Both the position numbers and the translations under genes were made by a program. The notes under the pieces are model-generated. The model had not been told where the DNA came from, did not search any database, and was given only the letters and a program-made list of their open reading frames with translations. Positions 1 through 64,000 of a DNA stretch of 64,000 nt are shown here, piece after piece (within the stretch, counting starts at the first letter, position 1; every line of letters starts with the position of its first letter). Source of the DNA: Acidobacteriota bacterium (GTDB taxonomy: Bacteria; Acidobacteriota; Holophagae; Holophagales; Holophagaceae); NCBI GenBank assembly GCA_016192145.1, contig JACPUT010000018.1, forward strand, positions 1-64,000. The letters are read 5' to 3'.

Positions 1-225
1 ATCGAGGCGATGACTAGGTACCGCCACCCGGGCTACGTGAGTTATCTGGTGGGTTCCGGGAATGCGGCCCATCTTCGCTTCAACGTGGACGCATTCGACC
101 GGCTGAAATGGTGGTCAAAGATGATGTGGAAGCAGGGGTTCCGTGGATTTTCGAAAATGGTGCAGGATCATTCGATCGACCTCTACATTGCCAAGTTGAC
201 CGTGCATGCACGCAATCGGCGGTGA
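1..225 (+). CDS. C-terminal fragment of an unrecognised protein
   Basis: The frame is open from the left edge of the window to a TGA stop, so this is the tail of a gene that begins outside. About 74 residues are visible. They are rich in basic and aromatic residues (for example LKWWSKMMWKQGFRGFSK) and end in the basic run HARNRR. There is no signal peptide, recognisable motif or clear membrane segment in this part, and I do not recognise the family. It lies on the same strand as the LpxR-like gene that follows after about 70 bp, but nothing shows that the two are co-transcribed. An internal ATG at position 10 could be read as a start, but the open frame continues upstream of it. Confidence 0.5.
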   Translation: MEAMTRYRHPGYVSYLVGSGNAAHLRFNVDAFDRLKWWSKMMWKQGFRGFSKMVQDHSIDLYIAKLTVHARNRR

Positions 226-293
226 ATTGAGGCCTATACGTTAACTAAGCAACATCTCGAAAAACCGAGTAACCCGAATTTGGAGATTTCGTG

Positions 294-1307
294 ATGCGTG
301 CACACTGGTTGCTCTTCGTCGGAACCATCCTGGTCGCTCAAGATTTCGGCTCCGAACTCGGGGAATCAAAGGGTGTGAAGCGAGTCGGGATGGCAATTGA
401 CAACGACGTCAAAGAACTCAGCGGCGTCAGCGGAGATCGCTTCTACACAAACGGGGTCAGGCTTTGGGCTTTGACCCCGAAGGAACTCCCCTACTTCCTC
501 CCAGAAGGAATGCGAAATCGGCTCACAAGGAACGAAGATAACCAATGGAGTTCGGGTTGGGTTATTGGCCAACAGATCTTCACGCCCGAAAACATAAAAG
601 ACCCCAACCCACAGCCCAAAGATCGACCTTGGGGTGGGTGGCTGTATGCAGGTGGGATTGGGAGGTTCAAATCCAATCATCATTTGTATGAGGTGGAAAT
701 CACCGCAGGTGTTGTTGGCCCGGGGTCTGGTGGCCGCCAAGTCCAGTCCGAATTCCATCGGTTGATTCGTTCACCTCATCCAGAAGGTTGGGACAACCAG
801 ATCGTGAGCAAGCCCACGTTCCAAACCCGGTTGGATTACACCTACCTCGACTACATTGGTACGGTTTGGGGCCAAGTGTTGGAAGGTCATATGACCCTGG
901 GGATTCGCACGGGGAACGTGTTTAGGGACGCCCACGGAGGGCTGGTACTCCGATTTGGCAATCGACCCAACGTTGGTCCGAAAAATGATTCGGACACCCG
1001 TTACCAAATGATGGCCTCAACCTCGCAACCTGGAAGATGGGGGTGGTACATCTACACCCAATGGGGGATGAAGGCTGTCGATCGAAACCTATTGATCCAA
1101 GGAGAGACGCCGACCGGGAATCCAACCTTGGAACTCAAGACACAAGTTCAAGAGATGGCCATTGGTGCAGCACTGTTTATCCCCCTTACGCGGGCGCGAA
1201 GTCTTGAGTTGATCGCACGAAGAGTCCGCCGCACCGAGGAATTTGTGGGGCAACGCGGACCTCAGCAATACGGCACTATCTCCTTGGTCTGGCACACCCG
1301 GATTTGA
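294..1307 (+). CDS. lpxR: LpxR-family lipid A 3'-O-deacylase (DUF2219), outer membrane
   Basis: LpxR enzymes are outer-membrane beta-barrels that remove the 3'-acyloxyacyl group from lipid A. The family signatures appear in order: AIDND near residue 35, then GDRFYTNGVRL, QQIFTP, DRPWGGWLYAGG, GVVGPGSGG, and a histidine-containing stretch ending in GWDNQ. Length (337 aa) is normal for the family. The N-terminus MRAHWLLFVGTILVAQ is a plausible signal peptide. The start is a GTG-ATG doublet at 291/294. I prefer the ATG because GGAG at 282-285 then lies 8 nt upstream. A terminator-like hairpin follows 53 bp after the stop, so this is probably a single-gene unit. The catalytic activity is inferred from the family. 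Confidence 0.85.
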   Translation: MRAHWLLFVGTILVAQDFGSELGESKGVKRVGMAIDNDVKELSGVSGDRFYTNGVRLWALTPKELPYFLPEGMRNRLTRNEDNQWSSGWVIGQQIFTPENIKDPNPQPKDRPWGGWLYAGGIGRFKSNHHLYEVEITAGVVGPGSGGRQVQSEFHRLIRSPHPEGWDNQIVSKPTFQTRLDYTYLDYIGTVWGQVLEGHMTLGIRTGNVFRDAHGGLVLRFGNRPNVGPKNDSDTRYQMMASTSQPGRWGWYIYTQWGMKAVDRNLLIQGETPTGNPTLELKTQVQEMAIGAALFIPLTRARSLELIARRVRRTEEFVGQRGPQQYGTISLVWHTRI

Positions 1308-1360
1308 ACTCGAATGGGATTCGGTTCGACCTTTGGCCGCCCGCATCTGGGCTCTTCGAG

Positions 1361-1388
1361 AAGCGCCTTATACAGGCGCTTTCCTTTT
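1361..1388 (+). terminator. Putative intrinsic terminator after the LpxR-like gene
   Basis: AAGCGCC and GGCGCTT form a perfect 7-bp stem around the loop TTATACA, followed by the T-rich tract TCCTTTT. It lies 53 bp past the lpxR stop in the sense direction. The T-tract is interrupted, so the strength is uncertain. Confidence 0.5.
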
Positions 1389-1409
1389 GACCACTGGGGT
1401 AGGTGGTCA
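1388..1409. repeat. Second hairpin, perfect 7-bp inverted repeat
   Basis: TGACCAC and GTGGTCA pair around the 8-nt loop TGGGGTAG, directly after the terminator-like hairpin. It could be a second stem of the same terminator or an operator for the gene starting at 1420. No protein-binding site is recognised. Confidence 0.4.
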
Positions 1410-1419
1410 ATACTGATGC

Positions 1420-2007
1420 ATGACTTCAGGGACGCTTCGCGAGCATGACGACCATAAGGTCTGGATTACCCAAATCGCTGGGGCCACCTTTTACTTGCGT
1501 GGCCTCTACCAACGACTCGGTGATTCGCAACAAGCTGCCCGTGCTGAACAGGCTGGCCAGATGGCCCAAGAGCAACTTCACCGGGTGACTCTGGATTCGA
1601 GTGCTCGAATTCAGGAGGCTTCGAAGCGACTTCGACAGGTTGAGGCCGAACAAGGTGACCCACAGGCAGAGCAGATGGCCTGGAAGGAAGCCTTGATTGG
1701 ACTGCTGGCGATCGCGATCTGGGCTGGCGTCGCTGACGCCATTGAAGAGCGGGCCACCCCTTCCCCGGTGTGTAGAAAGGCCAGCAAGGCCCTGGCGGCT
1801 GGTCTTGACGCGTCCAAAACGGCATTCCCCGACGACCTTCGTGTACAGCTGGTGGATGAGATGACGAAGGTAGCTGTGGATGGAAGCATCGAAGGGCTGA
1901 AGCACCTCGCCGGAGAGATGGGTGACGAGGGTGAATCCATCGTGGCCATCATGGGTGATCAGGTCCGAAAGAGCGTGGCGAAGTACCTTTCGGCCTGGAA
2001 CAACTGA
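1420..2007 (+). CDS. Hypothetical helical protein with one possible membrane segment
   Basis: This is a 195-residue frame with no family I recognise. Residues about 30-80 are a Gln/Glu/Ala-rich helix that looks coiled-coil-like. A hydrophobic stretch near residues 90-107 (ALIGLLAIAIWAGVADAI) could be a single membrane helix. A soluble-looking helical domain follows. The start has no convincing ribosome-binding site, only a distant purine run, so it may lie further downstream. The amino-acid composition looks like a real protein rather than an antisense shadow. It sits between the LpxR-like gene and the first giant gene, on the same strand. Its role is unknown. Confidence 0.45.
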   Translation: MTSGTLREHDDHKVWITQIAGATFYLRGLYQRLGDSQQAARAEQAGQMAQEQLHRVTLDSSARIQEASKRLRQVEAEQGDPQAEQMAWKEALIGLLAIAIWAGVADAIEERATPSPVCRKASKALAAGLDASKTAFPDDLRVQLVDEMTKVAVDGSIEGLKHLAGEMGDEGESIVAIMGDQVRKSVAKYLSAWNN

Positions 2008-2257
2008 ATGAAGGGCATCGTGCCCTTGGGAATCGGCTGTGAATGATGGGCCATGAGGCCAGGGCCTCGGCTCAAGAGGCTGACCAGATGTGGTTCGTGA
2101 CCTGCAGCACGGGGCGAGTCAACGTGCTGACGGGGTGAACCGTTACGCGATTTCGAATGGGTGTCGAGAACCGGTCTTCACATTTCTTAACTTCCTGACA
2201 TTCGGGTTGCGCCAATAGCCTTGTCGTTCCGGGAATTTTTCTGGTGGGTAATCGCAT
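2008..2257 (+). other. Leader region of the giant-protein locus
   Basis: About 250 bp without a credible gene. A 7-bp hairpin (AAGGGCA/TGCCCTT, 2011-2027) follows the upstream stop but has no T-tract. An AT-richer stretch at about 2175-2215 is the likeliest place for the promoter of the first giant gene. I cannot identify a clear -35/-10 pair. Confidence 0.3.
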
Positions 2258-5200
2258 ATGACAAAGCGGCCAATTGGCAGCCAGCTTTTCCTGTCCCTTA
2301 TTTCGAGGGTCGGGCTCGCAGTTTCCAATGGGATGACTGCTCGCAGTCATGCCTTGGGGCTGGGCGGGGTGGCTATATTCCTGCTGCTGCCCTTATTGGC
2401 AACCGGTGCGAGGTCGCCACTTCTGACTAGCGGAAGGGGATCGACCCTCACGGGTTCCTCAAAACCATCTGCTGGTGTGGCAGCGCTCTCCACGAATTCA
2501 TTGAGGCCAGGTGCACTGGCTGTGGGTGAACTCCAGATTGTCGGAATGCAGATGGTTCTCCCCGAGGGAAACATTGAACTTCCCGAGGGAAGTCCCTTCG
2601 TCATCAAACCAAAATTCACGAACGGTCCCCGCCTTTTGGGCCTGGACGAATTGAACGCCACCTATGGGACGGGCCTGACGCTGTCCGGAACCTTCTCTGG
2701 CCCCGGGATGGGCGCATCCGATGTCTCGGGTACACCCGCCTCTGGGCTGAACATGCCTGCGATGACGCAGGAGGGGGACTACACGCTGTCCTCCGTGAGG
2801 CTGATGAAGGACGGGAAAGTCATCCTCGATGCAATGCCTTCATCCAAGGTGATCCGATGCCTGGGGCAGGTACTCATCTCAAACGTCACGTCCTCACCGA
2901 TGACGCTCCAAGAGATTCAAGCCGCCGGAATTCAGCTTGGCCCGAATAACTATGAGGCGAAGCGCTTCACCATGACCTTGGCTTTGGGCTCTCAGGAATT
3001 GACCCTGAAGGTCCCCGTTGCCATTCCTGTCTACAACGGGCTCCCCTCATTGTCGGATGAGTCCGTTTTCGGGCCGTTGGAAATCGTCGGAAGTCATGGT
3101 GAAAAAGCATCACTCGACATCACAGTAGTCGCGGCAAACATTCGGCCGCCCGTAGATAAGCTTCCCCAGTTTGACCGCCCCGGCGTCGCGCATGTTCTTA
3201 GGAACGCGTTCAAGGCACTGTTGGTGATCCCAGGGACGGTTGGGTACCTCCATCAGTTTTACAAGACCGATGTCGTGGTTCTGAACACGCTGCCTGAGGC
3301 TTCGCCGTATCGAGTGACCCACCTCAAGGCCAATTTCCTGGTGCCACCTGGATTGGATGGCCAAGCGGGAACAACAGATGACCCACTCGTGCTTGCCGCT
3401 CATTTGGGAGAGACGGCGAGCGCCGAGAAATCTCTGCTTGGACCGGATTCGCTTGGACGCCCTGGCCGCGGTGAGAACTGGGTCAATGGCGGTCAGAGCG
3501 CCATGGCGACCTACTACCTCGAAGGCATGAAGGAAGGTGCCTACCCCCTGGATTTCAAGATTGAAGGTCAGTTCGAAGGTGGAGACCTAGGGGAACCAAT
3601 CCCCATTCTGGGCACCGCGAGTGGCAAGGTCCTGGTTCGGAACCCCAACTTCAGCCTCGTGATGGTCCATCCGGACATCGTGCGCAAGGGCGAGACCTAC
3701 ACCTTGGAGGCACGGCTCACGAATACCACTGAGACGATTGCCAATGCTGTGAGCTTGACGATTGATCAAGCGCGATTGGCAAACGTCAAGTTGATCAGCG
3801 AACCGACGCAATCGGTCAATACGTTGGGACCAGGAGAATCTGCGTCCTTCAAGTACCAGCTCAAGGCCAAGGTGACCGGGGAAGTCCGTAGCGGATACCT
3901 GTACCTAGAAGGAAACGGATCGGCTTCGTATCAATTGAGTGTTGGGATCGGCGAACGGAACATCCGGCTCAACCCAGATACCTTGATCCTTCCCGACACC
4001 TTGAATGCTCTCCCTGGAGATCTCCGGGAAGCGATGTTGAAGGTCTTGGGCCAAGCGTATTCGATTGCTACGGCCAAAGGGGCTCAGCCCGCGGGTGTGC
4101 TTCCCATTCCCATGTCTGTGGTGACCGGCGAAATGGCCAACGGTCTTTCCGAACAGGGATTGTTCCTAAAGATGGGAATTGACCGCACGCGCGTCTGGTG
4201 GGACCTGTGGAAACTCTTCATGGAGAACCACGATCCCGGCTTCGATCAGCTGGTTCGCACCACCACCGCGGGGCGGGAATTAAGGGAAGTGTTCCTTCAG
4301 CGATGGTCATGGGCGGACCCTGCGCGCACCCTTCCGGATCGCTTGGGAGACATGTCGGCGTTTGGATTTGGTTCCAAGAACCGGGTCATCGTGGCCATTG
4401 AAGGTGGCGGCCAAGATCTGCAGGTGGCTGGCCAGGACGGCACTGGTGCGTGGCTGAGCAGTGCTTCAGGAATTCCATCGCTTTCCGTAAATGGCATGAC
4501 GTGGGGTGAAGGGTATGGCCAGCACCTTGCTTCCTGGGGCCTCCTCGCGGGGCAGTCGGGCCTGTTGGTGCTGACCAATCCAAGCAATGAGGTGAAATCT
4601 CTTCACCTTTCGGTGCTTGCTCCCGTGGCTGATGGCGGCGACGCCGTCCTGCGCCGTTATAGCGTGGACCTTGGAAGTACCGTCAAGGCTGTCCTGGCTT
4701 TGGGAGTCGGGGATGGGCTGCTCAAGACTTTCTCAGCCTCAGGTTCGCAATTGGGTGGCGTTTGGCCTGAAGACACGAAAACTATTTCTCCGGAGCCATT
4801 CCAAGCCCTTGGAGTGCACCGGTATGACCGAGAACTCTTCGGGGATGCGAATCCCTATGGCACTCAAGTCATGGTGCTGTTCAATCGGCCGGTGATGAAT
4901 ATTGACCTTCCTGGCGGCGAGGAGGGAGTCGCTGGAGCCCAAGCGCTCATCCAAGTCGAGGCCAATCGGCCTTGGAAGAAGACCATGCCGCCCAAATTGA
5001 ACGCGGGTGGGGATTTCGAACTGGATGGCAACGGGAATGTAGTGTTCCAAACCCCACCAGCTCCATTGACGCGACCGTTTCCGCGGATCGCGTCCCTGTT
5101 CCTCGAAAAGCCAGTCGGCCCCTACGTCGCCAGAACCTTGACCCTGTCCAGTGGTTGGAAAGATGCAAATGGCGGGTCACTAAGTGGCCTAACGACCTGG

Positions 5201-8200
5201 CCGATCACTTCGGGTTGGCTTCCGGGTGGAGCTGTCGTAAAGGGCAAGGTTAGGAAAGCTGACGGCACAGGCGTCCCGACTCAGTTGGAATACTGGTATC
5301 GCCAGCAGGTGGACAGCGTGGACTCGTATGACCTGAGCACAGGTCATACCTTTGTCGAAGAGAAATTAGACGACTACTTCGCCTTGGTCTCTAACGGATT
5401 TGCGACGGAGATCGACGGGACCTATCAGCTGGATTTTGTTCCGGAAGTCGTCTCTCCCTTGATTGGGCCCTTCATCCTTCAAGCGAAGGTCGGGCAAAGC
5501 CAAGCGTCGGCCGGTGCGGCTGTTCTCGGGAATGGCCAGACCATTCAGATGGACCTCGTCGTAGAAGGCGTTGGCACGATAGAAGGCTACGTCCTGGATG
5601 GCAACAATCAGCCCGTTTCTGGGGTGACCGTTCAAGGAATCCAGATACAGAACACGGTTTCATTCGCGACCGGGGGTGGGAGTTCCACGGGTGGAAGGTC
5701 GGTGACCACGGATGCGAATGGGTACTACCGGATTGAAGGTCTGAAGACGGGCGCCTTCTCTCTCCGTGCACTGAAGCAAGGCGTGGGTGGGCTCTTCGGG
5801 GTCGCCACCAGCGGCGCCATCGATCGAGATGGCCAGACGGTTCGCAAGGACCTCGTTCTGAAAGGGCGAGTGGGGTTCGTCAAGGTGCGCTTACTGGACC
5901 TGGACGGTACCTCCATGCTGAACCGCTGGATCCGACTTGGATTCAAAACGGGATTGGTCAACCGGACAACCACTTCAGCCATTGCTGACTGGGTCTATCC
6001 CGAAGAGCACAAGACTATTCAAGGAAGCGACTGGGTCACCTTCGCAAACATCCCCACGGGTGACATTCGGGTTTACACACCGGAGTTCCCGGAAGGATTC
6101 GCGACGACATTCGAGGGGTACCTAAACCCAGATCAGACACTCGAAGTCACCCTAAGGCGACTGTCTCCTGATGTGGTTGCAAAGGTACGAATCCATGTTG
6201 TCGATGACCAGGGAACGGCGATCCCGGGTGCCTATGTGCTCATTGGTGGGGCGGGTGTCGCGCCAGGTGGCGTAGAAAAATTCAACGCCCAAACAGATGG
6301 AGAGGGTTATTCGCCCTTCTTGACGCGGGTCGCCCCAGAGCGTGTTGCCGCTTGGGCGTACCACCCTTCCTGGAATGGTTCCTTCCCCGGCGAATCCGCC
6401 TTATTGGCGGGAGGCCAATCCTACACACTCACCGTCGTGATGCCCAAGAGGACTTCGCTCCAAGGCCGAGTCACGCGGGGGGACGGGACCCCCGTCCGAG
6501 ATGCAGTCGTGGCGATCCCCCCAATCTACAATTTCTCGACACCGGAAAATCGTGTTGTCCGGACGGATTCAAATGGTAGGTATCGATTCGAGTCCATCCA
6601 AACTGGCCGCGCATTCCGTGTTGCGGTGGTCGGGCCAGAAGGACTGACGGCTGCAAACCAAGAGATGCCGGCCACGACGGAAGGCCAGTCCCTCACCTTT
6701 GATGCAGTGCTGCCGGATGTCGGAACTTGCGAGGCGTTTGGACAATTGTTTGTAATGCAAGCCGATGGATCCAGGATTCCAACTTCGGGTTGGGTCGATA
6801 TTGAGTCCCAGGTCCCGGACATCGGTTATGGTGCCTACGGGTCTATGAACTGGGGCCTTCCCATCTGGAACACCCGCGCATCTGTTCAGACCCAGTTGGA
6901 CGGAAATTTTCGCGCCACGGGGCTCCCTAGCGGGCAATTCCGCATCACCGCCGGTAGAGAAAATGCCATCGAGGTACGAGTTGATGGTTCCTTCGAAAAC
7001 GGCCACGAAATTCGAAAAATAGATCTGGCCATTCGAAACACCTTCACTGCCGCGCTAAAGGGGAAGATCTATCAGCGTGATGGGCAAACCCCAGTCGCCA
7101 AGGGTGCTCGGGTACGGTTGCTGGGTACCAACGGTTCAGAACTCCAGGTGGAGTCCCAAGAGGAAGGGATCTACAAATTCCCCAAGGTGATCGTTGCGGG
7201 CACCTATCAAGTACGCGTGGAAGACCCTCAGACCGGCGATATCACGGTTGCCACCATTTCCATCAAGGACCAGGACAGCGTGATTCGAAACCTTCGGCTT
7301 TGGGGGCGTGGAAACCTCAAGATCAAGGTCCAGAACAGCCTTGGCCAAGCCCTGTCAGATGCAGTGGTCACCCTCCAGCATGGTCGAGGGCTCTTGCTTC
7401 AACCGGACGATCTGCCAAATCTCTCTCAGCGTTTACGCCCGGAACACCATGGGGAATTGCTTTTCGAGGACATGATCGAAGGATTGGTTTCGATTGAGGT
7501 CAAGGATCCCCTTGGGTTGGTCGGTCGTGGTTCCATCGAAATCCAGCCTGGAGGCGGCGATCGAGAAATCACCGTTCGGCTCCAGCCAGTGGGTGATGTC
7601 GTGGGTTCGCTCCGGAGGGCAGATGGCACCTTTGTGCCAGCTGGTCGAATCGACGCCTATTGGGTGGATAACAGTCAGCAGGAGCATTGGATTGGAACAT
7701 CTCCAACTTTCCAGGAAGGGGTTCAGGGGCGATTCATCTTCATCGGCCTCCCTGCTGGTGTCATCCGCTTGAGGGCCTGGGATCCCGATTCCCGCCAAAT
7801 GGGCGCCCTTTCTGTTCAGGTGATGGAAGGTCAGCAGCAAACCGTGGAAATGAGCACCCAGGACCTTGGGTCTGTTCAAGTAACGGTGCGGCTGAATGGG
7901 CAGCCCGTTGTTCGAGCTGGAGTCGTTCTTCATGCCTCTACCGTGGTTGCGGAAGGTATCGGTGACTTTGAGGCCACCACCGACGACCAAGGCCGGGCTC
8001 AATTCATGGTCCCTCCCGGAAGCTTCACCGCGCATTCCGTAGACCCCCAATCGCTCTCCACGGGGGATTTGAGATTCCTGCGTACCCCAAACCAGGCACC
8101 GCTTGAGCTGGCATTGGATCTCCAGCCTGTGAAATCTCTAACCGTGAGGATTCAGCCGCCAACGGGATGGGTCGGGACCGTGCTTGATGGCTGGAAGGTA

Positions 8201-11200
8201 ATGGACCTGAACACAGGTCGAACCGCTCATCTGGATGGTCAAAATCAAGGGCTCTTGCAGGATCTGACGGTCGGCGTCCATGCGTTGGATGTTCAAGATG
8301 CCTTGGGCTTCACTCGGGGTACGTTCAACATCCTTGTCCGCCCGGATGGTCCACCCCTCCAGGCTTCGATGATCCAAGCCTTGCCGCTTGGATCTCTTAA
8401 GATCCGCATCCTGGATGCGGAAGGAGCCCCGGTTCCTTTTGTGATGCCTTCCTTGTCAGATGGCGTGGATCTCAGCCATATCCCTCTCTTCACGGATGGA
8501 ATGGGCGAAGCGCTAGTATTCCCCGTTCTGGGGCGGCGTGCCACGGCGACATATGGAAGTGTGCGTGCCAGATTCGAGGTCACTCGTGAAGGCGAAGTTG
8601 CGGAAGTCCTTCTCCAATTGGCGCCAACGGCAAGCCTGCATGGCGTTGTTCGAGATGCAGAAGGTCATCCAGTGCCCTACATCGGTGTGCAGGTTTGGTC
8701 CCAAAGTTCTGGGGATTGGCGGGCCGACTCCGCGACGGATGCGAACGGAACCTACGTGGTCCATTCCATTCCCGTTGGACCGACCATACTCCTCCAAGCG
8801 AAATCGCTGGATGGGCGCGCCTCCAGTGTCCAACTCGTTTTCTTCAATCAGCCCGAGAATCGGCAAGTCGACCTTGTAATTCCCGTCCTGGGTGGAATTC
8901 GGGCCCGATTCTCTGATCCCCTCCGACCGGCCATGCCGCCGATGACACTTCAAGTCCTCGCTGCCGACGGTCATTTGGTCGCCAGTCAACCGCTGGATGG
9001 GTTGGGTACGGCCGAACTTTCTGGCCTTCCTGCATTGCAGGATCTGACGCTTCGGTTGGTTTGGGATGATCGAAGGGTTGTGGCTTACACCTCCACCATT
9101 CAGATCCCTGGCGCCGGTCAGGTGAAGACCATCGAAGTTGTGCTGGATTCGTTCGTGAATTTGAACGGTTGGACCCTCGATACCCTGAACCGCAAAGTTC
9201 CCATGACGGTCATGCTTCAAGATGCGGCCGGGGGCGAACTGGATCGCGTGACGACGACGGGTGACATCTACGATCCGGATCAGCCCACCTTTGCCTTCAG
9301 GTACCTGCATGTAGGGACGGAATATCACCTTGTAGGCCTTAAGGAAGGCACCCAGGTCCCCGTGGCCTTCAAGGCGTTCACACCGATGGGTGGATTCCTG
9401 AATGTGACCACGAACTTGGTCGCAGAAGCCGAATCTGCGCTCCATGTAAGCTTCCGTACTGCGAGCGGGTCGGCTGCGAATGTGATTGATCCCTTCGTGG
9501 TCTACCCAAATGGCGAATCCCTGCAGCTCCAACCCAAGGGCGACGGTACGTTCACGGCTTCTGTTCCTGCCCGTGTACCGGTCTCGGTCAAAGTGTTCAA
9601 TTATGTCCTTGGTGAGGATCTACTTCTCCCGATTGGGGGTGTCACCTCACCTGACTCGACGCTTGAGGCCGAGCTGGTGCTTCCGGATCTTGGCATCATC
9701 CGGGGCCGAGTGCTCGGTGCCGATGGTGCTCCCCTCGCCGGAATCGTGAAGCTATACGACGGTCAGAAACTTCGTCAGTCCAAAACGGTACTTGGTGATG
9801 GGGTGTTCGAGTTCGGCCAAGTCCGAACCGTGTTGCCCATGGCGATTTCAGTAGTCAATGGTTTCCAAAACGCCCTGGCCATAGCGCAGTTGCTCAGCCC
9901 GGGGGAGATCCAAACTCAAGACCTGAAGATGAATGGATTATCGGACGTGCGGGTGAAGGTAAAGACGGCGGATGGAATCGGGGTCCCCGACAAACTCGTC
10001 TTCGTCCTTCTTGCAGATGGAACTAACGTCGCTGCGCAGCGCACGGACGCTACCGGGGTGGCTCGATTCGTGGGAATGCCCGCTTCCAGGAGCCTGAAGA
10101 TCACCACAACTCTGGGACAGGGTTATGTCTCCAAGGGGCTCACCTTGACCTTTGGAAGCCCAGAAGCCTTGGTGGAATTCACCGATCTACCCCCCACGAC
10201 CATCTCGGGGCGGATCCTGCGTGCCAATCCGGCCCTTTCTTGGCCTGAAGGGACCCGTTTGTTGCTGACCAATGGCGTCAGCTTGGACCTTCCGCTCAAC
10301 CCAGACGGCACCTTTGACACCCAATCGCAAGTTTCATTGAATAGTCGCGAAATTCGAGCGACGGTCTTGGTATCCGGCGTGGCCGTGGTTTCTAGATCTC
10401 TTACCCCAGTGGAAGGGGGGGTGACCGAAGTAAATCTGGCAGCTCCGGTATTCGGAAGCGTGCGGGCCCGTGTGTTGCAGGCAGGTGTGGCCGTTGATGG
10501 TGTGCCCGTGGAGATGGATCGACACGTTCTTGGCACGACGGATCTGGACGGGTACACGCAACCCAAAACATCCTTGGCTGGAACCCATGAACTGGTGGCC
10601 ACGAAGGGAACCGAGGTCGCGTGGACTCAGGTTTCCATCGCAGAAGACGGCCAAGCCCTGACCGTGAACCTACCGTTGACCAATGGTCAGGTCACCCTTC
10701 CGGTTTCGCTCCTGATGGATCGCCTCGGAATCACCATGCGCATTTCCGACCAGGATACTCCCCCCCTCGCATGGGGCGTGGATGGGACCATGAGTGACGC
10801 TTTCTGGCCGACAGCTGCGACCTGGCGCCGCGCTGGCCGGAGTTTCGCTTGGGATGAATCCCGTGGAGACATTGCCCTGACCAGGGTGTTCACCTCAGTC
10901 GGCTATGGTGTGCGTCAAGAACTCGTATTCAAAAATTCAGGATCCACAGCGCGAAAGGTTCGGTTCCGCCTTCGTACCGGATGGACACCCGATGCGAACA
11001 CGATTGGAACCCCCGGCCAGCTTGGTGGTGCGCATTTCCCCAACTACTCGCAAAGCCTCGTCTGGGGTCGAGGTGAATTCGTACCCACCGGTATGACCGA
11101 TAACACCTACTCAGGACAATTGGATTGGCCCGAGTTTGACCTTCAGCCCGGCGAAACCAAGGGCCTCTGGATCGGCCACCACCGTTACGGTTTCCAGCAA

Positions 11201-14200
11201 GAATTCCTCCAGCTCGAAGGATATGAACGAGCCTTGGAACGGGCGAATGGGTCTGCACCTGAATGGATCGATTCATTGGATCCAAGGGTCAACCTGATGG
11301 CAACGGCTTCGGTGTTCGATTCCCTGCCCGAATGGAATGGGCAAGCCAGTTTCGCCCTTCGCGATCCCTCAGGTGCTCCGATTGAACGAATCGCAGAAAC
11401 CATTATCGCCAAGGTCGTGCCAAAGGAAGCTTTGGCTCCGATCCAAATTTGGCGATGGTACCCCTACGAAATCCCCGGTCCGTTTGAACAAACGGCGGGA
11501 AACCTACCCGCAGATGGCGCGACCCTGAGGATTAGCCAGCCAGGTAATACAGACTCCTTTGGCGAGTTGCCACTCGCGACGGGAGAAAACAAAATTCATC
11601 CGCTGGTCGATCGTTCCGTGATCCAGGCCCGCATTCTCGACCCTGGAGATTCTGAAGGGGCGGGCGGGCACCGAGTGAAGTTTGATGGGATAAGGGCCCA
11701 TGGCGAAGAGTACGTTCAAGCGGGGAGCACATCTCACCGATGGCTGATCCCGCCTGGGGAAATATCAGCCACCCTTGTGCATCGCGACAATCCTGGCCTG
11801 ACGGTATCCAAAGCCATTACATTGGGCGTAGCACAGGTTCAGGCCGTTGACCTTCAGATGCCGAACCATGGTTCCGTCACGATCCAAGTCGGCAATGATT
11901 TGGGTGCAATGAGATTGGATTCTGGAGACCAATGGGGTTACACCACTTGGTCAAATGGATCCTATCGATTCCCGGCTGTTGCAACTGGGACCCAACAGGT
12001 CACGGTTTCCGACAGTTCCTATCGTTGGAGCCTTAGCCCGATTGAAGTAACCACCGGGGCGAATGTGTTGGACTTGCCAGTCGGTGGCGTCCGAATGTCC
12101 GTAGTGTCTGGCGGAACCTATCTGGGCGGCTCCTTCATGTTTGGGTTCCAGCGCAACGGGGGCGGACGGTGGGTAACTTTGGCAAATCCCAGCACGCTGG
12201 TGCTACCGCCAGATACTTACACCGTTAGTTTCACGGATCCACGTACCTCGGCCCCACATTCGCAAGTCATTACGATTGCCGCGGGTTCAACTCAGGATGT
12301 GTCCTTCGACCTCACGAAGGTGGGCGGAACCGTACTGAAGGTTCGCTCCAACAGCGGGAAAACATCCCAAGGAATGGGGGTGCGAATCACCGGTGCTGAC
12401 GGAGGCGTCAAGCAGGGGTATACCGACGCGAACGGTTTTGTGCCCATGGGTGGTCTTGCAGTTGGGACTGCATCCGTCGCTGTGAGCGGTGTTCCGAATG
12501 CGGATTGGAAAGATCAACCTGATGTTCGGGGGTCAGTGACCATCGTCGAAGGGGCAACCGTTCCCGGAGAGGTCATTTATCCAGATCTGGCCTACGTTGG
12601 GGTGCAGGGCACTTCAATGCAGGGCCTCGCCCTACCGACGTCCAATTACTACCTTGGGGGGCAATTCACCTTGCCCAACCGTTACCAGCCCGGTGTTCGC
12701 ATTGCTTGGAACGGATTCGATGGGGTGGCTTTGGGCCTCCCCATTTCGCCACGATATGAGAACCCAAGCCTAGGCCTGCAAGGCATCCTGCCAGTTTCAG
12801 AAGTTACACCTTCGACCGCTGGGCAGACGGTGTCCTTGACCTACCCCCTGGGTAGGGTTCGGTTGAGGGTTGTCACGAATGGTTTGCCCAAGAGCGGAGC
12901 TCTTGTACGTGTGGATTTTGGGGGGACAAGTGTGCCCCAGGCCACCAGCGATGCCATGGGCTGGGTTGAGTTCCCCTTCATCCCTACAGGCAGCTCGCTG
13001 TCCTACTCGGTGACCCTTGGCGCCGTGACCACGGGCGGCAACTTGCAATTCACTGGCCCATCCCTGGATCAGGATATTTCGCTTCCTGTGGCAAAGGCCG
13101 TGGTTCAGGTGCGCCGTACCAATGGTGGCGTTCCTTCCGGGTACTGGAATTTCCTCGCAGAAGGCGGCCCGCGTCCGACACAAAGCGATGCCACATCCGC
13201 CGTTTGGGACACCCTTCCCATTGGGGCGGTGCAGACGTTTACGGCCACAAGGTCGCAAGGCGTCATGATTGGCTGGGATTACTTCGTAGACCTTTGGGAA
13301 GGGCGTACAACCACAACCCTTCTGTCTCCGACTCAAGACGTCCAAATCACCTTGCCCGTTCGGGCCGCTGTTCAGGCTCAATTCCGGGATTTGGCCGGGA
13401 ACCCCTTGGTTGGAGGCGTTTCTGGCGATTGGTGGCTTCGAATCGTCAGCAGCACCAACCCTCAACTGAGTGGCCGTTCAATCCACTTCGGGACCTTCGA
13501 TCCTTTGGATCTTCCAGAGGTGTTCACGGAAGGGCAGCACGAAATCGAGCTCACCTCGGCTCTGTGGGGATCCTTTGGAACGCGCGTAGTCAGCGTTACT
13601 CCCGACAAGGATGGCCAACCCATCCCCGTCATCTTCTCCGCAGACCTTGTGCGCCAGGAACTCAACCTGCGGGTAACCGCCGGCGATGGCCAGACTCCCT
13701 TACCGCATGCGGGTCTCAGTTTGAAGACGGCCTTTGCTACCAATGGCATCGGTCAACTTTTTGTGCCCGATATGACACGGCCCAATGCACTTGCCGAAGG
13801 AGCTTCATTTTCTGCGAGCGTCTTGGTGCCTGTGGGGCGGGCCTATAGCGTAGTGGCCGAGTACTATAACGAAATTGGTAGTTGGCAGTTGGAAGGGGCT
13901 GGCCATTTGACTGGGCCCGCCTTGACGGAATCCATTGCCTTGCCCATCACGGTGCTTCGCGCTCGAATGAATGATTTGGATGGGACATCCCTTGATTCTC
14001 AGGCCATTGAATGGGTAACCGAATCAACCCCCCAGCGGTTGCCGATGGCGCGCATTTCAGGTTCGCTCTATGGGTTGTGGTTGGGGATGCCAGAAGGCAC
14101 CACAACCGACCTCACGTTCTTTGATTTGGCTTCAGGCCTTGGCCAAACCAAATCGGTGGTCATGCCTTCTCTGAACACCACGGGGAATGAATTCGTTCAA

Positions 14201-14923
14201 ATCCCAGATTACGCTTGGGTCGTTTCACCCTCCCTTCAGCGAAGCCCGATTCAAACAGGCGATTTGTTAATGAGTGTGGATCGGTCAGCCGCTGGCCTCG
14301 TTCACCCGGAACTGGCGCAGTGGGTCTACAGTCCGACGGATGGGTGGTCGTACGGTGCCTACACCGTTGAGGTCTCAAGGGCCGGGGCAAGGTTGCAACC
14401 CCTTTGGGATCTGGATCGGGGGGAGATCTCATTGCCTCAAGGAAGGGTCCGTATTCCCGCCAGCGGTAAGGCCTGGCTGGCAGAAGCACTCCCCACTGGC
14501 GGCGAAGATCCAACCTCCGCCCCGGGTGCTTGGGGCGCCCTGACCTATTCGTGTGAAGCGGGCGGAACGGCCAACATCCAAGCGATAGCCTCAAACACCG
14601 ACTGGGTTGACCAAGAAGTTCAGATCCTGGACGCCAATGACCTTGGCGTCATGGGTCAGGAACTGGGGATTCGCCCTCAAGGAGGTCCCGATGGCTGGGG
14701 CATTGGCCGTGTCTACCTGGAATGGCAGGATGCCCCGGCTGTTCAAGGGGTGCGCACGCTGACCCTGCCCATAGATCTCCTTCTGGAGATGTGGCTGATT
14801 CAACCCTCATGCCAGATGGGTTGGGAAGGGACCTGGAATTACTCACAGCCTTCACAACCCCCGGTTGAACGGCCGGTCTTCAAGGCCATCAGCCAGAAGT
14901 ACAACGATTGTGGTGGCTACTGA
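2258..14923 (+). CDS. Giant exported protein (4221 aa) with carboxypeptidase-regulatory-like repeats
   Basis: A very large, uninterrupted secreted protein of predicted beta-sandwich structure. A hydrophobic export signal (GLGGVAIFLLLPLLATG) lies at residues about 35-50. The start at 2258 gives it an unusually long n-region, so an internal ATG at 2333 is an alternative. A CARDB-like segment lies at about 460-560 and an SbsA-like Ig segment at about 835-985. Many CarboxypepD_reg-like modules follow, with openings such as IEGYVLDGNNQPVSGV (about 1107), LQGRVTRGDGTPVRDA (about 1401), LHGVVRDAEGHPVPY (about 2126) and IRGRVLGADGAPLAG (about 2480), often followed by TDANGxYxIxxLxxG. A non-repeat block lies at about 2820-3060, then more repeats. 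No sortase or LysM anchor and no catalytic motif was seen. The next giant gene starts 43 bp downstream. A surface scaffold or adhesin role is inferred only. Confidence 0.85.
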   Translation: MTKRPIGSQLFLSLISRVGLAVSNGMTARSHALGLGGVAIFLLLPLLATGARSPLLTSGRGSTLTGSSKPSAGVAALSTNSLRPGALAVGELQIVGMQMVLPEGNIELPEGSPFVIKPKFTNGPRLLGLDELNATYGTGLTLSGTFSGPGMGASDVSGTPASGLNMPAMTQEGDYTLSSVRLMKDGKVILDAMPSSKVIRCLGQVLISNVTSSPMTLQEIQAAGIQLGPNNYEAKRFTMTLALGSQELTLKVPVAIPVYNGLPSLSDESVFGPLEIVGSHGEKASLDITVVAANIRPPVDKLPQFDRPGVAHVLRNAFKALLVIPGTVGYLHQFYKTDVVVLNTLPEASPYRVTHLKANFLVPPGLDGQAGTTDDPLVLAAHLGETASAEKSLLGPDSLGRPGRGENWVNGGQSAMATYYLEGMKEGAYPLDFKIEGQFEGGDLGEPIPILGTASGKVLVRNPNFSLVMVHPDIVRKGETYTLEARLTNTTETIANAVSLTIDQARLANVKLISEPTQSVNTLGPGESASFKYQLKAKVTGEVRSGYLYLEGNGSASYQLSVGIGERNIRLNPDTLILPDTLNALPGDLREAMLKVLGQAYSIATAKGAQPAGVLPIPMSVVTGEMANGLSEQGLFLKMGIDRTRVWWDLWKLFMENHDPGFDQLVRTTTAGRELREVFLQRWSWADPARTLPDRLGDMSAFGFGSKNRVIVAIEGGGQDLQVAGQDGTGAWLSSASGIPSLSVNGMTWGEGYGQHLASWGLLAGQSGLLVLTNPSNEVKSLHLSVLAPVADGGDAVLRRYSVDLGSTVKAVLALGVGDGLLKTFSASGSQLGGVWPEDTKTISPEPFQALGVHRYDRELFGDANPYGTQVMVLFNRPVMNIDLPGGEEGVAGAQALIQVEANRPWKKTMPPKLNAGGDFELDGNGNVVFQTPPAPLTRPFPRIASLFLEKPVGPYVARTLTLSSGWKDANGGSLSGLTTWPITSGWLPGGAVVKGKVRKADGTGVPTQLEYWYRQQVDSVDSYDLSTGHTFVEEKLDDYFALVSNGFATEIDGTYQLDFVPEVVSPLIGPFILQAKVGQSQASAGAAVLGNGQTIQMDLVVEGVGTIEGYVLDGNNQPVSGVTVQGIQIQNTVSFATGGGSSTGGRSVTTDANGYYRIEGLKTGAFSLRALKQGVGGLFGVATSGAIDRDGQTVRKDLVLKGRVGFVKVRLLDLDGTSMLNRWIRLGFKTGLVNRTTTSAIADWVYPEEHKTIQGSDWVTFANIPTGDIRVYTPEFPEGFATTFEGYLNPDQTLEVTLRRLSPDVVAKVRIHVVDDQGTAIPGAYVLIGGAGVAPGGVEKFNAQTDGEGYSPFLTRVAPERVAAWAYHPSWNGSFPGESALLAGGQSYTLTVVMPKRTSLQGRVTRGDGTPVRDAVVAIPPIYNFSTPENRVVRTDSNGRYRFESIQTGRAFRVAVVGPEGLTAANQEMPATTEGQSLTFDAVLPDVGTCEAFGQLFVMQADGSRIPTSGWVDIESQVPDIGYGAYGSMNWGLPIWNTRASVQTQLDGNFRATGLPSGQFRITAGRENAIEVRVDGSFENGHEIRKIDLAIRNTFTAALKGKIYQRDGQTPVAKGARVRLLGTNGSELQVESQEEGIYKFPKVIVAGTYQVRVEDPQTGDITVATISIKDQDSVIRNLRLWGRGNLKIKVQNSLGQALSDAVVTLQHGRGLLLQPDDLPNLSQRLRPEHHGELLFEDMIEGLVSIEVKDPLGLVGRGSIEIQPGGGDREITVRLQPVGDVVGSLRRADGTFVPAGRIDAYWVDNSQQEHWIGTSPTFQEGVQGRFIFIGLPAGVIRLRAWDPDSRQMGALSVQVMEGQQQTVEMSTQDLGSVQVTVRLNGQPVVRAGVVLHASTVVAEGIGDFEATTDDQGRAQFMVPPGSFTAHSVDPQSLSTGDLRFLRTPNQAPLELALDLQPVKSLTVRIQPPTGWVGTVLDGWKVMDLNTGRTAHLDGQNQGLLQDLTVGVHALDVQDALGFTRGTFNILVRPDGPPLQASMIQALPLGSLKIRILDAEGAPVPFVMPSLSDGVDLSHIPLFTDGMGEALVFPVLGRRATATYGSVRARFEVTREGEVAEVLLQLAPTASLHGVVRDAEGHPVPYIGVQVWSQSSGDWRADSATDANGTYVVHSIPVGPTILLQAKSLDGRASSVQLVFFNQPENRQVDLVIPVLGGIRARFSDPLRPAMPPMTLQVLAADGHLVASQPLDGLGTAELSGLPALQDLTLRLVWDDRRVVAYTSTIQIPGAGQVKTIEVVLDSFVNLNGWTLDTLNRKVPMTVMLQDAAGGELDRVTTTGDIYDPDQPTFAFRYLHVGTEYHLVGLKEGTQVPVAFKAFTPMGGFLNVTTNLVAEAESALHVSFRTASGSAANVIDPFVVYPNGESLQLQPKGDGTFTASVPARVPVSVKVFNYVLGEDLLLPIGGVTSPDSTLEAELVLPDLGIIRGRVLGADGAPLAGIVKLYDGQKLRQSKTVLGDGVFEFGQVRTVLPMAISVVNGFQNALAIAQLLSPGEIQTQDLKMNGLSDVRVKVKTADGIGVPDKLVFVLLADGTNVAAQRTDATGVARFVGMPASRSLKITTTLGQGYVSKGLTLTFGSPEALVEFTDLPPTTISGRILRANPALSWPEGTRLLLTNGVSLDLPLNPDGTFDTQSQVSLNSREIRATVLVSGVAVVSRSLTPVEGGVTEVNLAAPVFGSVRARVLQAGVAVDGVPVEMDRHVLGTTDLDGYTQPKTSLAGTHELVATKGTEVAWTQVSIAEDGQALTVNLPLTNGQVTLPVSLLMDRLGITMRISDQDTPPLAWGVDGTMSDAFWPTAATWRRAGRSFAWDESRGDIALTRVFTSVGYGVRQELVFKNSGSTARKVRFRLRTGWTPDANTIGTPGQLGGAHFPNYSQSLVWGRGEFVPTGMTDNTYSGQLDWPEFDLQPGETKGLWIGHHRYGFQQEFLQLEGYERALERANGSAPEWIDSLDPRVNLMATASVFDSLPEWNGQASFALRDPSGAPIERIAETIIAKVVPKEALAPIQIWRWYPYEIPGPFEQTAGNLPADGATLRISQPGNTDSFGELPLATGENKIHPLVDRSVIQARILDPGDSEGAGGHRVKFDGIRAHGEEYVQAGSTSHRWLIPPGEISATLVHRDNPGLTVSKAITLGVAQVQAVDLQMPNHGSVTIQVGNDLGAMRLDSGDQWGYTTWSNGSYRFPAVATGTQQVTVSDSSYRWSLSPIEVTTGANVLDLPVGGVRMSVVSGGTYLGGSFMFGFQRNGGGRWVTLANPSTLVLPPDTYTVSFTDPRTSAPHSQVITIAAGSTQDVSFDLTKVGGTVLKVRSNSGKTSQGMGVRITGADGGVKQGYTDANGFVPMGGLAVGTASVAVSGVPNADWKDQPDVRGSVTIVEGATVPGEVIYPDLAYVGVQGTSMQGLALPTSNYYLGGQFTLPNRYQPGVRIAWNGFDGVALGLPISPRYENPSLGLQGILPVSEVTPSTAGQTVSLTYPLGRVRLRVVTNGLPKSGALVRVDFGGTSVPQATSDAMGWVEFPFIPTGSSLSYSVTLGAVTTGGNLQFTGPSLDQDISLPVAKAVVQVRRTNGGVPSGYWNFLAEGGPRPTQSDATSAVWDTLPIGAVQTFTATRSQGVMIGWDYFVDLWEGRTTTTLLSPTQDVQITLPVRAAVQAQFRDLAGNPLVGGVSGDWWLRIVSSTNPQLSGRSIHFGTFDPLDLPEVFTEGQHEIELTSALWGSFGTRVVSVTPDKDGQPIPVIFSADLVRQELNLRVTAGDGQTPLPHAGLSLKTAFATNGIGQLFVPDMTRPNALAEGASFSASVLVPVGRAYSVVAEYYNEIGSWQLEGAGHLTGPALTESIALPITVLRARMNDLDGTSLDSQAIEWVTESTPQRLPMARISGSLYGLWLGMPEGTTTDLTFFDLASGLGQTKSVVMPSLNTTGNEFVQIPDYAWVVSPSLQRSPIQTGDLLMSVDRSAAGLVHPELAQWVYSPTDGWSYGAYTVEVSRAGARLQPLWDLDRGEISLPQGRVRIPASGKAWLAEALPTGGEDPTSAPGAWGALTYSCEAGGTANIQAIASNTDWVDQEVQILDANDLGVMGQELGIRPQGGPDGWGIGRVYLEWQDAPAVQGVRTLTLPIDLLLEMWLIQPSCQMGWEGTWNYSQPSQPPVERPVFKAISQKYNDCGGY

Positions 14924-14966
14924 AAATGCGTGAAATTTTGAACCGAATTCTTGCGGTGGTTGCGTG

Positions 14967-17900
14967 ATGCTTTCGAAACACAATTGGTACCGATGGCTGC
15001 TTTCCCTCTGGGTGACGCTGGGGGTCCTCGCGCCCATCGCGGCCCACGACCACAGTTGCCTCCCCGCTGCGGGGAGGCGATGGGCCGTGCTCGTGATCGA
15101 AGATCACCCGGGCATGCGCGAAGTCGTGTGGGACCCCGCGTTCACCAGCACAGCGTTCCAAGGGGCTTTCCGCCCGGATCACCGGTACGCGCTGCGCACC
15201 ACGGGAACCCCAGCCCTTATCGATCTCGGTTGCTGGGACGAATCCTTTCATTACGGGGAAGATCACTGCGGAGAGCATGAAGGGGAAGACGATAGCGAAC
15301 GGGATGACCACAGCGGGGGCAGCGTCGTCAATGTGAGTTGGACTGGCGATCGTAAGGGCGTGATCCTGAAGATCGGTGGCAAGTCTACGTGGCTACCGAT
15401 GCTGGGGGTTTGGAATTCCAAAGGAACCCCAGCGGGGACCTACCGAGGCGCTTACCTGAATTGGCTGCTCCAAAACCGCCCCACCACCCCGTCCATCCCC
15501 AAAGAAACCCGGTGGCAGCGCCTGCAGCGGGGGGCTAATGCTTTGGCCACCCAACTCCTCACGCGCAGCGGCGGGGCTCCCGAATTCCGGATTGAAGGCA
15601 TCGGGGCCAGCGGACGTCTCTTGATTCCTCCTGGAGAAGGTCTACCTGCGGCTCAGGGCGCCGTGTCACGAATGGCCCCTGCGGCCAAGGGCTATGCCCT
15701 CAAAGATTCACTTAATGGCGTCGTGGACATGGTTCGTGACTTGAAAACCCGTGGCGGCTGCCAACCGGGCCTGGTCATCGTGGTCAGCGATGGGTGGGGT
15801 CTGGGATCCTCCTGTGCGACGGGATCCATTTACGAAAATCAAGCGCAGTACCCGGTGCTTCAACAGCAGGCGTCCGCCATCGCGGCCACCGCCCAGGCTG
15901 CGGTTTGGGCCTGGGATGTGGAAGGTGCGGGCCTTTGGAATGGCGTGTTGGCCACCAAGGGGATGGGCCTTTCCTTCGATGGGGATGCCGTCACCAGCCT
16001 GCAAGCCTCCATCAAGTCCTGGATGCAGGGCATGGGTCAGCCCCCCCAAGTTCGACTGAGCCTCGATCAGCCTGCGCTGACCCGCTTCTCGCAAGCCACC
16101 CTGACGATCACCGTGGACCGACCCTTGTCCAGCGCGACGCTGAATGGGCAGCCCATCTCGATCGCGGCGCTGACGACCCAACTTCCCCAGACCTTGAAGG
16201 AAGGGCTCAACACCTTCACGGTCACGGTCCAGACGCCTTGTGGAACGAATCAGGCCAGCCTGACGGTCACCCTTGATAGCAGCGCCCCCAAGATTCTCTT
16301 GGACCAGGCGCCCCCAGCCCTGACGAACCAGACCACCCTTCGCCTCAGTGGAAAGGTGGATGACCCGGCCTCAATCCTAACCCTCAATGGGGTTCTCACC
16401 GCCTTGGATCCCCAGGGCCGCTTCGCCATGGATGCGAGCTTGGCGATCGAAGGGGACAACCCTCTGGCATTCCGGGCCGTGGATGCGGCTGGCAACGAGG
16501 GTCGCCTGGAACTTCACGTTCAACTCGATTCCTTGGCCCCCGTCATCACCCTTTCCTCTCCTGAAGAGGGTTTGATCACGCGGGACGAACACCTCGATGT
16601 GGTGGGCCATGTGGACGATAGCCATGCCCAGGTTCAGGTGAACGGCCAAGTCGTGACGGTCAAGCCCGATGGGGTCTTCACCGCCCCTGTGACGCTGCCC
16701 GAAGGCCCCATGGAGATCCGGGTGACCGCGGCCGATGTCGCGGGCAATCAAGGCGTGGCCACCCGTCACCTCACCGTGGATCGCACGGCCCCGAGAATCA
16801 CGTTGGATCAATCGATCCCGGTTCTTGTGGCCAAGGCCCAGATCCACCTCGCGGGCTCCGTGGATGATCCATCCGCCACTTTCATGCTGAACGATCAGCC
16901 CATCGCGTTGAACGCCCAAGGGCAATTCACAGTGGATGTTCCCCTTGTGGAAGGTCCCAACCCCCTATCCTTCCGTGCGACGGATGCCGCTGGGAATGAG
17001 GGTGCCCTGGAAGGTTCCACCACCCGGGACATGACTCCGCCCGTGCTGATGCTGGTCACCCCCGCGGAAGGCCAGCGCGTCAACACGGCGCAGGTGCAAC
17101 TCGTCGGGCAGGTGGACGACCCCATGGCCATGGTCACGGTCAATGGCCAAGCCGTGGTCCCCGTGGGGGGTGCATTTAGCTTTACCGCTACGCCTCCGGA
17201 AGGACCCTTCTCCTTCGCGGTCATGGCCGTGGACCCCGCCGGTAACAACACGGCGGCGATTCGAAACGTCTTGATCGATCGGTCGGGGCCCGTGATCTCT
17301 CTCGTCCGTCCCGTTCCTAGTCTCACCAACCAGCTTGTTCTTGTCCTTCAGGGAACGGTAAACGATCCGACCGCCTCACTCACCCTCGATGGAATTGCGG
17401 TGCCCTTGGATGGAAACGGCGCATTCAGCGTCGAAGTCGCTTTGGCGGAGGGTGCGAATACCTTCCACTTCGCGGCCCTGGATCCCACCGGCAATCCGGG
17501 GGCCTTGGATGCCGCCACGATTCGGGACACCGTCGCACCCGTCATCACCCTCGATACCCCGGCCAATGGTCTGATGACCAATCAAGGGACCCTGCTGGTT
17601 CAGGGTCGGGTGGACGATGCCAGCGCGCGCTTCACGTTTAACGGGAACGGGGTCACCTTGGATGCCCAAGGCGGGTTTTCGGCGACGTGGGCGCTTCCCT
17701 TGAACGGCATCAACAACCTCACCTTGCAGGCCACGGATGCCGCTGGAAACTCGGGTTCCCTTGGCATTGCCGTCCTTCGGGACGCCGTTCCCCCAAAAGT
17801 CACCCTCACCGCACCTGCGGAAGGCTTTTCTACCCGTGCCGCCACCATTCAGGTGGAAGGGCAGGTGGATAAGCCCAACGTGCAGGTTTCCGTGAATGGT

Positions 17901-20900
17901 GTCGGCGCCATCTTGGATGCCAATGGCTATTTCGTCGCGACCTTGGCGCCTTCGGAAGGGTCCTACCCCATTCAGGCCACCGCCGTGGATGTGGCGGGCA
18001 ACTCCGGGTCGGCCACCCGTACGATTCTGGTGGATCGCACGGCTCCGGTGATCACCTTAAGCCAAGGCATCCCTGCGCTCGTCAATACGGACGCTCTGGG
18101 GCTGGGCGGGTTTGTCGATGATTTGAAGGCAACGCTTACGCTGAACGGCAAGGCCGTGGTGTTGGATCCGGCGGGAAAATTTATGGTCACGGCGTCCCTT
18201 CCTGCGGAAGGGGTGAATACGATTTCCTTTGAAGCCACTGACCTGGTGGGCAACGTCGGAAGCCTCTCGCTCTCCACGTTACGAGACATGGCGCCTCCGG
18301 TAGTTAAAATCCTCACCCCCCAAGACGGCTCTGGCACCAACGCCCACACCCTCCTTGCGAAGGGAACCTTGGACGATGTTTCTGCTTCTCTGACGGTGCA
18401 GGGCACGGCGGTCAGCGTGGGAAGCGATGGAACCTGGGAGACCACGGTGTCAGCCGCGAAGGAGGGTGTACTCTCAATCAAGGCAGAAGCCACGGATACA
18501 GCCGGGAACAAGGTGAAAGCGGTGGTATACGCCGCATTCGACTGGACTCCGCCGACGATCGCTTGGGCGAACCCCACGCCGGCTGAGAAGTCCCAACTGA
18601 TTTCCCCGGACGTGTCCGCGGCAGTGGTGATCTCTGAACCAGCAATCATCGCGATCAATGGCCAATCGGCACGCATGGAAGCCAACGACGCGGTAGGTGC
18701 GCCCTTCATCGCCCACGCCGATGTCCGACTCCAGGAAGGCCACATGGTCATCGAGGCAGAAGCCGTCGATCGCGCCGGCAACAAGGCTTCGATCTTCCGG
18801 CTCCTGGATGTCGGGCTTACCAAGCCCACCCTTCAAGTCAGCGCTCCGTCCTTCCTTCCCGATGGAACCTACAGGACGGGAAACCCCGGAGTCCAGCTTT
18901 CAGGCAAGGTGGTTGCCGATGACCTGCTCAGGCCCATCGCCCTGGCCTTGAACGGAGAATCCATTTCTTTGGATTCCGCGGGCAATTTTAGCGTTCCAGT
19001 AACTCTCCAAGTAGGTTTGAACCCGGTGCACTTGGTCGCCACGACTTCGTTGGGCCAGAACGTGTCGAAGGATTACACCATTACCCGGCTAGCGGGAACT
19101 GGCGATTCAGGAGATCCCAAAACCTTGGGGGTCCAGATTGACTGGCCTCTTGATGGATTTGCGACCGGCTCTGCCTCCATGGCGGTGCGCGGCCGCGTTC
19201 GCCAGGCGGGTCTCCAGGTTCAGGTCAATGGGGTCACCACCGTCGTTGACCCGTTGAGCCTCACTTTCACTCAAAACCTGACGCTGGTGCCAGGGGCCAA
19301 CACCATCCAAGCTTTCGCTCAAGCCACAGATGGCCGGACCACTGCGGCCCAAGTCACTGGACGCTATCTGCAACCGGGAAGCGCTTCCTACCATTGGGAC
19401 CTTCCGGGCAATGGCGCTTCGGTAAAGGTTCGCCAGATTCAAATCACTGGGCAGGCGGATCAACCAGGAATCATCGGGATTGTGGTGAATGGCGTGCCCA
19501 TGTCCCTTGCAGATGGGCGGTTCACCGGGACGATCACCCTTCCTTCCAAGGGGCGCAATGCGCTCCTGATGGAAGTGCGAACGTTGGCGGGCGAATCTCG
19601 TACTGAACGTCGGGATGTTTCGTTCCAGCCTGAACTTCCCCGTATTTTGCTATCAGCCCCAGATGCTGCCCGGCCTGGACAGGAGATCACCATTGGAGTC
19701 CAAGCCGATGGGGGCACCCAACTGCAGGCTGTAGACCTTTCCTGGGACGGTCGGCTTCTCGGTCGCTTGGTCACGCCCTTCGCCCCGATAAAGGCCACCA
19801 TCCCGGCGGATGCGTTGGTAGGAAGCAAATTGCTTGTTGAAGCGCTAGCGACGGACCTCCAGGGCGAACAGGTGACTGCTCGCACCTCCGTCACTGTGTA
19901 TGGTCAGGGCGCCCTCCTGGTGGAAGCCTTTGACGATCGGACGGGCCTTCTGCTCAAGGAAGGTGTGGCGACCGTGGAGGGTGGCGAATCTCGGCCGCTC
20001 GATGCTAGCGGGCGGGCGACCCTCGCGACGGCCCTGCCTACTTCTTGGGTTCAAATCCAGAAGGCGGGGATGGTGCCTGTTTGGCGTTTGGCCGGTCTAA
20101 AGGTCGGTGGCGTGGAAGCAGTCGTCGACGCTCGACTCACGCCGATGGATGCGGCCCAATCGGCCGGCCCTGCTTCCTTCGTAGGCACATTCGCCAAGGT
20201 GCTGACCCTCACACTGCCATCGGGCACTCTGCCTCAAGAAACGCAGGTTTCAGCCACTCCTCTATCCACCCAAGGCCTTCCGGCCTTGCTACCTCAAGGC
20301 TGGTCTGCGGTCTCGGCCTGGTGGTTGGATGCGCAGGATCAGGCATTCCTCACCCCGAGTGGGACAGGCTCCCTGTCTAGGGGCGCTCTGGCGGTCCTTC
20401 CAGCGGATACTCGTTACACCTGGGTTCGGTGGGATTCCGGCCGCCACGAGTGGGTGACCCTAGCCGCGGGTCTAACTTCGGGGCAGTTGGGGTCCTTGCC
20501 CATTCCTACCACCGGTGGGTATGCCCTAATCGTTTCCGACCTCGGTTCGGTGGCCCCCCCCAGCCCGGAAGTCGGCGTGGGCCTCCAAGGCTATCTGGGT
20601 GCTGCTTGGCGTGATGGCTTGCAGGCTGCTGGTTCTGTGAATCCTTCAACCCTGCCTACGGTTGAGGCCATTCATGGGGCTAGGGCTACGGCGGAGCTGC
20701 GCCTCGGTTTCGCTAACGGCGATCCGATCCCCAGCGGCAATGTGCTCCAGGCGGACCTCCTCGAAAGCTATACCCTCGTCAGTGCCGGGGTTATTGAGCC
20801 CAATGGGACCACCCAGGATGCAGTGGCTTCCCGGTGGATGCTCGAAGTGGTTGATGGTCAACCTCAAGTAACTGGGGCCGGCGATGGTTTGGGGCTTCGT

Positions 20901-23900
20901 TTGCCCCTTCGGATGTCTCGCACCTTTGGTGAAAGCGACCTCGTTGAAGGCCGGATCGTCGTGGGCTTCTATCACGACGGTGTTCAGTTGGCTCAAGGAG
21001 GGTCTGTACTGATGGGGCCACAGGGGGGAACCCTGGCTCAAGATGGGGTATCCCTCCAGTTCGGCACGGGCGCTTTTTCGGGCAGTACTCTCGTCCGTCT
21101 CACCGTGGATCCAGGGGATCCGTCCGCACTTTGGCCCGAAGCAACTGGACTCGGTACGATTGCGAAGTCTTTCCAAGTGGATATCGTTGGACAGCTTCTA
21201 CAAGGGCTCCAGCTAGGTGTGGCCGATCTGGGTACGCCCGCGCAGGTGCCGATCCTGGTGCAGCGGCGGGTGGTTCAAGGCCAGCGCGTGGTCGTGGCCG
21301 TAGGTTCCTTGGTGCAAGGCAATGGCGTGTGGGTGTTGAAGGTTGCCGAAGGTGGCAATCCCGTCTTGGATGGCGGCAGTTTCGCGGTGTTGGTCCCCAA
21401 CCAAAGCTGGGATTGGGTCTCTGGAGTAGCCGTTATGGATCCTGGGGTGGCCCAAGGGCTTAAGGCACGCATGGGCGCTGCCAAGACCTTGCGACTCGCA
21501 CCTGCCATTGCGGGTCAGGCTACACCGGTGGGCGACGCGATCATTGTGGCTGGATATCTGCCGGGTGTTTCAGGTGGGGAAGGGCGCTTTGCGGTGCCCG
21601 TATTCACATCCGCGGGTCCCGTGACTTTGCAAGGTCAGCGCTGGGACCTAGGGGTGACCGGTACGCTTGGTGTCCCTGTTCCTTCGGTAGGCAATCAGCT
21701 GAACTTGGCGACGGTTCCCTTTAGGATCGTGACCTTGCTTCCCTATGAAGGCTTTGAGGTCGGCACTGGCTCCGTGATGACTCTCCTTCTCTCAGGTCCA
21801 GCAGATGCGAACTCACTGGCGAATGTTCACCTTTACTTTGAACAAGCGACACTTTTTCAGCCGTCCACCAAGCAGGGCAAGGGTGCAAAAGTTCCGGCGG
21901 CATCAAAAACGAAGCGAGTGCCTTCTACGGGCAAGGCCAAAAAGCAGGTGCTTTCCCTACAGGATCCGGCGCCGGTGACCTTGGTCGAGTTGCCTATCCA
22001 CCGAAACCTATCACAGGATGGGAAGACGTTGTTGGTGGTGGCTGATCAGCCCTTGCCGTTGGGAAGCTCTTTCCAGCTTGTGGTGGATGGGCTCCAAGGG
22101 TTGAGTGGTGAAGTCGCCCCGAAGGTGATCCGACGCTTTCATACATCCGCGATCCCGACTAAGGGTTCCGTGGACTTCAGCCGAATCAAGCTGACCTACC
22201 CTGATGAAGCCTTCAATATCACGGCCACGATTCCCGTGGGGGCTGTGCCATCCAAGGCTGTGGTACAGATCGAAGCTTCCGCGATGGGCTCCGTGGGGAC
22301 AGGCACCATGGCTGAGGATCGGGACCTTGAGTTCACCCTCAAGGCTGCCCTTGGTGAACGATTGAAGGTCCGGGTCCAGCTTTACAGCGGCGAAGTCTTG
22401 GAAGGTTGGATTGGACGGTACGAAGCCAATGACGGTTCCGGCCGGGTCGTGATGGGCATGGATGGAGGAAGGGTTGAAGCTCCTGATGGAAGCGGGGCCG
22501 CAATCTCCCTTCCTGAAGGCGCGTTGGATGGGCCCGTGGAACTCCGAGTGGAACTGCTCACTGGAGTTCCTGACGAATTGGACCCCGAAGTTGCCCAACG
22601 CGAAAAAGTCGTTTCACGAATCCGGCTTTCTGGCGATCGCTTGGTGGAGTTGAAGAAGCGTCCCGTGATCGAGATGCCTGCCCCGGTCAACCCCAGCAGC
22701 CTTCAGCATGAGGCGGGCCTGGGGCCCTACGGGATCTTCTATGAGGTCAACGGATTTGAAGCCGATGGAACCCCGGCCGTCTTTTATGAGCTGAATGACA
22801 CCGCAGTTGTTGCGGAGGGGCGGCTCAGGTCCAAGGGAGGACTGCCGGATCTAGAATTAGGCACCGCCGCCAGCCTGCCCATGCCCAGGGGCCTGTCACG
22901 GGCACTAAAGGGGCGGGATGAATCCAGCGGGGGAGCCACCCCCACCAAGTCGGCCATCCAAAGGCCGGCGGTATCGAAGGAGCGCGCGTCTTTCGCTGCC
23001 TTCGGTGGCTTCGGGCTGTTGTCCGCCCTGAGCATCGATAGCGGGGAGCACTATCTCTACGGTGGTGCCTACATCACGGTGGGGGACCAGCCCCGTCAAC
23101 CGGCGAAGGGGGCGTATATCTTCGCATCGGCCCTCGGCGGATCCACCCCCAAGCGGGCGGGGCAAATGCTGGGCCGGACGAACCAACTCGGTCGTTACAT
23201 GTTCGCCAGTTCGCTTACGGGCGAACTGATACGCGGCGGGGCCCGGCTCCTGGGCGTGGATGCGGACTACGGAGTCACATCTACTTCGGTCGGCGTGCTC
23301 GCCTCGGGCAGCGGCGTGTTCGGCTCTGTGCTTCAGGCCTACCCCATGGATTTCTATGTGGACCCTAGCTTCATCGGAGATCGGGTCCCACCCTATGCGG
23401 AGCTGGGGTTCGAAGTGAAGGAAGCCTCGGGGAGCTTCATTCCCGTGGAGACGGCCAAGCCCGGCGACCGGCTCTACGCCGTGGTGAGGGCCAAGGACAA
23501 CAAGACCCCCGAACTGGAACTGAACTTGGACCTGTCCGTGGATGAGCGCCGACACCCGGCCTGTGCCTCCGGCTGCGGGGCGCATCCTGATTGGAACAGG
23601 ATGGAGGCCTTGGATCGGACGGATCAGCGGGGCCTCATCGGGTATCGCTTCCCCCTCGACGTGCCCTCGGTGGGGAGCCACGCCGTGCGCGTCCTCGCGA
23701 CGGATGTCGCGTGCAATCGGACGGAGGTGAGCCGGGAATTGGTGGTGTTCGCCTTCGAGGATGAGCCTGCGGAAATTCCAGGCCAGGCCCCGACGGCGAC
23801 CCTGAGGGTGGATCCGGATGCCTCGGCCACGCGTGCGGATTCTGCGGTGGGCCTGCGGTTTTCGGAACCCGTGACGGGTCTGGGGGCGGGAAGCCTCTTC

Positions 23901-26900
23901 CTGGAGTACCAGGAAAACGGCGCGTGGGTTCGCGAGACCGTCCGCATCTATGGTCCGGGCGGGGAATTGTCGTCGGGGCAACGCGCAGGGCAGGTGTTCT
24001 TCCGTTTGGGGGGGCGGCTGCGGGTGGGGACTAACTACCGGGTCAGTTGGACCGGGTCGGTCCAGGATGGAGAAAGCAATGGCCTGAAGGGCGAGTTCCC
24101 GACGTTTAAGACGGTGGGATACCGCGTGCATCCGACCCAGTCTGTGGAAGGTAAGACCTTGGGTCAGATCGTGGCCCTTGGGAGCCGGGCCTTCGTAGTG
24201 GAGACGGATCAGGCTACGGGAAGGACTAAGCTCGGGGAGTGGTACGTGAATGGAGGTACCTGGACCTTCCTCGGCGGATTCGGGCCCGGTTGGAATCAGG
24301 ACTTCGATGGGCATGGCATCGATAGCATCTCGGTGCATGAGGCGGTGCCCTTGGCGCCGGGGAACAACCAGCATCTCTTGCTGGTTACCACGAGTCCGCG
24401 TTACGGGGAGCATGAGCACCAGGCGGTGCTGTGGGGCTATAGCGTGTGCGCCAACGGGAATCCCCAACTTGCCTTCGCGGTTAGCCTTGGACCTGGGGCC
24501 AGCGGGTACAGCCCCAGCGTGGACTGCCGGGACGGCCTCATCGCGGTGGGGCGCCTGACCAGCTCGGTCCTGCTGATTGATGTGCAGAACGCGGTGATGG
24601 ACTGGTCTCAAATGAGCGCGGATCAACGATCCCTCGTGACCCGGCCCGGAGGCGCAAATCAGCGTGCGATCATTCAGTCCTTCTGGTTGGCCAACCCAGA
24701 GGACAAGACTTCGGGCCTGGGTGTGCTCTTTCCGGGCACCCACAAGATGGTTGGCCTGCTAACCAACCCGGCCGGGAAGGATCCCGCCTTCAACGTGGCG
24801 GTGGGCTATTCCCAGATCGACGGCAGCGAAGTGTCTCCGCTGTCGGGGCTTTCGACTTCGATCCACCCCATCGACGGTGCCATTTACACTCCGCAGCCTT
24901 CCTTTGTGGGCGGAGGCGCGTATGGCACGCCGGATTCGCGGGCCCACGAGACGGAAGGCCTGAATCCGACGATGGGGCTGAACCCCTTTCGGGTGATCTC
25001 GAACGCGACAGTGATCGAAAATGGCGAGGCGCGGCAGGCCACCCTGGTGGTGGGCTTGCACGTGGATCAGAAGAGATTGATCGTGGTGGACGTAAGCGAC
25101 CCAGCTTTGCCGAAGCAAATTGGGGAATGGTCGGCCCCTGCAGGGATGGAACTGGTGCGGAGCCGTGCAAATTTCCATTGGGACCGAGAGCTCGGGGTGT
25201 TGGGGCTCCTTGCTCGCAAGGAGGGCCAACCTCATTGGCTCGCATTCGATATTACGGAACCTTCCAACCTTCGCATCGTGGCCGATATTTTCCAGGAAGC
25301 CCAGAGCGGTGTTCTGCAAAACGGGGTTTGGCGCTTCACTCAAGTTCAAGGGGTATTGACGGTGGATCTGGGGTTGGGGGGCGATCCGTTGGTAGCTAGA
25401 AGAAGTGGGGGGCAGAATATCCTACCGGGGAGGGATGGGAAGCGAGGGATAGCAAGTCTTGCTCCTACCGTGGCGGTTTCGGTGACGGCATGCAGCAGCC
25501 CCGTTCGCATCATGGCTCCGGATACTTTGGTCTTGGACGACGAACCATCGATGAAGGTATTCAAGGAAAAGGTCCGTGCGGTAGTGATGAAAGGTGCCAA
25601 CGTCGATGAGGAGAAGACCGCTGCGGCCGAATTCCAATGGCAGGCCTTCTACTGGCATAAAACGGAGCAAGGTACGGACTACACGCTGAACTCTAAGGGC
25701 CAATGGGTCCAAATGCCCGCTCCGCCCTTCGTGCTGGAGGAGAGCTTCCCTCAGGCGGGCACCACCGCCGCCGCCAAAGGTGGCGCGTTCCCAGACGTGG
25801 ATTCCTTCTTTCGCATCAAGCTGAACGATAACTCCCGAAGAGGAGATCCCTTGCTGCAAGGTACGGACAGCCTCAGCGTGATACGGGGAGGCTACATCAC
25901 TCTCAAAGTTCAGGTGCCGGGCCTCGGGTCCGCGACGGAAAAGATCAAGGTGATCTCGATCGATCCTCCGAAACGTGCTGTGTTCGAGGAGTGCTCAAAG
26001 AGTGTGGATCCGTCCTACCGGGATGTGTTCCTGAAGATCCTATGCAAAGAATCCCAAGGCCAATTCTGGAATCGACCAACCCTCAAATTGGCCGCCAATG
26101 TGACGAAAAAAACCGGGAAGAAATCCTTCAGTTGGAAGCGGGAATGGACCCAGACCCAAGGCTTCACCGTCATGAACACCAGTCATGGAGATGGGGGCAT
26201 GGGCCTGACCCAGGTCACCAAGGGATATGGCCAGATCTCCGATCTCGTGCGTTCGAATGTCCTATGGAACTGGAAGGACAACATCCGCCTGGGGACCGGG
26301 ATCCTGGAGGAGAAATTGGCCTTCACCCGGAATCAATACCGGGAGCTTGAGGAATGGTTGAACCGGTTCGCCCTTCCGGCCCTGAACGAATACCGGAAGA
26401 GCCAAGGCCTACATGCCCTGGATGGAATTTCACTCCCTCCCCTTTCGGATGAACAAATTTTGTTCAATGCCATTCGTGGGTATAATGGTTGGCAAAACAA
26501 AGACTTCTCATATCCTCTGGATTTCCGGCCAGACGAAAAAGATTTGATCGGCATTAATCGAGGGTTCGAATTCCTTCCTGGTTTCGTGCCTCTCCCCAAG
26601 CCCACGCCCTACCAGGCTGTTCCTTCGGGCTCCTGCGCCTACTACGTAGTGGACAAAAACGGGAAGAAACGAAAGATTACCGAAAGCCCCTGCCGGACAC
26701 CCTTCGACTACACGGCTAAGGCAGTGGTCCAGATCTTCCCCGTCAGCGATCCCGCCATCAAGCGGGGGATCGTGATCTGGCTGGACAAGGAATCCGAGCC
26801 CTGGTTAAAGCGCAATGGCTACAAGACAAATCCAGCCTACCCCTTCCAGGTGCTCAACAAGAACGGGGAAGACTGCACCGAGAATCACACTCAAGACGAC

Positions 26901-26963
26901 AAGATCAAGGCCATTCTGGGCGAAGCGGCCGTGCTCAAATCCAAGAAAAAGCCCAACAAATAA
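14967..26963 (+). CDS. Giant exported protein (about 3998 aa): vWA-like head, Ig repeats, C-terminal lytic transglycosylase-like domain
   Basis: The signal peptide covers residues about 1-27 (WLLSLWVTLGVLAPIAA). An acidic/His cluster lies near 94-115, followed by a vWA-like region containing GLVIVVSDGWG. From about residue 438 to 1285 there are ten Ig-like repeats of about 85 residues, each opening like APVITLDTP and closing like ATDAAGNSG. More divergent Ig modules follow. SbsA-like segments lie near 2255 and 2942, a Lys-rich linker near 2300-2330, and a propeller-like stretch with LIVVDVSDPALPKQIGEW near 3370. The C-terminus has SLT-type motifs: CKESQGQFW (Glu at about 3695), GGMGLTQ (about 3744) and RGYNGW (about 3836). 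The start is a GTG-ATG doublet at 14964/14967. Peptidoglycan cleavage is inferred from the motifs; the remainder looks structural. Confidence 0.85.
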   Translation: MLSKHNWYRWLLSLWVTLGVLAPIAAHDHSCLPAAGRRWAVLVIEDHPGMREVVWDPAFTSTAFQGAFRPDHRYALRTTGTPALIDLGCWDESFHYGEDHCGEHEGEDDSERDDHSGGSVVNVSWTGDRKGVILKIGGKSTWLPMLGVWNSKGTPAGTYRGAYLNWLLQNRPTTPSIPKETRWQRLQRGANALATQLLTRSGGAPEFRIEGIGASGRLLIPPGEGLPAAQGAVSRMAPAAKGYALKDSLNGVVDMVRDLKTRGGCQPGLVIVVSDGWGLGSSCATGSIYENQAQYPVLQQQASAIAATAQAAVWAWDVEGAGLWNGVLATKGMGLSFDGDAVTSLQASIKSWMQGMGQPPQVRLSLDQPALTRFSQATLTITVDRPLSSATLNGQPISIAALTTQLPQTLKEGLNTFTVTVQTPCGTNQASLTVTLDSSAPKILLDQAPPALTNQTTLRLSGKVDDPASILTLNGVLTALDPQGRFAMDASLAIEGDNPLAFRAVDAAGNEGRLELHVQLDSLAPVITLSSPEEGLITRDEHLDVVGHVDDSHAQVQVNGQVVTVKPDGVFTAPVTLPEGPMEIRVTAADVAGNQGVATRHLTVDRTAPRITLDQSIPVLVAKAQIHLAGSVDDPSATFMLNDQPIALNAQGQFTVDVPLVEGPNPLSFRATDAAGNEGALEGSTTRDMTPPVLMLVTPAEGQRVNTAQVQLVGQVDDPMAMVTVNGQAVVPVGGAFSFTATPPEGPFSFAVMAVDPAGNNTAAIRNVLIDRSGPVISLVRPVPSLTNQLVLVLQGTVNDPTASLTLDGIAVPLDGNGAFSVEVALAEGANTFHFAALDPTGNPGALDAATIRDTVAPVITLDTPANGLMTNQGTLLVQGRVDDASARFTFNGNGVTLDAQGGFSATWALPLNGINNLTLQATDAAGNSGSLGIAVLRDAVPPKVTLTAPAEGFSTRAATIQVEGQVDKPNVQVSVNGVGAILDANGYFVATLAPSEGSYPIQATAVDVAGNSGSATRTILVDRTAPVITLSQGIPALVNTDALGLGGFVDDLKATLTLNGKAVVLDPAGKFMVTASLPAEGVNTISFEATDLVGNVGSLSLSTLRDMAPPVVKILTPQDGSGTNAHTLLAKGTLDDVSASLTVQGTAVSVGSDGTWETTVSAAKEGVLSIKAEATDTAGNKVKAVVYAAFDWTPPTIAWANPTPAEKSQLISPDVSAAVVISEPAIIAINGQSARMEANDAVGAPFIAHADVRLQEGHMVIEAEAVDRAGNKASIFRLLDVGLTKPTLQVSAPSFLPDGTYRTGNPGVQLSGKVVADDLLRPIALALNGESISLDSAGNFSVPVTLQVGLNPVHLVATTSLGQNVSKDYTITRLAGTGDSGDPKTLGVQIDWPLDGFATGSASMAVRGRVRQAGLQVQVNGVTTVVDPLSLTFTQNLTLVPGANTIQAFAQATDGRTTAAQVTGRYLQPGSASYHWDLPGNGASVKVRQIQITGQADQPGIIGIVVNGVPMSLADGRFTGTITLPSKGRNALLMEVRTLAGESRTERRDVSFQPELPRILLSAPDAARPGQEITIGVQADGGTQLQAVDLSWDGRLLGRLVTPFAPIKATIPADALVGSKLLVEALATDLQGEQVTARTSVTVYGQGALLVEAFDDRTGLLLKEGVATVEGGESRPLDASGRATLATALPTSWVQIQKAGMVPVWRLAGLKVGGVEAVVDARLTPMDAAQSAGPASFVGTFAKVLTLTLPSGTLPQETQVSATPLSTQGLPALLPQGWSAVSAWWLDAQDQAFLTPSGTGSLSRGALAVLPADTRYTWVRWDSGRHEWVTLAAGLTSGQLGSLPIPTTGGYALIVSDLGSVAPPSPEVGVGLQGYLGAAWRDGLQAAGSVNPSTLPTVEAIHGARATAELRLGFANGDPIPSGNVLQADLLESYTLVSAGVIEPNGTTQDAVASRWMLEVVDGQPQVTGAGDGLGLRLPLRMSRTFGESDLVEGRIVVGFYHDGVQLAQGGSVLMGPQGGTLAQDGVSLQFGTGAFSGSTLVRLTVDPGDPSALWPEATGLGTIAKSFQVDIVGQLLQGLQLGVADLGTPAQVPILVQRRVVQGQRVVVAVGSLVQGNGVWVLKVAEGGNPVLDGGSFAVLVPNQSWDWVSGVAVMDPGVAQGLKARMGAAKTLRLAPAIAGQATPVGDAIIVAGYLPGVSGGEGRFAVPVFTSAGPVTLQGQRWDLGVTGTLGVPVPSVGNQLNLATVPFRIVTLLPYEGFEVGTGSVMTLLLSGPADANSLANVHLYFEQATLFQPSTKQGKGAKVPAASKTKRVPSTGKAKKQVLSLQDPAPVTLVELPIHRNLSQDGKTLLVVADQPLPLGSSFQLVVDGLQGLSGEVAPKVIRRFHTSAIPTKGSVDFSRIKLTYPDEAFNITATIPVGAVPSKAVVQIEASAMGSVGTGTMAEDRDLEFTLKAALGERLKVRVQLYSGEVLEGWIGRYEANDGSGRVVMGMDGGRVEAPDGSGAAISLPEGALDGPVELRVELLTGVPDELDPEVAQREKVVSRIRLSGDRLVELKKRPVIEMPAPVNPSSLQHEAGLGPYGIFYEVNGFEADGTPAVFYELNDTAVVAEGRLRSKGGLPDLELGTAASLPMPRGLSRALKGRDESSGGATPTKSAIQRPAVSKERASFAAFGGFGLLSALSIDSGEHYLYGGAYITVGDQPRQPAKGAYIFASALGGSTPKRAGQMLGRTNQLGRYMFASSLTGELIRGGARLLGVDADYGVTSTSVGVLASGSGVFGSVLQAYPMDFYVDPSFIGDRVPPYAELGFEVKEASGSFIPVETAKPGDRLYAVVRAKDNKTPELELNLDLSVDERRHPACASGCGAHPDWNRMEALDRTDQRGLIGYRFPLDVPSVGSHAVRVLATDVACNRTEVSRELVVFAFEDEPAEIPGQAPTATLRVDPDASATRADSAVGLRFSEPVTGLGAGSLFLEYQENGAWVRETVRIYGPGGELSSGQRAGQVFFRLGGRLRVGTNYRVSWTGSVQDGESNGLKGEFPTFKTVGYRVHPTQSVEGKTLGQIVALGSRAFVVETDQATGRTKLGEWYVNGGTWTFLGGFGPGWNQDFDGHGIDSISVHEAVPLAPGNNQHLLLVTTSPRYGEHEHQAVLWGYSVCANGNPQLAFAVSLGPGASGYSPSVDCRDGLIAVGRLTSSVLLIDVQNAVMDWSQMSADQRSLVTRPGGANQRAIIQSFWLANPEDKTSGLGVLFPGTHKMVGLLTNPAGKDPAFNVAVGYSQIDGSEVSPLSGLSTSIHPIDGAIYTPQPSFVGGGAYGTPDSRAHETEGLNPTMGLNPFRVISNATVIENGEARQATLVVGLHVDQKRLIVVDVSDPALPKQIGEWSAPAGMELVRSRANFHWDRELGVLGLLARKEGQPHWLAFDITEPSNLRIVADIFQEAQSGVLQNGVWRFTQVQGVLTVDLGLGGDPLVARRSGGQNILPGRDGKRGIASLAPTVAVSVTACSSPVRIMAPDTLVLDDEPSMKVFKEKVRAVVMKGANVDEEKTAAAEFQWQAFYWHKTEQGTDYTLNSKGQWVQMPAPPFVLEESFPQAGTTAAAKGGAFPDVDSFFRIKLNDNSRRGDPLLQGTDSLSVIRGGYITLKVQVPGLGSATEKIKVISIDPPKRAVFEECSKSVDPSYRDVFLKILCKESQGQFWNRPTLKLAANVTKKTGKKSFSWKREWTQTQGFTVMNTSHGDGGMGLTQVTKGYGQISDLVRSNVLWNWKDNIRLGTGILEEKLAFTRNQYRELEEWLNRFALPALNEYRKSQGLHALDGISLPPLSDEQILFNAIRGYNGWQNKDFSYPLDFRPDEKDLIGINRGFEFLPGFVPLPKPTPYQAVPSGSCAYYVVDKNGKKRKITESPCRTPFDYTAKAVVQIFPVSDPAIKRGIVIWLDKESEPWLKRNGYKTNPAYPFQVLNKNGEDCTENHTQDDKIKAILGEAAVLKSKKKPNK

Positions 26964-26989
26964 CGACCAGTCTTGAAGGAGGAGGAATC

Positions 26990-27988
26990 ATGAAAACGTT
27001 GATGCTTCGATGCCTGATGGGCCTGACCTTGATTCTGGGCGCTCCAGGGCGTGGGCTCCAGGCTCAAACCGTCATGGAAGATGAAATCCATTACGGGAAG
27101 GAACACCAGGTGCGAATCAGGAACAACTTCCCCGAGGTGTTCATTTCCGTAGAAATTAAATCTGGGGAGCTAATCAAGAAAATCACGAGGGAAGATATTC
27201 GCAAAGACCTCAAAACCCGCCGCGCCCACTCACACATTTATGAAGATCAGAACGCGATCACAAGGTTCCAAATTCTCGATTTCAAAGATGAAGAACCTGG
27301 GGCGGATCGATACTTGGCCTTCGCTGTCCAACTTAACGGACCCTCTCGATTCCCCCAGTTTTCAGTTTACACATGGAACTTGGATTTACCCGATAATAGC
27401 CTGATCGCATGGGATGGGTTTTTTGCATCCAGTATCGGATCAAGCGGATTAAGTCCGAGCTGCGATTATGTCTACTACGAGGTAGAAACGAACAATAACA
27501 TTTTTTCTCCCGAATTACGGTTTGTGAGGATCCAGCTTGAGGCTTGGCAGGACCCGAAGGAGGTCGAGGACGGTCTAGTGTATACATTTCCAGACGAATA
27601 TGACGTGAATTGGTCTGAAGGTGTCCTGAACTGCACCATTGCGGAGTACTCGATCGAAACAGCCTCGAATGGCCATGAGGTGCTTCGGATGAAGAAAAAA
27701 TTCACAGAAACAATTTTTGATTGGGAAGATGCACGAGCTCCGGATCCCGCCTATGAATCCATTCATGACGTGGTTTTCGATCTCACCGAGGGCAAGTATC
27801 TGGTGGGGCCTTTCAACCCGGTGAGCGTGGGTGGTGTAATCCTTAAACCCGCAAAGGCCCTGCCCACTAAAGGCCTCAGTCTTCAAGGCTGGGACAGTTG
27901 GCGCAATCGACAACAGCAATCGGCCCATCGTGCCAAATCCAAGAAAGTGCGAAAGCTCAAATCCAAGTCAAAGGTGGCGAAGTCCTGA
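26990..27988 (+). CDS. Exported 332-aa protein of unknown family, third gene of the giant locus
   Basis: A strong ribosome-binding site (AAGGAGGAGG) precedes the ATG, 26 bp after the preceding stop, so co-translation with the giant transglycosylase-like protein is likely. Residues 1-26 form a clear signal peptide ending near GLQAQ. The mature part is acidic and aromatic-rich. It has four cysteines or fewer, no HExxH or other catalytic motif, and a very basic tail from about residue 310 (KSKKVRKLKSKSKVAKS). The giant protein upstream ends in a similar Lys-rich run (KSKKKPNK). I recognise no family. Position and export make it a candidate periplasmic immunity or partner protein of the C-terminal peptidoglycan domain. 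This is inference; no sequence match supports it. Confidence 0.8.
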   Translation: MKTLMLRCLMGLTLILGAPGRGLQAQTVMEDEIHYGKEHQVRIRNNFPEVFISVEIKSGELIKKITREDIRKDLKTRRAHSHIYEDQNAITRFQILDFKDEEPGADRYLAFAVQLNGPSRFPQFSVYTWNLDLPDNSLIAWDGFFASSIGSSGLSPSCDYVYYEVETNNNIFSPELRFVRIQLEAWQDPKEVEDGLVYTFPDEYDVNWSEGVLNCTIAEYSIETASNGHEVLRMKKKFTETIFDWEDARAPDPAYESIHDVVFDLTEGKYLVGPFNPVSVGGVILKPAKALPTKGLSLQGWDSWRNRQQQSAHRAKSKKVRKLKSKSKVAKS

Positions 27989-28096
27989 AGACGACCTTCG
28001 CAACGCCACCATTGAATTTCGGTAGTATGCCCTTCGGTGAACCTGATGGTCGAGCCATAAGATTCAAAGTGGGCGATGCTCGGGGCGCGCACCAAG

Positions 28097-28291
28097 ATGG
28101 GTGATGTGAAGCGACCCAAGAAAAAGCACCCCGAACTGCGAAAATCCCCGATTGTCGACTGGGCCAAGCTGGCCATGGTCGATGACGGGATTGCCGCAGT
28201 CTTCTTGGAGGAACAGCGCTAGGGGGAAGCAGTCCCCGACGAAGGGCCAACGTCCCCCGCTGACGATGTTGACCTTTCCAAGATGACGTAA
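28097..28291 (+). pseudogene. Small basic reading frame interrupted by an in-frame stop
   Basis: From the ATG at 28097 a 41-residue peptide runs to a TAG at 28220 (it begins MGDVKRPKKKHPELRKSP and ends AAVFLEEQR). The same frame then continues for 22 codons to a TAA, with a protein-like acidic tail (ADDVDLSKMT). An upstream in-frame ATG at 28076 is also possible. It is either a short gene or the remains of a 64-residue one. No family is recognised. Confidence 0.3.
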
Positions 28292-28408
28292 AGCCGATTC
28301 CAGCTATCCGTACGCGCGTCATCTGATTCCAAGGGTGGCAGGTTCAATTCCACTGAACACCTTACAGGGACGGATGGATTCTGACGGTCCTCTGGGCTTG
28401 TAGATCCG

Positions 28409-28636
28409 ATGAGGAGCGACGTGGCAGTTTGGCAGGCAACCTTCTTCTTGGTTTCTCGCGGGGCGCTGAGGGCTGCTGGCGAACGCCCGGTGAACTTGGA
28501 TGAGGGCTGGTGGGAACCTCGGGTTTCACAAGAGGTCGCCTTCGCATTGGATAAGCGCCTTCGCGAGGAATTTCAATCCTTCATCCAGCGAGTCGGCTCC
28601 AGAGGCTCGGGCAACCTCCCTGAAAGAGCGCGATGA
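28409..28636 (+). CDS. Hypothetical 75-aa frame, possible gene remnant
   Basis: A short frame with protein-like composition (LDEGWWEPRVSQEVAFAL followed by a charged helix). Its stop overlaps the start of the next frame as ATGA at 28633-28636, the pattern of translationally coupled genes. There is no clear ribosome-binding site and no known family. It lies in a 1.5-kb region of apparent gene debris. Confidence 0.25.
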   Translation: MRSDVAVWQATFFLVSRGALRAAGERPVNLDEGWWEPRVSQEVAFALDKRLREEFQSFIQRVGSRGSGNLPERAR

Positions 28637-28695
28637 CCAAGGCCTATGATGAAGAGGCCAAGCGAAGGACAGTTAACATAGGTAAATGCATATAA
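28633..28695 (+). pseudogene. Truncated gene start cut off by the 180-bp repeat
   Basis: MTKAYDEEAKRRTVN reads like the N-terminus of a soluble protein. It is coupled by ATGA to the frame before it. It runs into the first copy of the 180-bp repeat (from 28679) and stops five codons later. The sequence suggests that insertion of the repeat truncated a gene. The original product is unknown. Confidence 0.3.
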
Positions 28696-28858
28696 AACAA
28701 TAAATGGTCGCCGCGGCAGACTATGGTTCCAAAACCGCACATGGCGACACACTATGGTTCTCGCTACGGCGGAATAAAGGGAAGGGGGCGGTTCAAACCG
28801 CCCCCTTCGACGACAGACTTTCGTTCCTCACGGCGCCAAACTATGGTTCCACGTCACA
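28679..28858. repeat. 180-bp interspersed repeat, copy A, with a perfect 13-bp hairpin
   Basis: It starts with TAGGTAA, carries several copies of the motif ACTATGGTTC (28719-28860), and ends in GTCACA. A perfect stem of 13 bp with a 2-nt loop lies at 28781-28808. A second, diverged copy lies at 29369-29547. Downstream of copy A the motif also occurs inverted (GTGGAACCATAA at 28871-28882). Clustered short repeats at an end resemble IS21-type termini, but no transposase is present. Confidence 0.6.
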
Positions 28859-28958
28859 CCTGTTTGTGAAGTGGAACCATAATTTGTCGCGAACGACACA
28901 CTATGGTTCTTCCACGCCACTGGCGACAGGAATTGGGCTTGGGGCCCAATCCATCTGA

Positions 28959-29300
28959 ACTTGGCGTGCCCGAAGGTCCAATGAACGCAACGGGACCCGC
29001 ACGTTGGTGCGGGTCCCCGTGGACGAAGTCATCGCCGTCACCAAGGAGATCCAGTAGAAGTTTTTCCTTGAGCCTCCGGCAGCCGGGATTGCTCGGCAGT
29101 TGTGCGCCCAGGGGCGCGCCTCCCTCTCCCCTGCCCAGAAGTGCCGGTTCCTCGGGGACGGATGGACCTCGAATGTGGCGGTCCATTGCATCGACCGAGG
29201 CTGCGACATCCCCCTTGGGGATGTGGTCGACAGTCGGCTTTTGTGGAACGGGAGGTGCGGATACTGCCAAAGCGACTGGGAATGCATGTCGGGCAAGTAG
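28959..29300 (+). pseudogene. Gene debris: small VRVPVDEV-type frame and a Cys-rich frame
   Basis: Two consecutive open stretches in the same frame, without proper starts. The first ends TLVRVPVDEVIAVTKEIQ before a TAG at 29055. The second (29058-29300) has a Cys-rich sequence with NVAVHCIDRGC and GRCGYCQSDWEC, like a small zinc-binding protein. A TTG at 29100 could start it. The absence of start codons and the flanking repeats suggest decayed genes. Confidence 0.3.
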
Positions 29301-29368
29301 CTGACCATCACCAAGCAAGCCGGGGTCCTAGATTCGGGGCAGCGCGCGGTACTTCAGGCATCGCAGCG

Positions 29369-29547
29369 TAGGTAAGCGCACATAAAACAACAAATGGACG
29401 ACGCGACACGCTTTGGGTCTACCTTCGCACCCGACGACACACAAGGGTTCTCGCCACGGCGGAATGTAAGAAGGGGGTGGCTCAAACCGCCCCCTTCCAC
29501 GACAGACTTTCCTTCCTCACGGCGCCAATCTATGGTTCCGCGTCACA
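29369..29547. repeat. 180-bp interspersed repeat, copy B
   Basis: Diverged direct copy of 28679-28858. It shares the TAGGTAA start, the CATAAAACAA and CACGGCGGAAT blocks, the CTATGGTTCC motif and the CGTCACA end. The central hairpin is kept (29470-29497, 11-bp stem) with one G-T wobble, suggesting that the structure has been conserved while the sequence drifted. Confidence 0.6.
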
Positions 29548-29576
29548 TGTTGATTTCAAGGCGGTGTCTGTAAGGC

Positions 29577-29972
29577 TTATTGGCGCTTGCTGACTTTCAG
29601 CACCACTTCGGGGAGCGTGGCACCCGAGGCCGTGAGGTTGCCTGCATGGATGATCATTTGGGGTTTCCCACCCTCTTCGATGACCACCAGGGTGGCCCCG
29701 CTGGTCAGCCACTCCAGCTTGTTGCCGAGTACGCATTTGCCGGCTGCCTTGAGGGATTTGACTTCGCCTTCGGACCCCGCCCAGGCGAACTTCGCGCCCG
29801 GATCGATGGTGACGCCCAGGGCCGTGAGGGCGGCCGCCATTTCGGCGTCCTTGCAGGCCACTTTGCCGCTGGCGACGATTTTGACGAGCTTGGCTGCGAG
29901 GGGGGCGGGAACATCCCCCGCAGTCACGAGTAGAGCCAAAGCGGGAAGGAGGAAGAGGGATCGGATGCGCAT
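29577..29972 (-). CDS. YfiR/DUF4154-like small periplasmic protein (tentative)
   Basis: 131 residues with a signal peptide (MRIRSLFLLPALALLVTAG). The C-terminal half (GNKLEWLTSGATLVVIEEGG, a short beta-strand, then SGATLPEVVLKVSK) has the layout of the DUF4154/YfiR family. YfiR proteins are periplasmic regulators of CHASE8-containing signalling proteins. It is shorter than typical YfiR and lacks the usual cysteine pattern, so the call is tentative. It is last in an operon with a methyl-accepting protein and a TonB receptor and starts 14 bp after the receptor gene, with GGAG ahead of its ATG. YfiR-like genes are often found with TonB receptors, which supports the call. A longer frame extends upstream through the receptor gene in another phase but is not real. 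Confidence 0.6.
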   Translation of the reverse strand: MRIRSLFLLPALALLVTAGDVPAPLAAKLVKIVASGKVACKDAEMAAALTALGVTIDPGAKFAWAGSEGEVKSLKAAGKCVLGNKLEWLTSGATLVVIEEGGKPQMIIHAGNLTASGATLPEVVLKVSKRQ

Positions 29973-29986
29973 GGTAACTCCAGAGG

Positions 29987-32020
29987 TCAGAAGCGATAGC
30001 CAAGCGTGAAGCCGGATTCCCGGCGGGCGGAGTAGACGAATTGGGAACGGGTCGGAGTGCCGGAGCCCTGATCGTTGTAGTCCTCCTTCAGGGCGTTCCG
30101 GGTGTAGGCGGAAACGCTGAAGCCGGCGAAGACCTGATAGGCGAAATGGGCGTTCAGCTGGTTGATCTGGGCCCGGGAGCGAAGGGGGGCCGCGGGGCCG
30201 GCGGCGGGAATGTATTCCATTTCGGTGGGCCCCACGTGTTGGAAGCTCAGGTACCCGCTCAGGCGATCGGCGGTGAAGCGCACCCATGCGTTGGCCTTGA
30301 AGGCGGGTGAATAGCTGGGACGGGTGTCGGTGGCGGTGAGTTTGTAGTCCAGCCAAGTCCCGTTGACGCCGCAGGACACCTTCGTGCTGGGCCGGTAGGC
30401 GAAGGCCAGTTCCAGCCCTTTGTTCTTGGCGTCGCCCGTGTTCAGGTACTGGTTGTTCACGGTGAGCACGGGAGGCGCGATCGTGTTCCCGATGGGGGTC
30501 TGGGCGATGAGCTTCTCGAACTTCATCTCGAACAGGGTGGCGTCCACGCTGAAGGCGCCGAGGATGTGCCGGTAGCCGAGTTCAGTGCTGGTGACGGTCT
30601 CCGGCTCGAGCGCCGGGTTCGGGAGGATCCGGAGGATGCCGGTGGTGAAGGGCGGGGGAGGGGTGAAGGTGTTCGTGAAGTCCACCCGGCTCTCGAGCAC
30701 CTGGGGACTGCGAGTGGAGTTGTACCAGCCCGCGCGCAGGCTGCTGGATTTCGAGGGATTCCAAACCACGGCTACCCGAGGGCTCTTCCGGGAGCCGCCC
30801 AGGCTTTCATTCTCGACCCGGACACCCGCGCTCAGGTTCAGGTCCTGGGTGGCGTTCCAATCCAGGTTGACGAATCCGCCGGAGGCGCTTTCATCCTGTT
30901 CAGCCAGGAACCCCACGAACGGGGCCTTTCCCGCGGTGTAGGTGCGCCGATCCACGCCTCCCACCAGATGCAGGGTGTTCAGGATCTCCCAGTTGACCTG
31001 GACTTCCATCAGCTTCGATTCGAAGTCGAAGAAGGTGTACTCCGAAAGAAAACCGGGGTCTCCGAAGGCTGCCGCGATGGCCGGATTGGCCCCGGACCCG
31101 GTCTTCTGGGACATGACGCTGTACCGCGCTTCCGTGCGGAGCCCATCCAACCAGGTGTGGCTCCAACCCAAGTACTGGGAACCCGTTTGGGTGAACAGGT
31201 AGGGGAAGACCGCGGTGGTATAGGCGGCATAACGCTTGTCGGCCTCACCGATTCCCAGCCAGAGGGCCCCCTTGCCGTAGGACCAGTCCAGCCTGAGCGA
31301 TGCGTTGTGCTGATGGCTCCGGTTGTCGTTCAAGGTGACCGGCGCCAGGTTCGAGAAGAAGTAGGTGGTCTGATTGGTGGTCCGGAAGGACGCCCCCTGA
31401 TATCCCGCGGAGACTCCGAGGACCTCTTTCCCGAAGGACACGTCCAAGGCCCCCCGGTGGACCCCGCCCTGGGCTTGGGTGGCCCGGGCGCCGCCCATGA
31501 GGCCAGCCTTGGCCTTCCGGGTGGTGATGGCGATGACGCCCACGACGGCGTTGGCGCCGTAGAGGCTGGAGGATGGACCCCGCACCACCTCGACTTTGTC
31601 GATGAGGTCGATGGAGACGGGCAGGTTGTCGATGTCGACGGAACCCAACTCCGCGTTGTAGAGGGGCACGTTGTCGACGAGGATCTGCACCGCCTTGGGC
31701 TGACCTTGCTGCATCACGCCGCGCAGCGTCACGTTGGTAGCGGCATTGTCCAATTCGTGGACATCGACGGAGGTCATGATTTTCAGGGCGTCGGAGAGCT
31801 TGTAGATGCCCATCTGCCGGATCTCATCCCCGGTCAGCACCTCGATGGCCTGGGGGCTGTCGATGAGGCGCTGCTCTCGCTTGCTGGCACCCTGGATGGG
31901 GGTGTTCAGGAGGTCTTCGAGCTCCTGGAGTTCGTCCTTCACGGGTGGAGGTGCCTGCGCCATCAGGGCGCAGGATCCCAATCCCAGGGTCAGAGCAAGG
32001 GAAAGGCGGGAGTGAGGCAA
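29987..32020 (-). CDS. TonB-dependent outer-membrane receptor
   Basis: 677 residues: signal peptide at 1-22, then a TonB-box-proximal region (LEDLLNTPIQGASKREQ). The plug domain spans about 45-155 and includes SPQAIEVLTGDEIRQMG and VEVVRGPSSSLYGANAV, and the beta-barrel runs to a terminal aromatic residue (TLGYRF). It imports a ligand across the outer membrane at the cost of TonB energy; the substrate cannot be read from sequence. The start codon is TTG at 32020, chosen because AAGGAGG lies just upstream and the signal peptide follows. It starts 18 bp after the methyl-accepting protein gene and is followed after 14 bp by the YfiR-like gene. The three probably form a sensing unit. Confidence 0.9.
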   Translation of the reverse strand: MPHSRLSLALTLGLGSCALMAQAPPPVKDELQELEDLLNTPIQGASKREQRLIDSPQAIEVLTGDEIRQMGIYKLSDALKIMTSVDVHELDNAATNVTLRGVMQQGQPKAVQILVDNVPLYNAELGSVDIDNLPVSIDLIDKVEVVRGPSSSLYGANAVVGVIAITTRKAKAGLMGGARATQAQGGVHRGALDVSFGKEVLGVSAGYQGASFRTTNQTTYFFSNLAPVTLNDNRSHQHNASLRLDWSYGKGALWLGIGEADKRYAAYTTAVFPYLFTQTGSQYLGWSHTWLDGLRTEARYSVMSQKTGSGANPAIAAAFGDPGFLSEYTFFDFESKLMEVQVNWEILNTLHLVGGVDRRTYTAGKAPFVGFLAEQDESASGGFVNLDWNATQDLNLSAGVRVENESLGGSRKSPRVAVVWNPSKSSSLRAGWYNSTRSPQVLESRVDFTNTFTPPPPFTTGILRILPNPALEPETVTSTELGYRHILGAFSVDATLFEMKFEKLIAQTPIGNTIAPPVLTVNNQYLNTGDAKNKGLELAFAYRPSTKVSCGVNGTWLDYKLTATDTRPSYSPAFKANAWVRFTADRLSGYLSFQHVGPTEMEYIPAAGPAAPLRSRAQINQLNAHFAYQVFAGFSVSAYTRNALKEDYNDQGSGTPTRSQFVYSARRESGFTLGYRF

Positions 32021-32038
32021 GGGAGTCCTCCTTGGAAT

Positions 32039-33628
32039 CTAGACCTTGAAACGGGCCACCAGGGAGCTGAGCTGCTCAGCGAGGTGGCTGAGTTCATCCA
32101 CGGTCCGCGTGGTTTCGCGGATGGTGGCGGCCATCTCTTCCATGGCGGCTGCGTTCTGTTCCGCGATGCCCGAGAGGCTGTTCATGGCGGTCACCACGGT
32201 GGAGCTTTCCTGGCTCTGGGCCTGGCTCTGGGTGCCGATGGTGCGCATGCCATCGCCGGAAGCGGCGATCGCCTGCTGAATCGTCTTGAGCACGTCGCCT
32301 GCCGTGTTCACCATGCGGGTGCCATCCACGATGCTCTTGTCGCTCGTCTGGATGAGCTGGGTGATCTCCTTGGCGGCGCCGGCGCTGCGCTCGGCCAGCT
32401 TCCGCACTTCCTCCGCGACCACCGCGAAGCCCTTGCCGTGCTCGCCGGCCTTGGCGGCCTCGATGGCGGCGTTCAGGGAGAGCAGGTTGGTCTGGTTGGC
32501 GATCTCGGTGATCACGTTCAGGATGTTGCCGATCTGCTTGGAGTTCTCGTTGATGGCCTGCATGCCGCCCACGGCGCCATCCACGGCGGACGCGCCGCGC
32601 GTGGCCGCTTCCTGGGCCTGTTCGAAGACCTTCAGGGCATCGGCCACGTTGCCGCTCACCACCTGCGTGCCCTTGGCGATGCTCTGCACGTTGGCGTTGG
32701 TGGAGGCCACGCTGGATTTCTGGTGCTCGGCGGACTGGGCGATGCTGCTGGCCGTGGAGTTCATCTCGCTCATGCCGGCGGACATCTGGAGGCTGCCCGA
32801 TGCGATGTTGGTGCTGATGGCGATCACCTGGTTGACGATGCCCTGAACGTTCTCCACGAAGCGGTTGAAGTGGGTGGCCACCCCGGCGATCTCATCATTG
32901 CCGTGAACCTCGATGCGGGCGGTGAGGTCGCCCTCGCCCTCGGAGATGTCGCGCATGCGGCCCTGGATGTCCTCCAGGGGGGCCACGATGGCGTTGGAAA
33001 GGAACTGCGCGCCGAAAAAGCCGAGACCCACCATCACGGCTCCGAGGATGGCCATGACGCCGAGGCCCTTGGCGATCTCCTTGGATGCGCGGTCATCGTT
33101 CACGGCGAGCACCACGATGGCCTTCTTGGTGGGATCCTCCACGGGCGCGGCCACGCCCCGGAGGCCGCTGCTGGAAAAGGTCTGGATGTCGCCCTTGCGC
33201 TTGAGGTTGTCGACGAGCTTCACCAGATCCTTGGAAAAGGCATCCATGCCCATGTTGGCGTGTTTGTCGTCGCGCTTTTGGGCAAGCACCTTCACGTTGC
33301 CGCCGTCGACGACGATGACGGCCGCGGCGCTGACGTCCTTATCACCCTTGGGGATCTTCTCCCCCTTCTCGGTGGTGATCTCGCCCGTGACGAGGCTGTC
33401 GAGGGCCTTTTCCGTGTTGGCCACATCCTCGAATTGGACGAAGGCCTGCACGTTGTCGGCCATGAGCGAGGCGAGGGATCCGCCCTTCTGGTTCAGGGCG
33501 TCCTGAGTGGAGCTTCTCAGCTTCCAACTGCTTACCAACACCGCACCTAGCGCCAGCACGATGGTGAGGGCCAGAATGGAGTAGGTCAGCTTCTTGCGAA
33601 TGTTGAGGCTGTCCCAGAAAGACTGCAT
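32039..33628 (-). CDS. Methyl-accepting chemotaxis protein with CHASE8-like sensor domain
   Basis: 529 residues. The first membrane helix (about 14-34) is followed by a periplasmic domain (about 40-180) whose start ([17 protein letters not shown]) resembles CHASE8. A second helix lies at about 187-210, then a HAMP domain (about 212-265). The cytoplasmic signalling domain has the invariant hairpin tip [20 protein letters not shown] and [13 protein letters not shown], which binds CheA and CheW. AGGGAG precedes the ATG. It leads the operon with the TonB receptor and the YfiR-like gene. In YfiN the CHASE8 domain is controlled by YfiR; here the output is a chemotaxis domain, not a GGDEF domain. 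That parallel is inferred. Confidence 0.9.
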
Positions 33629-33716
33629 GGGTGCTCCCTTGAGGTTCGGTATCCGATGGGCTGGATCGACCTAGGGATTTCCCGCCATGAATTTCGGCAC
33701 ATTCGAGCGTTTCGCC

Positions 33717-34403
33717 CTACCTGAGCCCAGCCTTACCAGGCTCCTTGCGGCTTCCGAAAATGGCCGTGCCGACGCGGATCTGATCAGATCCGGCGGCCAC
33801 TGCGGCTTCGAGATCGCCGCTCATGCCCATGCTGAGTCTCAGGTCGCGGCCCAGGCGCTGGCGCCAGTCCGCCCGGAGCCCGGCCAATTCCTGGAAGGCC
33901 GCCATGTTCCCCGGTGGGGGGATCGCCATGAACCCCTGGAGGGGAAGGTGGTTGGATTTCGAAAGGAACCCCACGAGTTCGGGCAGCTGCGGGCCCGCAC
34001 AACCGCCCAGTTTGGTGGCCTCGCCCCAAAGGTCCACCTGCACCCAAGCGGGGCGGACGACGCCCAGCTCCTGCGCGATGCGGTCCAGGCGCTGGGCCAG
34101 ATCCAGGCGATCCACGGACTGGATTTCCACGAAAGTCTGGAGCGCGAGCTTCGCCTTGTTGGATTGGAGGGGGCCGATGAGGACGAAGTCGGCTTCGGGC
34201 AGCGCCGGCGCCTTGGAGGCGGCTTCCTGGACATAGTTTTCGCCGAACCGCTTGAACCCCCACGCCATGGCCTCGCGGATCAGGCTTTCGGGCTGCCGCT
34301 TGGAGACCGGGAGCAGTTCCACGTCCGTGGTCTCGCGGCCTGCCGCGGCGCAGGCCTGGCGAAGCCGGTCCTGCACCTGGCTGATTCGGATTTCCAGGCT
34401 CAT
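33717..34403 (-). CDS. yggS: YggS/PLPBP-family pyridoxal-phosphate homeostasis protein
   Basis: 228 residues, a normal length for a YggS protein, which binds PLP and helps buffer B6 vitamers without known catalysis. The PLP-binding lysine is K35 in LLPVSKRQPE. Further signatures are GENYVQE, IGPLQSNKAK and SMGMSGDLEAAV followed by the phosphate-binding IRVGTAIFGSR. The histidine that usually precedes IGxLQSNK is replaced (VLIGPLQSNK). The start codon overlaps the stop of the upstream zinc-ribbon gene as ATGA (34400-34403), so the two genes are translationally coupled. Confidence 0.92.
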   Translation of the reverse strand: MSLEIRISQVQDRLRQACAAAGRETTDVELLPVSKRQPESLIREAMAWGFKRFGENYVQEAASKAPALPEADFVLIGPLQSNKAKLALQTFVEIQSVDRLDLAQRLDRIAQELGVVRPAWVQVDLWGEATKLGGCAGPQLPELVGFLSKSNHLPLQGFMAIPPPGNMAAFQELAGLRADWRQRLGRDLRLSMGMSGDLEAAVAAGSDQIRVGTAIFGSRKEPGKAGLR

Positions 34404-35098
34404 GCCAAGTAGAGGAACCGGTGGCAGGATTCACAGGTGAGGAGCAGCTTGCCCTCCCGGAGCTGGGATGCGATCACAGGCCGCACGCGGGTCCGGCAGC
34501 CGCCGCAGAGGCCATTGTCCACCGCGACGACGGCGCGCCCTTGGCGGGCTTCGAGGATCTTGTTGAATTTGACGAGGTCGGCGGGGGCCATGGCCGCTTC
34601 CAGCTCCGCCCGCTTGGCCCGAAGGGTCACGCGCGCTTCCACCTGGTTGACGTGTTCGGCCAGGAAGGCCTCGTGAAGCACCGCGAATTCACCGGCCTGG
34701 GCGGTTTCCCGGGCGGTGAGGTCCGCCACCTCCAGCTCGAGCTGTTGGATCTGCGCATCAGCTTCCTTCATGGGGCGGACGGCGGCGTTGTGGGCCCGCT
34801 CGTGCTCCTCCTGTTCGCGGATGAGGGCGGCGTACTGGACCTTCTGGGTGGCTTCCTTGAGGTGGCTGCGGATGCCCGCGATGGCCTTGTCCGCGGCCGC
34901 CAGATCCTTGGCGTGGGTTTCCCGCTTCGTGCGCAGGGATTCCAGCAGCTTGGACTTCTCGGCCTTCTCCTTGCGAACGGCCTTCAACTTCTGATCCAGG
35001 GTGGCCAGATCCGGAGGGAGGGCCGACAGGTCGCGTTCGATGGTACGCAGGTTGTCCAAGGTGCCTTGGAGATCACGCAGAAGCTGGAGGTTGGACAT
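34400..35098 (-). CDS. Coiled-coil C4 zinc-ribbon protein (DUF164, CdsZ-like)
   Basis: 232 residues. The long N-terminal coiled coil (about 5-180, rich in Lys/Glu/Ala) ends in a zinc ribbon with CGGCRTRVRP and CESCHRFLYLA, two CxxC pairs typical of zf-RING_7/DUF164 proteins. Such proteins are widespread; a general role in translation or RNA metabolism has been suggested, but the exact function is not settled. I place the start at the ATG at 35098 (MSNLQLL), where the coiled coil begins. A longer open frame continues upstream into the groES promoter region, but its sequence is not protein-like. It is divergent from groES and coupled to yggS. Confidence 0.85.
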   Translation of the reverse strand: MSNLQLLRDLQGTLDNLRTIERDLSALPPDLATLDQKLKAVRKEKAEKSKLLESLRTKRETHAKDLAAADKAIAGIRSHLKEATQKVQYAALIREQEEHERAHNAAVRPMKEADAQIQQLELEVADLTARETAQAGEFAVLHEAFLAEHVNQVEARVTLRAKRAELEAAMAPADLVKFNKILEARQGRAVVAVDNGLCGGCRTRVRPVIASQLREGKLLLTCESCHRFLYLA

Positions 35099-35212
35099 GG
35101 TTCCAGCGTAGAGCGGGAGACGGCCGCAAAGGCATCCAATCATTACAAATGAATTTACGAAGAAAATATGAGTCAAAACTAGAAGAAATTGGCTCCCCCG
35201 GGAGAATTCTAC

Positions 35213-35241
35213 TTGACTCAGCGGCGAATTAAGGGGAGATT
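35213..35241 (+). promoter_or_regulatory. Candidate promoter of groES-groEL
   Basis: TTGACT (35213-35218) is a good -35 element. With a 17-bp spacer the -10 position is GAGATT (35236-35241), a weak match that abuts the CIRCE element. The position is consistent with HrcA repression. Confidence 0.45.
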
Positions 35242-35266
35242 GGCACTCGCTCGCGGTGAGTGCTAG
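35240..35266. promoter_or_regulatory. CIRCE operator (HrcA-binding site)
   Basis: TTGGCACTC, nine bases, then GAGTGCTAG. This matches the CIRCE consensus TTAGCACTC-N9-GAGTGCTAA with two substitutions and the exact spacing. It lies 33 bp before the groES ATG. HrcA repression of the operon at normal temperature follows from established knowledge of this element. The hrcA gene itself is not in the window. Confidence 0.93.
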
Positions 35267-35299
35267 CAAGCTGGCGCCCCGCCCCTAGAGGAGGTCCCC

Positions 35300-37242
<1,943 letters not shown>

Positions 37243-37267
37243 GCCCTCCGGCTTGTCATGAAGAAGC

Positions 37268-37302
37268 GAAGGGCCCCGCCGCGACGGGGCCCTTCTTCTA
37301 TT
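37268..37302 (+). terminator. Intrinsic terminator after groEL, possibly bidirectional
   Basis: An 11-bp stem (GAAGGGCCCCG/CGGGGCCCTTC) with a 6-nt loop, followed by TTCTATT. It lies between groEL and the convergent inhibitor gene, so it may stop transcription from both sides. Confidence 0.85.
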
Positions 37303-37315
37303 GGGCGCGAGGGGA

Positions 37316-37621
37316 TCAGGTCAACGGGAGCCCGATGGTCTGGGCCAAATCCGCCAGGGCCCGGGGCAGGGGGCGATCCCATTCCCCTTCATCGACGATG
37401 ATGATGGGTGGCGCGGCCCGGCCTTCCTTCTCCAGGTACACCTCGTAACGGAAGCGGTCGGCTCCCGCCCCCGGCGGGGTCTCATTCGCCAGACGTTGAA
37501 GGGCTTCGATGCCCTTCTGGGCCTCCGCCCGCCCTTCCGCTGGAAGTTCATTGAGGTCGACGTGGCCCAGGGGCTGGTCGAGCCCCGCAAAACCACCTCG
37601 GCGCGTCACGGAGATGATCAT
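37316..37621 (-). CDS. Emfourin-like protealysin/M4 peptidase inhibitor
   Basis: 101 residues. The sequence pattern MIISVTRRGGFAGL, an acidic helix (AEAQKGIEALQRLA), then DRFRYEVYLE and a C-terminal stretch on an otherwise soluble fold matches the emfourin family, small proteins that inhibit protealysin-like M4 peptidases. It lies directly downstream of an M4-like peptidase gene on the same strand (52-bp gap), the arrangement known for protealysin and emfourin. The start at 37621 has GGAGG close upstream; an upstream extension in frame is very Arg/Ser-rich and not protein-like. There is no signal peptide, so it would act in the cytoplasm. Confidence 0.8.
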   Translation of the reverse strand: MIISVTRRGGFAGLDQPLGHVDLNELPAEGRAEAQKGIEALQRLANETPPGAGADRFRYEVYLEKEGRAAPPIIIVDEGEWDRPLPRALADLAQTIGLPLT

Positions 37622-37633
37622 GGTTCCTCCGAA

Positions 37634-37668
37634 CCTCCCGCTCCGGGCTCGGCGCCTGGAGCGGGAGG
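37634..37668 (-). promoter_or_regulatory. Inverted repeat between peptidase and inhibitor genes
   Basis: CCTCCCGCTCC and GGAGCGGGAGG form a perfect 11-bp stem with a 13-nt loop. It fills most of the 52-bp gap between the peptidase stop and the inhibitor start. No T-run follows, so it is more likely an RNA-stability or attenuation element than a full terminator. Confidence 0.5.
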
Positions 37669-37673
37669 CCAGT

Positions 37674-39089
37674 CTACCGGAAGGCCTTGACGAGTTCGGC
37701 CCGTTCACTCGCGAGGATGTCGTCCTCCGTGAAGGTCTTCCGATTTTCAAGCTGCTCGGGCTCGGCCATCACGAACTCCGACAGCTGCATCGTGCCACAG
37801 CAGGTGTCCCGGTTCTGACCCGCGGTATCCGATGCGTGGATCTGGGCTTCCAGCTCCAGCTTGTCCTCCCCCTCCACGAAGTTGGGGTTGTCGTAGGGCA
37901 TCATCCCCTGACCCATGAGGGTGAGGGGGACCGGGGAGACCACCACCTCGCGGAAGGTGAAGCGGTTGCGGATGTAGGTCCGGTAGACCGGCGGATCATT
38001 GAGGGTGTGGGAAGCCACGAGCATCCGGTTCACCACGTGGGAATACGTGGCGCCGGTGCCCGGGGCGGTTTCGATCGCCATGATGAGGAGCTTGCAGACG
38101 TGGGCCCCCACCTCGAGGAGGACCTGGGCGGGGTCCTTCACGGCAGCCTGGCGCTGCTTCTCGAATGCGAAGATATCGGCGAGAACGTCGTAGATGCCAC
38201 CCGTGAACACCTGGGAGATGGCGTGGACCTCGTTGCTCACCTGGCTCAACTTGAGGTCGTTGTCCGCGTTGCGGAGCCCCTGGGGCAACCCGAGGGCGGA
38301 GCCGAACTGCTCGGCCAGCGCCGCGAGGAAATTCTTGTCATGCAGGTTGGCCTTCGTCAGGGCGATGGCGGCCTCCACCTGATCCAGCTGGGAGAGGGCC
38401 AGGAAGATGGCCGTGAGGTCGCCGAATGCTTCATGCAGGCCGCCCGTCTGGGGGGGATTCCCCGCGCTCAGCCAGCCCGGTTTGAGTCCGTCCAGGATGG
38501 CGTGCCCCGTCTCGTGGGCGACGATATCGAGGGAGCGGCAGGTGTAGATGTGGCCCGGGGCGCCAGGAGGCGTGAAATAGAAGAATTTCAGGGCCTTTTG
38601 GCCGCGGCTGTAATAGGCGTTGGCCGTCACGCCCGCCCTCGGGTGGGCGGTCAGGGGCTCGGTGTTGCCACCCGTGTTCCAGGCCCATGGGATGGGGGAT
38701 CCACCCCGGGCGCGCTGGTACAGGTTGAGGGTGTCCCGGACGACGGCGAAGGTATGGGCGCAATCCAGCTCGGGGGAGTTCACGGGGAAGATGAAGTCCC
38801 CTTGGGCATTCTTCTGCACCGGGGTGGTGCCGGGCAGATCCGTGGTGATGCGGCTGTCCTTCGGCCCGTTCAACACGAAGGTCGGGACGAAGTGCACCCG
38901 GAGCCCCGGCTCGCCGACGGAAGGATCCTGTTTCCAAATGAGGAAGCGGGCCCCTCGCAGGAACGGGATGGGGATGGGGATGGGCAGCTTGGAACGGACG
39001 GTGATGGACCCGGCCCACGTGCTGCGGGCCTTGCGTTCCTCCATGGCGCCATAGGCTTCCAGGGTGGGTTCGAGCACGGCGTGCTTCAT
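37674..39089 (-). CDS. M4-like zinc metallopeptidase (protealysin-type, no signal peptide)
   Basis: 471 residues. The zinc motif HETGH is at 192-196 within SLDIVAHETGHAILDG, and the third ligand is probably E220 in GGLHEAFGDL. This is the gluzincin layout of M4 enzymes, with a slightly wider spacing (24 residues). A region consistent with a thermolysin-like C-terminal domain follows. No signal peptide is visible. I chose the ATG at 39089 because GGAGG lies 8 nt upstream; a TTG five codons earlier overlaps that site. The family cleaves proteins, and the partner gene next to it is an emfourin-like inhibitor, which suggests that the activity is held in check inside the cell. The precise substrate is unknown. 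Confidence 0.85.
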   Translation of the reverse strand: MKHAVLEPTLEAYGAMEERKARSTWAGSITVRSKLPIPIPIPFLRGARFLIWKQDPSVGEPGLRVHFVPTFVLNGPKDSRITTDLPGTTPVQKNAQGDFIFPVNSPELDCAHTFAVVRDTLNLYQRARGGSPIPWAWNTGGNTEPLTAHPRAGVTANAYYSRGQKALKFFYFTPPGAPGHIYTCRSLDIVAHETGHAILDGLKPGWLSAGNPPQTGGLHEAFGDLTAIFLALSQLDQVEAAIALTKANLHDKNFLAALAEQFGSALGLPQGLRNADNDLKLSQVSNEVHAISQVFTGGIYDVLADIFAFEKQRQAAVKDPAQVLLEVGAHVCKLLIMAIETAPGTGATYSHVVNRMLVASHTLNDPPVYRTYIRNRFTFREVVVSPVPLTLMGQGMMPYDNPNFVEGEDKLELEAQIHASDTAGQNRDTCCGTMQLSEFVMAEPEQLENRKTFTEDDILASERAELVKAFR

Positions 39090-39386
39090 GGGAGCTTCCT
39101 CCAATGAGGTGGCAAGGCAGGCCTCCGGCCCCCTTGCCGTAGAGGTTGGTTGCGAGTTTCAACACGGGAGATCCCGGGCCGCCTCGCAGGGTGGGGCCTC
39201 CGCACCCGGAGGCCGGATTGGGCAATTAGATCAGGCGATTCCCCGCTACAGGGACAACCAGGGCGGGCCAAGCCGACCCGCATCATTCGGCACGAAGGTT
39301 AGGGTCCTTAGGGGGAGTGTCAAGGTACTGAAAAAAACAATAGTCCTCGTATGACAAGCCTGACCGTTCCCAGCCTTCCGGCGAAG
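39090..39386. other. Intergenic region with an 8-bp hairpin
   Basis: About 300 bp between the MFS gene end and the peptidase start. GGCCTCCG and CGGAGGCC pair across a 4-nt loop (39195-39214) without a T-tract. The promoter of the peptidase should lie here, but no clear elements are visible. No gene is seen. Confidence 0.4.
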
Positions 39387-40577
39387 TCAGTCGCGGGGGC
39401 TCGAGCTGACCCGGGCCCAGCCTCCCAGCAGGGCGGCGGAAATCAGGGAGATGCCCGCCGTGAGGCCAAAGGCGGCGCGGCTTCCCCAGGTGGCCCACAT
39501 CCACCCCATCAGGAGGCTCGCCAAAAGGGTTCCCACCCCCACGGCCATCTGGAAGGCGCCATACCCCAGGCCCCGATGGTCGGGGTGGAGCAGATCTCCG
39601 AGGAGGGCCTTCTCCACGCCTTCCGTCAGTCCGTAGAAGGCGCCGTAGAGGAGGAAGGAAAAGGCGAAGAGGCTTCGGGAAACCGCCCAGCCCATGAGGG
39701 CGTAACAGAGCCCGTAGACGGCCCAGCCCGCCAGGAGGAAGGGGATGCGGCCCATGCGGTCGGAGAGCCTTCCGGCGGGAATGGCCAACAGGGCCGCGAG
39801 GAGGTTGAAGGGGATCAGCAGCAGGAGCAGCTCCCGGAGGGAGAAACCCAGTTCCCGCCCGCGCAGGAGGAGGAAGGCATCGCTGGAAGCCGCGAGGGTG
39901 AAGCAGAGCACGATGGCGAGGTAGCCCCGGATTTCCCTGGGGATGGAGAAATCGAGGCGGCGCGGGGTTCCCTGCCGAGGGATGCGCGGCACCCAGAAGA
40001 GGGCGAGGAGGACGGCGATGAGGGCCGCGGGGAGGGCGAGGAGCACCGTGCGCCGGAAGAGCGCGCCGTCCACCTGGGCCGCGCCCAGCCCGAGCGCCAG
40101 GGCCAGGAGCAACCCCGCCACGGCGCCCAGGGTGTCGAGGAAGCGGGTGATCCCGAAATCGCGCCCCAGCTTCCCCTGCTTCGCGGCATCGGCCACCATG
40201 GCGTCCCGCGGGGCGCCGCGGAGGCCTTTGCCCGTGCGATCCAGCACGCGGGAGGCCCCCAGGAGAAGGGGGCCGCTGGCGCCGAGCATCAGCACCTTGG
40301 CGAGGCCCGAGAGCGCATAGCCGCCCGCCACGAGAGGCTTGCGGCTGGGCAGGTGGTCGGAGATCCAACCCGAGATCGCCTTCAAGGCGAGCGCCGTCGC
40401 CTCGGAGAGCCCCTCCACGAGGCCCACGAGCCCGGGTCCCCCCAGGGTGGCGAGGTAGAGGGGCAGGATCCGCGAGATCGCCTCCCCGGCGGCGTCATTG
40501 AAGAAGGAAACCCAGCCGAGGCGGGTGGAGAGGCTGGTGGCCTGTTTCGGCCGTGAAGAGTTCCGGGGCGATGACAC
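39387..40577 (-). CDS. Major facilitator superfamily transporter
   Basis: 396 residues with about 12 hydrophobic segments. The loop motif DRTGKGLRGAPRDAM after the fourth helix, and GRLSDRMGRIPFLLAGW between helices 6 and 8, are the MFS loop signatures, giving a drug- or solute-efflux type. The substrate cannot be read from the sequence. The start is a GTG at 40577 with GAGG upstream. It lies downstream of the repeat-type terminator of ymdB and is probably transcribed on its own. Confidence 0.85.
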   Translation of the reverse strand: MSSPRNSSRPKQATSLSTRLGWVSFFNDAAGEAISRILPLYLATLGGPGLVGLVEGLSEATALALKAISGWISDHLPSRKPLVAGGYALSGLAKVLMLGASGPLLLGASRVLDRTGKGLRGAPRDAMVADAAKQGKLGRDFGITRFLDTLGAVAGLLLALALGLGAAQVDGALFRRTVLLALPAALIAVLLALFWVPRIPRQGTPRRLDFSIPREIRGYLAIVLCFTLAASSDAFLLLRGRELGFSLRELLLLLIPFNLLAALLAIPAGRLSDRMGRIPFLLAGWAVYGLCYALMGWAVSRSLFAFSFLLYGAFYGLTEGVEKALLGDLLHPDHRGLGYGAFQMAVGVGTLLASLLMGWMWATWGSRAAFGLTAGISLISAALLGGWARVSSSPRD

Positions 40578-40620
40578 TCAGGCCTCGCGCTGTCGTTGGG
40601 CAACTGAAAAAAAAAGAAAA

Positions 40621-40703
40621 CCAGTGATGAACGGTGATGAACAGTGATGGGATTTCGAGATTTTTATCACCGTTCATCCCTCTTTATCACTGTTCATCAC
40701 TGG
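40621..40703. repeat. Inverted array of a 10-bp unit, terminator-like for ymdB
   Basis: The left arm has GTGATGAACG, GTGATGAACA and a decayed third unit in tandem (40624-40653). The right arm carries the same units inverted (40665-40703). The outermost 12 bp pair perfectly (40621-40632 with 40692-40703). On the minus strand the array is followed by a run of T interrupted by one C, so it can act as the ymdB terminator; the other side is also T-rich. Confidence 0.7.
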
Positions 40704-40725
40704 CTTTCCTTTGTTTTTCACCGGT

Positions 40726-41499
40726 TCAGCTGAGCCGTCGCTCCACCCGCTCGATGGCCACGGCCTTCTTGCCCTCGGTGGTGATCACCACCGCGTGCAG
40801 CTGGAGGTCGCCTTCGGCCACTTCGTACTTGGCCTTGAGCGGGCCCAGGAAGCGGCTGAGGCTCGCCTCCTTCTTCATGCCGATGACGCCTTCATAGGGG
40901 CCCGTCATGCCGATGTCGGTGACGTAGGCCGTGCCGCCGGAGAGCACCTTGGCGTCCAAGGTGGGCACGTGCGTGTGGCTGCCCACCACGGCGGCCGCGC
41001 GGCCGTTGAGGAAGTGGCCCATGGCCTGGGCCTCGCTCGTGGCCTCGGCGTGCATGTCCACGATCACGAGGTCCGCCCGCTCCTTCATGAGCAGCGAATC
41101 CACGGCGCGGAAGGGGTCGTCGCAGGGCGGCATGTGCACGCGCCCCATGAGGTTCACCACCATCACTTCCAGCCCCTCCGGCGTGTGCAGCTTCACGAAA
41201 CCCGCGCCCGGCGTCGTGGGCGGGTGGTTCAGGGGCCGGAGCAGTCGGGGCTCCGCCTTGAAGTAGGTCTCCACCCCCTTCTGATCAAAGGCGTGGTTGC
41301 CCGTGGTGATCACGTGCACGCCCAGGGTGTCGAACCACTCCTTCGCGATGCGCTCCGTGATCCCGTGCCCGTGGGCCGCGTTCTCCCCGTTCACCACCAC
41401 GAAATCGATGGCGTGGGTGCGCTTCAGCTCCGGCAGGTGCGCCTCCATGAGGCGCCGCCCCGGTTCCCCCACCACATCGCCCAGGCAAAGAATCTTCAT
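40726..41499 (-). CDS. ymdB: YmdB-family metallophosphoesterase (2',3'-cyclic nucleotide phosphodiesterase)
   Basis: 257 residues, normal for YmdB/TIGR00282, metal-dependent phosphodiesterases that act on 2',3'-cAMP and 2',3'-cGMP. The metal-binding motifs MKILCLGDVVGEPG, VVNGENAAHG, TTGNHAFD, and GSHTHVPT followed by TDIGMTGP are all present. The start is placed at 41499 because the first residues are the canonical beta-strand; a longer frame adds 13 unrelated residues. It is followed by the inverted repeat array with a T-rich tract, and lies just downstream of the Oar-like receptor's terminator on the same strand. Confidence 0.93.
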   Translation of the reverse strand: MKILCLGDVVGEPGRRLMEAHLPELKRTHAIDFVVVNGENAAHGHGITERIAKEWFDTLGVHVITTGNHAFDQKGVETYFKAEPRLLRPLNHPPTTPGAGFVKLHTPEGLEVMVVNLMGRVHMPPCDDPFRAVDSLLMKERADLVIVDMHAEATSEAQAMGHFLNGRAAAVVGSHTHVPTLDAKVLSGGTAYVTDIGMTGPYEGVIGMKKEASLSRFLGPLKAKYEVAEGDLQLHAVVITTEGKKAVAIERVERRLS

Positions 41500-41539
41500 C
41501 CGCCCATGATCGCAGGCCCCGGAGCCTCCCGGACCCACG

Positions 41540-41560
41540 AAAAAGGGCCCCGAAGGGCCC
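41540..41560 (-). terminator. Intrinsic terminator after the Oar-like receptor gene
   Basis: Read on the minus strand: GGGCCC, the tetraloop TTCG, GGGCCC, then TTTTT. It lies 21 bp past the receptor's stop codon. The all-GC stem with a UUCG loop and T-run is a textbook terminator. Confidence 0.85.
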
Positions 41561-41581
41561 CGTTCCGTGGTGCAAGAGTGC

Positions 41582-44500
41582 TTAGAACTTCACGCGGACG
41601 CCGAACTGGACTTCGCGAGTGTTGAAGTCGCGGCCGGCGATTTTCTGGAAGTTGGGATTGAGGGCACCTGCGGAGGTGGTGGCCACCTGCTCCGTGTCTC
41701 GGACTTCCTGGTTGGACCAGTTGAACACGTTGAACACGTCGATGGCGCCTTCGATGCTGACCTTGCGCCAGATGATGAACTCGCGGGAAAGACGCAAGTC
41801 CATAGCCCTGGTGTCGGGCTGGCGCTGCTCGTTGCGGGTTCCGAAGGCAGCCTCGTTCCGGATGCCATCGTTGTTGGGGTCATTGCCTACCAAAGCGGTG
41901 TAGGGAAGTCCCGTGGCGTAATTGAACCGGAAGCTACCCTTCACCCCGTAGGCGATCGGGAAGTAGCCCGCCAAGTTGAGCACGATGAACCGATCAGCAT
42001 AGCTGGGGCCAAAATCGGAGCTGGGTTTGGCAGGGTTCGAGGTGGAGGCCAGCACGAGCTCGGAGAGAACACCGCCAGTGGAGGTGTAGGTACCGCGTTC
42101 GTTGGAGTTGGTGTCTTCGGACTTGGAGAAGGTCAGATTGGTGGTGAAACCGGCGTTCTCGCTGAAGCGCTTGCTCAGTTCGAATGAGAGACCGCGGTAG
42201 CGACCGAAGCCATCACCCTTGACCAGGTAAACGTCAGCGAAGCCACCGGCGGGATTTCCGGGGGCGAGAGCACTGCCGCGGAAATCCAGGTTCACTCCCC
42301 GCACGGTGGCCGTGTTGGGCCGGTTGGTGCGTGTAAAGCTGTTGAGGCTCGGGTTGGCATAACCGTCGTTATAAGGGGTGGGCGTGGCAGCGCCACCCTG
42401 GTTCAGGTTGATGTTCTGGAGGTACTGGAGGCCCTCGAAGCGGGTGTAGGTGGCCTTCACCCCCACCGTGAGGCCGTTCCCCAAGTCGTGCTCAAGGGCG
42501 AGGTGGACCTTCTTGGCCCGGCTCATCTTAGTCTCGGGATCCCAGAGCTGGGTGTTGATGGAGGCTCCACCTCCACCGCTCAACGCGAGGAGGCTTGCAT
42601 CGGAGACTCGGCCAAGGACCTGGCCATTAAGAAGGGCCGCGGCACTCAGCAGGCCTGCCGTGGCACCGGAATTGTTCGGTGCCGTGGCGGGCATCCAGGC
42701 GCCGAGGGTGGCGGCGCTCAGCTGGAAACTGTAGTTCGTGATGTTTTGTCCGTTGCCGGTCATGGTGTTGGCCACGAGCAACAAGGGGGTCGGGGTGCTG
42801 AACCAGCCGTATCCGCCCCGAAGGATGGTTTTTCCCTTGCCGTCGAGGTCGAGGGAGAAGGCCATGCGGGGATCGATATGGCTGCTATTCGCGGCACTAT
42901 CCAATCCCTTGAAGTTGGGGTTGGGCAAAGGGTTGTCGCTGAGCTTTTGCTGGGCGTAGCGCAGGCCAGCGATAAGCGTAAGGCGCTTGTCGAGGAGGCC
43001 TTGGTACTGTCCCTGGACGTAAACGGAATTGAGATCCTGGTCGATGTCCACCCGGCCGCCATTGACGCTGGTGGCCCCGTTGTAGGTGAGGGCGGTGTCG
43101 GCTGCGTTTGCCAGCGTATTGGGGGGGGTCGGCGGAGTGGCGCTCAGAGTACCTAGCGTGCCCGTAACCCAGCGATAGGCGGTGCCATAAGCGGCGGGGC
43201 CAGAGCCGAAAATGAAGGACCCGTTCCCGTTGTTGAAGAACTGATTGCCAATGGAAGTCTTCTGCAGGTCGAAGCCGGCCTTGACCGACCAGTCGCCGCG
43301 GACCCACGTGGTGTTGTGGATGAGTTCCGTCATGATCTCGTTCATCTGACGTGGCGTGCTGGTCTTGGTTCCGATGCTCACGGAGGGGAAGGAGAGTGCA
43401 GGGGAAGTGCCGTTGCCCGCGAAGGGACGGCGTTCATTGGAGACCTGGAGGCGGGTTTCGCTGAAGAGTTCAGGCGTCCAGATGCTGTTGGCCTCAAGCA
43501 CCCAAGAGATGGCGTTGGTGGTGTTCAGCAAAAGGTTGCTCTGCGGAGTCAAGATGCTATTGCCACCTCCGATGGTGTCCTCGAACTTGTTGTAGTTCAC
43601 ACGGAGGGCGAAGCGGTGGCTCTCGTTCAGGTTGTAGTCCAGGCGCGCCAGGTAGCTGGTGTTCTTGGTTTCCTGGGTGTACTCGGGCCCGGGAGTCCCA
43701 GTGGAGGGGTTGCCCATCTCCTGGGCCAGGGTGACGCCTGCCCGAGTGAAGACGTTCATCAGGGCGGAACTGGCGAAGTTGCCGATCTCGGTCAACTGTG
43801 CGGCGGTAGCTCCGCTCGTGTTCCAGGCGGGCTTGGCGCCGCGCTGGGTCTTGTAGGTTTCCACGCCTACGAAGTAGAAGAGCTTGTCCTTCAGGATGGG
43901 GCCGCCCACCGTGAGGTTCGTGTTGGTGCTGTTGCCCGAGCGGGTCAGGGCTGCAGGAGTGTTTTGGGTGGAATTCGCAGGAGTGAACGGGGTTGCCTTT
44001 GCCTTGGCCATCCAGCTGTCATTGCGCACGAGGTGCATGACGCTGCCGCCGAAGTCGTTGGTGCCGCTCTTCGTGATGGCGTTGATCACGGCACCGGCCG
44101 CGTTGCCATACTGAACGTCGAATCCGTTGGTGATCACCTGCAGTTCACGGATGGTGTCCGCGCCGAAGACGAAGGGGATGATGGCGCCGCCGCGCTGTTC
44201 GCCGAAGAAGCTGGAGTTGTTGGTGGCGCCGTCGATCTGGAGGTTGTTCATGATCTGGCGGGCGCCGCCCACCATCATGCGGGGCGGGTTGCCGGGACCG
44301 GCCACGGCGCCGGGGGTGAGGCGCACGAGATCCATGAAGTTGCGGCTGACGAGGGGGATGCTCGACACGAGCTTCTCGTCGATGGTGGAGACCGTGTTCA
44401 CCTGGGCGACATCCAGGGTCTGGGCCGTGGCGATGATCTCGACCGTGGCGGCCGCCAGCTCCTCGTCCATGCGGTAGGTGCGGGAGGCGGCTTCACCGAG

Positions 44501-44788
44501 GCTCACCCGGATCTGATCCTCGACCATCTTCATGCCGGGGGCCTTGACGGTCACCTTGTAGGTGCCCACCTGGAGAAGGCCCATGGAGAAAGTGCCATCG
44601 GCGCCGACCTGGGCCGAGCGGGTGGAGCCGGTATCGACGTTCCGGATCTGCACGTTGGCGCCCGCGAGGGCACCGCCCTTGGCGTTGTTGACCCGGCCAC
44701 GGAAAGCGCCAGTGGTGTCACTGCTCTGGGCATGCGCCACCACGGCGAATGACAGGGCGGTGATGATGCGGAGGTTCCGGCTTCGCAT
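41582..44788 (-). CDS. Oar-like TonB-dependent receptor with N-terminal carboxypeptidase-regulatory domain
   Basis: 1068 residues. The signal peptide (about 1-20, ending HAQ) is followed by a CarboxypepD_reg domain (about 25-110, GALAGANVQIRNVDTG and GTFSMGLLQVGTYKVTVKAPG). A plug domain follows with MVGGARQIMNNLQIDGATNN, VQYGNAAGAVINAITKSGTN and LTVGGPILKDKLFYFVGVET, then a long barrel ending in a terminal Phe (FGVRVKF). This is the Oar-like family expanded in Acidobacteria, which imports or exports large substrates; the substrate is unknown. The start at 44788 has GGAG close upstream. It is divergent from the S55 peptidase, with 175 bp between the starts. Confidence 0.92.
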   Translation of the reverse strand: MRSRNLRIITALSFAVVAHAQSSDTTGAFRGRVNNAKGGALAGANVQIRNVDTGSTRSAQVGADGTFSMGLLQVGTYKVTVKAPGMKMVEDQIRVSLGEAASRTYRMDEELAAATVEIIATAQTLDVAQVNTVSTIDEKLVSSIPLVSRNFMDLVRLTPGAVAGPGNPPRMMVGGARQIMNNLQIDGATNNSSFFGEQRGGAIIPFVFGADTIRELQVITNGFDVQYGNAAGAVINAITKSGTNDFGGSVMHLVRNDSWMAKAKATPFTPANSTQNTPAALTRSGNSTNTNLTVGGPILKDKLFYFVGVETYKTQRGAKPAWNTSGATAAQLTEIGNFASSALMNVFTRAGVTLAQEMGNPSTGTPGPEYTQETKNTSYLARLDYNLNESHRFALRVNYNKFEDTIGGGNSILTPQSNLLLNTTNAISWVLEANSIWTPELFSETRLQVSNERRPFAGNGTSPALSFPSVSIGTKTSTPRQMNEIMTELIHNTTWVRGDWSVKAGFDLQKTSIGNQFFNNGNGSFIFGSGPAAYGTAYRWVTGTLGTLSATPPTPPNTLANAADTALTYNGATSVNGGRVDIDQDLNSVYVQGQYQGLLDKRLTLIAGLRYAQQKLSDNPLPNPNFKGLDSAANSSHIDPRMAFSLDLDGKGKTILRGGYGWFSTPTPLLLVANTMTGNGQNITNYSFQLSAATLGAWMPATAPNNSGATAGLLSAAALLNGQVLGRVSDASLLALSGGGGASINTQLWDPETKMSRAKKVHLALEHDLGNGLTVGVKATYTRFEGLQYLQNINLNQGGAATPTPYNDGYANPSLNSFTRTNRPNTATVRGVNLDFRGSALAPGNPAGGFADVYLVKGDGFGRYRGLSFELSKRFSENAGFTTNLTFSKSEDTNSNERGTYTSTGGVLSELVLASTSNPAKPSSDFGPSYADRFIVLNLAGYFPIAYGVKGSFRFNYATGLPYTALVGNDPNNDGIRNEAAFGTRNEQRQPDTRAMDLRLSREFIIWRKVSIEGAIDVFNVFNWSNQEVRDTEQVATTSAGALNPNFQKIAGRDFNTREVQFGVRVKF

Positions 44789-44963
44789 TCGTGTCTCCAA
44801 TAAAGAAGTGGTTCCCGAAGGAATTTGAACCGAGAGTATCCCATTCACACGAGGTCCGGCGTTAGGAACGATTGTGTAACTCGACCTACCCGAGGTAAAA
44901 ACCCGGCCAGTCGGGGGCGCCCCTCCGGAACCATCTGATAGCCTGTGACATCCCGAATCCCAG

Positions 44964-46733
44964 ATGCTGATGCCCCCATTCCCTCCCGCGCTCCAAGCCC
45001 CGGCCCAGGCCGGGACCCCTCTGCCCACCCCGCCAACCCAGGCTGGGCCTAACGTTCCGGTGATGGCGGCCTCGGAGGTCCGCACCGGGATGAAGGGCGT
45101 CGGCCGTACCGTTTGGCAGGGCGGGAAGATCGATTCATTCCAATTTGAAGTCATAGGAGTGATGAGGAATTCGGCGCCAGGCCGGACCCGGATCCTCGTG
45201 AAGGCCAGCGGAGGCCCCCTCGCGGAGTCAGGGATCATTCAGGGAATGAGCGGCAGCCCCTGCTACATCGACGGGAAGCTGGTGGGCGCCCTGTCCTTTG
45301 GTTTCGGGAGCCAGAAGCAGCCCATCGGGGGTATCACGCCCATCCTGGAGATGCTCGATCAACTCAAGGATTTGCCGGAAGTGTCCGCCCAGCGGACGCC
45401 CCTGATCCTGCCGAAACTGGAACCTCCCAAGGTGCTCAAGTCCGCCTTGTCGGGCCAGATGCTGCCCCTTTCGACCTTCGGGGACTTTGATCCGCAGGCC
45501 CTGCCGCTCGTGCTCGGAGGGTCGGCGATCGGGGAAACGGCCCAGGTCTTCTGGAAGGATTCCGGGGTCCGGTTCGTGACGACCGGCACCTCGGGCAGCG
45601 CCTCTGGAGGGGAGGCCAGCCCCCTGGAACCGGGCGGCATGGTGGCCGTGAACCTCGTCCAGGGCGATCTGGACATGTCGGCCAGCGGCACCATCACCTA
45701 CGTGGATAAGAAGCGGGTGCTCTGCTTCGGCCACCCCATGTTCAACCTGGGCGGGGTGGATCTGCCCCTGTGGAGCGCCACCGTGGCCACGGTGATGCCC
45801 AGTTACGCCATGTCCTTCAAGCTGAGCACGCCCGTGGCACCCGTGGGGGCCCTCCGCCTGGACCGCAGCAGCGGCATCGTGGGCGTGCTGGGGGCCGAGG
45901 CCCGCATGGTGCCCCTGCGCCTGGGCCTGAACCTGGGCGGCAAGCGGAACCTCAACTTCAAGTTCGAGATCATGGACCATCCGGTGATCACGCCCGTGCT
46001 TTCCGCCACGGTGCTGGCCCAGACGCTGGATACCCACGGGCGCGGCATGGGATTCCAGAGCCTCTCCCTCCAGGGGAACATCAAGGTGGCGGGGCACCCG
46101 CCGATCCTCATCGAGAACATGGTGGCGGACCTCAATCCCGGCCGGCTCTCCCAGTATCTGGGGGCCATGCTGCAGGGCCTCACCTTCAATCCCTTCGAAC
46201 GCCCCGTCATCGAGGGCATCTCCCTCACCGTGAAGGCGGAGGAGCGCCTCGACCTCACGGGGGTGGCAGGCGTGCGGATCCTCAAGGCCCGGGCCAAGCG
46301 GGGCGAGGTGCTGCCCGTGCTCGTCACCCTGCAGAACATCCAAGGGGTGAGGGAGACCGCCACCTTCAACGTGCAGGTGCCGATGTCCGCGGAGCGGGGC
46401 AAGGCCACCTTGATGGTGGGCGACGGCCTGAGCCTCATGGCGGCCGACCCCGACGAGAGATCCGTGGAAGTGACGAGCCTGGGCGATGTGGTGCGGCTCC
46501 TGAACGGCGCCATGCGGAACAACCATGTCTACGCCCTGCTCGTGCAATCCCACGCGGGCGTCGGCCTGCGCGGGGCGCGCATCGAAGGGGTGCCTCCGGC
46601 CGTGGCCACCCTGGCGGGCCTGGAGGGGCCTTCCACCGCCCCCCGCCTGCAGCGGCGGATCATCGGGCGCGCCTACCTGCCCCTGGAGCGCGAAGTGAAG
46701 GGGCTCTCCCAGCTTGAAGTCGAGATCGAGTAG
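44964..46733 (+). CDS. SpoIVB-type S55 peptidase domain protein
   Basis: 589 residues. The Ser-containing motif GMSGSPCYIDGKLVGALSFG (residues about 93-112) and the surrounding sequence (GMKGVGRTVWQGGKIDSFQ before it, CFGHPMFNLGG after it) match acidobacterial S55/SpoIVB-domain proteins. In SpoIVB a serine peptidase activates sporulation signalling by cleaving SpoIVFA; here only the fold can be claimed, since no sporulation context exists. The C-terminal half contains repeated beta-strand segments. The N-terminus is Pro/Ala-rich with no good signal peptide or ribosome-binding site, so the start is uncertain. It is followed after 10 bp by an exported propeller gene, and the two probably form an operon. 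Confidence 0.8.
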   Translation: MLMPPFPPALQAPAQAGTPLPTPPTQAGPNVPVMAASEVRTGMKGVGRTVWQGGKIDSFQFEVIGVMRNSAPGRTRILVKASGGPLAESGIIQGMSGSPCYIDGKLVGALSFGFGSQKQPIGGITPILEMLDQLKDLPEVSAQRTPLILPKLEPPKVLKSALSGQMLPLSTFGDFDPQALPLVLGGSAIGETAQVFWKDSGVRFVTTGTSGSASGGEASPLEPGGMVAVNLVQGDLDMSASGTITYVDKKRVLCFGHPMFNLGGVDLPLWSATVATVMPSYAMSFKLSTPVAPVGALRLDRSSGIVGVLGAEARMVPLRLGLNLGGKRNLNFKFEIMDHPVITPVLSATVLAQTLDTHGRGMGFQSLSLQGNIKVAGHPPILIENMVADLNPGRLSQYLGAMLQGLTFNPFERPVIEGISLTVKAEERLDLTGVAGVRILKARAKRGEVLPVLVTLQNIQGVRETATFNVQVPMSAERGKATLMVGDGLSLMAADPDERSVEVTSLGDVVRLLNGAMRNNHVYALLVQSHAGVGLRGARIEGVPPAVATLAGLEGPSTAPRLQRRIIGRAYLPLEREVKGLSQLEVEIE

Positions 46734-46743
46734 CCAAGGAACA

Positions 46744-48885
46744 ATGCGCATGCGCCATCCCCTGCACTTCTTCGCCCTGCCAGCCCTTCTCGCGACCGTG
46801 CCCGCCCATGCGCAGGCCGGGAGCATGGGGCAGGCGCCTTCGCCCACCGCGACCACCCTCTTTTCCGGATTCAATGACTGGATCGGCAGCGATTCCAAGG
46901 GGGTTCGCATCGGCGCCGATGGGCGGCTCAAGCTGTCCCCGGGCCTGCGCCGGGTGGGCCAGGTGCCCGAAGGCGTGGTCTGGTCGGCCGTGTCCGATGG
47001 CCAGGGCGGCCTGTTCCTCAGCGCCGGCACCGAGGGTAAGCTCTTCCACTATCAGAACGGCCAGGTGCGCCCGTTGGCGCAGGTGAAGGGCGGCATCGTC
47101 TTCGCGATGGATCGCCTGGGGCGGGATCTCATCGTGGCCCCCAGCGGTGAAGGCAAGCTCTTCCGGATCCTTCCCAACGGCGACGTGAAGCCCTTCGCGG
47201 ATATCGACGCCAAGGTGGTGTGGGCCCTGAAGGCGGGGGAAAGCGAAGTGACGGTGGCCGGAGCCGGCGAGCGCGGGGCCGTGCTCATCAAGACCCTGGA
47301 AGGCCAGAGCCGCCGACTCGCGGAATTGCCCGAGGAACCCGCCTTCACGGCCCTGCTGGCGGATGGGGAAGGCGGCTGGTACCTGGGCACCCACGGGCGC
47401 GGCCTGGTGGGCCGCTACCGGGGGGGTGAGAAGGTCGAGATCCTCATGGACACGCCCTTCGAGGAAGTGCGGGGGCTGGTGCTCCAGGATGGGCAGCTCT
47501 ACGTCGCGGCCAACAACGGCCTCGCCCGCCAGATGCTCTCGGGCCAGCTGGAGCGGCGGGAGGGCTTCCTCCAGGCGGAGCCCCAGGCCAGCGCCCGGAG
47601 CGGGGTCCTCCGGCTGGGCAAGGATCGGGTGCCCGAGCTGATGTGGCAGAGCGCCCAAAGCCAGATCTTCTCCCTGGCCAGCTGGAAGGGCCAGCTGCTC
47701 GTGGGCACGGGCAACCGCAGCCGGATCTTCGCCCTGCCCATGGCCAAGGGGGAGGAGCCCTTCGCCGTGTTGCAGGAACTGGGCACGGGCCAAGCCACGG
47801 CCTTCGTCCCCTCGGGGGCGGAACTGCTCGTGGTGGGCTCCAACCCCGGTGAACTCCACCTGCTTTCCGAGGCCCAGGCCACGGAGGGAACCCTGGAGAG
47901 CCGCGTGCTCAAGGGCGCTCCGATCGCCGACTGGGGCCGGGCCTACCTGGGTGCGGAGGTCCCCCAGGGCACCAACGTGGAGCTGCAGTTCCGCACGGGT
48001 AGCACCGAGGTTCCCGATGGCACCTGGGCGCCCTGGACGCCGCCCCTCCGCAGCGGGGAGCGCCCCAACGTGGCCCCCAGCCGCTTCGCGCAATTCCGCC
48101 TGAAGCTCTCGAGCACCCGCGGCGGCGCCACCCCCACGGTGGAATCGGTGACGATGCATTCGGCCAATCGCAATCTGGCTCCGGTCTGGGAAGGCGTGGA
48201 GATCATGCCGCCCGGCCTCGTCATCACCCGCAATGCCCCGCCGGATGACATCGGCATCGAGCGGGTGCCCCTCGATACGCAGAAACTGATCCCCGCGCTG
48301 ACCTACTTGGGCAGCGAGAAGCGCAGCTTCCGCCGGGCCGCCCAGAGTTTCGTGTTCCGGGTCTCCGATCCCAACAACGACACCCTCCAGTTCCAGCTCC
48401 GCCTCATCCCCGACAAGGGCGCGCCGATCCTCCTCGACAGGGCCTGGAAGGAGCGCTTCTTCAGCATGGACACGCTGCCCGTGCCCGATGGCCGCTACCG
48501 CCTGGAGGTCACCGCCTCCGACCAGCCCTCCCAGCCCTTCAATCTCGTGCTCACCAGCACCTGGCGCACGCCGGCCTTCGTGGTGGACCACACGCCACCC
48601 ACCCTCGGCGAGCTCGCCGCCGTGCCCGAGGGCGAGAATCTCCGGGTGCGGTTCCTCGCCCGGGATGGCATGAGCGTCCTCAAGGAAGCCGCCCTCAGCG
48701 CGGATGGCGAGCACTGGATCCAGATCGCGCCGGAGGATCGGGTCTTCGACCAGACCGAGGAACGCTTCGACGTGGTGATCCCCCGGGAGTTCCTGAAGGG
48801 GGACCGGGTGGTCATCCGGGTCACGGATCTGGAGTTGAATGAACAGAGCGCCAGCGTGGGGATGGGTCTTCCCCCGCGCCGGTAG
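46744..48885 (+). CDS. Exported beta-propeller protein of unknown function
   Basis: 713 residues: signal peptide at about 1-24 (HPLHFFALPALLATVPAHAQ), then a beta-propeller of repeated blades (residues about 40-390; SDGQGGLFLSAGTEGKLF and ADGEGGWYLGTHGRGLVG are two examples). Fibronectin/Ig-like segments follow from about 420 to the end. The ATG at 46744 is preceded by AAGGA; an earlier frame start overlaps the S55 gene. It sits 10 bp after the S55 gene and is likely co-transcribed with it. A substrate-binding or scaffolding role outside the cytoplasm is inferred. Confidence 0.75.
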   Translation: MRMRHPLHFFALPALLATVPAHAQAGSMGQAPSPTATTLFSGFNDWIGSDSKGVRIGADGRLKLSPGLRRVGQVPEGVVWSAVSDGQGGLFLSAGTEGKLFHYQNGQVRPLAQVKGGIVFAMDRLGRDLIVAPSGEGKLFRILPNGDVKPFADIDAKVVWALKAGESEVTVAGAGERGAVLIKTLEGQSRRLAELPEEPAFTALLADGEGGWYLGTHGRGLVGRYRGGEKVEILMDTPFEEVRGLVLQDGQLYVAANNGLARQMLSGQLERREGFLQAEPQASARSGVLRLGKDRVPELMWQSAQSQIFSLASWKGQLLVGTGNRSRIFALPMAKGEEPFAVLQELGTGQATAFVPSGAELLVVGSNPGELHLLSEAQATEGTLESRVLKGAPIADWGRAYLGAEVPQGTNVELQFRTGSTEVPDGTWAPWTPPLRSGERPNVAPSRFAQFRLKLSSTRGGATPTVESVTMHSANRNLAPVWEGVEIMPPGLVITRNAPPDDIGIERVPLDTQKLIPALTYLGSEKRSFRRAAQSFVFRVSDPNNDTLQFQLRLIPDKGAPILLDRAWKERFFSMDTLPVPDGRYRLEVTASDQPSQPFNLVLTSTWRTPAFVVDHTPPTLGELAAVPEGENLRVRFLARDGMSVLKEAALSADGEHWIQIAPEDRVFDQTEERFDVVIPREFLKGDRVVIRVTDLELNEQSASVGMGLPPRR

Positions 48886-48957
48886 CCGAGCAGGCCGACC
48901 GCTCGCGTTCGCAGTCCGCACAAGGGAATCGTCCATTCGGACGGTGGATTGTCCCCG

Positions 48958-48963
48958 TATACT
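48958..48963 (+). promoter_or_regulatory. Candidate -10 element, TATACT
   Basis: TATACT lies 28 bp before the ATG of the VPS10-like gene, in the context TATACTGGGGCACC. A near copy (TACACTGGGGG) sits 30 bp before the SPFH gene. No convincing -35 hexamer is visible at 16-18 bp. Confidence 0.4.
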
Positions 48964-48985
48964 GGGGCACCTTTCCGGAGTGCCC

Positions 48986-51900
48986 ATGCGTCGGTTGGCC
49001 CTTGCCATCCTCGCCCTGCTTCCCCTGGCTGCCCAGCAGCCCCGGGCCGCGGAGGCGAAGCCCTTCACCGAGCAGATGGAGGGCCTGACCTTCCGGAACA
49101 TCGGGCCCTTTCGGGGCGGCCGGGTGACGGCGGTGACGGGCGTCCGGCGGCAGCCCGCGACGTTCTACTTCGGAGCCACGGGCGGCGGCGTGTGGAAGAC
49201 GACGGATGCCGGCGCCACGTGGGTGAACGTGTCCGACAAGGATTTCAAGACGGGCAGCGTGGGTGCGATCGGAGTGGCGGAATCGGATCCCAACGTGGTC
49301 TACGCGGGCATGGGCGAAGCGCCGATCCGGGGCAACGCGAGCCACGGGGATGGCGTCTACCGGAGCACCGATGCGGGCCAGACATGGAGGAACGTCGGCC
49401 TGAAGACCACGCGCCACATCGCGCGGGTGCGCGTGCACCCGCAGGATCCCGACACGGCTTGGGTGGCGGCCCAGGGGCACATGTATGGCCCCAACCCCGA
49501 CCGGGGCGTCTTCAAGACCACGGATGGGGGAAAGTCCTGGCGGAAGGTCCTCTTCGTGGATGACAAGACGGGCGCCAGCGACCTCGTGCTGGATCCCACC
49601 AACCCCCGCATCCTCTTCGCGGGCTTCTGGCAGGTGGTCCGCCGGCCCTGGGAACTGGTGAGCGGCGGCCCGGGCAGCTCCCTATGGAAGAGCGTGGATG
49701 GTGGCGAGACCTGGAAGAAGCTCGCGGAGGGCTTGCCCGAGGGCCTCCTCGGCAAGGTGGGCGTGGCCGTGGCCCCCTCCCGGCCGGGGCGCATCTGGGC
49801 CCTCATCGAGCACCGCACGAAGGGCGGCCTCTACCGCAGCGATGATGGCGGCGAAAAATGGGAGCACGCCTCCGACAACCACGGCCTGCGGGAGCGCGCC
49901 TGGTACTACACCTGCGTCTACGCCGATCCCAGATCCGAAGATTCGGTCTGGTGCCCCAACGTCTACATGCACCGCACCGTGGATGGCGGAAAGTCCTGGG
50001 CTCCCGTGGGCGGCTTCGGCCATGGCGACCACCACGACATGTGGATCGATCCCGATGATCCCGCCCGCATGATCGTGGGCAACGATGGCGGCGCCACGGT
50101 CACGGTGAACGGCGGCAAGTCCTGGTCCACCCAGATGAACCAGCCCACGGCGCAGTTCTACCGGGTGGCGGTGGATTACCGGTGGCCCTACCGGATCTAC
50201 GGCGCCCAGCAGGACAACACCTCCGTGGCCATCCCCAGCGCCACGCCCTGGCTGGGCATCGATGCCACGGATTGGCACGCGGTGGGCGGCGGCGAGAGCG
50301 GCTGGATCGCCCCGGATCCCATGAACCCGGACGTCACCTACGCCGGCGAGTACGGCGGCCAGCTCACCCGCTACGACCACCGCACGGGGCAGACGCGCCA
50401 CATCATGGCCTGGCCCCAGCTGGGCAGCGGGCGACCCACCTCGGCCCTCAAGTACCGCTTCAACTGGAACGCGCCCCTGATCATCTCCCGGCACGACCCG
50501 AAGGTGCTCTACCACGCCGCCCAGAAACTCCTGCGCAGCCGCGACGAGGGCGAGACCTGGGAGGAGGCGAGCCCCGACCTCACCCGCGACGACCCCACCA
50601 CCCAGGGCACCAGCGGCGGGCCCATCACCATGGACGTGAGCGGCGCCGAAGTCTACGGCTGCATCTTCGCCCTGGCGGAATCCGCCCATGAGAAGGGCCT
50701 CCTGTGGGCGGGCACCGATGATGGCCTCGTGCACCTCACGCGGGATGGCGGCCGAACCTGGAGCAACGTCACCGAGGCCCTGCGCCGGGCGGGCCTGCCC
50801 GACCGCACCCAGATCAACGCCATCGACGCCTCCCCCTTTGACGCCGGCACGGCCTGGGTGGCCGCCACCCACTACCGCTGGAACGACTTCCGCCCCCTGA
50901 TCTTCCTCACCCGGGACTACGGGAAGACCTGGCAGCAGCGCACGGGGGGCCTGCCCGCCGAGGCCTGGGTGCGCGTGGTGCGCGAGGATCCCGGTCGCAG
51001 GGACCTGCTCTACGCGGGCACCGAGACGGGCCTCTTCGTCTCCTTCGATGGGGGCCGCGCCTGGCGCGCCTTCCAACGCAACCTGCCCGTGGTGCCCCTC
51101 ACGGACCTCGTGGTGAAGGGGGACGACCTCGTGGTGGCCACCCAGGGCCGCAGCTTCTGGATCCTGGACGACCTCACTCCCCTGCGCCAGTGGGGGGACG
51201 AGGTGGCCGCCAGGCCCCTCCACGTCTTCGATCCCGGCCCCGCCATCCGCATGCAGCAGTGGCTCCAGGACGATAGCGAGACGCCCAATCCCGCCTTGGG
51301 CGCAAACCGGCCCGTGGGTGCCGCCGTGGATATCTGGCTGAAGGAGGTCCCGAAGACCCCCCTCACCGTGGAGGTGTGGGAGGGGCCCACCCTCCTGCGG
51401 AAGCTGACCTCCGCCAAGGCGGAGCCCGAAGGTGATCTGCAGTCCCGAAAGGAGGCGGAGGCCCGCGACCACGAGCGGATGAAGGACAAGCCGCTGGAGC
51501 TGAAGCCCGGCCTCAACCGCATCCGGTGGGACCTCCGCATCCTTCCCCCCTGGGTGGCGCCCAAGGCCGTCTTCAACGAGGGCGACAAGACGCCGCCGCG
51601 GGTGGCGCCGGGCCGCTACACCGTGAGGGTCAAGCTGGGTGCCGAGATGGTGGAACGCCGCGTCGAGGTGAAGGCCAATCCGGGCGTGAAGGTCAGCCCG
51701 GCGGATCTGCAGGCCCAGTACGCCCTCCTTAGGGAGCTACGGGATCGCCTGGATGAGAACCACCGGGCCGTCACCCGCCTGCGGGACCTCCGGGGGCAAG
51801 TGAAGGCCTGGGGGGAGCGGCGCGCCGCGCTTCAAGCCTCTGCCACCGCCTTGGCCACGAAGCTGGAGGCCCTGGAGCGGAAGCTCACCAACCCCGATAT

Positions 51901-52153
51901 CCAATCCGACGAGGACGACCTCGTCTATCCCCCCATGCTCGATCACGACTGGGTGTACCTCGCCTACCTCGTGGGCTCGGCGGATGCGAAACCCACTGCC
52001 GGGGCCCTGCAGAGGGTCGCCGAGCTGAAGGAGGCGCAGGCCGCCGTGCTCAAGGCGATCGCCGAACTGGAATCCGGCGAGCTCGCCGGGTTCCAGCAGT
52101 CCCTCGAGTCCGCGGGCCTGCCCCGCGTCATGGCCGTCGTGCCCGCGGAGTGA
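48986..52153 (+). CDS. VPS10/BNR-type exported beta-propeller protein
   Basis: 1055 residues. The signal peptide (about 1-22, LALAILALLPLAAQ) is followed by a long BNR/VPS10 beta-propeller with many Asp-box-like repeats, for example GGGVWKTTDAGATWVNV, GVYRSTDAGQTWRNVG, GVFKTTDGGKSWRKV and LHLTRDGGRTWSNV variants. It ends in a charged coiled-coil-like C-terminus (about 920-1055). Such proteins are annotated as sortilin-like or glycosyl-hydrolase-like, but no catalytic residues of glycosidases can be assigned here. The start is at 48986 because GGAG precedes it and a signal peptide follows. A candidate -10 hexamer (TATACT) lies 28 bp upstream. Confidence 0.85.
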   Translation: MRRLALAILALLPLAAQQPRAAEAKPFTEQMEGLTFRNIGPFRGGRVTAVTGVRRQPATFYFGATGGGVWKTTDAGATWVNVSDKDFKTGSVGAIGVAESDPNVVYAGMGEAPIRGNASHGDGVYRSTDAGQTWRNVGLKTTRHIARVRVHPQDPDTAWVAAQGHMYGPNPDRGVFKTTDGGKSWRKVLFVDDKTGASDLVLDPTNPRILFAGFWQVVRRPWELVSGGPGSSLWKSVDGGETWKKLAEGLPEGLLGKVGVAVAPSRPGRIWALIEHRTKGGLYRSDDGGEKWEHASDNHGLRERAWYYTCVYADPRSEDSVWCPNVYMHRTVDGGKSWAPVGGFGHGDHHDMWIDPDDPARMIVGNDGGATVTVNGGKSWSTQMNQPTAQFYRVAVDYRWPYRIYGAQQDNTSVAIPSATPWLGIDATDWHAVGGGESGWIAPDPMNPDVTYAGEYGGQLTRYDHRTGQTRHIMAWPQLGSGRPTSALKYRFNWNAPLIISRHDPKVLYHAAQKLLRSRDEGETWEEASPDLTRDDPTTQGTSGGPITMDVSGAEVYGCIFALAESAHEKGLLWAGTDDGLVHLTRDGGRTWSNVTEALRRAGLPDRTQINAIDASPFDAGTAWVAATHYRWNDFRPLIFLTRDYGKTWQQRTGGLPAEAWVRVVREDPGRRDLLYAGTETGLFVSFDGGRAWRAFQRNLPVVPLTDLVVKGDDLVVATQGRSFWILDDLTPLRQWGDEVAARPLHVFDPGPAIRMQQWLQDDSETPNPALGANRPVGAAVDIWLKEVPKTPLTVEVWEGPTLLRKLTSAKAEPEGDLQSRKEAEARDHERMKDKPLELKPGLNRIRWDLRILPPWVAPKAVFNEGDKTPPRVAPGRYTVRVKLGAEMVERRVEVKANPGVKVSPADLQAQYALLRELRDRLDENHRAVTRLRDLRGQVKAWGERRAALQASATALATKLEALERKLTNPDIQSDEDDLVYPPMLDHDWVYLAYLVGSADAKPTAGALQRVAELKEAQAAVLKAIAELESGELAGFQQSLESAGLPRVMAVVPAE

Positions 52154-52157
52154 GGCC

Positions 52158-52481
52158 ATGGCGGAGCCGGATTTCTGGACGATGTACCTGAAGGCCCACC
52201 GCCATCGCGGAAACCGGAGGCTCCATGCCCTGGGCACCCTCGGCTACCTCTCGGGCCTGGCCTGGATCGCCGTCCACGGCGCCTGGATCTGGATCCCAGC
52301 CCTGCCCGTGTGGGCCTACGGCTGCGCCTGGACCGGCCACTTCGGCCTGGAGAAGAACCGCCCCGCCACCTTCGGCCACCCCTTCCTCAGCCTCTGGAGC
52401 GATCACCGCATGGTGGCGCTGATGCTGGTGGGCCGGCTCGACGCGGAATTCGAGCGGCTGGGGATTCCCTTGAAGGGCTGA
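52158..52481 (+). CDS. Mpo1-like (DUF962) membrane protein
   Basis: 107 residues. The family pattern is complete: FWTMYLKAHRHRGNRRLHALG at the start, two hydrophobic helices (about 27-55), then WTGHFGLEKNRPATFGHP and LWSDHRMVALML. In yeast, Mpo1 is an iron-dependent dioxygenase of phytosphingosine-derived 2-hydroxy fatty acids; the conserved His residues are present, but the bacterial substrate is unknown. It starts 4 bp after the VPS10-like gene and is followed by a strong terminator. Confidence 0.85.
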   Translation: MAEPDFWTMYLKAHRHRGNRRLHALGTLGYLSGLAWIAVHGAWIWIPALPVWAYGCAWTGHFGLEKNRPATFGHPFLSLWSDHRMVALMLVGRLDAEFERLGIPLKG

Positions 52482-52515
52482 GAGGGGTGGGCACCCGTTG
52501 GGGCCCACCCCTCTC
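52480..52515. terminator. Bidirectional intrinsic terminator
   Basis: GAGAGGGGTGGGC and GCCCACCCCTCTC form a perfect 13-bp stem with a 10-nt loop, between two convergent genes (DUF962 and LURP-one-like). No long T-run is present on either side. Confidence 0.75.
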
Positions 52516-52520
52516 CGGGA

Positions 52521-53111
52521 TCAACCCTGCTGTTCCTTGTAGACCCGATCCACGGCCAGGGCCAGGCCCGTGAGCAGGGCGAGGCCGTGGGGGTGCCGCT
52601 CGCCTGCGGCGTCCAGCACCACGAGGTACTGGTCGGCGTTGGTGAAGAGCTCCTTGGCGAGGCCCGCCCACTTCTTCGTGATGCGGCCGAAGACCTGGCC
52701 GTTCACGGTGAAGGTGAAGTCCCAGCCCTTCCAATCGCCCTTGAGTTCGCCCATGGGGAGCCCCTGGGCGTCCTGCACATCGAAGGCGCCGCCCAGGGTC
52801 CACAGGCGGGAACGCAGCTGGGCCATCAGCTCGCCGCTGGGGCCGTGCACCGTGAGGCGGGTCCGGAAGAAGCCCACGTGCTTGTGGATGCTGAGGAGCG
52901 GGGAGGACTGGCCGGGGCCGTAGACCCGCACGTCGGTGGGCAGGAGGGCCTTCTTCACCAGCAGGCGCAGCCACTTCATGGAGGGCTCGTCCTTCGCCTG
53001 GCCGAGCTGGGCGCCGGAGTCGGGATCCAGCAGGTTGTAGGTGTCCGTGAGTTTCAGGATCGCCACCTCTTCCTTGATGAAGAGGGACTTTCGGCCTTGG
53101 AACAGGGTCAT
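52521..53111 (-). CDS. LURP-one/scramblase-related family protein
   Basis: 196 residues with the 12-stranded tubby-like barrel pattern of LURP-one-related proteins: LFQGRKSLFIKEEVAIL, DTYNLLDPDSGAQLG, HVGFFRTRLTVHGPSGEL, TLGGAFDVQDAQGLPMGELK and TFTVNGQVFGRITKKWAG. The function in bacteria is not established; related proteins are linked to phospholipid scrambling. Two ATGs are possible (53120, 53111). I chose 53111 because AAAGGA then lies 8 nt upstream and the gene starts 2 bp after the crotonase stop. It is co-transcribed with the crotonase. Confidence 0.7.
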   Translation of the reverse strand: MTLFQGRKSLFIKEEVAILKLTDTYNLLDPDSGAQLGQAKDEPSMKWLRLLVKKALLPTDVRVYGPGQSSPLLSIHKHVGFFRTRLTVHGPSGELMAQLRSRLWTLGGAFDVQDAQGLPMGELKGDWKGWDFTFTVNGQVFGRITKKWAGLAKELFTNADQYLVVLDAAGERHPHGLALLTGLALAVDRVYKEQQG

Positions 53112-53113
53112 GT

Positions 53114-53890
53114 TCAGCATCCTTTAAATTGGGCCGGGCGCTTTTCGAGGAAGGCGCCCATGCCCTCCTTCATATCCTGGCTGGCGGCGAGCAGGCCGAA
53201 GAGGGCGGCCTCGAACTGGAGGCCCTGCTCCAAAGGCATCTCGACGCCCTGCTGCACGGCGGCGAGGGCGCGGGTGAGGGCCAGGGGGCCGCGGGAGAGG
53301 ATGGTCTTCGCGAGCTTTTCCACACCGGCCTTCAGATCGGCCAGGGGGAAGACGCGACTGACGAGGCCCATGCGCAGGGCGTCGGCGGCGGGGATCATGT
53401 CGCCGCTGAGGATCATGTCCAGGCCCACGCCCGTGCCCACGAGGCGGGGCAGGCGCTGGGTGCCGCCATAGCCGGGGATGATGCCGAGGGAAACCTCGGG
53501 CAGGCCGAACCTGGCGTTCTCCGAGGCCACGCGGATGTGGGCGGAGAGGGCCAGCTCACAGCCGCCGCCCAGGGCGAAGCCGTTCACGGCGGCGATGACG
53601 GGCTTGGGCAGGGCGGCGATGCGGTTGAACACGGCCTGGCCCTTGAGGGCCTGCTCCCGGGCGGAGCCGCTGTCCAGATCCTTGAGCTCGCTGATGTCGG
53701 CACCGGCCACGAAGGCCTTCTCGCCAGCGCCCGTGAGCACCACCACGCCCACCTCGGCATCGTGCTCCAGGCCCGCGATGGCTTCCTCGAGCTCCTTCAG
53801 CAGGGCGTTGTTGAGGGCGTTCATCTTCTCGGGACGGTTCAGCGTCACCCAGGCGATGCGGTCCTGCTTCTCGACGAGCACGAGGGACAT
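53114..53890 (-). CDS. Enoyl-CoA hydratase/crotonase-family protein
   Basis: 258 residues, the standard length. The oxyanion-hole motifs GADI (63-66) and GFALGGGCEL are intact, and both catalytic glutamates are present (E112 in GGGCELAL and E132 in LPEVSLGIIPGYGG), so a true hydratase is likely. It converts trans-2-enoyl-CoA to 3-hydroxyacyl-CoA in beta-oxidation or a related degradative pathway; the exact chain length cannot be read. It is the first gene of a two-gene operon with the LURP-one-like gene. A repeat array lies just upstream. Confidence 0.93.
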   Translation of the reverse strand: MSLVLVEKQDRIAWVTLNRPEKMNALNNALLKELEEAIAGLEHDAEVGVVVLTGAGEKAFVAGADISELKDLDSGSAREQALKGQAVFNRIAALPKPVIAAVNGFALGGGCELALSAHIRVASENARFGLPEVSLGIIPGYGGTQRLPRLVGTGVGLDMILSGDMIPAADALRMGLVSRVFPLADLKAGVEKLAKTILSRGPLALTRALAAVQQGVEMPLEQGLQFEAALFGLLAASQDMKEGMGAFLEKRPAQFKGC

Positions 53891-53923
53891 GGGTCCTCCA
53901 GATGGAATCGTTGATTATCGCTG

Positions 53924-54020
53924 GGAACGCGAAGAGCGCGAAGAACTGCGCGAAGAACGCGAAGGAAGATGTGATCAGGTTTGGCGCTCTTGGCGCTTTT
54001 CTTCGCGCTCTTCGCGTTCC
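53924..54020. repeat. Inverted array of a 9-bp unit between two minus-strand genes
   Basis: A perfect 22-bp inverted repeat (53924-53945 with 53999-54020) has 53 bp between its arms. The left part is tandem (GAACGCGAA, GAGCGCGAA, GAACTGCGCGAA, GAACGCGAA); the right part carries the same units inverted. It touches the stop codon of the dienelactone hydrolase gene, so it could stabilise or end that mRNA. Its sequence differs from the other two arrays. Confidence 0.75.
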
Positions 54021-54724
54021 TAATTCAGGTGCTCCCGGAGGAAGGCCAAGCTCGCCGCCCAGCCCTGCCGGGCGCTCTCGGGGTGGAAGTGCTCGGGCCG
54101 GGCGTCGCAGAAGAAGCCGTGGGGGGCCTCGCTGTAGATGAGGCTGGCGAAGGGCTTTTGGGCCTCCAGGAGAGCGGCTTCGACCTGGGGGCGCTGCTCC
54201 CAGGTGATGGCCTGATCCTTCCCGCCCCAGAGGAAGAGGTGGGGGCCGGAGAGGGCGGGCAGCCGGTCCAGGTGCTGCGGGATCATGCCGCCGTAGCAGC
54301 TGATGGCGGCCCGGAGGGGCAGGGCGGTGTTGGCGAGGAAGGCCATGCGGCCCCCCATGCAGTAGCCGACGGCGGCTTGACGTTCGGCGCCCTGGGCGGC
54401 CAGCCAGGCGGCGCAGGCGCGGAAATCGGCGTCCAGACCCTCCAGGGTCATCTTCCCGGCCTCGGCCCGGGCGGCGGCCAGCTCGGTGTAGGGAGCGTCA
54501 AAGTGGGGGGCCGTGCGGTGGAACAGCTCCGGGCAAAGGGCCAGGAAGCCCTCCCGGGCCCAGCGGTCGGTGATATCCCGCATGTGGGCGTTCACGCCGA
54601 AGACCTCCTGGAGCACCAGCAGGCCCGGTGGGTTCGCCACGCCCACGGGGCGGGCGGCCCAGGCACGGAAGGTGGTGCCGTCCTCCGCGGAAAGCTCGAT
54701 CCATTCGCTACGGATGGGGTGCAT
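54020..54724 (-). CDS. Dienelactone hydrolase-family protein
   Basis: 234 residues. The alpha/beta-hydrolase triad of the family is visible: nucleophile C122 in AVGYCMGGRMAF, D170 in GGKDQ, and H202 in APHGFFC, plus E40 in VLQEVFGVN, which activates the cysteine. Dienelactone hydrolases open lactone rings in chlorocatechol breakdown; many homologues act on other lactones or esters, so the substrate is open. AGAGG precedes the ATG at 54724. Only 24 bp separate this start from the divergent nadC. Confidence 0.88.
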   Translation of the reverse strand: MHPIRSEWIELSAEDGTTFRAWAARPVGVANPPGLLVLQEVFGVNAHMRDITDRWAREGFLALCPELFHRTAPHFDAPYTELAAARAEAGKMTLEGLDADFRACAAWLAAQGAERQAAVGYCMGGRMAFLANTALPLRAAISCYGGMIPQHLDRLPALSGPHLFLWGGKDQAITWEQRPQVEAALLEAQKPFASLIYSEAPHGFFCDARPEHFHPESARQGWAASLAFLREHLN

Positions 54725-54748
54725 GGCGACCTCTGGCAAACTACCTGT

Positions 54749-55600
54749 ATGTTCAATGCCCCGCACCCCGAAAGCTACCGCGACTCCCTCCGGGCCTTCC
54801 TCCGGGAGGACTGGGGCACCCAGGACTGGAGCACGGCGGCCGTGCCGGACCGCCCCATGGCCGGGCGGGTGGTGGCCAAGGCCGATCTCACCCTGGCGGG
54901 CCTGCCCGTGGCGGTGGAGGTGCTGAAGATCGTCGATCCGGCCGTGGTGGTGACGCTGCTGGCCCGGGATGGGGATCGGGTTCCCAAGGGCACCGAGGTG
55001 CTCCGGATCGAAGGCCGATCCCACGCCCTGCTCTTGGGCGAGCGGGTGATGCTGAACTTGCTGCAGCGCCTCAGCGGCACGGCCACGCTGACCCGCGCCT
55101 TCGCCGACGCCGTGGCCGGCACGAAGGCCCGCATCCTGGACACCCGCAAGACCACGCCGGGCCTCAAGCTGCTCGAGAAGTACGCCGTGCGCTGCGGCGG
55201 GGGCTTCAACCACCGGCTGAACCTGGGCGATGGCGTGCTGCTCAAGGAGAACCACCTCATGGCCCACGGCGGCATCGAGGGCGCCGTGGCGGCGGCGCGG
55301 GCCGTGGCCCCCAACCTCATCCGCATCGAGGTGGAGGTGGAGACCCTGGACCAGCTGAAGACCTGCCTCGCATGCCCGGGCGTGGATGGCGTGCTACTGG
55401 ACAACATGTCGAACGACCTGACCCGCGAGGCCGTGGCCCTGCGGGATGCCTCCCGCCGCCACCTCTTCCTGGAAGCCAGCGGCAACATGAGCCTGGAGCG
55501 CGTGCGCTCCGTGGCGGAGGCCGGCGTGGACTTCATCAGCGTGGGCGCCCTCACGCACAGCGCGCCCGCGGCGGATCTGAGCCTGCGCCTGGACGCCTGA
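54749..55600 (+). CDS. nadC: Quinolinate phosphoribosyltransferase (nicotinate-nucleotide pyrophosphorylase)
   Basis: 283 residues, full length. NadC converts quinolinate and PRPP to nicotinate mononucleotide in de novo NAD synthesis. Signatures include DTRKTTPGLKLLEKYAVRCGG (substrate phosphate and PRPP contacts), GGGFNHRLNLGDGVLLKENH, and the C-terminal EASGNMSLERV and DFISVGALTHSA. The start at 54749 gives a normal N-terminus, but no ribosome-binding site is visible and the mRNA may be nearly leaderless. No nadA or nadB is in the window. Its TGA stop overlaps the start of the next gene (TGATG). Confidence 0.95.
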   Translation: MFNAPHPESYRDSLRAFLREDWGTQDWSTAAVPDRPMAGRVVAKADLTLAGLPVAVEVLKIVDPAVVVTLLARDGDRVPKGTEVLRIEGRSHALLLGERVMLNLLQRLSGTATLTRAFADAVAGTKARILDTRKTTPGLKLLEKYAVRCGGGFNHRLNLGDGVLLKENHLMAHGGIEGAVAAARAVAPNLIRIEVEVETLDQLKTCLACPGVDGVLLDNMSNDLTREAVALRDASRRHLFLEASGNMSLERVRSVAEAGVDFISVGALTHSAPAADLSLRLDA

Positions 55601-56223
55601 TGCTGAAACTCGAATCCTTCCCCGTGGGCCCCTTGGGCTGCAATTGCTCCCTGCTCTGGGATGCCGCCAAGGGCACGGGGGTCGTCGTGGATCCCGGCGG
55701 CGATGGCCGGAAGATCGCCGCCCGCGTCGCCCAATTGGGCTTCAAAGTGAAGGCCCTGCTGCACACCCATGCCCACTTCGACCACGTGGGCGCCACGAAG
55801 GAACTGCAGGACCTGTGGCAGGCGCCGGCCCTCCTGCACCCGGGGGACACCTTCCTCGTGGAGAACCTGGAGATGCAGACGGGCGCCTTCGGCATGCCCG
55901 CCATCCCCCGGCCGGACATGGGCGAGCTGGCCCATGGGGACCGGCACCATGAGCTCTCCGTGATGCACACGCCGGGGCACACGCCCGGCTCCTGCTGCTT
56001 CCACGGCGCCTTCGAGCAGGGCGGCGTGGTGCTGGCGGGGGATACGCTCTTCCGCCGCGGAGTGGGGCGCACGGACCTCTGGGGCGGCGATTTCGATCAG
56101 CTGGAGGCCAGCATCCAAGGCCAGCTGTATCGGCTGGCGCCAGGCACCCTCGTCATCCCGGGTCACGGCCCGGCCACCACCATCGGTGAGGAGCAGGCAC
56201 AGAATCCCTTCGTGCAGGGCTGA
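55600..56223 (+). CDS. Metallo-beta-lactamase-fold hydrolase (GloB-like)
   Basis: 207 residues with the zinc motif HAHFDH (H57-x-H59-x-D61-H62), GHTPGSCCF and the later metal residue in AGDTLF, plus a terminal PGHGPATTIGEEQAQNPF typical of GloB-like hydrolases, which cleave S-lactoylglutathione or similar thioesters. The substrate is uncertain, since many relatives are persulfide dioxygenases or general thioesterases. The ATG at 55600 overlaps the nadC stop by one base, so the two are translationally coupled. Confidence 0.85.
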   Translation: MLKLESFPVGPLGCNCSLLWDAAKGTGVVVDPGGDGRKIAARVAQLGFKVKALLHTHAHFDHVGATKELQDLWQAPALLHPGDTFLVENLEMQTGAFGMPAIPRPDMGELAHGDRHHELSVMHTPGHTPGSCCFHGAFEQGGVVLAGDTLFRRGVGRTDLWGGDFDQLEASIQGQLYRLAPGTLVIPGHGPATTIGEEQAQNPFVQG

Positions 56224-56227
56224 GGCG

Positions 56228-56233
56228 TACACT
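56228..56233 (+). promoter_or_regulatory. Candidate -10 element, TACACT
   Basis: TACACT followed by GGGGGTC lies 30 bp before the ATG of the SPFH gene and 4 bp after the preceding stop. It resembles the element before the VPS10-like gene. No clear -35 hexamer is visible. Confidence 0.4.
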
Positions 56234-56257
56234 GGGGGTCTTCCTCCCGGAGTTCCC

Positions 56258-57028
56258 ATGGACGCCCTGCTTCCCTTCGTCGGCTGCGGCCCTTTCGTCT
56301 TCATCGCCTTCGTCTACGTCCTGAGCTGCCTCAAGGTGGTGAACGAGTACGAGCGGCTCGTGGTGTTCACCCTTGGGAAGGTGGGTCAGATCCCCAAGGG
56401 GCCGGGCCTCTGCTTCGTCTTCCGCCCCTTCCAGACGGCGGTGACGATCTCCCTGCGCACCATCGTGCTGGACGTGCCGAGCCAGGACATCATCACCCGG
56501 GACAACGTGAGCCTGAAGGTGAGCGCCGTCGTCTACTTCAAGGTGCTGGATCCCAAGCAGGCCATCATCGGCGTGGAGAACTACCACTACGCCACGAGCC
56601 AGATCGCCCAGACGACCCTGCGCTCCATCCTGGGCGAGGTGACCCTGGACGAGCTGTTGGCCGACCGCGAGAAGCTCAGCCTGCGCCTGCGGGAGATCAT
56701 CGACCACTCCACGGAGCCCTGGGGCATCGAGGTCAGCTCCGTGGAGCTTAAGAGCGTGGATCTGCCCGAGCAGATCCAGCGGGCCATGGGCAAGCAGGCG
56801 GAGGCCGAGCGGGAGAAGCGGGCCAAGATCATCGCCGCCGAGGGCGAGCTCATGGCCAGCCAGCAGCTGTTGGAAGCCGCGGACAAGCTCAGCCAGAACC
56901 CGGCCGCCCTCCAGATGCGCTACCTGCAGACCCTCACGGAGATCGCCGTGGAGAAGAACAGCACCATCGTCTTCCCCCTGCCCATGGAGCTCATGCGGGC
57001 CTTCGAGAAGTTCACGGACAGGAAGTGA
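56258..57028 (+). CDS. SPFH/stomatin-prohibitin family membrane protein
   Basis: 256 residues: one N-terminal membrane helix (PFVGCGPFVFIAFVYVLSC), then the SPFH domain (about 25-190; NEYERLVVFTLGKVGQI, VSAVVYFKV and RSILGEVTLDELLADRE), and a C-terminal coiled coil (AEREKRAKIIAAEGELMASQ). Such proteins assemble into membrane microdomains and act as scaffolds, often beside a NfeD partner or an FtsH protease; neither is present here. It starts 34 bp after the metallo-beta-lactamase-fold gene, with GGAG close to its ATG. Confidence 0.9.
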   Translation: MDALLPFVGCGPFVFIAFVYVLSCLKVVNEYERLVVFTLGKVGQIPKGPGLCFVFRPFQTAVTISLRTIVLDVPSQDIITRDNVSLKVSAVVYFKVLDPKQAIIGVENYHYATSQIAQTTLRSILGEVTLDELLADREKLSLRLREIIDHSTEPWGIEVSSVELKSVDLPEQIQRAMGKQAEAEREKRAKIIAAEGELMASQQLLEAADKLSQNPAALQMRYLQTLTEIAVEKNSTIVFPLPMELMRAFEKFTDRK

Positions 57029-57034
57029 GATAAT
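57029..57034 (+). promoter_or_regulatory. Candidate -10 element, GATAAT
   Basis: GATAAT lies 24 bp before the ATG of the following hydrolase gene, overlapping the preceding stop region. It is the best -10 match near this gene; the -35 region is not recognisable. Confidence 0.35.
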
Positions 57035-57052
57035 CGGCCCCAGGAGCACACC

Positions 57053-57907
57053 ATGCAGCTTGGTCCCTGGGACGTTCAGATCATCAACACCGGAACCTTC
57101 GCCCTGGATGGTGGGGCCATGTTCGGCACCGTGCCCAAGGTGGTGTGGAACAAGGTCTACCCCTGCGACGCCGACAACCAGATCACCATGGCCACCAACT
57201 GCCTGTTGATCCGGGGCGAGGTGGCCGGGAAGCGGCACGTGATCCTCGTGGACAACGGCAACGGCGACAAGGAGGAGGACGCCTTCATGGCCCGCTTCAA
57301 GTTCGAGGGCCGGGGCATTCTGGATCGCGAGCTGGCGAAGCACGGCGTGAAGCCCGAGGATGTCACCCTCCAGATCCTCACCCACCTCCACTTCGACCAC
57401 GCCGGCGGGAGCACCCGCTTCAACGCCGCGGGCGAGCTGGTGCCCAGCTTCCCCAACGCCCGGTACGTGGTGCAGAAGCAGGATCTGCTGGACGCGAGGC
57501 ACCCCCACCTGCGCGTGAAGGCGAGTTACCTGCCCAAGAACTGGGAGCCCCTGGAGCAGGCGGGGCTGCTGGACACGGTGGAGGGCCACACGGAGCTGCT
57601 GCCGGGCATCACCCTGGATCTTGCCCCGGGCCACATCGAGGGCGTGCAGACCGTGACGGTATCCGGGGGCGGGCGCTCCCTCGTCTACCTGGCGGACCTC
57701 ATCCCCACGGCCCGCCACATCCAGCCCGCCTGGGTCATGGGCTACGACCTGGACGTGGTCACCTGCGTGAACGAGCGCATCAAGCTCCTGGACCGGGTGA
57801 CGGGCACGGACACCATCCTCGTCTTCGAACACGATCCCGAGATCCCCGCGGGCACCGTGAGCCGGGACGCCAAAGGCCGCTACGTGGTCGCCCCCGTCGC
57901 CGTCTGA
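57053..57907 (+). CDS. Metallo-beta-lactamase-fold hydrolase
   Basis: 284 residues. The zinc motif HLHFDHAGG is intact and preceded by the usual TNCLLIRGE and VDNGNGDKEED layout, and a later ADLIPTARHIQP provides the remaining metal ligands. The architecture resembles N-acyl-homoserine lactonase/AttM-like enzymes, but the substrate cannot be assigned. It follows the SPFH gene with a 24-bp gap, which contains its ribosome-binding site (CAGGAG). A short GC hairpin lies immediately after the stop. Confidence 0.85.
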   Translation: MQLGPWDVQIINTGTFALDGGAMFGTVPKVVWNKVYPCDADNQITMATNCLLIRGEVAGKRHVILVDNGNGDKEEDAFMARFKFEGRGILDRELAKHGVKPEDVTLQILTHLHFDHAGGSTRFNAAGELVPSFPNARYVVQKQDLLDARHPHLRVKASYLPKNWEPLEQAGLLDTVEGHTELLPGITLDLAPGHIEGVQTVTVSGGGRSLVYLADLIPTARHIQPAWVMGYDLDVVTCVNERIKLLDRVTGTDTILVFEHDPEIPAGTVSRDAKGRYVVAPVAV

Positions 57908-57924
57908 CCGGCCGAAGAGGCCGG
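57908..57924 (+). terminator. Short GC hairpin after the hydrolase gene
   Basis: CCGGCC and GGCCGG (6 bp) around the loop GAAGA, directly past the stop codon. There is no T-run, so terminator function is uncertain. Confidence 0.35.
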
Positions 57925-57966
57925 GGCCTTCCGGCAGGACTACCTACACCTGCTGGGGAAGGCTTA

Positions 57967-58101
57967 TCCGGAATTGACGGGTGGTCACATCCTCTTCCCG
58001 TTCCGACGCCGATTCCTTGTGGCCCAACGATCCTGAAGGTCACGCAGGGGCCCGGCTCCGCGTGATGGTCGTCAACTTCGGTTTGTCCGGGTCCGGAATT
58101 G
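57967..58101. repeat. Direct repeat TCCGGAATTG upstream of the Rrf2 regulator
   Basis: The decamer TCCGGAATTG occurs at 57967-57976 and again at 58092-58101, 125 bp apart; each contains the palindrome TCCGGA. The second copy lies 27 bp before the rrf2 ATG. It could be an operator for the regulator, but two copies are weak evidence. Confidence 0.3.
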
Positions 58102-58128
58102 TTCCCACTCTGGTCCCGGGGTACCCCT

Positions 58129-58584
58129 ATGTTCTTCCCGACCAGCCTCTCCTACGCCCTTCAAGCGCTCGTCCGTCTGCCGGCCGATGGTTCCCGCATC
58201 GCGGTGCACGACCTGGCGGAGCGGGCCGACGTTCCCGGCCCCTTCCTCGCGAAAGTCATGCAGACGCTCGCCAAGGCCTCCATCGTGGAGGGCACGCGCG
58301 GCCCGCACGGCGGCTATCGCCTGGCCCGCCTGGATACCCAGATCACCATCGCAACGGTCTCCCAGGCCCTGGGCGAGGGCCTGGGGTTGCCGGCCTGCAT
58401 CCTGGAGAACCGGCCCTGCAGTGATCCGGGTCCCTGCCTGATGCACAACGTGTGGCTCACGCTGCGCCCCCAGCTGGAAGATTGCCTCTACGGGCTGAGC
58501 ATCCACGACATCCGGCTCATGAACGATCCCAACTGGGAGAAATCCCTCCCCAAGCTGGCCTTGCAGAAGCTGCAGCCGGCCTGA
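58129..58584 (+). CDS. Rrf2-family iron-sulfur transcriptional regulator
   Basis: 151 residues: winged helix-turn-helix (about 1-60, including VHDLAERADVPGPFLAKVMQ) and the wing GPHGGYRLAR, followed by three cysteines C90, C97 and C103 with a histidine at C103-x-x-H106. The CxxH end matches the ligand set of IscR, while NO-sensing NsrR has the cysteines without this His. It therefore probably binds a [2Fe-2S] cluster and reports iron-sulfur or redox/NO status. Its location 4-5 kb from ric and norZ makes an NO link plausible but unproven. The start at 58129 (MFFPTSLSYALQAL) gives the canonical N-terminus; a longer frame adds 10 residues. Confidence 0.85.
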   Translation: MFFPTSLSYALQALVRLPADGSRIAVHDLAERADVPGPFLAKVMQTLAKASIVEGTRGPHGGYRLARLDTQITIATVSQALGEGLGLPACILENRPCSDPGPCLMHNVWLTLRPQLEDCLYGLSIHDIRLMNDPNWEKSLPKLALQKLQPA

Positions 58585-58603
58585 GGCCGCCCCGGAACCG
58601 TCC

Positions 58604-59551
58604 TTACCCGATCTCCGGCAAGCGATCATCCACCGCCTTGGGCCAGAGCAAGGACGTGGCGACGCTGCCGCCCACCAGTAGTGCGATGATCCCGAGGCTC
58701 CAGAAGGGGGGCACCTTCAGGACATCTACCACCAGCATCTTGAGCCCCACGAAGACGAGCACGAGGCTGAGGCCCACCTTGAGGTGATGGAAGCGATCCA
58801 CGACACCGGCCAGGAGGAAGTAGAGGGAGCGTAGGCCGAGGATCGCGAAGATGTTGCTGGTGAAGACGATGAAGGGATCCTTCGTCACGGCGAAGATGGC
58901 GGGCACGCTGTCCACGGCGAAGATCACGTCGGTGAGCTCCACGGCCACGAGCACCAGCAGCAGGGGCGTGGCGTAGCGGCGGCCCTCCTTCACCACGGTG
59001 AAGGCGGGGCCATGGTAGGAATCCACGGCGGGCACGAAGCGGCGGAAGAGCTTGAACACGGGGTTGTCGCGGGGGTCGAAGGCGGCGTTCCGGAGCACCA
59101 GCATCTTGAGGCCGGTGAGCAGCAGGAAGCCGCCGAACACGTAGAGCACCCAGTGGAACTTGGCCAGCAGGGCGGCGCCCAGGGCCACGAAGATGGCCCG
59201 CATCACCAGGGCGCCCAGGATGCCCCAGAAGAGCAACCTGTGCTGATAGGCCTCGGGCACGCCGAAGGCCCCGAAGATCAGGACGAAGACGAAGATGTTG
59301 TCGATGCTCAGGGCCTTCTCGATGAGGTAGCCCGTGAGGAACTCCACGCCGCGCTCCGCTCCGAAGGACTGCCAGATGAGCCCGTTGAAGGCCAGGGCGA
59401 GGCTCACCCAGACGGCGCTCCAGAGGCCGGCCTCCTTGAGCGAGACCGCGTGGGCCTTCCGCTGGAAGACGCCGAGGTCCAGGGCGAGCATGGCCAATAC
59501 GAACGCCAGGAAGCCGACCCACATCCAAGGGGTTCCGATGGTGGTCTCCAT
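58604..59551 (-). CDS. TerC/Alx-family membrane protein
   Basis: 315 residues with about nine membrane helices. Acidic motifs in the helices (ALSIDNIFVFVLIFG and VAVELTDVIFAVDSVPAIFA) are the TerC/Alx signature; family members are linked to tellurite resistance and manganese export. The start at 59551 gives a normal first helix; a 13-residue extension is possible. It is divergent from the NhaR-like regulator and may be its target. I looked for a yybP-ykoY manganese riboswitch in its leader and saw none. It converges with the rrf2 gene with a 19-bp gap. Confidence 0.9.
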   Translation of the reverse strand: METTIGTPWMWVGFLAFVLAMLALDLGVFQRKAHAVSLKEAGLWSAVWVSLALAFNGLIWQSFGAERGVEFLTGYLIEKALSIDNIFVFVLIFGAFGVPEAYQHRLLFWGILGALVMRAIFVALGAALLAKFHWVLYVFGGFLLLTGLKMLVLRNAAFDPRDNPVFKLFRRFVPAVDSYHGPAFTVVKEGRRYATPLLLVLVAVELTDVIFAVDSVPAIFAVTKDPFIVFTSNIFAILGLRSLYFLLAGVVDRFHHLKVGLSLVLVFVGLKMLVVDVLKVPPFWSLGIIALLVGGSVATSLLWPKAVDDRLPEIG

Positions 59552-59594
59552 GCTCAGCTCCGGCCGCCCCAGGGGGCGTGAACCCAGCATGGAT

Positions 59595-59608
59595 TTTGAT
59601 GAATCAAA
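59595..59608. promoter_or_regulatory. Dyad in the terC-nhaR divergent region, possible LysR-type operator
   Basis: TTTGAT, two bases, then ATCAAA: a perfect 6-bp inverted repeat, 40 bp before the LysR-type gene and 44 bp before the terC start on the other strand. Its position fits a LysR-type recognition site. No further copy is visible in the 97-bp gap. Confidence 0.4.
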
Positions 59609-59648
59609 GGTCCAATCGAAAAAAGATGATTACACATAGAATGGATCT

Positions 59649-60563
59649 ATGAGTGACCAATCGGCCGAATGGTTGAACTACCACCATCTCCTCTATTTCT
59701 GGACCGCGGCCCGGGAAGGCGGGATCACCCGGGCCTCCGAAGTGCTCCGGCTTTCCCAACCTACCCTGAGCGCGCAGATCCGCGCCCTGGAAGGCTCCCT
59801 GGGGGAGCGGCTGTTCGAGAAGGCCGGGCGCGGAGTGGCGCTCACAGAGGCGGGCAAGGTGGTGTTCCGCTATGCCGATGAGATCTTCGGCCTCGGCCGC
59901 GAGCTGCGGGATGCCCTGGCGGGGCGGGAGGTGGGCCGTCGCCCCTTGCTGGCCGTGGGCATCTCCGACGCGTTGCCGAAGCTGATGGTGCAGAAGCTGC
60001 TCGCGCCCGTGCTGGAGCTGCCCGAGGCGCCTCGGCTGCTCTGCCGCGAAGACGCCACGGATCGGCTGCTGGCCTCCCTGGCGGCCCACGACGTGGACGT
60101 GGTGCTCACGGACCGCCCCCTGGATTCCCAGGCCCGTCTCAAGGCCTTCAGCCACCTCCTGGCCGAATCCGGAGTGGCGGTGTTCGCGCCGCCGGCGCTC
60201 GCCCGCCGCCTGAAGGGCCCCTTCCCGGAATGCCTGCAGGGGGCCCCTTGGCTGCTGCCCACCCAAGGGGCCGCCCTGAGGCGGGGGCTCGATCAGTGGA
60301 TGGCCACTCACGGACTCCACGCCAAGATCGTGGGTGAGTTCGACGACAGCGCCCTCCTCAAATCCTTCGGCCAGGCGGGGGCGGGGGTGTTCGCGGCACC
60401 GGAGGCCACGGCACGAGAGGTGGCGCGCCAATACGGGGTGCGCCGCCTGGGGCCCGCGGAGGGCGTCAAGGAGCGGATCTACGCCATCAATGTGGAACGC
60501 CGCCTGCGCAATCCCGCCGTGCAGGCCCTGCGGGAGGCGGCCAAGGTCTGGGCCTTCGCCTGA
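59649..60563 (+). CDS. NhaR-like LysR-family transcriptional regulator
   Basis: 304 residues. The N-terminal winged helix-turn-helix (WLNYHHLLYFWTAAREGGIT, then LRLSQPTLSAQIRALEGSLG) is strikingly close to NhaR, which activates the Na+/H+ antiporter gene nhaA in response to sodium. The substrate-binding domain follows. No nhaA is in the window; the divergently transcribed neighbour is a TerC/Alx protein, which may be its target here. No ribosome-binding site is visible; a -10-like TAGAAT (59637-59642) ends 6 bp before the ATG, suggesting a nearly leaderless mRNA. Confidence 0.88.
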   Translation: MSDQSAEWLNYHHLLYFWTAAREGGITRASEVLRLSQPTLSAQIRALEGSLGERLFEKAGRGVALTEAGKVVFRYADEIFGLGRELRDALAGREVGRRPLLAVGISDALPKLMVQKLLAPVLELPEAPRLLCREDATDRLLASLAAHDVDVVLTDRPLDSQARLKAFSHLLAESGVAVFAPPALARRLKGPFPECLQGAPWLLPTQGAALRRGLDQWMATHGLHAKIVGEFDDSALLKSFGQAGAGVFAAPEATAREVARQYGVRRLGPAEGVKERIYAINVERRLRNPAVQALREAAKVWAFA

Positions 60564-60657
60564 GGGGCGGTCGCCTCTCGTCCGGGGAACCCCGCCCTTG
60601 GTCGGACGGTGCTGGACCCGACCGTCCCGATGGCCAATGCTGGCTGCTGGAGGATCC

Positions 60658-61188
60658 ATGAAGCCACTGCTGCTCGCCCTCGCGCTCGCCCTTCCCCTCG
60701 CCGCCCAGGCCCCGGCCCCACCGGCAGCCCAGGGCCCCTCGGCCGTGGAGGCCATGAAGCGCCTCGCCTTCCTGGAGGGGCGTTGGAAGGGGGAGGGTTC
60801 CATGTCCATGGGGCCCGGCCGGAAGGCCACCTTCCAGCAGACGGAAGTCGTGGCCCTCAGGGCCGGTGGCGCCGTGCTCGCGGTGGAGGGCAACGGGACG
60901 GACCAGGGCCGCCCCGTGCACCAGGCCTTCGCCGTGATTTCCTACGATGCCGCAGGCAAGGCCTATCGCATGCGCAGCTGGCTCGCCAACGGCCTGTCCA
61001 AGGACTTCACCCTGGAGCTCAACGCCGCGGGCACCGGTTACACCTGGGGCTGGGACGATCCGAGGGCCGGGAAGCTCCGCTACGCCATGACCCTCACGAC
61101 CGAAGGGAAGTGGAAGGAGACCGGCGAGCGCAGCGCCGATGGCACCACGTGGATGCCCTTCTTCGAGATGACCCTCACGAAGGAGTAG
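60658..61188 (+). CDS. Exported DUF1579-like small protein
   Basis: 176 residues with a signal peptide (about 1-20, LLLALALALPLAAQ). The mature part shows the lipocalin-like pattern of DUF1579 and related families: FLEGRWKGEGSMSMGPGRK followed by alternating beta-strands (VISYDAAGKAYRMRSW, DFTLELNAAGTGYTW, KWKETGERSADGTTW). The function is unknown; relatives are thought to bind hydrophobic ligands. GGAGG lies just upstream of the ATG. It follows the regulator gene by 94 bp and may be separately transcribed. Confidence 0.7.
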   Translation: MKPLLLALALALPLAAQAPAPPAAQGPSAVEAMKRLAFLEGRWKGEGSMSMGPGRKATFQQTEVVALRAGGAVLAVEGNGTDQGRPVHQAFAVISYDAAGKAYRMRSWLANGLSKDFTLELNAAGTGYTWGWDDPRAGKLRYAMTLTTEGKWKETGERSADGTTWMPFFEMTLTKE

Positions 61189-61210
61189 CCCTCAGCCCAG
61201 GTTGCGCGGT

Positions 61211-61329
61211 CGGCTCTCGGCTCTTGGCTTTAGGCTCGTGCCTGGAACGGAAATCCGGTCAGCTCGACCGGGAACGGGTCGATGAAAGACCGGGATCAGC
61301 AAAAGCCCAAAGCCCAAAGCCCAAAGCCT
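61211..61329. repeat. Inverted array of a 7-bp unit downstream of the DUF1579-like gene
   Basis: Four tandem heptamers (CGGCTCT, CGGCTCT, TGGCTTT, AGGCTCG; 61211-61238) face four inverted heptamers (AAAGCCC three times, AAAGCCT; 61302-61329) with 63 bp between. Several registers can pair. It lies between convergent genes and could be a terminator or a mobile short repeat. Confidence 0.7.
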
Positions 61330-61368
61330 AGGGTCCTGCACCGGTGAGTCGAACTGCCGAATTCGGGC

Positions 61369-61986
61369 TCAGTGACAGCCGCAGCCGCCCGCGAAGTCCT
61401 CGCGGGCGGCTGCCTTGCGGATGGACCAGCCCTCCCGGGCGATGAGGGCGGCGAGGACGAGGCTCGCGGCGGCATCGGCCCACCAGAGCTTCGGCGCCAC
61501 CAGGAATAGCAGGCTGCCGCCGAGCAGCACCACGCTGAGCTGGATGCAGGCCAGGCTGCAGGCGGCATCCGCGGCCAGGGTGGGGCTGCAGGCTTGAGCC
61601 GAGAGGCGGCGCTTGGCCTGCCAGAGCCAGGCCATGAAAGCCAGGCTCACCAGGGCGATAACGAGCCCGGGCACGGAGGAATCCGGCGCTTCCCGGGTGA
61701 CCAGGCGGTGGGCCGCGCCGTAGGCCACGCTCGCGGCGAGCAGCAGAAACAGCGCGCCGATCACCTTGGCGGCCGTGCGTTCCCGGGGCGAAGCGCCTTC
61801 GTGTTTCAGGCGCCAGAGCACCATCCCGGCGCTGCCCACTTCCACGAAGCTATCCAAGCCGAAGCCGAAGAGGGAAAGGCTCTCCGCCTTGGCGCCATAG
61901 GCCACGGAAATCACGCCTTCCAGCAGGTTCCAGCCCACGGTGATCCAGGCGAGTGCCTGGGCCCTGGATTGGAGTTTGGCGTCCAT
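61369..61986 (-). CDS. Short cation-diffusion-facilitator-like transporter without cytoplasmic domain
   Basis: 205 residues with six predicted membrane helices and the CDF metal-site pattern: FGFGLDSFVEVGSAGM (an Asp pair in helix II) and AADAACSLACIQLS in helix V. The usual cytoplasmic dimerisation domain of CDF proteins is missing; the protein ends after the membrane part in the cysteine-rich tail GGCGCH. It probably exports or imports a divalent metal such as zinc or cobalt, unproven here. Its ATG overlaps the stop of the upstream RsbW-like gene by one base, so the two are coupled. Confidence 0.75.
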   Translation of the reverse strand: MDAKLQSRAQALAWITVGWNLLEGVISVAYGAKAESLSLFGFGLDSFVEVGSAGMVLWRLKHEGASPRERTAAKVIGALFLLLAASVAYGAAHRLVTREAPDSSVPGLVIALVSLAFMAWLWQAKRRLSAQACSPTLAADAACSLACIQLSVVLLGGSLLFLVAPKLWWADAAASLVLAALIAREGWSIRKAAAREDFAGGCGCH

Positions 61987-62423
61987 CAGGCCTCGGCTTC
62001 GCGGACCTTCCGGGCCTTGATGAGCACGAGGGTGCTGCCCTCGGGGCTGCGGTCCAGGCGGACCTCGTCCATGACGGCCTTCATGAAGAAGACGCCGCGG
62101 CCGCCGGGCTTCATGAGGTTTTCCGGCAGGTTGGGGTTGGGGATCGTATCGAGGTCGATGCCCTTGCCCTGATCGCTGATCTGGATCTCGAAGCGGTCGG
62201 TCTTGGGGATGAAGGTCACCCGCACGGGCTTGCTCTGATCCAGCTTGTTGCCATGGCGCATGGCGTTGGCGATGCCCTCCTGGATCGCGAGCCAGAGCTG
62301 TTCCCCGTCCTCCTGCGTAAAGCTCAGATGCTTCAGGAATTCCGCGCCCACGACCTGGATGAGGTCAATGAACCGGAGATCCGTATTGCAAGTAAGCGTG
62401 ACGGGCAACAGCGGTGTGGCCAT
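61986..62423 (-). CDS. RsbW-like anti-sigma ATPase (HATPase_c)
   Basis: 145 residues with the GHKL ATP-binding pattern of stand-alone serine-protein kinases: the N box EGIANAMRHGNKL, the G1 box ISDQGKGID, and the G2 box GGRGVFFMKAVMDEV. Such proteins phosphorylate anti-anti-sigma factors and hold sigma factors in check. No STAS partner or sigma factor is in the window, so the target is unknown. The start at 62423 gives a normal N-terminus; a 20-residue extension exists in frame. It is coupled to the downstream CDF-like gene. Confidence 0.8.
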   Translation of the reverse strand: MATPLLPVTLTCNTDLRFIDLIQVVGAEFLKHLSFTQEDGEQLWLAIQEGIANAMRHGNKLDQSKPVRVTFIPKTDRFEIQISDQGKGIDLDTIPNPNLPENLMKPGGRGVFFMKAVMDEVRLDRSPEGSTLVLIKARKVREAEA

Positions 62424-62510
62424 GGTGTTCCCTGGAAAGAGCTGGTGGAAAGCCCAAGGTACAAGGCGGATGCCCCCTTTCACCAGTGATTTGTGCCAGG
62501 TGGGAAGGGA

Positions 62511-62545
62511 AGGGGCCCCACAACCGCGTTCGGTCGGGGGCCCCT
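62511..62545 (-). terminator. Putative terminator after ric
   Basis: AGGGGCCCC and GGGGCCCCT form a perfect 9-bp stem; the 17-nt loop holds a further CCG/CGG pairing. On the minus strand it is followed by a pyrimidine-rich run. It lies 34 bp past the ric stop. Confidence 0.55.
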
Positions 62546-62578
62546 AGGAATTTCCCGCGCCGGATCAGGCGCTGGTGG

Positions 62579-63292
62579 CTAGCGCTTTTCCAGCTCGATG
62601 GCCGTGGGGAAGAGCCAGCTGTTCTCCTTGTGGATGTGGCGGTGGAGGTCCTGCTCCATCTCATGGAGCCCGTCGAGCATGGCGCGCCAGCTGTTGCAGG
62701 CATCTGCCGGGGGAACGAACTCATCGGTGAGTCGGCGGAAGGATTCCAGGTTCGCGCCGTGGTTCTCGTGCTCGTGCATCATGGCGTTCACGGGCATCTG
62801 CACGGACATGTGGCAGCCGCCCATGGCCGCGCCGGTCTTGCCTTCGGCCAGGGCCAGGCACATGGGGAAGAGCACGCGCTCCTCCTTCTCCAGGTGGGCG
62901 TAGGTCTCCTCCTGGAACTGGAGGTAGATGCGGCGCAGCTCCAGGAGCCGGGGATCCTCGTGGCCGTGGACGTTGGCCACCTTCTGGGTGAGGAAGTCCA
63001 GGCGGGGCATGCACTCCTTCATGAACACGTGGTGGGTGGAGACGATGTGATCCACGGCCGTGGCCACGCTTTCCCGCCAGGTCTGATCCTCTTCCTGATG
63101 GGCCGCGGCGTCCTGGGCCTCCAGGGCCTGGAGGATGGCGCTGAGCTCGATGCCCTTCTCGGCGCAGGCCACGCCCAGGGCCTGATGCCCCTTGCAACAG
63201 TAATCCAGCCCCACCTTCTCGAACACCTTCGAGCGGCTCGGCTTTTCCAGCACCAGCTCGCCCACGCTCTTGGCAACCCATTCCTGGCTCAT
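62579..63292 (-). CDS. ric: Ric/YtfE-type di-iron iron-sulfur cluster repair protein
   Basis: 237 residues, full length. The N-terminal ScdA domain carries the conserved DYCCKGHQAL (C32 and C33), and the hemerythrin-like domain supplies the di-iron ligands H87/H88, H133 in THLEKEE..., H173/H175 in MMHEHE, and the C-terminal HRHIHKENSWLFP. Ric proteins repair iron-sulfur clusters damaged by nitric oxide or oxidants. The start at 63292 has AAGGAGG upstream; a longer frame upstream is not protein-like. It is divergent from norZ, and two FNR/Dnr-type boxes lie between them. Confidence 0.93.
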   Translation of the reverse strand: MSQEWVAKSVGELVLEKPSRSKVFEKVGLDYCCKGHQALGVACAEKGIELSAILQALEAQDAAAHQEEDQTWRESVATAVDHIVSTHHVFMKECMPRLDFLTQKVANVHGHEDPRLLELRRIYLQFQEETYAHLEKEERVLFPMCLALAEGKTGAAMGGCHMSVQMPVNAMMHEHENHGANLESFRRLTDEFVPPADACNSWRAMLDGLHEMEQDLHRHIHKENSWLFPTAIELEKR

Positions 63293-63340
63293 GAAGGCCT
63301 CCTTGTGAACCAAGGGTGGGCGGGTCGCATCGGGAGGGCC

Positions 63341-63354
63341 TTGACGCATCTCAA
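63341..63354. promoter_or_regulatory. FNR/Dnr-type operator, site 1
   Basis: TTGA-N6-TCAA (TTGACGCATCTCAA), the half-site pattern of CRP/FNR-family regulators such as FNR, Dnr and NNR. Its centre is about 55 bp from the ric ATG. If it lies at -41.5, ric transcription would start about 14 bp before the ATG, just ahead of the ribosome-binding site. Confidence 0.7.
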
Positions 63355-63365
63355 GGTGGCCACCC

Positions 63366-63379
63366 TTGACATGGGTCAA
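63366..63379. promoter_or_regulatory. FNR/Dnr-type operator, site 2
   Basis: TTGACATGGGTCAA (TTGAC-N4-GTCAA), a perfect FNR/NNR-type palindrome, 25 bp from site 1. It extends to CCTTGAC/GTCAAGG. A -41.5 placement puts the norZ transcription start at about 63414, a leader of about 12 nt with AGGAGG inside it. Confidence 0.75.
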
Positions 63380-63425
63380 GGTCATCGCGACGCATTCTCC
63401 GCAGGCTACAGGGCAGGAGGTGCCC

Positions 63426-64000
63426 GTGAGAGCCCGCTGGTTTGCCCTGTTGATGGTCGTCTTAGGTGGTTTCGGAGTATTGGGATACGGGGGCTTACGC
63501 ATCGCCCGGGAGGCGCCGCCCATTCCCCGGCAGGTGGTGGCGGAGGGTTCCGTCCTGGCGCCCGAGGGGGCCATCCTGGAGGGCCAGAAGCTCTACCTGG
63601 GTCACGGAGGCCAGCACTTGGGCTCCATCTGGGGCCACGGCGCCTACCTGGCGCCGGATTGGACCGCCGCCGCCCTGCACCAGTGGGCGGAAGGCACCCT
63701 CGCCGCCCTGAAGGCCGAAGGGCTTTCCGAAGCGGAAGCCCGGGAGCAGGTGAAGCAGCGCTTCCAGCAGAGCCGCGTGGAGGGGGGCCAGCTCGCCCTC
63801 GATCCCGCCCGCGCCAAGGGCTATCGGGCCGCTCAGGAGGCCCTGGCCCGCACCGTGTCGCTGGGCGACAAGGAAGCCGCCATCCCCGCGAAGTGGATCC
63901 CCACCCTGGAAGAAGGCCGCCGCGTCGCCGACTTCTACCTCTGGACCGCCTGGACCGCCGCCGCGCGGCGCCCCGGCCAGGCCGAGAGCTGGACGCAGAA
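63426..64000 (+). CDS. norZ: Quinol-dependent nitric oxide reductase (qNor), 5' part, cut by the window edge
   Basis: 191 codons are visible. The first membrane helix (LLMVVLGGFGVLGYGGL) is followed by the qNor-specific periplasmic domain: IAREAPPIPRQVVAEGS, EGQKLYLGHGGQHLGSIWGH and GAYLAPDWTAAALHQWAEG, and near the edge the beginning of FYLWTAWTAAARRPG. qNor reduces two NO to N2O with electrons from quinol. The catalytic heme-copper-like core lies outside the window. The start codon is GTG at 63426, supported by CAGGAGG 5 nt upstream. Divergent ric and the two FNR-type sites link it to NO detoxification. Confidence 0.93.
   Translation, partial: MRARWFALLMVVLGGFGVLGYGGLRIAREAPPIPRQVVAEGSVLAPEGAILEGQKLYLGHGGQHLGSIWGHGAYLAPDWTAAALHQWAEGTLAALKAEGLSEAEAREQVKQRFQQSRVEGGQLALDPARAKGYRAAQEALARTVSLGDKEAAIPAKWIPTLEEGRRVADFYLWTAWTAAARRPGQAESWTQ

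Follow-up and report, generated by a model that had tools for sequence, protein, structure and literature searches.

Why would a bacterium carry, side by side, two genes that each encode an exported protein of about 4,000 residues? This question is raised by a locus in a 64-kb stretch of acidobacterial DNA (hereafter the window), which is the start of contig C18 in a genome of 3.8 Mb and whose relatives, Geothrix fermentans DSM 14018 (G007) among them, are Holophagaceae. An earlier interpretation made from the DNA letters alone (the sequence-only reading) had seen in it a surface or fibre-like structure with an enzymatic tip. In our analysis, the locus is best explained as a polymorphic-toxin system in which a giant companion and a giant carrier are combined with a tip/immunity cassette, a reading to which we give a probability of roughly 0.7.

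Layout of the locus

The locus comprises three genes on one strand, none of which has an internal stop codon: giant 1 (P0001; positions 2258–14923, + strand; 4221 aa, ATG start), giant 2 (P0002; 14964–26963, +; 3999 aa, GTG start) and P0003 (26990–27988, +; 332 aa, ATG start). No overlapping frames of similar length were found at the three genes, and chance is excluded because full-length relatives of the giants occur across the phylum. The N-termini of all three proteins were read by eye as Sec signal sequences. In these respects, the sequence-only reading, which had described two uninterrupted giants and a 332-aa third protein with export signals, was borne out. Its gap of 26 bp between giant 2 and P0003 was also correct, and its gap of 43 bp between the giants holds if counted to the ATG that is the second codon of giant 2, the distance to the GTG being 40 bp. 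The ATG of P0003 is preceded by AAGGAGGAGGAATC, a strong Shine-Dalgarno sequence.

Shortly upstream of the giants, at 291–1307 (+), is an LpxR-type lipid A deacylase (PF09982, 1e-61); the region further 5' is out of view because the contig begins at base 1 of the window. A 195-aa ORF without an export signal (1420–2007, +) has LpxR on one side and giant 1 on the other, and gave weak matches only, to DUF4407/DUF3597. Elsewhere in the window are a 1218-aa protein with a CarboxypepD_reg domain (41582–45238, −), which is probably a TonB-type transporter and is one of many such CarboxypepD_reg proteins in this genome, and a Sortilin/BNR-repeat protein that is also large (1104 aa; 48839–52153, +). 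Lys/Arg-rich C-terminal tails were noted in giant 2, P0003, the OmpA-type protein of genome G024 (L055:16045-17352) and the giant 1 of G059 (L063:1492-16590). No match to PADLOC anti-phage models was obtained.

Architecture of the two giants

Both giants contain the repeat families that the sequence-only reading had named. Giant 1, the exported companion, carries CarboxypepD_reg/SdrD_B-like repeats, with five stretches matching CarboxypepD_reg (PF13620, 3.4e-44). Its N-terminal core (aa 151–690; 2708–4327, +) is conserved in the phylum and was used for one family alignment (A2). An AlphaFold model of this core predicted tandem Ig-like sandwiches followed by a helical bundle (pLDDT 63.8), and Foldseek returned generic Ig-like matches only (TM ≤ 0.25).

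Giant 2, the proposed toxin carrier, has homologues in relatives and contains Ig-like repeats that match Glucodextran_B in at least 12 stretches (PF09136, 5.6e-113), plus Big_13. These tandem repeats form a stalk at approximately 16041–19643 (+), with a period of about 84 residues (the motif recurs every 83–85 aa). Their copy number differs between relatives, repeats being absent from the aligned positions in G024 and G007. The conserved carrier body (aa 1490–2650; 19431–22913, +) was used for a second family alignment (A1). It contains a weak ZU5-like match (E 0.007, which falls short of the cut-off); a ZU5 autopeptidase was ruled out, as there is no CxH motif. A second carrier segment (aa 2651–3460; 22914–25343, +) is less conserved (21–54% identity); its last part is homologous to the region ahead of the tip in relatives, and the alignments stop at aa 3455–3464. 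RHS/YD repeats (the cocoon) were found in neither P0001 nor P0002.

Comparison of the giant 2 N-terminus of the window with those at L073, L074 and L070 revealed two styles: the carriers of G024, G059 and G062 start with a lipobox, and those of the window, G007 and G028 with a cleavable signal plus an extra module of ~350 residues. The carrier may therefore be either lipid-anchored or surface-held. In G024 and G051, the giants are separated by a gene for an OmpA-type outer-membrane protein, of which G059 has a barrel-only version; with strong homologues in these three genomes only, it was rejected as an obligatory third component. In G322, the gene between the giants encodes a parvulin-like periplasmic foldase (PpiC/SurA-type, by eye; G322:C8:205958-206803, L111), and its position suggests that folding of the giants in the periplasm requires assistance.

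The two giants form one system

The two family alignments were searched in 396 Acidobacteriota genomes. The A2 core was found in 43 genomes and the A1 core in 35, with both present in 31 (Fisher p 5.7e-32), and the co-occurrence persisted without the window's own family (Fisher p 3.2e-26). Among 77 genomes of the order, homologues of giant 2 were found in seven; these seven also have giant 1, as do two further genomes with fragmented assemblies (hypergeometric p 1.5e-8). The genes are also linked: in 18 genomes, 19 A1–A2 core pairs share a contig at distances of 10.6–26.6 kb, and G059 joins these with the start of a giant 2 on its giant 1 contig. Of the 31 genomes that have both cores, 19 have them on one contig. 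At all seven phylum-level loci examined (G138, G125, G425, G127, G391 and two in G322), the giants adjoin on the same strand, in either order. Genomes that appeared to have giant 1 only were observed to have a giant RHS frame adjacent to it (G140, G410, G250, G408 and G116). Next to giant 2 in G209, G149, G344 and G078 is a large frame in which no similarity to giant 1 could be detected, and the giants of G279 are unlinked. The co-occurrence and the adjacency support the supposition that giant 1 and giant 2 are one system.

The third gene is variable, with P0003 found in one of the 77 genomes of the order, and so the conserved unit consists of the two giants only, rather than of the three genes that the sequence-only reading had grouped together. 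That reading had counted separate occurrence of the three genes in relatives as evidence against a single system; co-occurring homologues of the giants are indeed present in Acidobacteriota, and the third gene acts as an exchangeable cassette.

Neither the giant pair nor its conserved companion is described in the literature that we searched. Giant 1 is nearly always found with giant 2 and may act as an adhesion, surface assembly or export partner. Beyond Acidobacteriota, a non-systematic search returned only a remote giant 1-like protein, an Ig-like protein of 2986 aa whose core is of the giant 1 type (L163; A2 E 1.6e-26) and which is encoded on a plasmid of Candidatus Thiodictyon syntrophicum (NZ_CP020371.1). 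Its gene belongs to an operon-like run that also encodes an S8 peptidase and a CarboxypepD_reg protein, and the protein is possibly a relative of giant 1 outside the phylum.

Exchange of the giant 2 C-terminus

Polymorphic toxins are recognized by a conserved carrier, non-homologous tips, established toxin domains and displaced cassettes (PMC3482391). In the relatives of giant 2, a conserved N-terminal carrier is followed by non-homologous C-terminal tips. The body of the window's giant 2 has 40–67% identity to those of G024 and G007, and similarity falls to noise past approximately residue 3460–3500. The tip in G024 is a VanY-type D-Ala-D-Ala peptidase (PF02557, 1.2e-7) and that in G007 a DUF900 alpha/beta hydrolase (3.6e-5). 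The DUF900-like frame of G007 (L061:308-1379) ends just past the AHSMG nucleophile elbow, near a contig end, and this tip may be short or interrupted. Tips of other relatives matched Phosphodiest (G138, 1e-15), Lipase_GDSL (G279, 4e-13), a Tle1-like phospholipase (G139, 1.5e-34), WHH/colicin-DNase (G379), DUF900 (G250) and, below threshold, a Tle3-like hydrolase (G104). No recognisable toxin was found at the end of giant 2 in G322, G391, G127 or G365, and for many relatives the assembly is a draft in which the tip is truncated. The loci of G028, G051, G059 and G062 are cut off by contig ends.

The carrier in G125 continues into an RHS core (2.7e-69), PT-HINT (8e-20) and Tox-GHH (1.3e-9). RHS repeats were confirmed in G125, G105, G117, G298, G379, G109, G424 and G081, and are also present in the giants adjoining giant 1 in G410, G250, G408 and G116. 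The Holophagales members have no RHS cocoon, and those of their tips that could be identified are envelope hydrolases. RHS proteins elsewhere in the order are separate frames of at most ~2,400 aa among the matches listed; the window's own genome has a separate RHS-repeat protein (G000:C18:464029-465432, in a frame of 1329 aa) on the same contig, unlinked to the giants. Established toxin domains were found in relatives (PT-HINT with Tox-GHH, WHH, Tle1-like), and none was detected in the window's tip. The fusions in which relatives join the carrier with RHS, HINT and recognized toxin domains, along with the unrelated tips, indicate a polymorphic toxin, and the giant 2 family has the main hallmarks of that class at the level of sequence. 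Direct computation shows the pair, its linkage, the exchange of tips and the occurrence of established toxin domains within this carrier family.

These results bear on the view that the locus builds mainly a surface fibre or adhesin, in which the giants would co-assemble into a long appendage for attachment or biofilm formation, with a remodelling enzyme at its end and gene 3 as an accessory surface protein. Long Ig-like and CarboxypepD_reg arrays are what such an appendage would have, and surface anchoring fits the lipobox N-termini of some carriers (G024, G059 and G062) and the OmpA-type gene that separates the giants of G024 and G051. A long Ig-like stalk that holds the tip off the cell is compatible with a fibre and with a toxin. 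However, a fibre leaves unexplained the unrelated C-termini among close relatives, the foreign composition of the tip and the genes next to it, and the RHS-HINT-nuclease toxins on the same carrier. With the tip swapped for unrelated enzymes in this way, we consider it unlikely that the locus is mainly a surface fibre, as the sequence-only reading had proposed.

The tip of giant 2 in the window

The variable C-terminal tip of the window's giant 2 (25851–26960, +) is lower in GC, and no homologue of it was found elsewhere. GC declines from 0.60–0.63 to a tip value of 0.537, and P0003 is at 0.494; this fall is milder than that in G024, where the body is at 0.684, the tip at 0.304 and the next two exported ORFs at 0.294 and 0.277. 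The earlier expectation of an enzymatic tip was upheld insofar as giant 2 ends in an enzyme-like region. A lysozyme/SLT-like motif chain (ES...GGMGLTQV...NIRLGTGIL...AIRGYN; 26049–26486, +) has the motif order of SLT transglycosylases, with the catalytic Glu-Ser and the GxxGLxQ, N-x3-G and AYN elements present, and its first-to-second motif distance exceeds the usual SLT spacing. The pattern written for this chain, which was partly chosen and loosened in spacing after the tip had been seen, matched 0 of 300,000 shuffles, and in ~0.9 million aa it matched only the window's tip and two true SLT domains.

The tip gave no match to Pfam, NCBIfam or PHROG families or to PDB sequences, and no homologues were found in phages, plasmids or viral contigs. 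An SLT assignment by Pfam, NCBIfam, PHROGs, PDB, hhalign and unfiltered hmmsearch was at noise level, PF01464 gave no significant match, and single-sequence AlphaFold returned no usable fold (pLDDT 35). We think that the tip is probably a lysozyme-fold peptidoglycan hydrolase, and hold this with modest confidence only, because the spacing of the pattern was loosened post hoc and the standard profile comparisons are unsupportive.

P0003 and the genes behind other tips

P0003 is an orphan: it gave no match, to a known immunity family or otherwise, and no homologues were found in plasmids or viral contigs. The ORFs found 3' of the tips in several relatives are orphans too, and each tip is followed by different ones. 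Those behind envelope-hydrolase tips (in the window, G024 and G139) look exported, the small ORF after the Tle1-like tip of G139 having a lipoprotein-type signal. The two small ORFs of G024 were rejected as kin of one another and as kin of P0003, since their similarity did not exceed that of shuffles. Behind the GHH tip of G125 come a 149-aa ORF and, after it, a displaced RHS-HINT copy that bears a different tip (L105:15676-18654). This displaced segment is a classic sign of toxin-cassette exchange; no displaced tip cassette was found in the window. Because of its position, export signal, foreign composition and orphan status, and by analogy, P0003 is likely a periplasmic immunity protein, a candidate assignment of similar strength to that of the tip.

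Alternatively, gene 3 may protect nothing, and the giants may deploy offensive or predatory lytic enzymes against other species or substrates without any immunity. Envelope hydrolases do make up most tips in the window's family, and no curated immunity family was found. Such enzymes would not account for the orphan, AT-rich, small exported ORFs that directly follow unrelated tips in several genomes, and the RHS/HINT nuclease tips with their next ORFs and displaced cassettes are a polymorphic-toxin signature. We therefore regard a purely predatory hydrolase as quite improbable.

Comparison with known systems

The periplasmic effectors of type VI secretion systems (Tae, Tge and Tle classes) cut peptidoglycan or lipids and are accompanied by exported immunity proteins. 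The tip of G139, which matches a Tle1-like model, resembles these effectors, but here the carriers are Sec-exported giants, and no T6SS adaptor domain was seen. CDI systems (CdiA/CdiB, T5SS) also combine a giant exported stalk and an exchangeable C-terminal toxin with downstream immunity, which is putative here. Unlike them, the present locus has an Ig-like stalk and a giant companion, and neither a TPS secretion domain nor filamentous-haemagglutinin repeats were detected in the window's giants.

RHS polymorphic toxins of the Sec/T2SS type (Zhang et al. 2012, PMC3482391) have in common with this family a large Sec-exported carrier, an exchangeable C-terminal toxin, HINT and RHS (here in the relatives), small orphan genes downstream and displaced cassettes. 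The present family differs from them in having a second conserved giant nearly always nearby and a very long Ig-like stalk, and in its Holophagales members, which lack RHS and whose identified tips are envelope hydrolases. That the locus encodes a TcdB/TcaC-like complex, with giant 2 as an RHS/SpvB-type toxin chaperone exported via the Tc route and giant 1 as an A-like component, is highly improbable. The large secreted proteins, giant partner, RHS in relatives, and ZU5-like and propeller-like parts do recall the description of that class (PMC3482391), but giant 2 has neither an SpvB domain after its signal peptide nor the CxH autopeptidase motif, both giants of the window lack RHS, and giant 1 is Ig-like.

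Proposed mode of action and significance

In the polymorphic-toxin reading that we prefer, export, delivery by contact, killing activity of the tip and immunity are predictions from sequence, and the probability given above applies to the reading as a whole. Both giants would leave the cytoplasm through Sec, with giant 2 built as a signal peptide, a long Ig-like stalk, a conserved body and an exchangeable terminal toxin. On contact with a neighbouring cell, the stalk would present the tip at the envelope, where the tip, as a predicted SLT-like hydrolase, would cut the neighbour's peptidoglycan, and P0003 would shield the producer and its kin. Envelope-acting tips would need access only to the target periplasm, and this is possibly why the Holophagales form has no RHS cocoon; the relatives with nuclease tips keep theirs. 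More tentatively, the giant Ig-like companion and the giant carrier may constitute their own export and presentation apparatus, an undescribed class of polymorphic-toxin delivery that takes either RHS-encapsulated cytoplasmic nucleases or naked envelope hydrolases, the Holophagales members being cocoon-free as their targets lie in the envelope.

If the polymorphic-toxin reading is true, an unexplained pair of ~4,000-residue proteins in a common and poorly understood phylum becomes a weapon system that can be tested. Carriers with and without an RHS cocoon occur side by side in one family, and the role of the cocoon, in protecting or in delivering cytoplasmic toxins, would therefore be directly testable. 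The locus family would also supply new enzymes that cut peptidoglycan and lipids, together with their candidate inhibitors.
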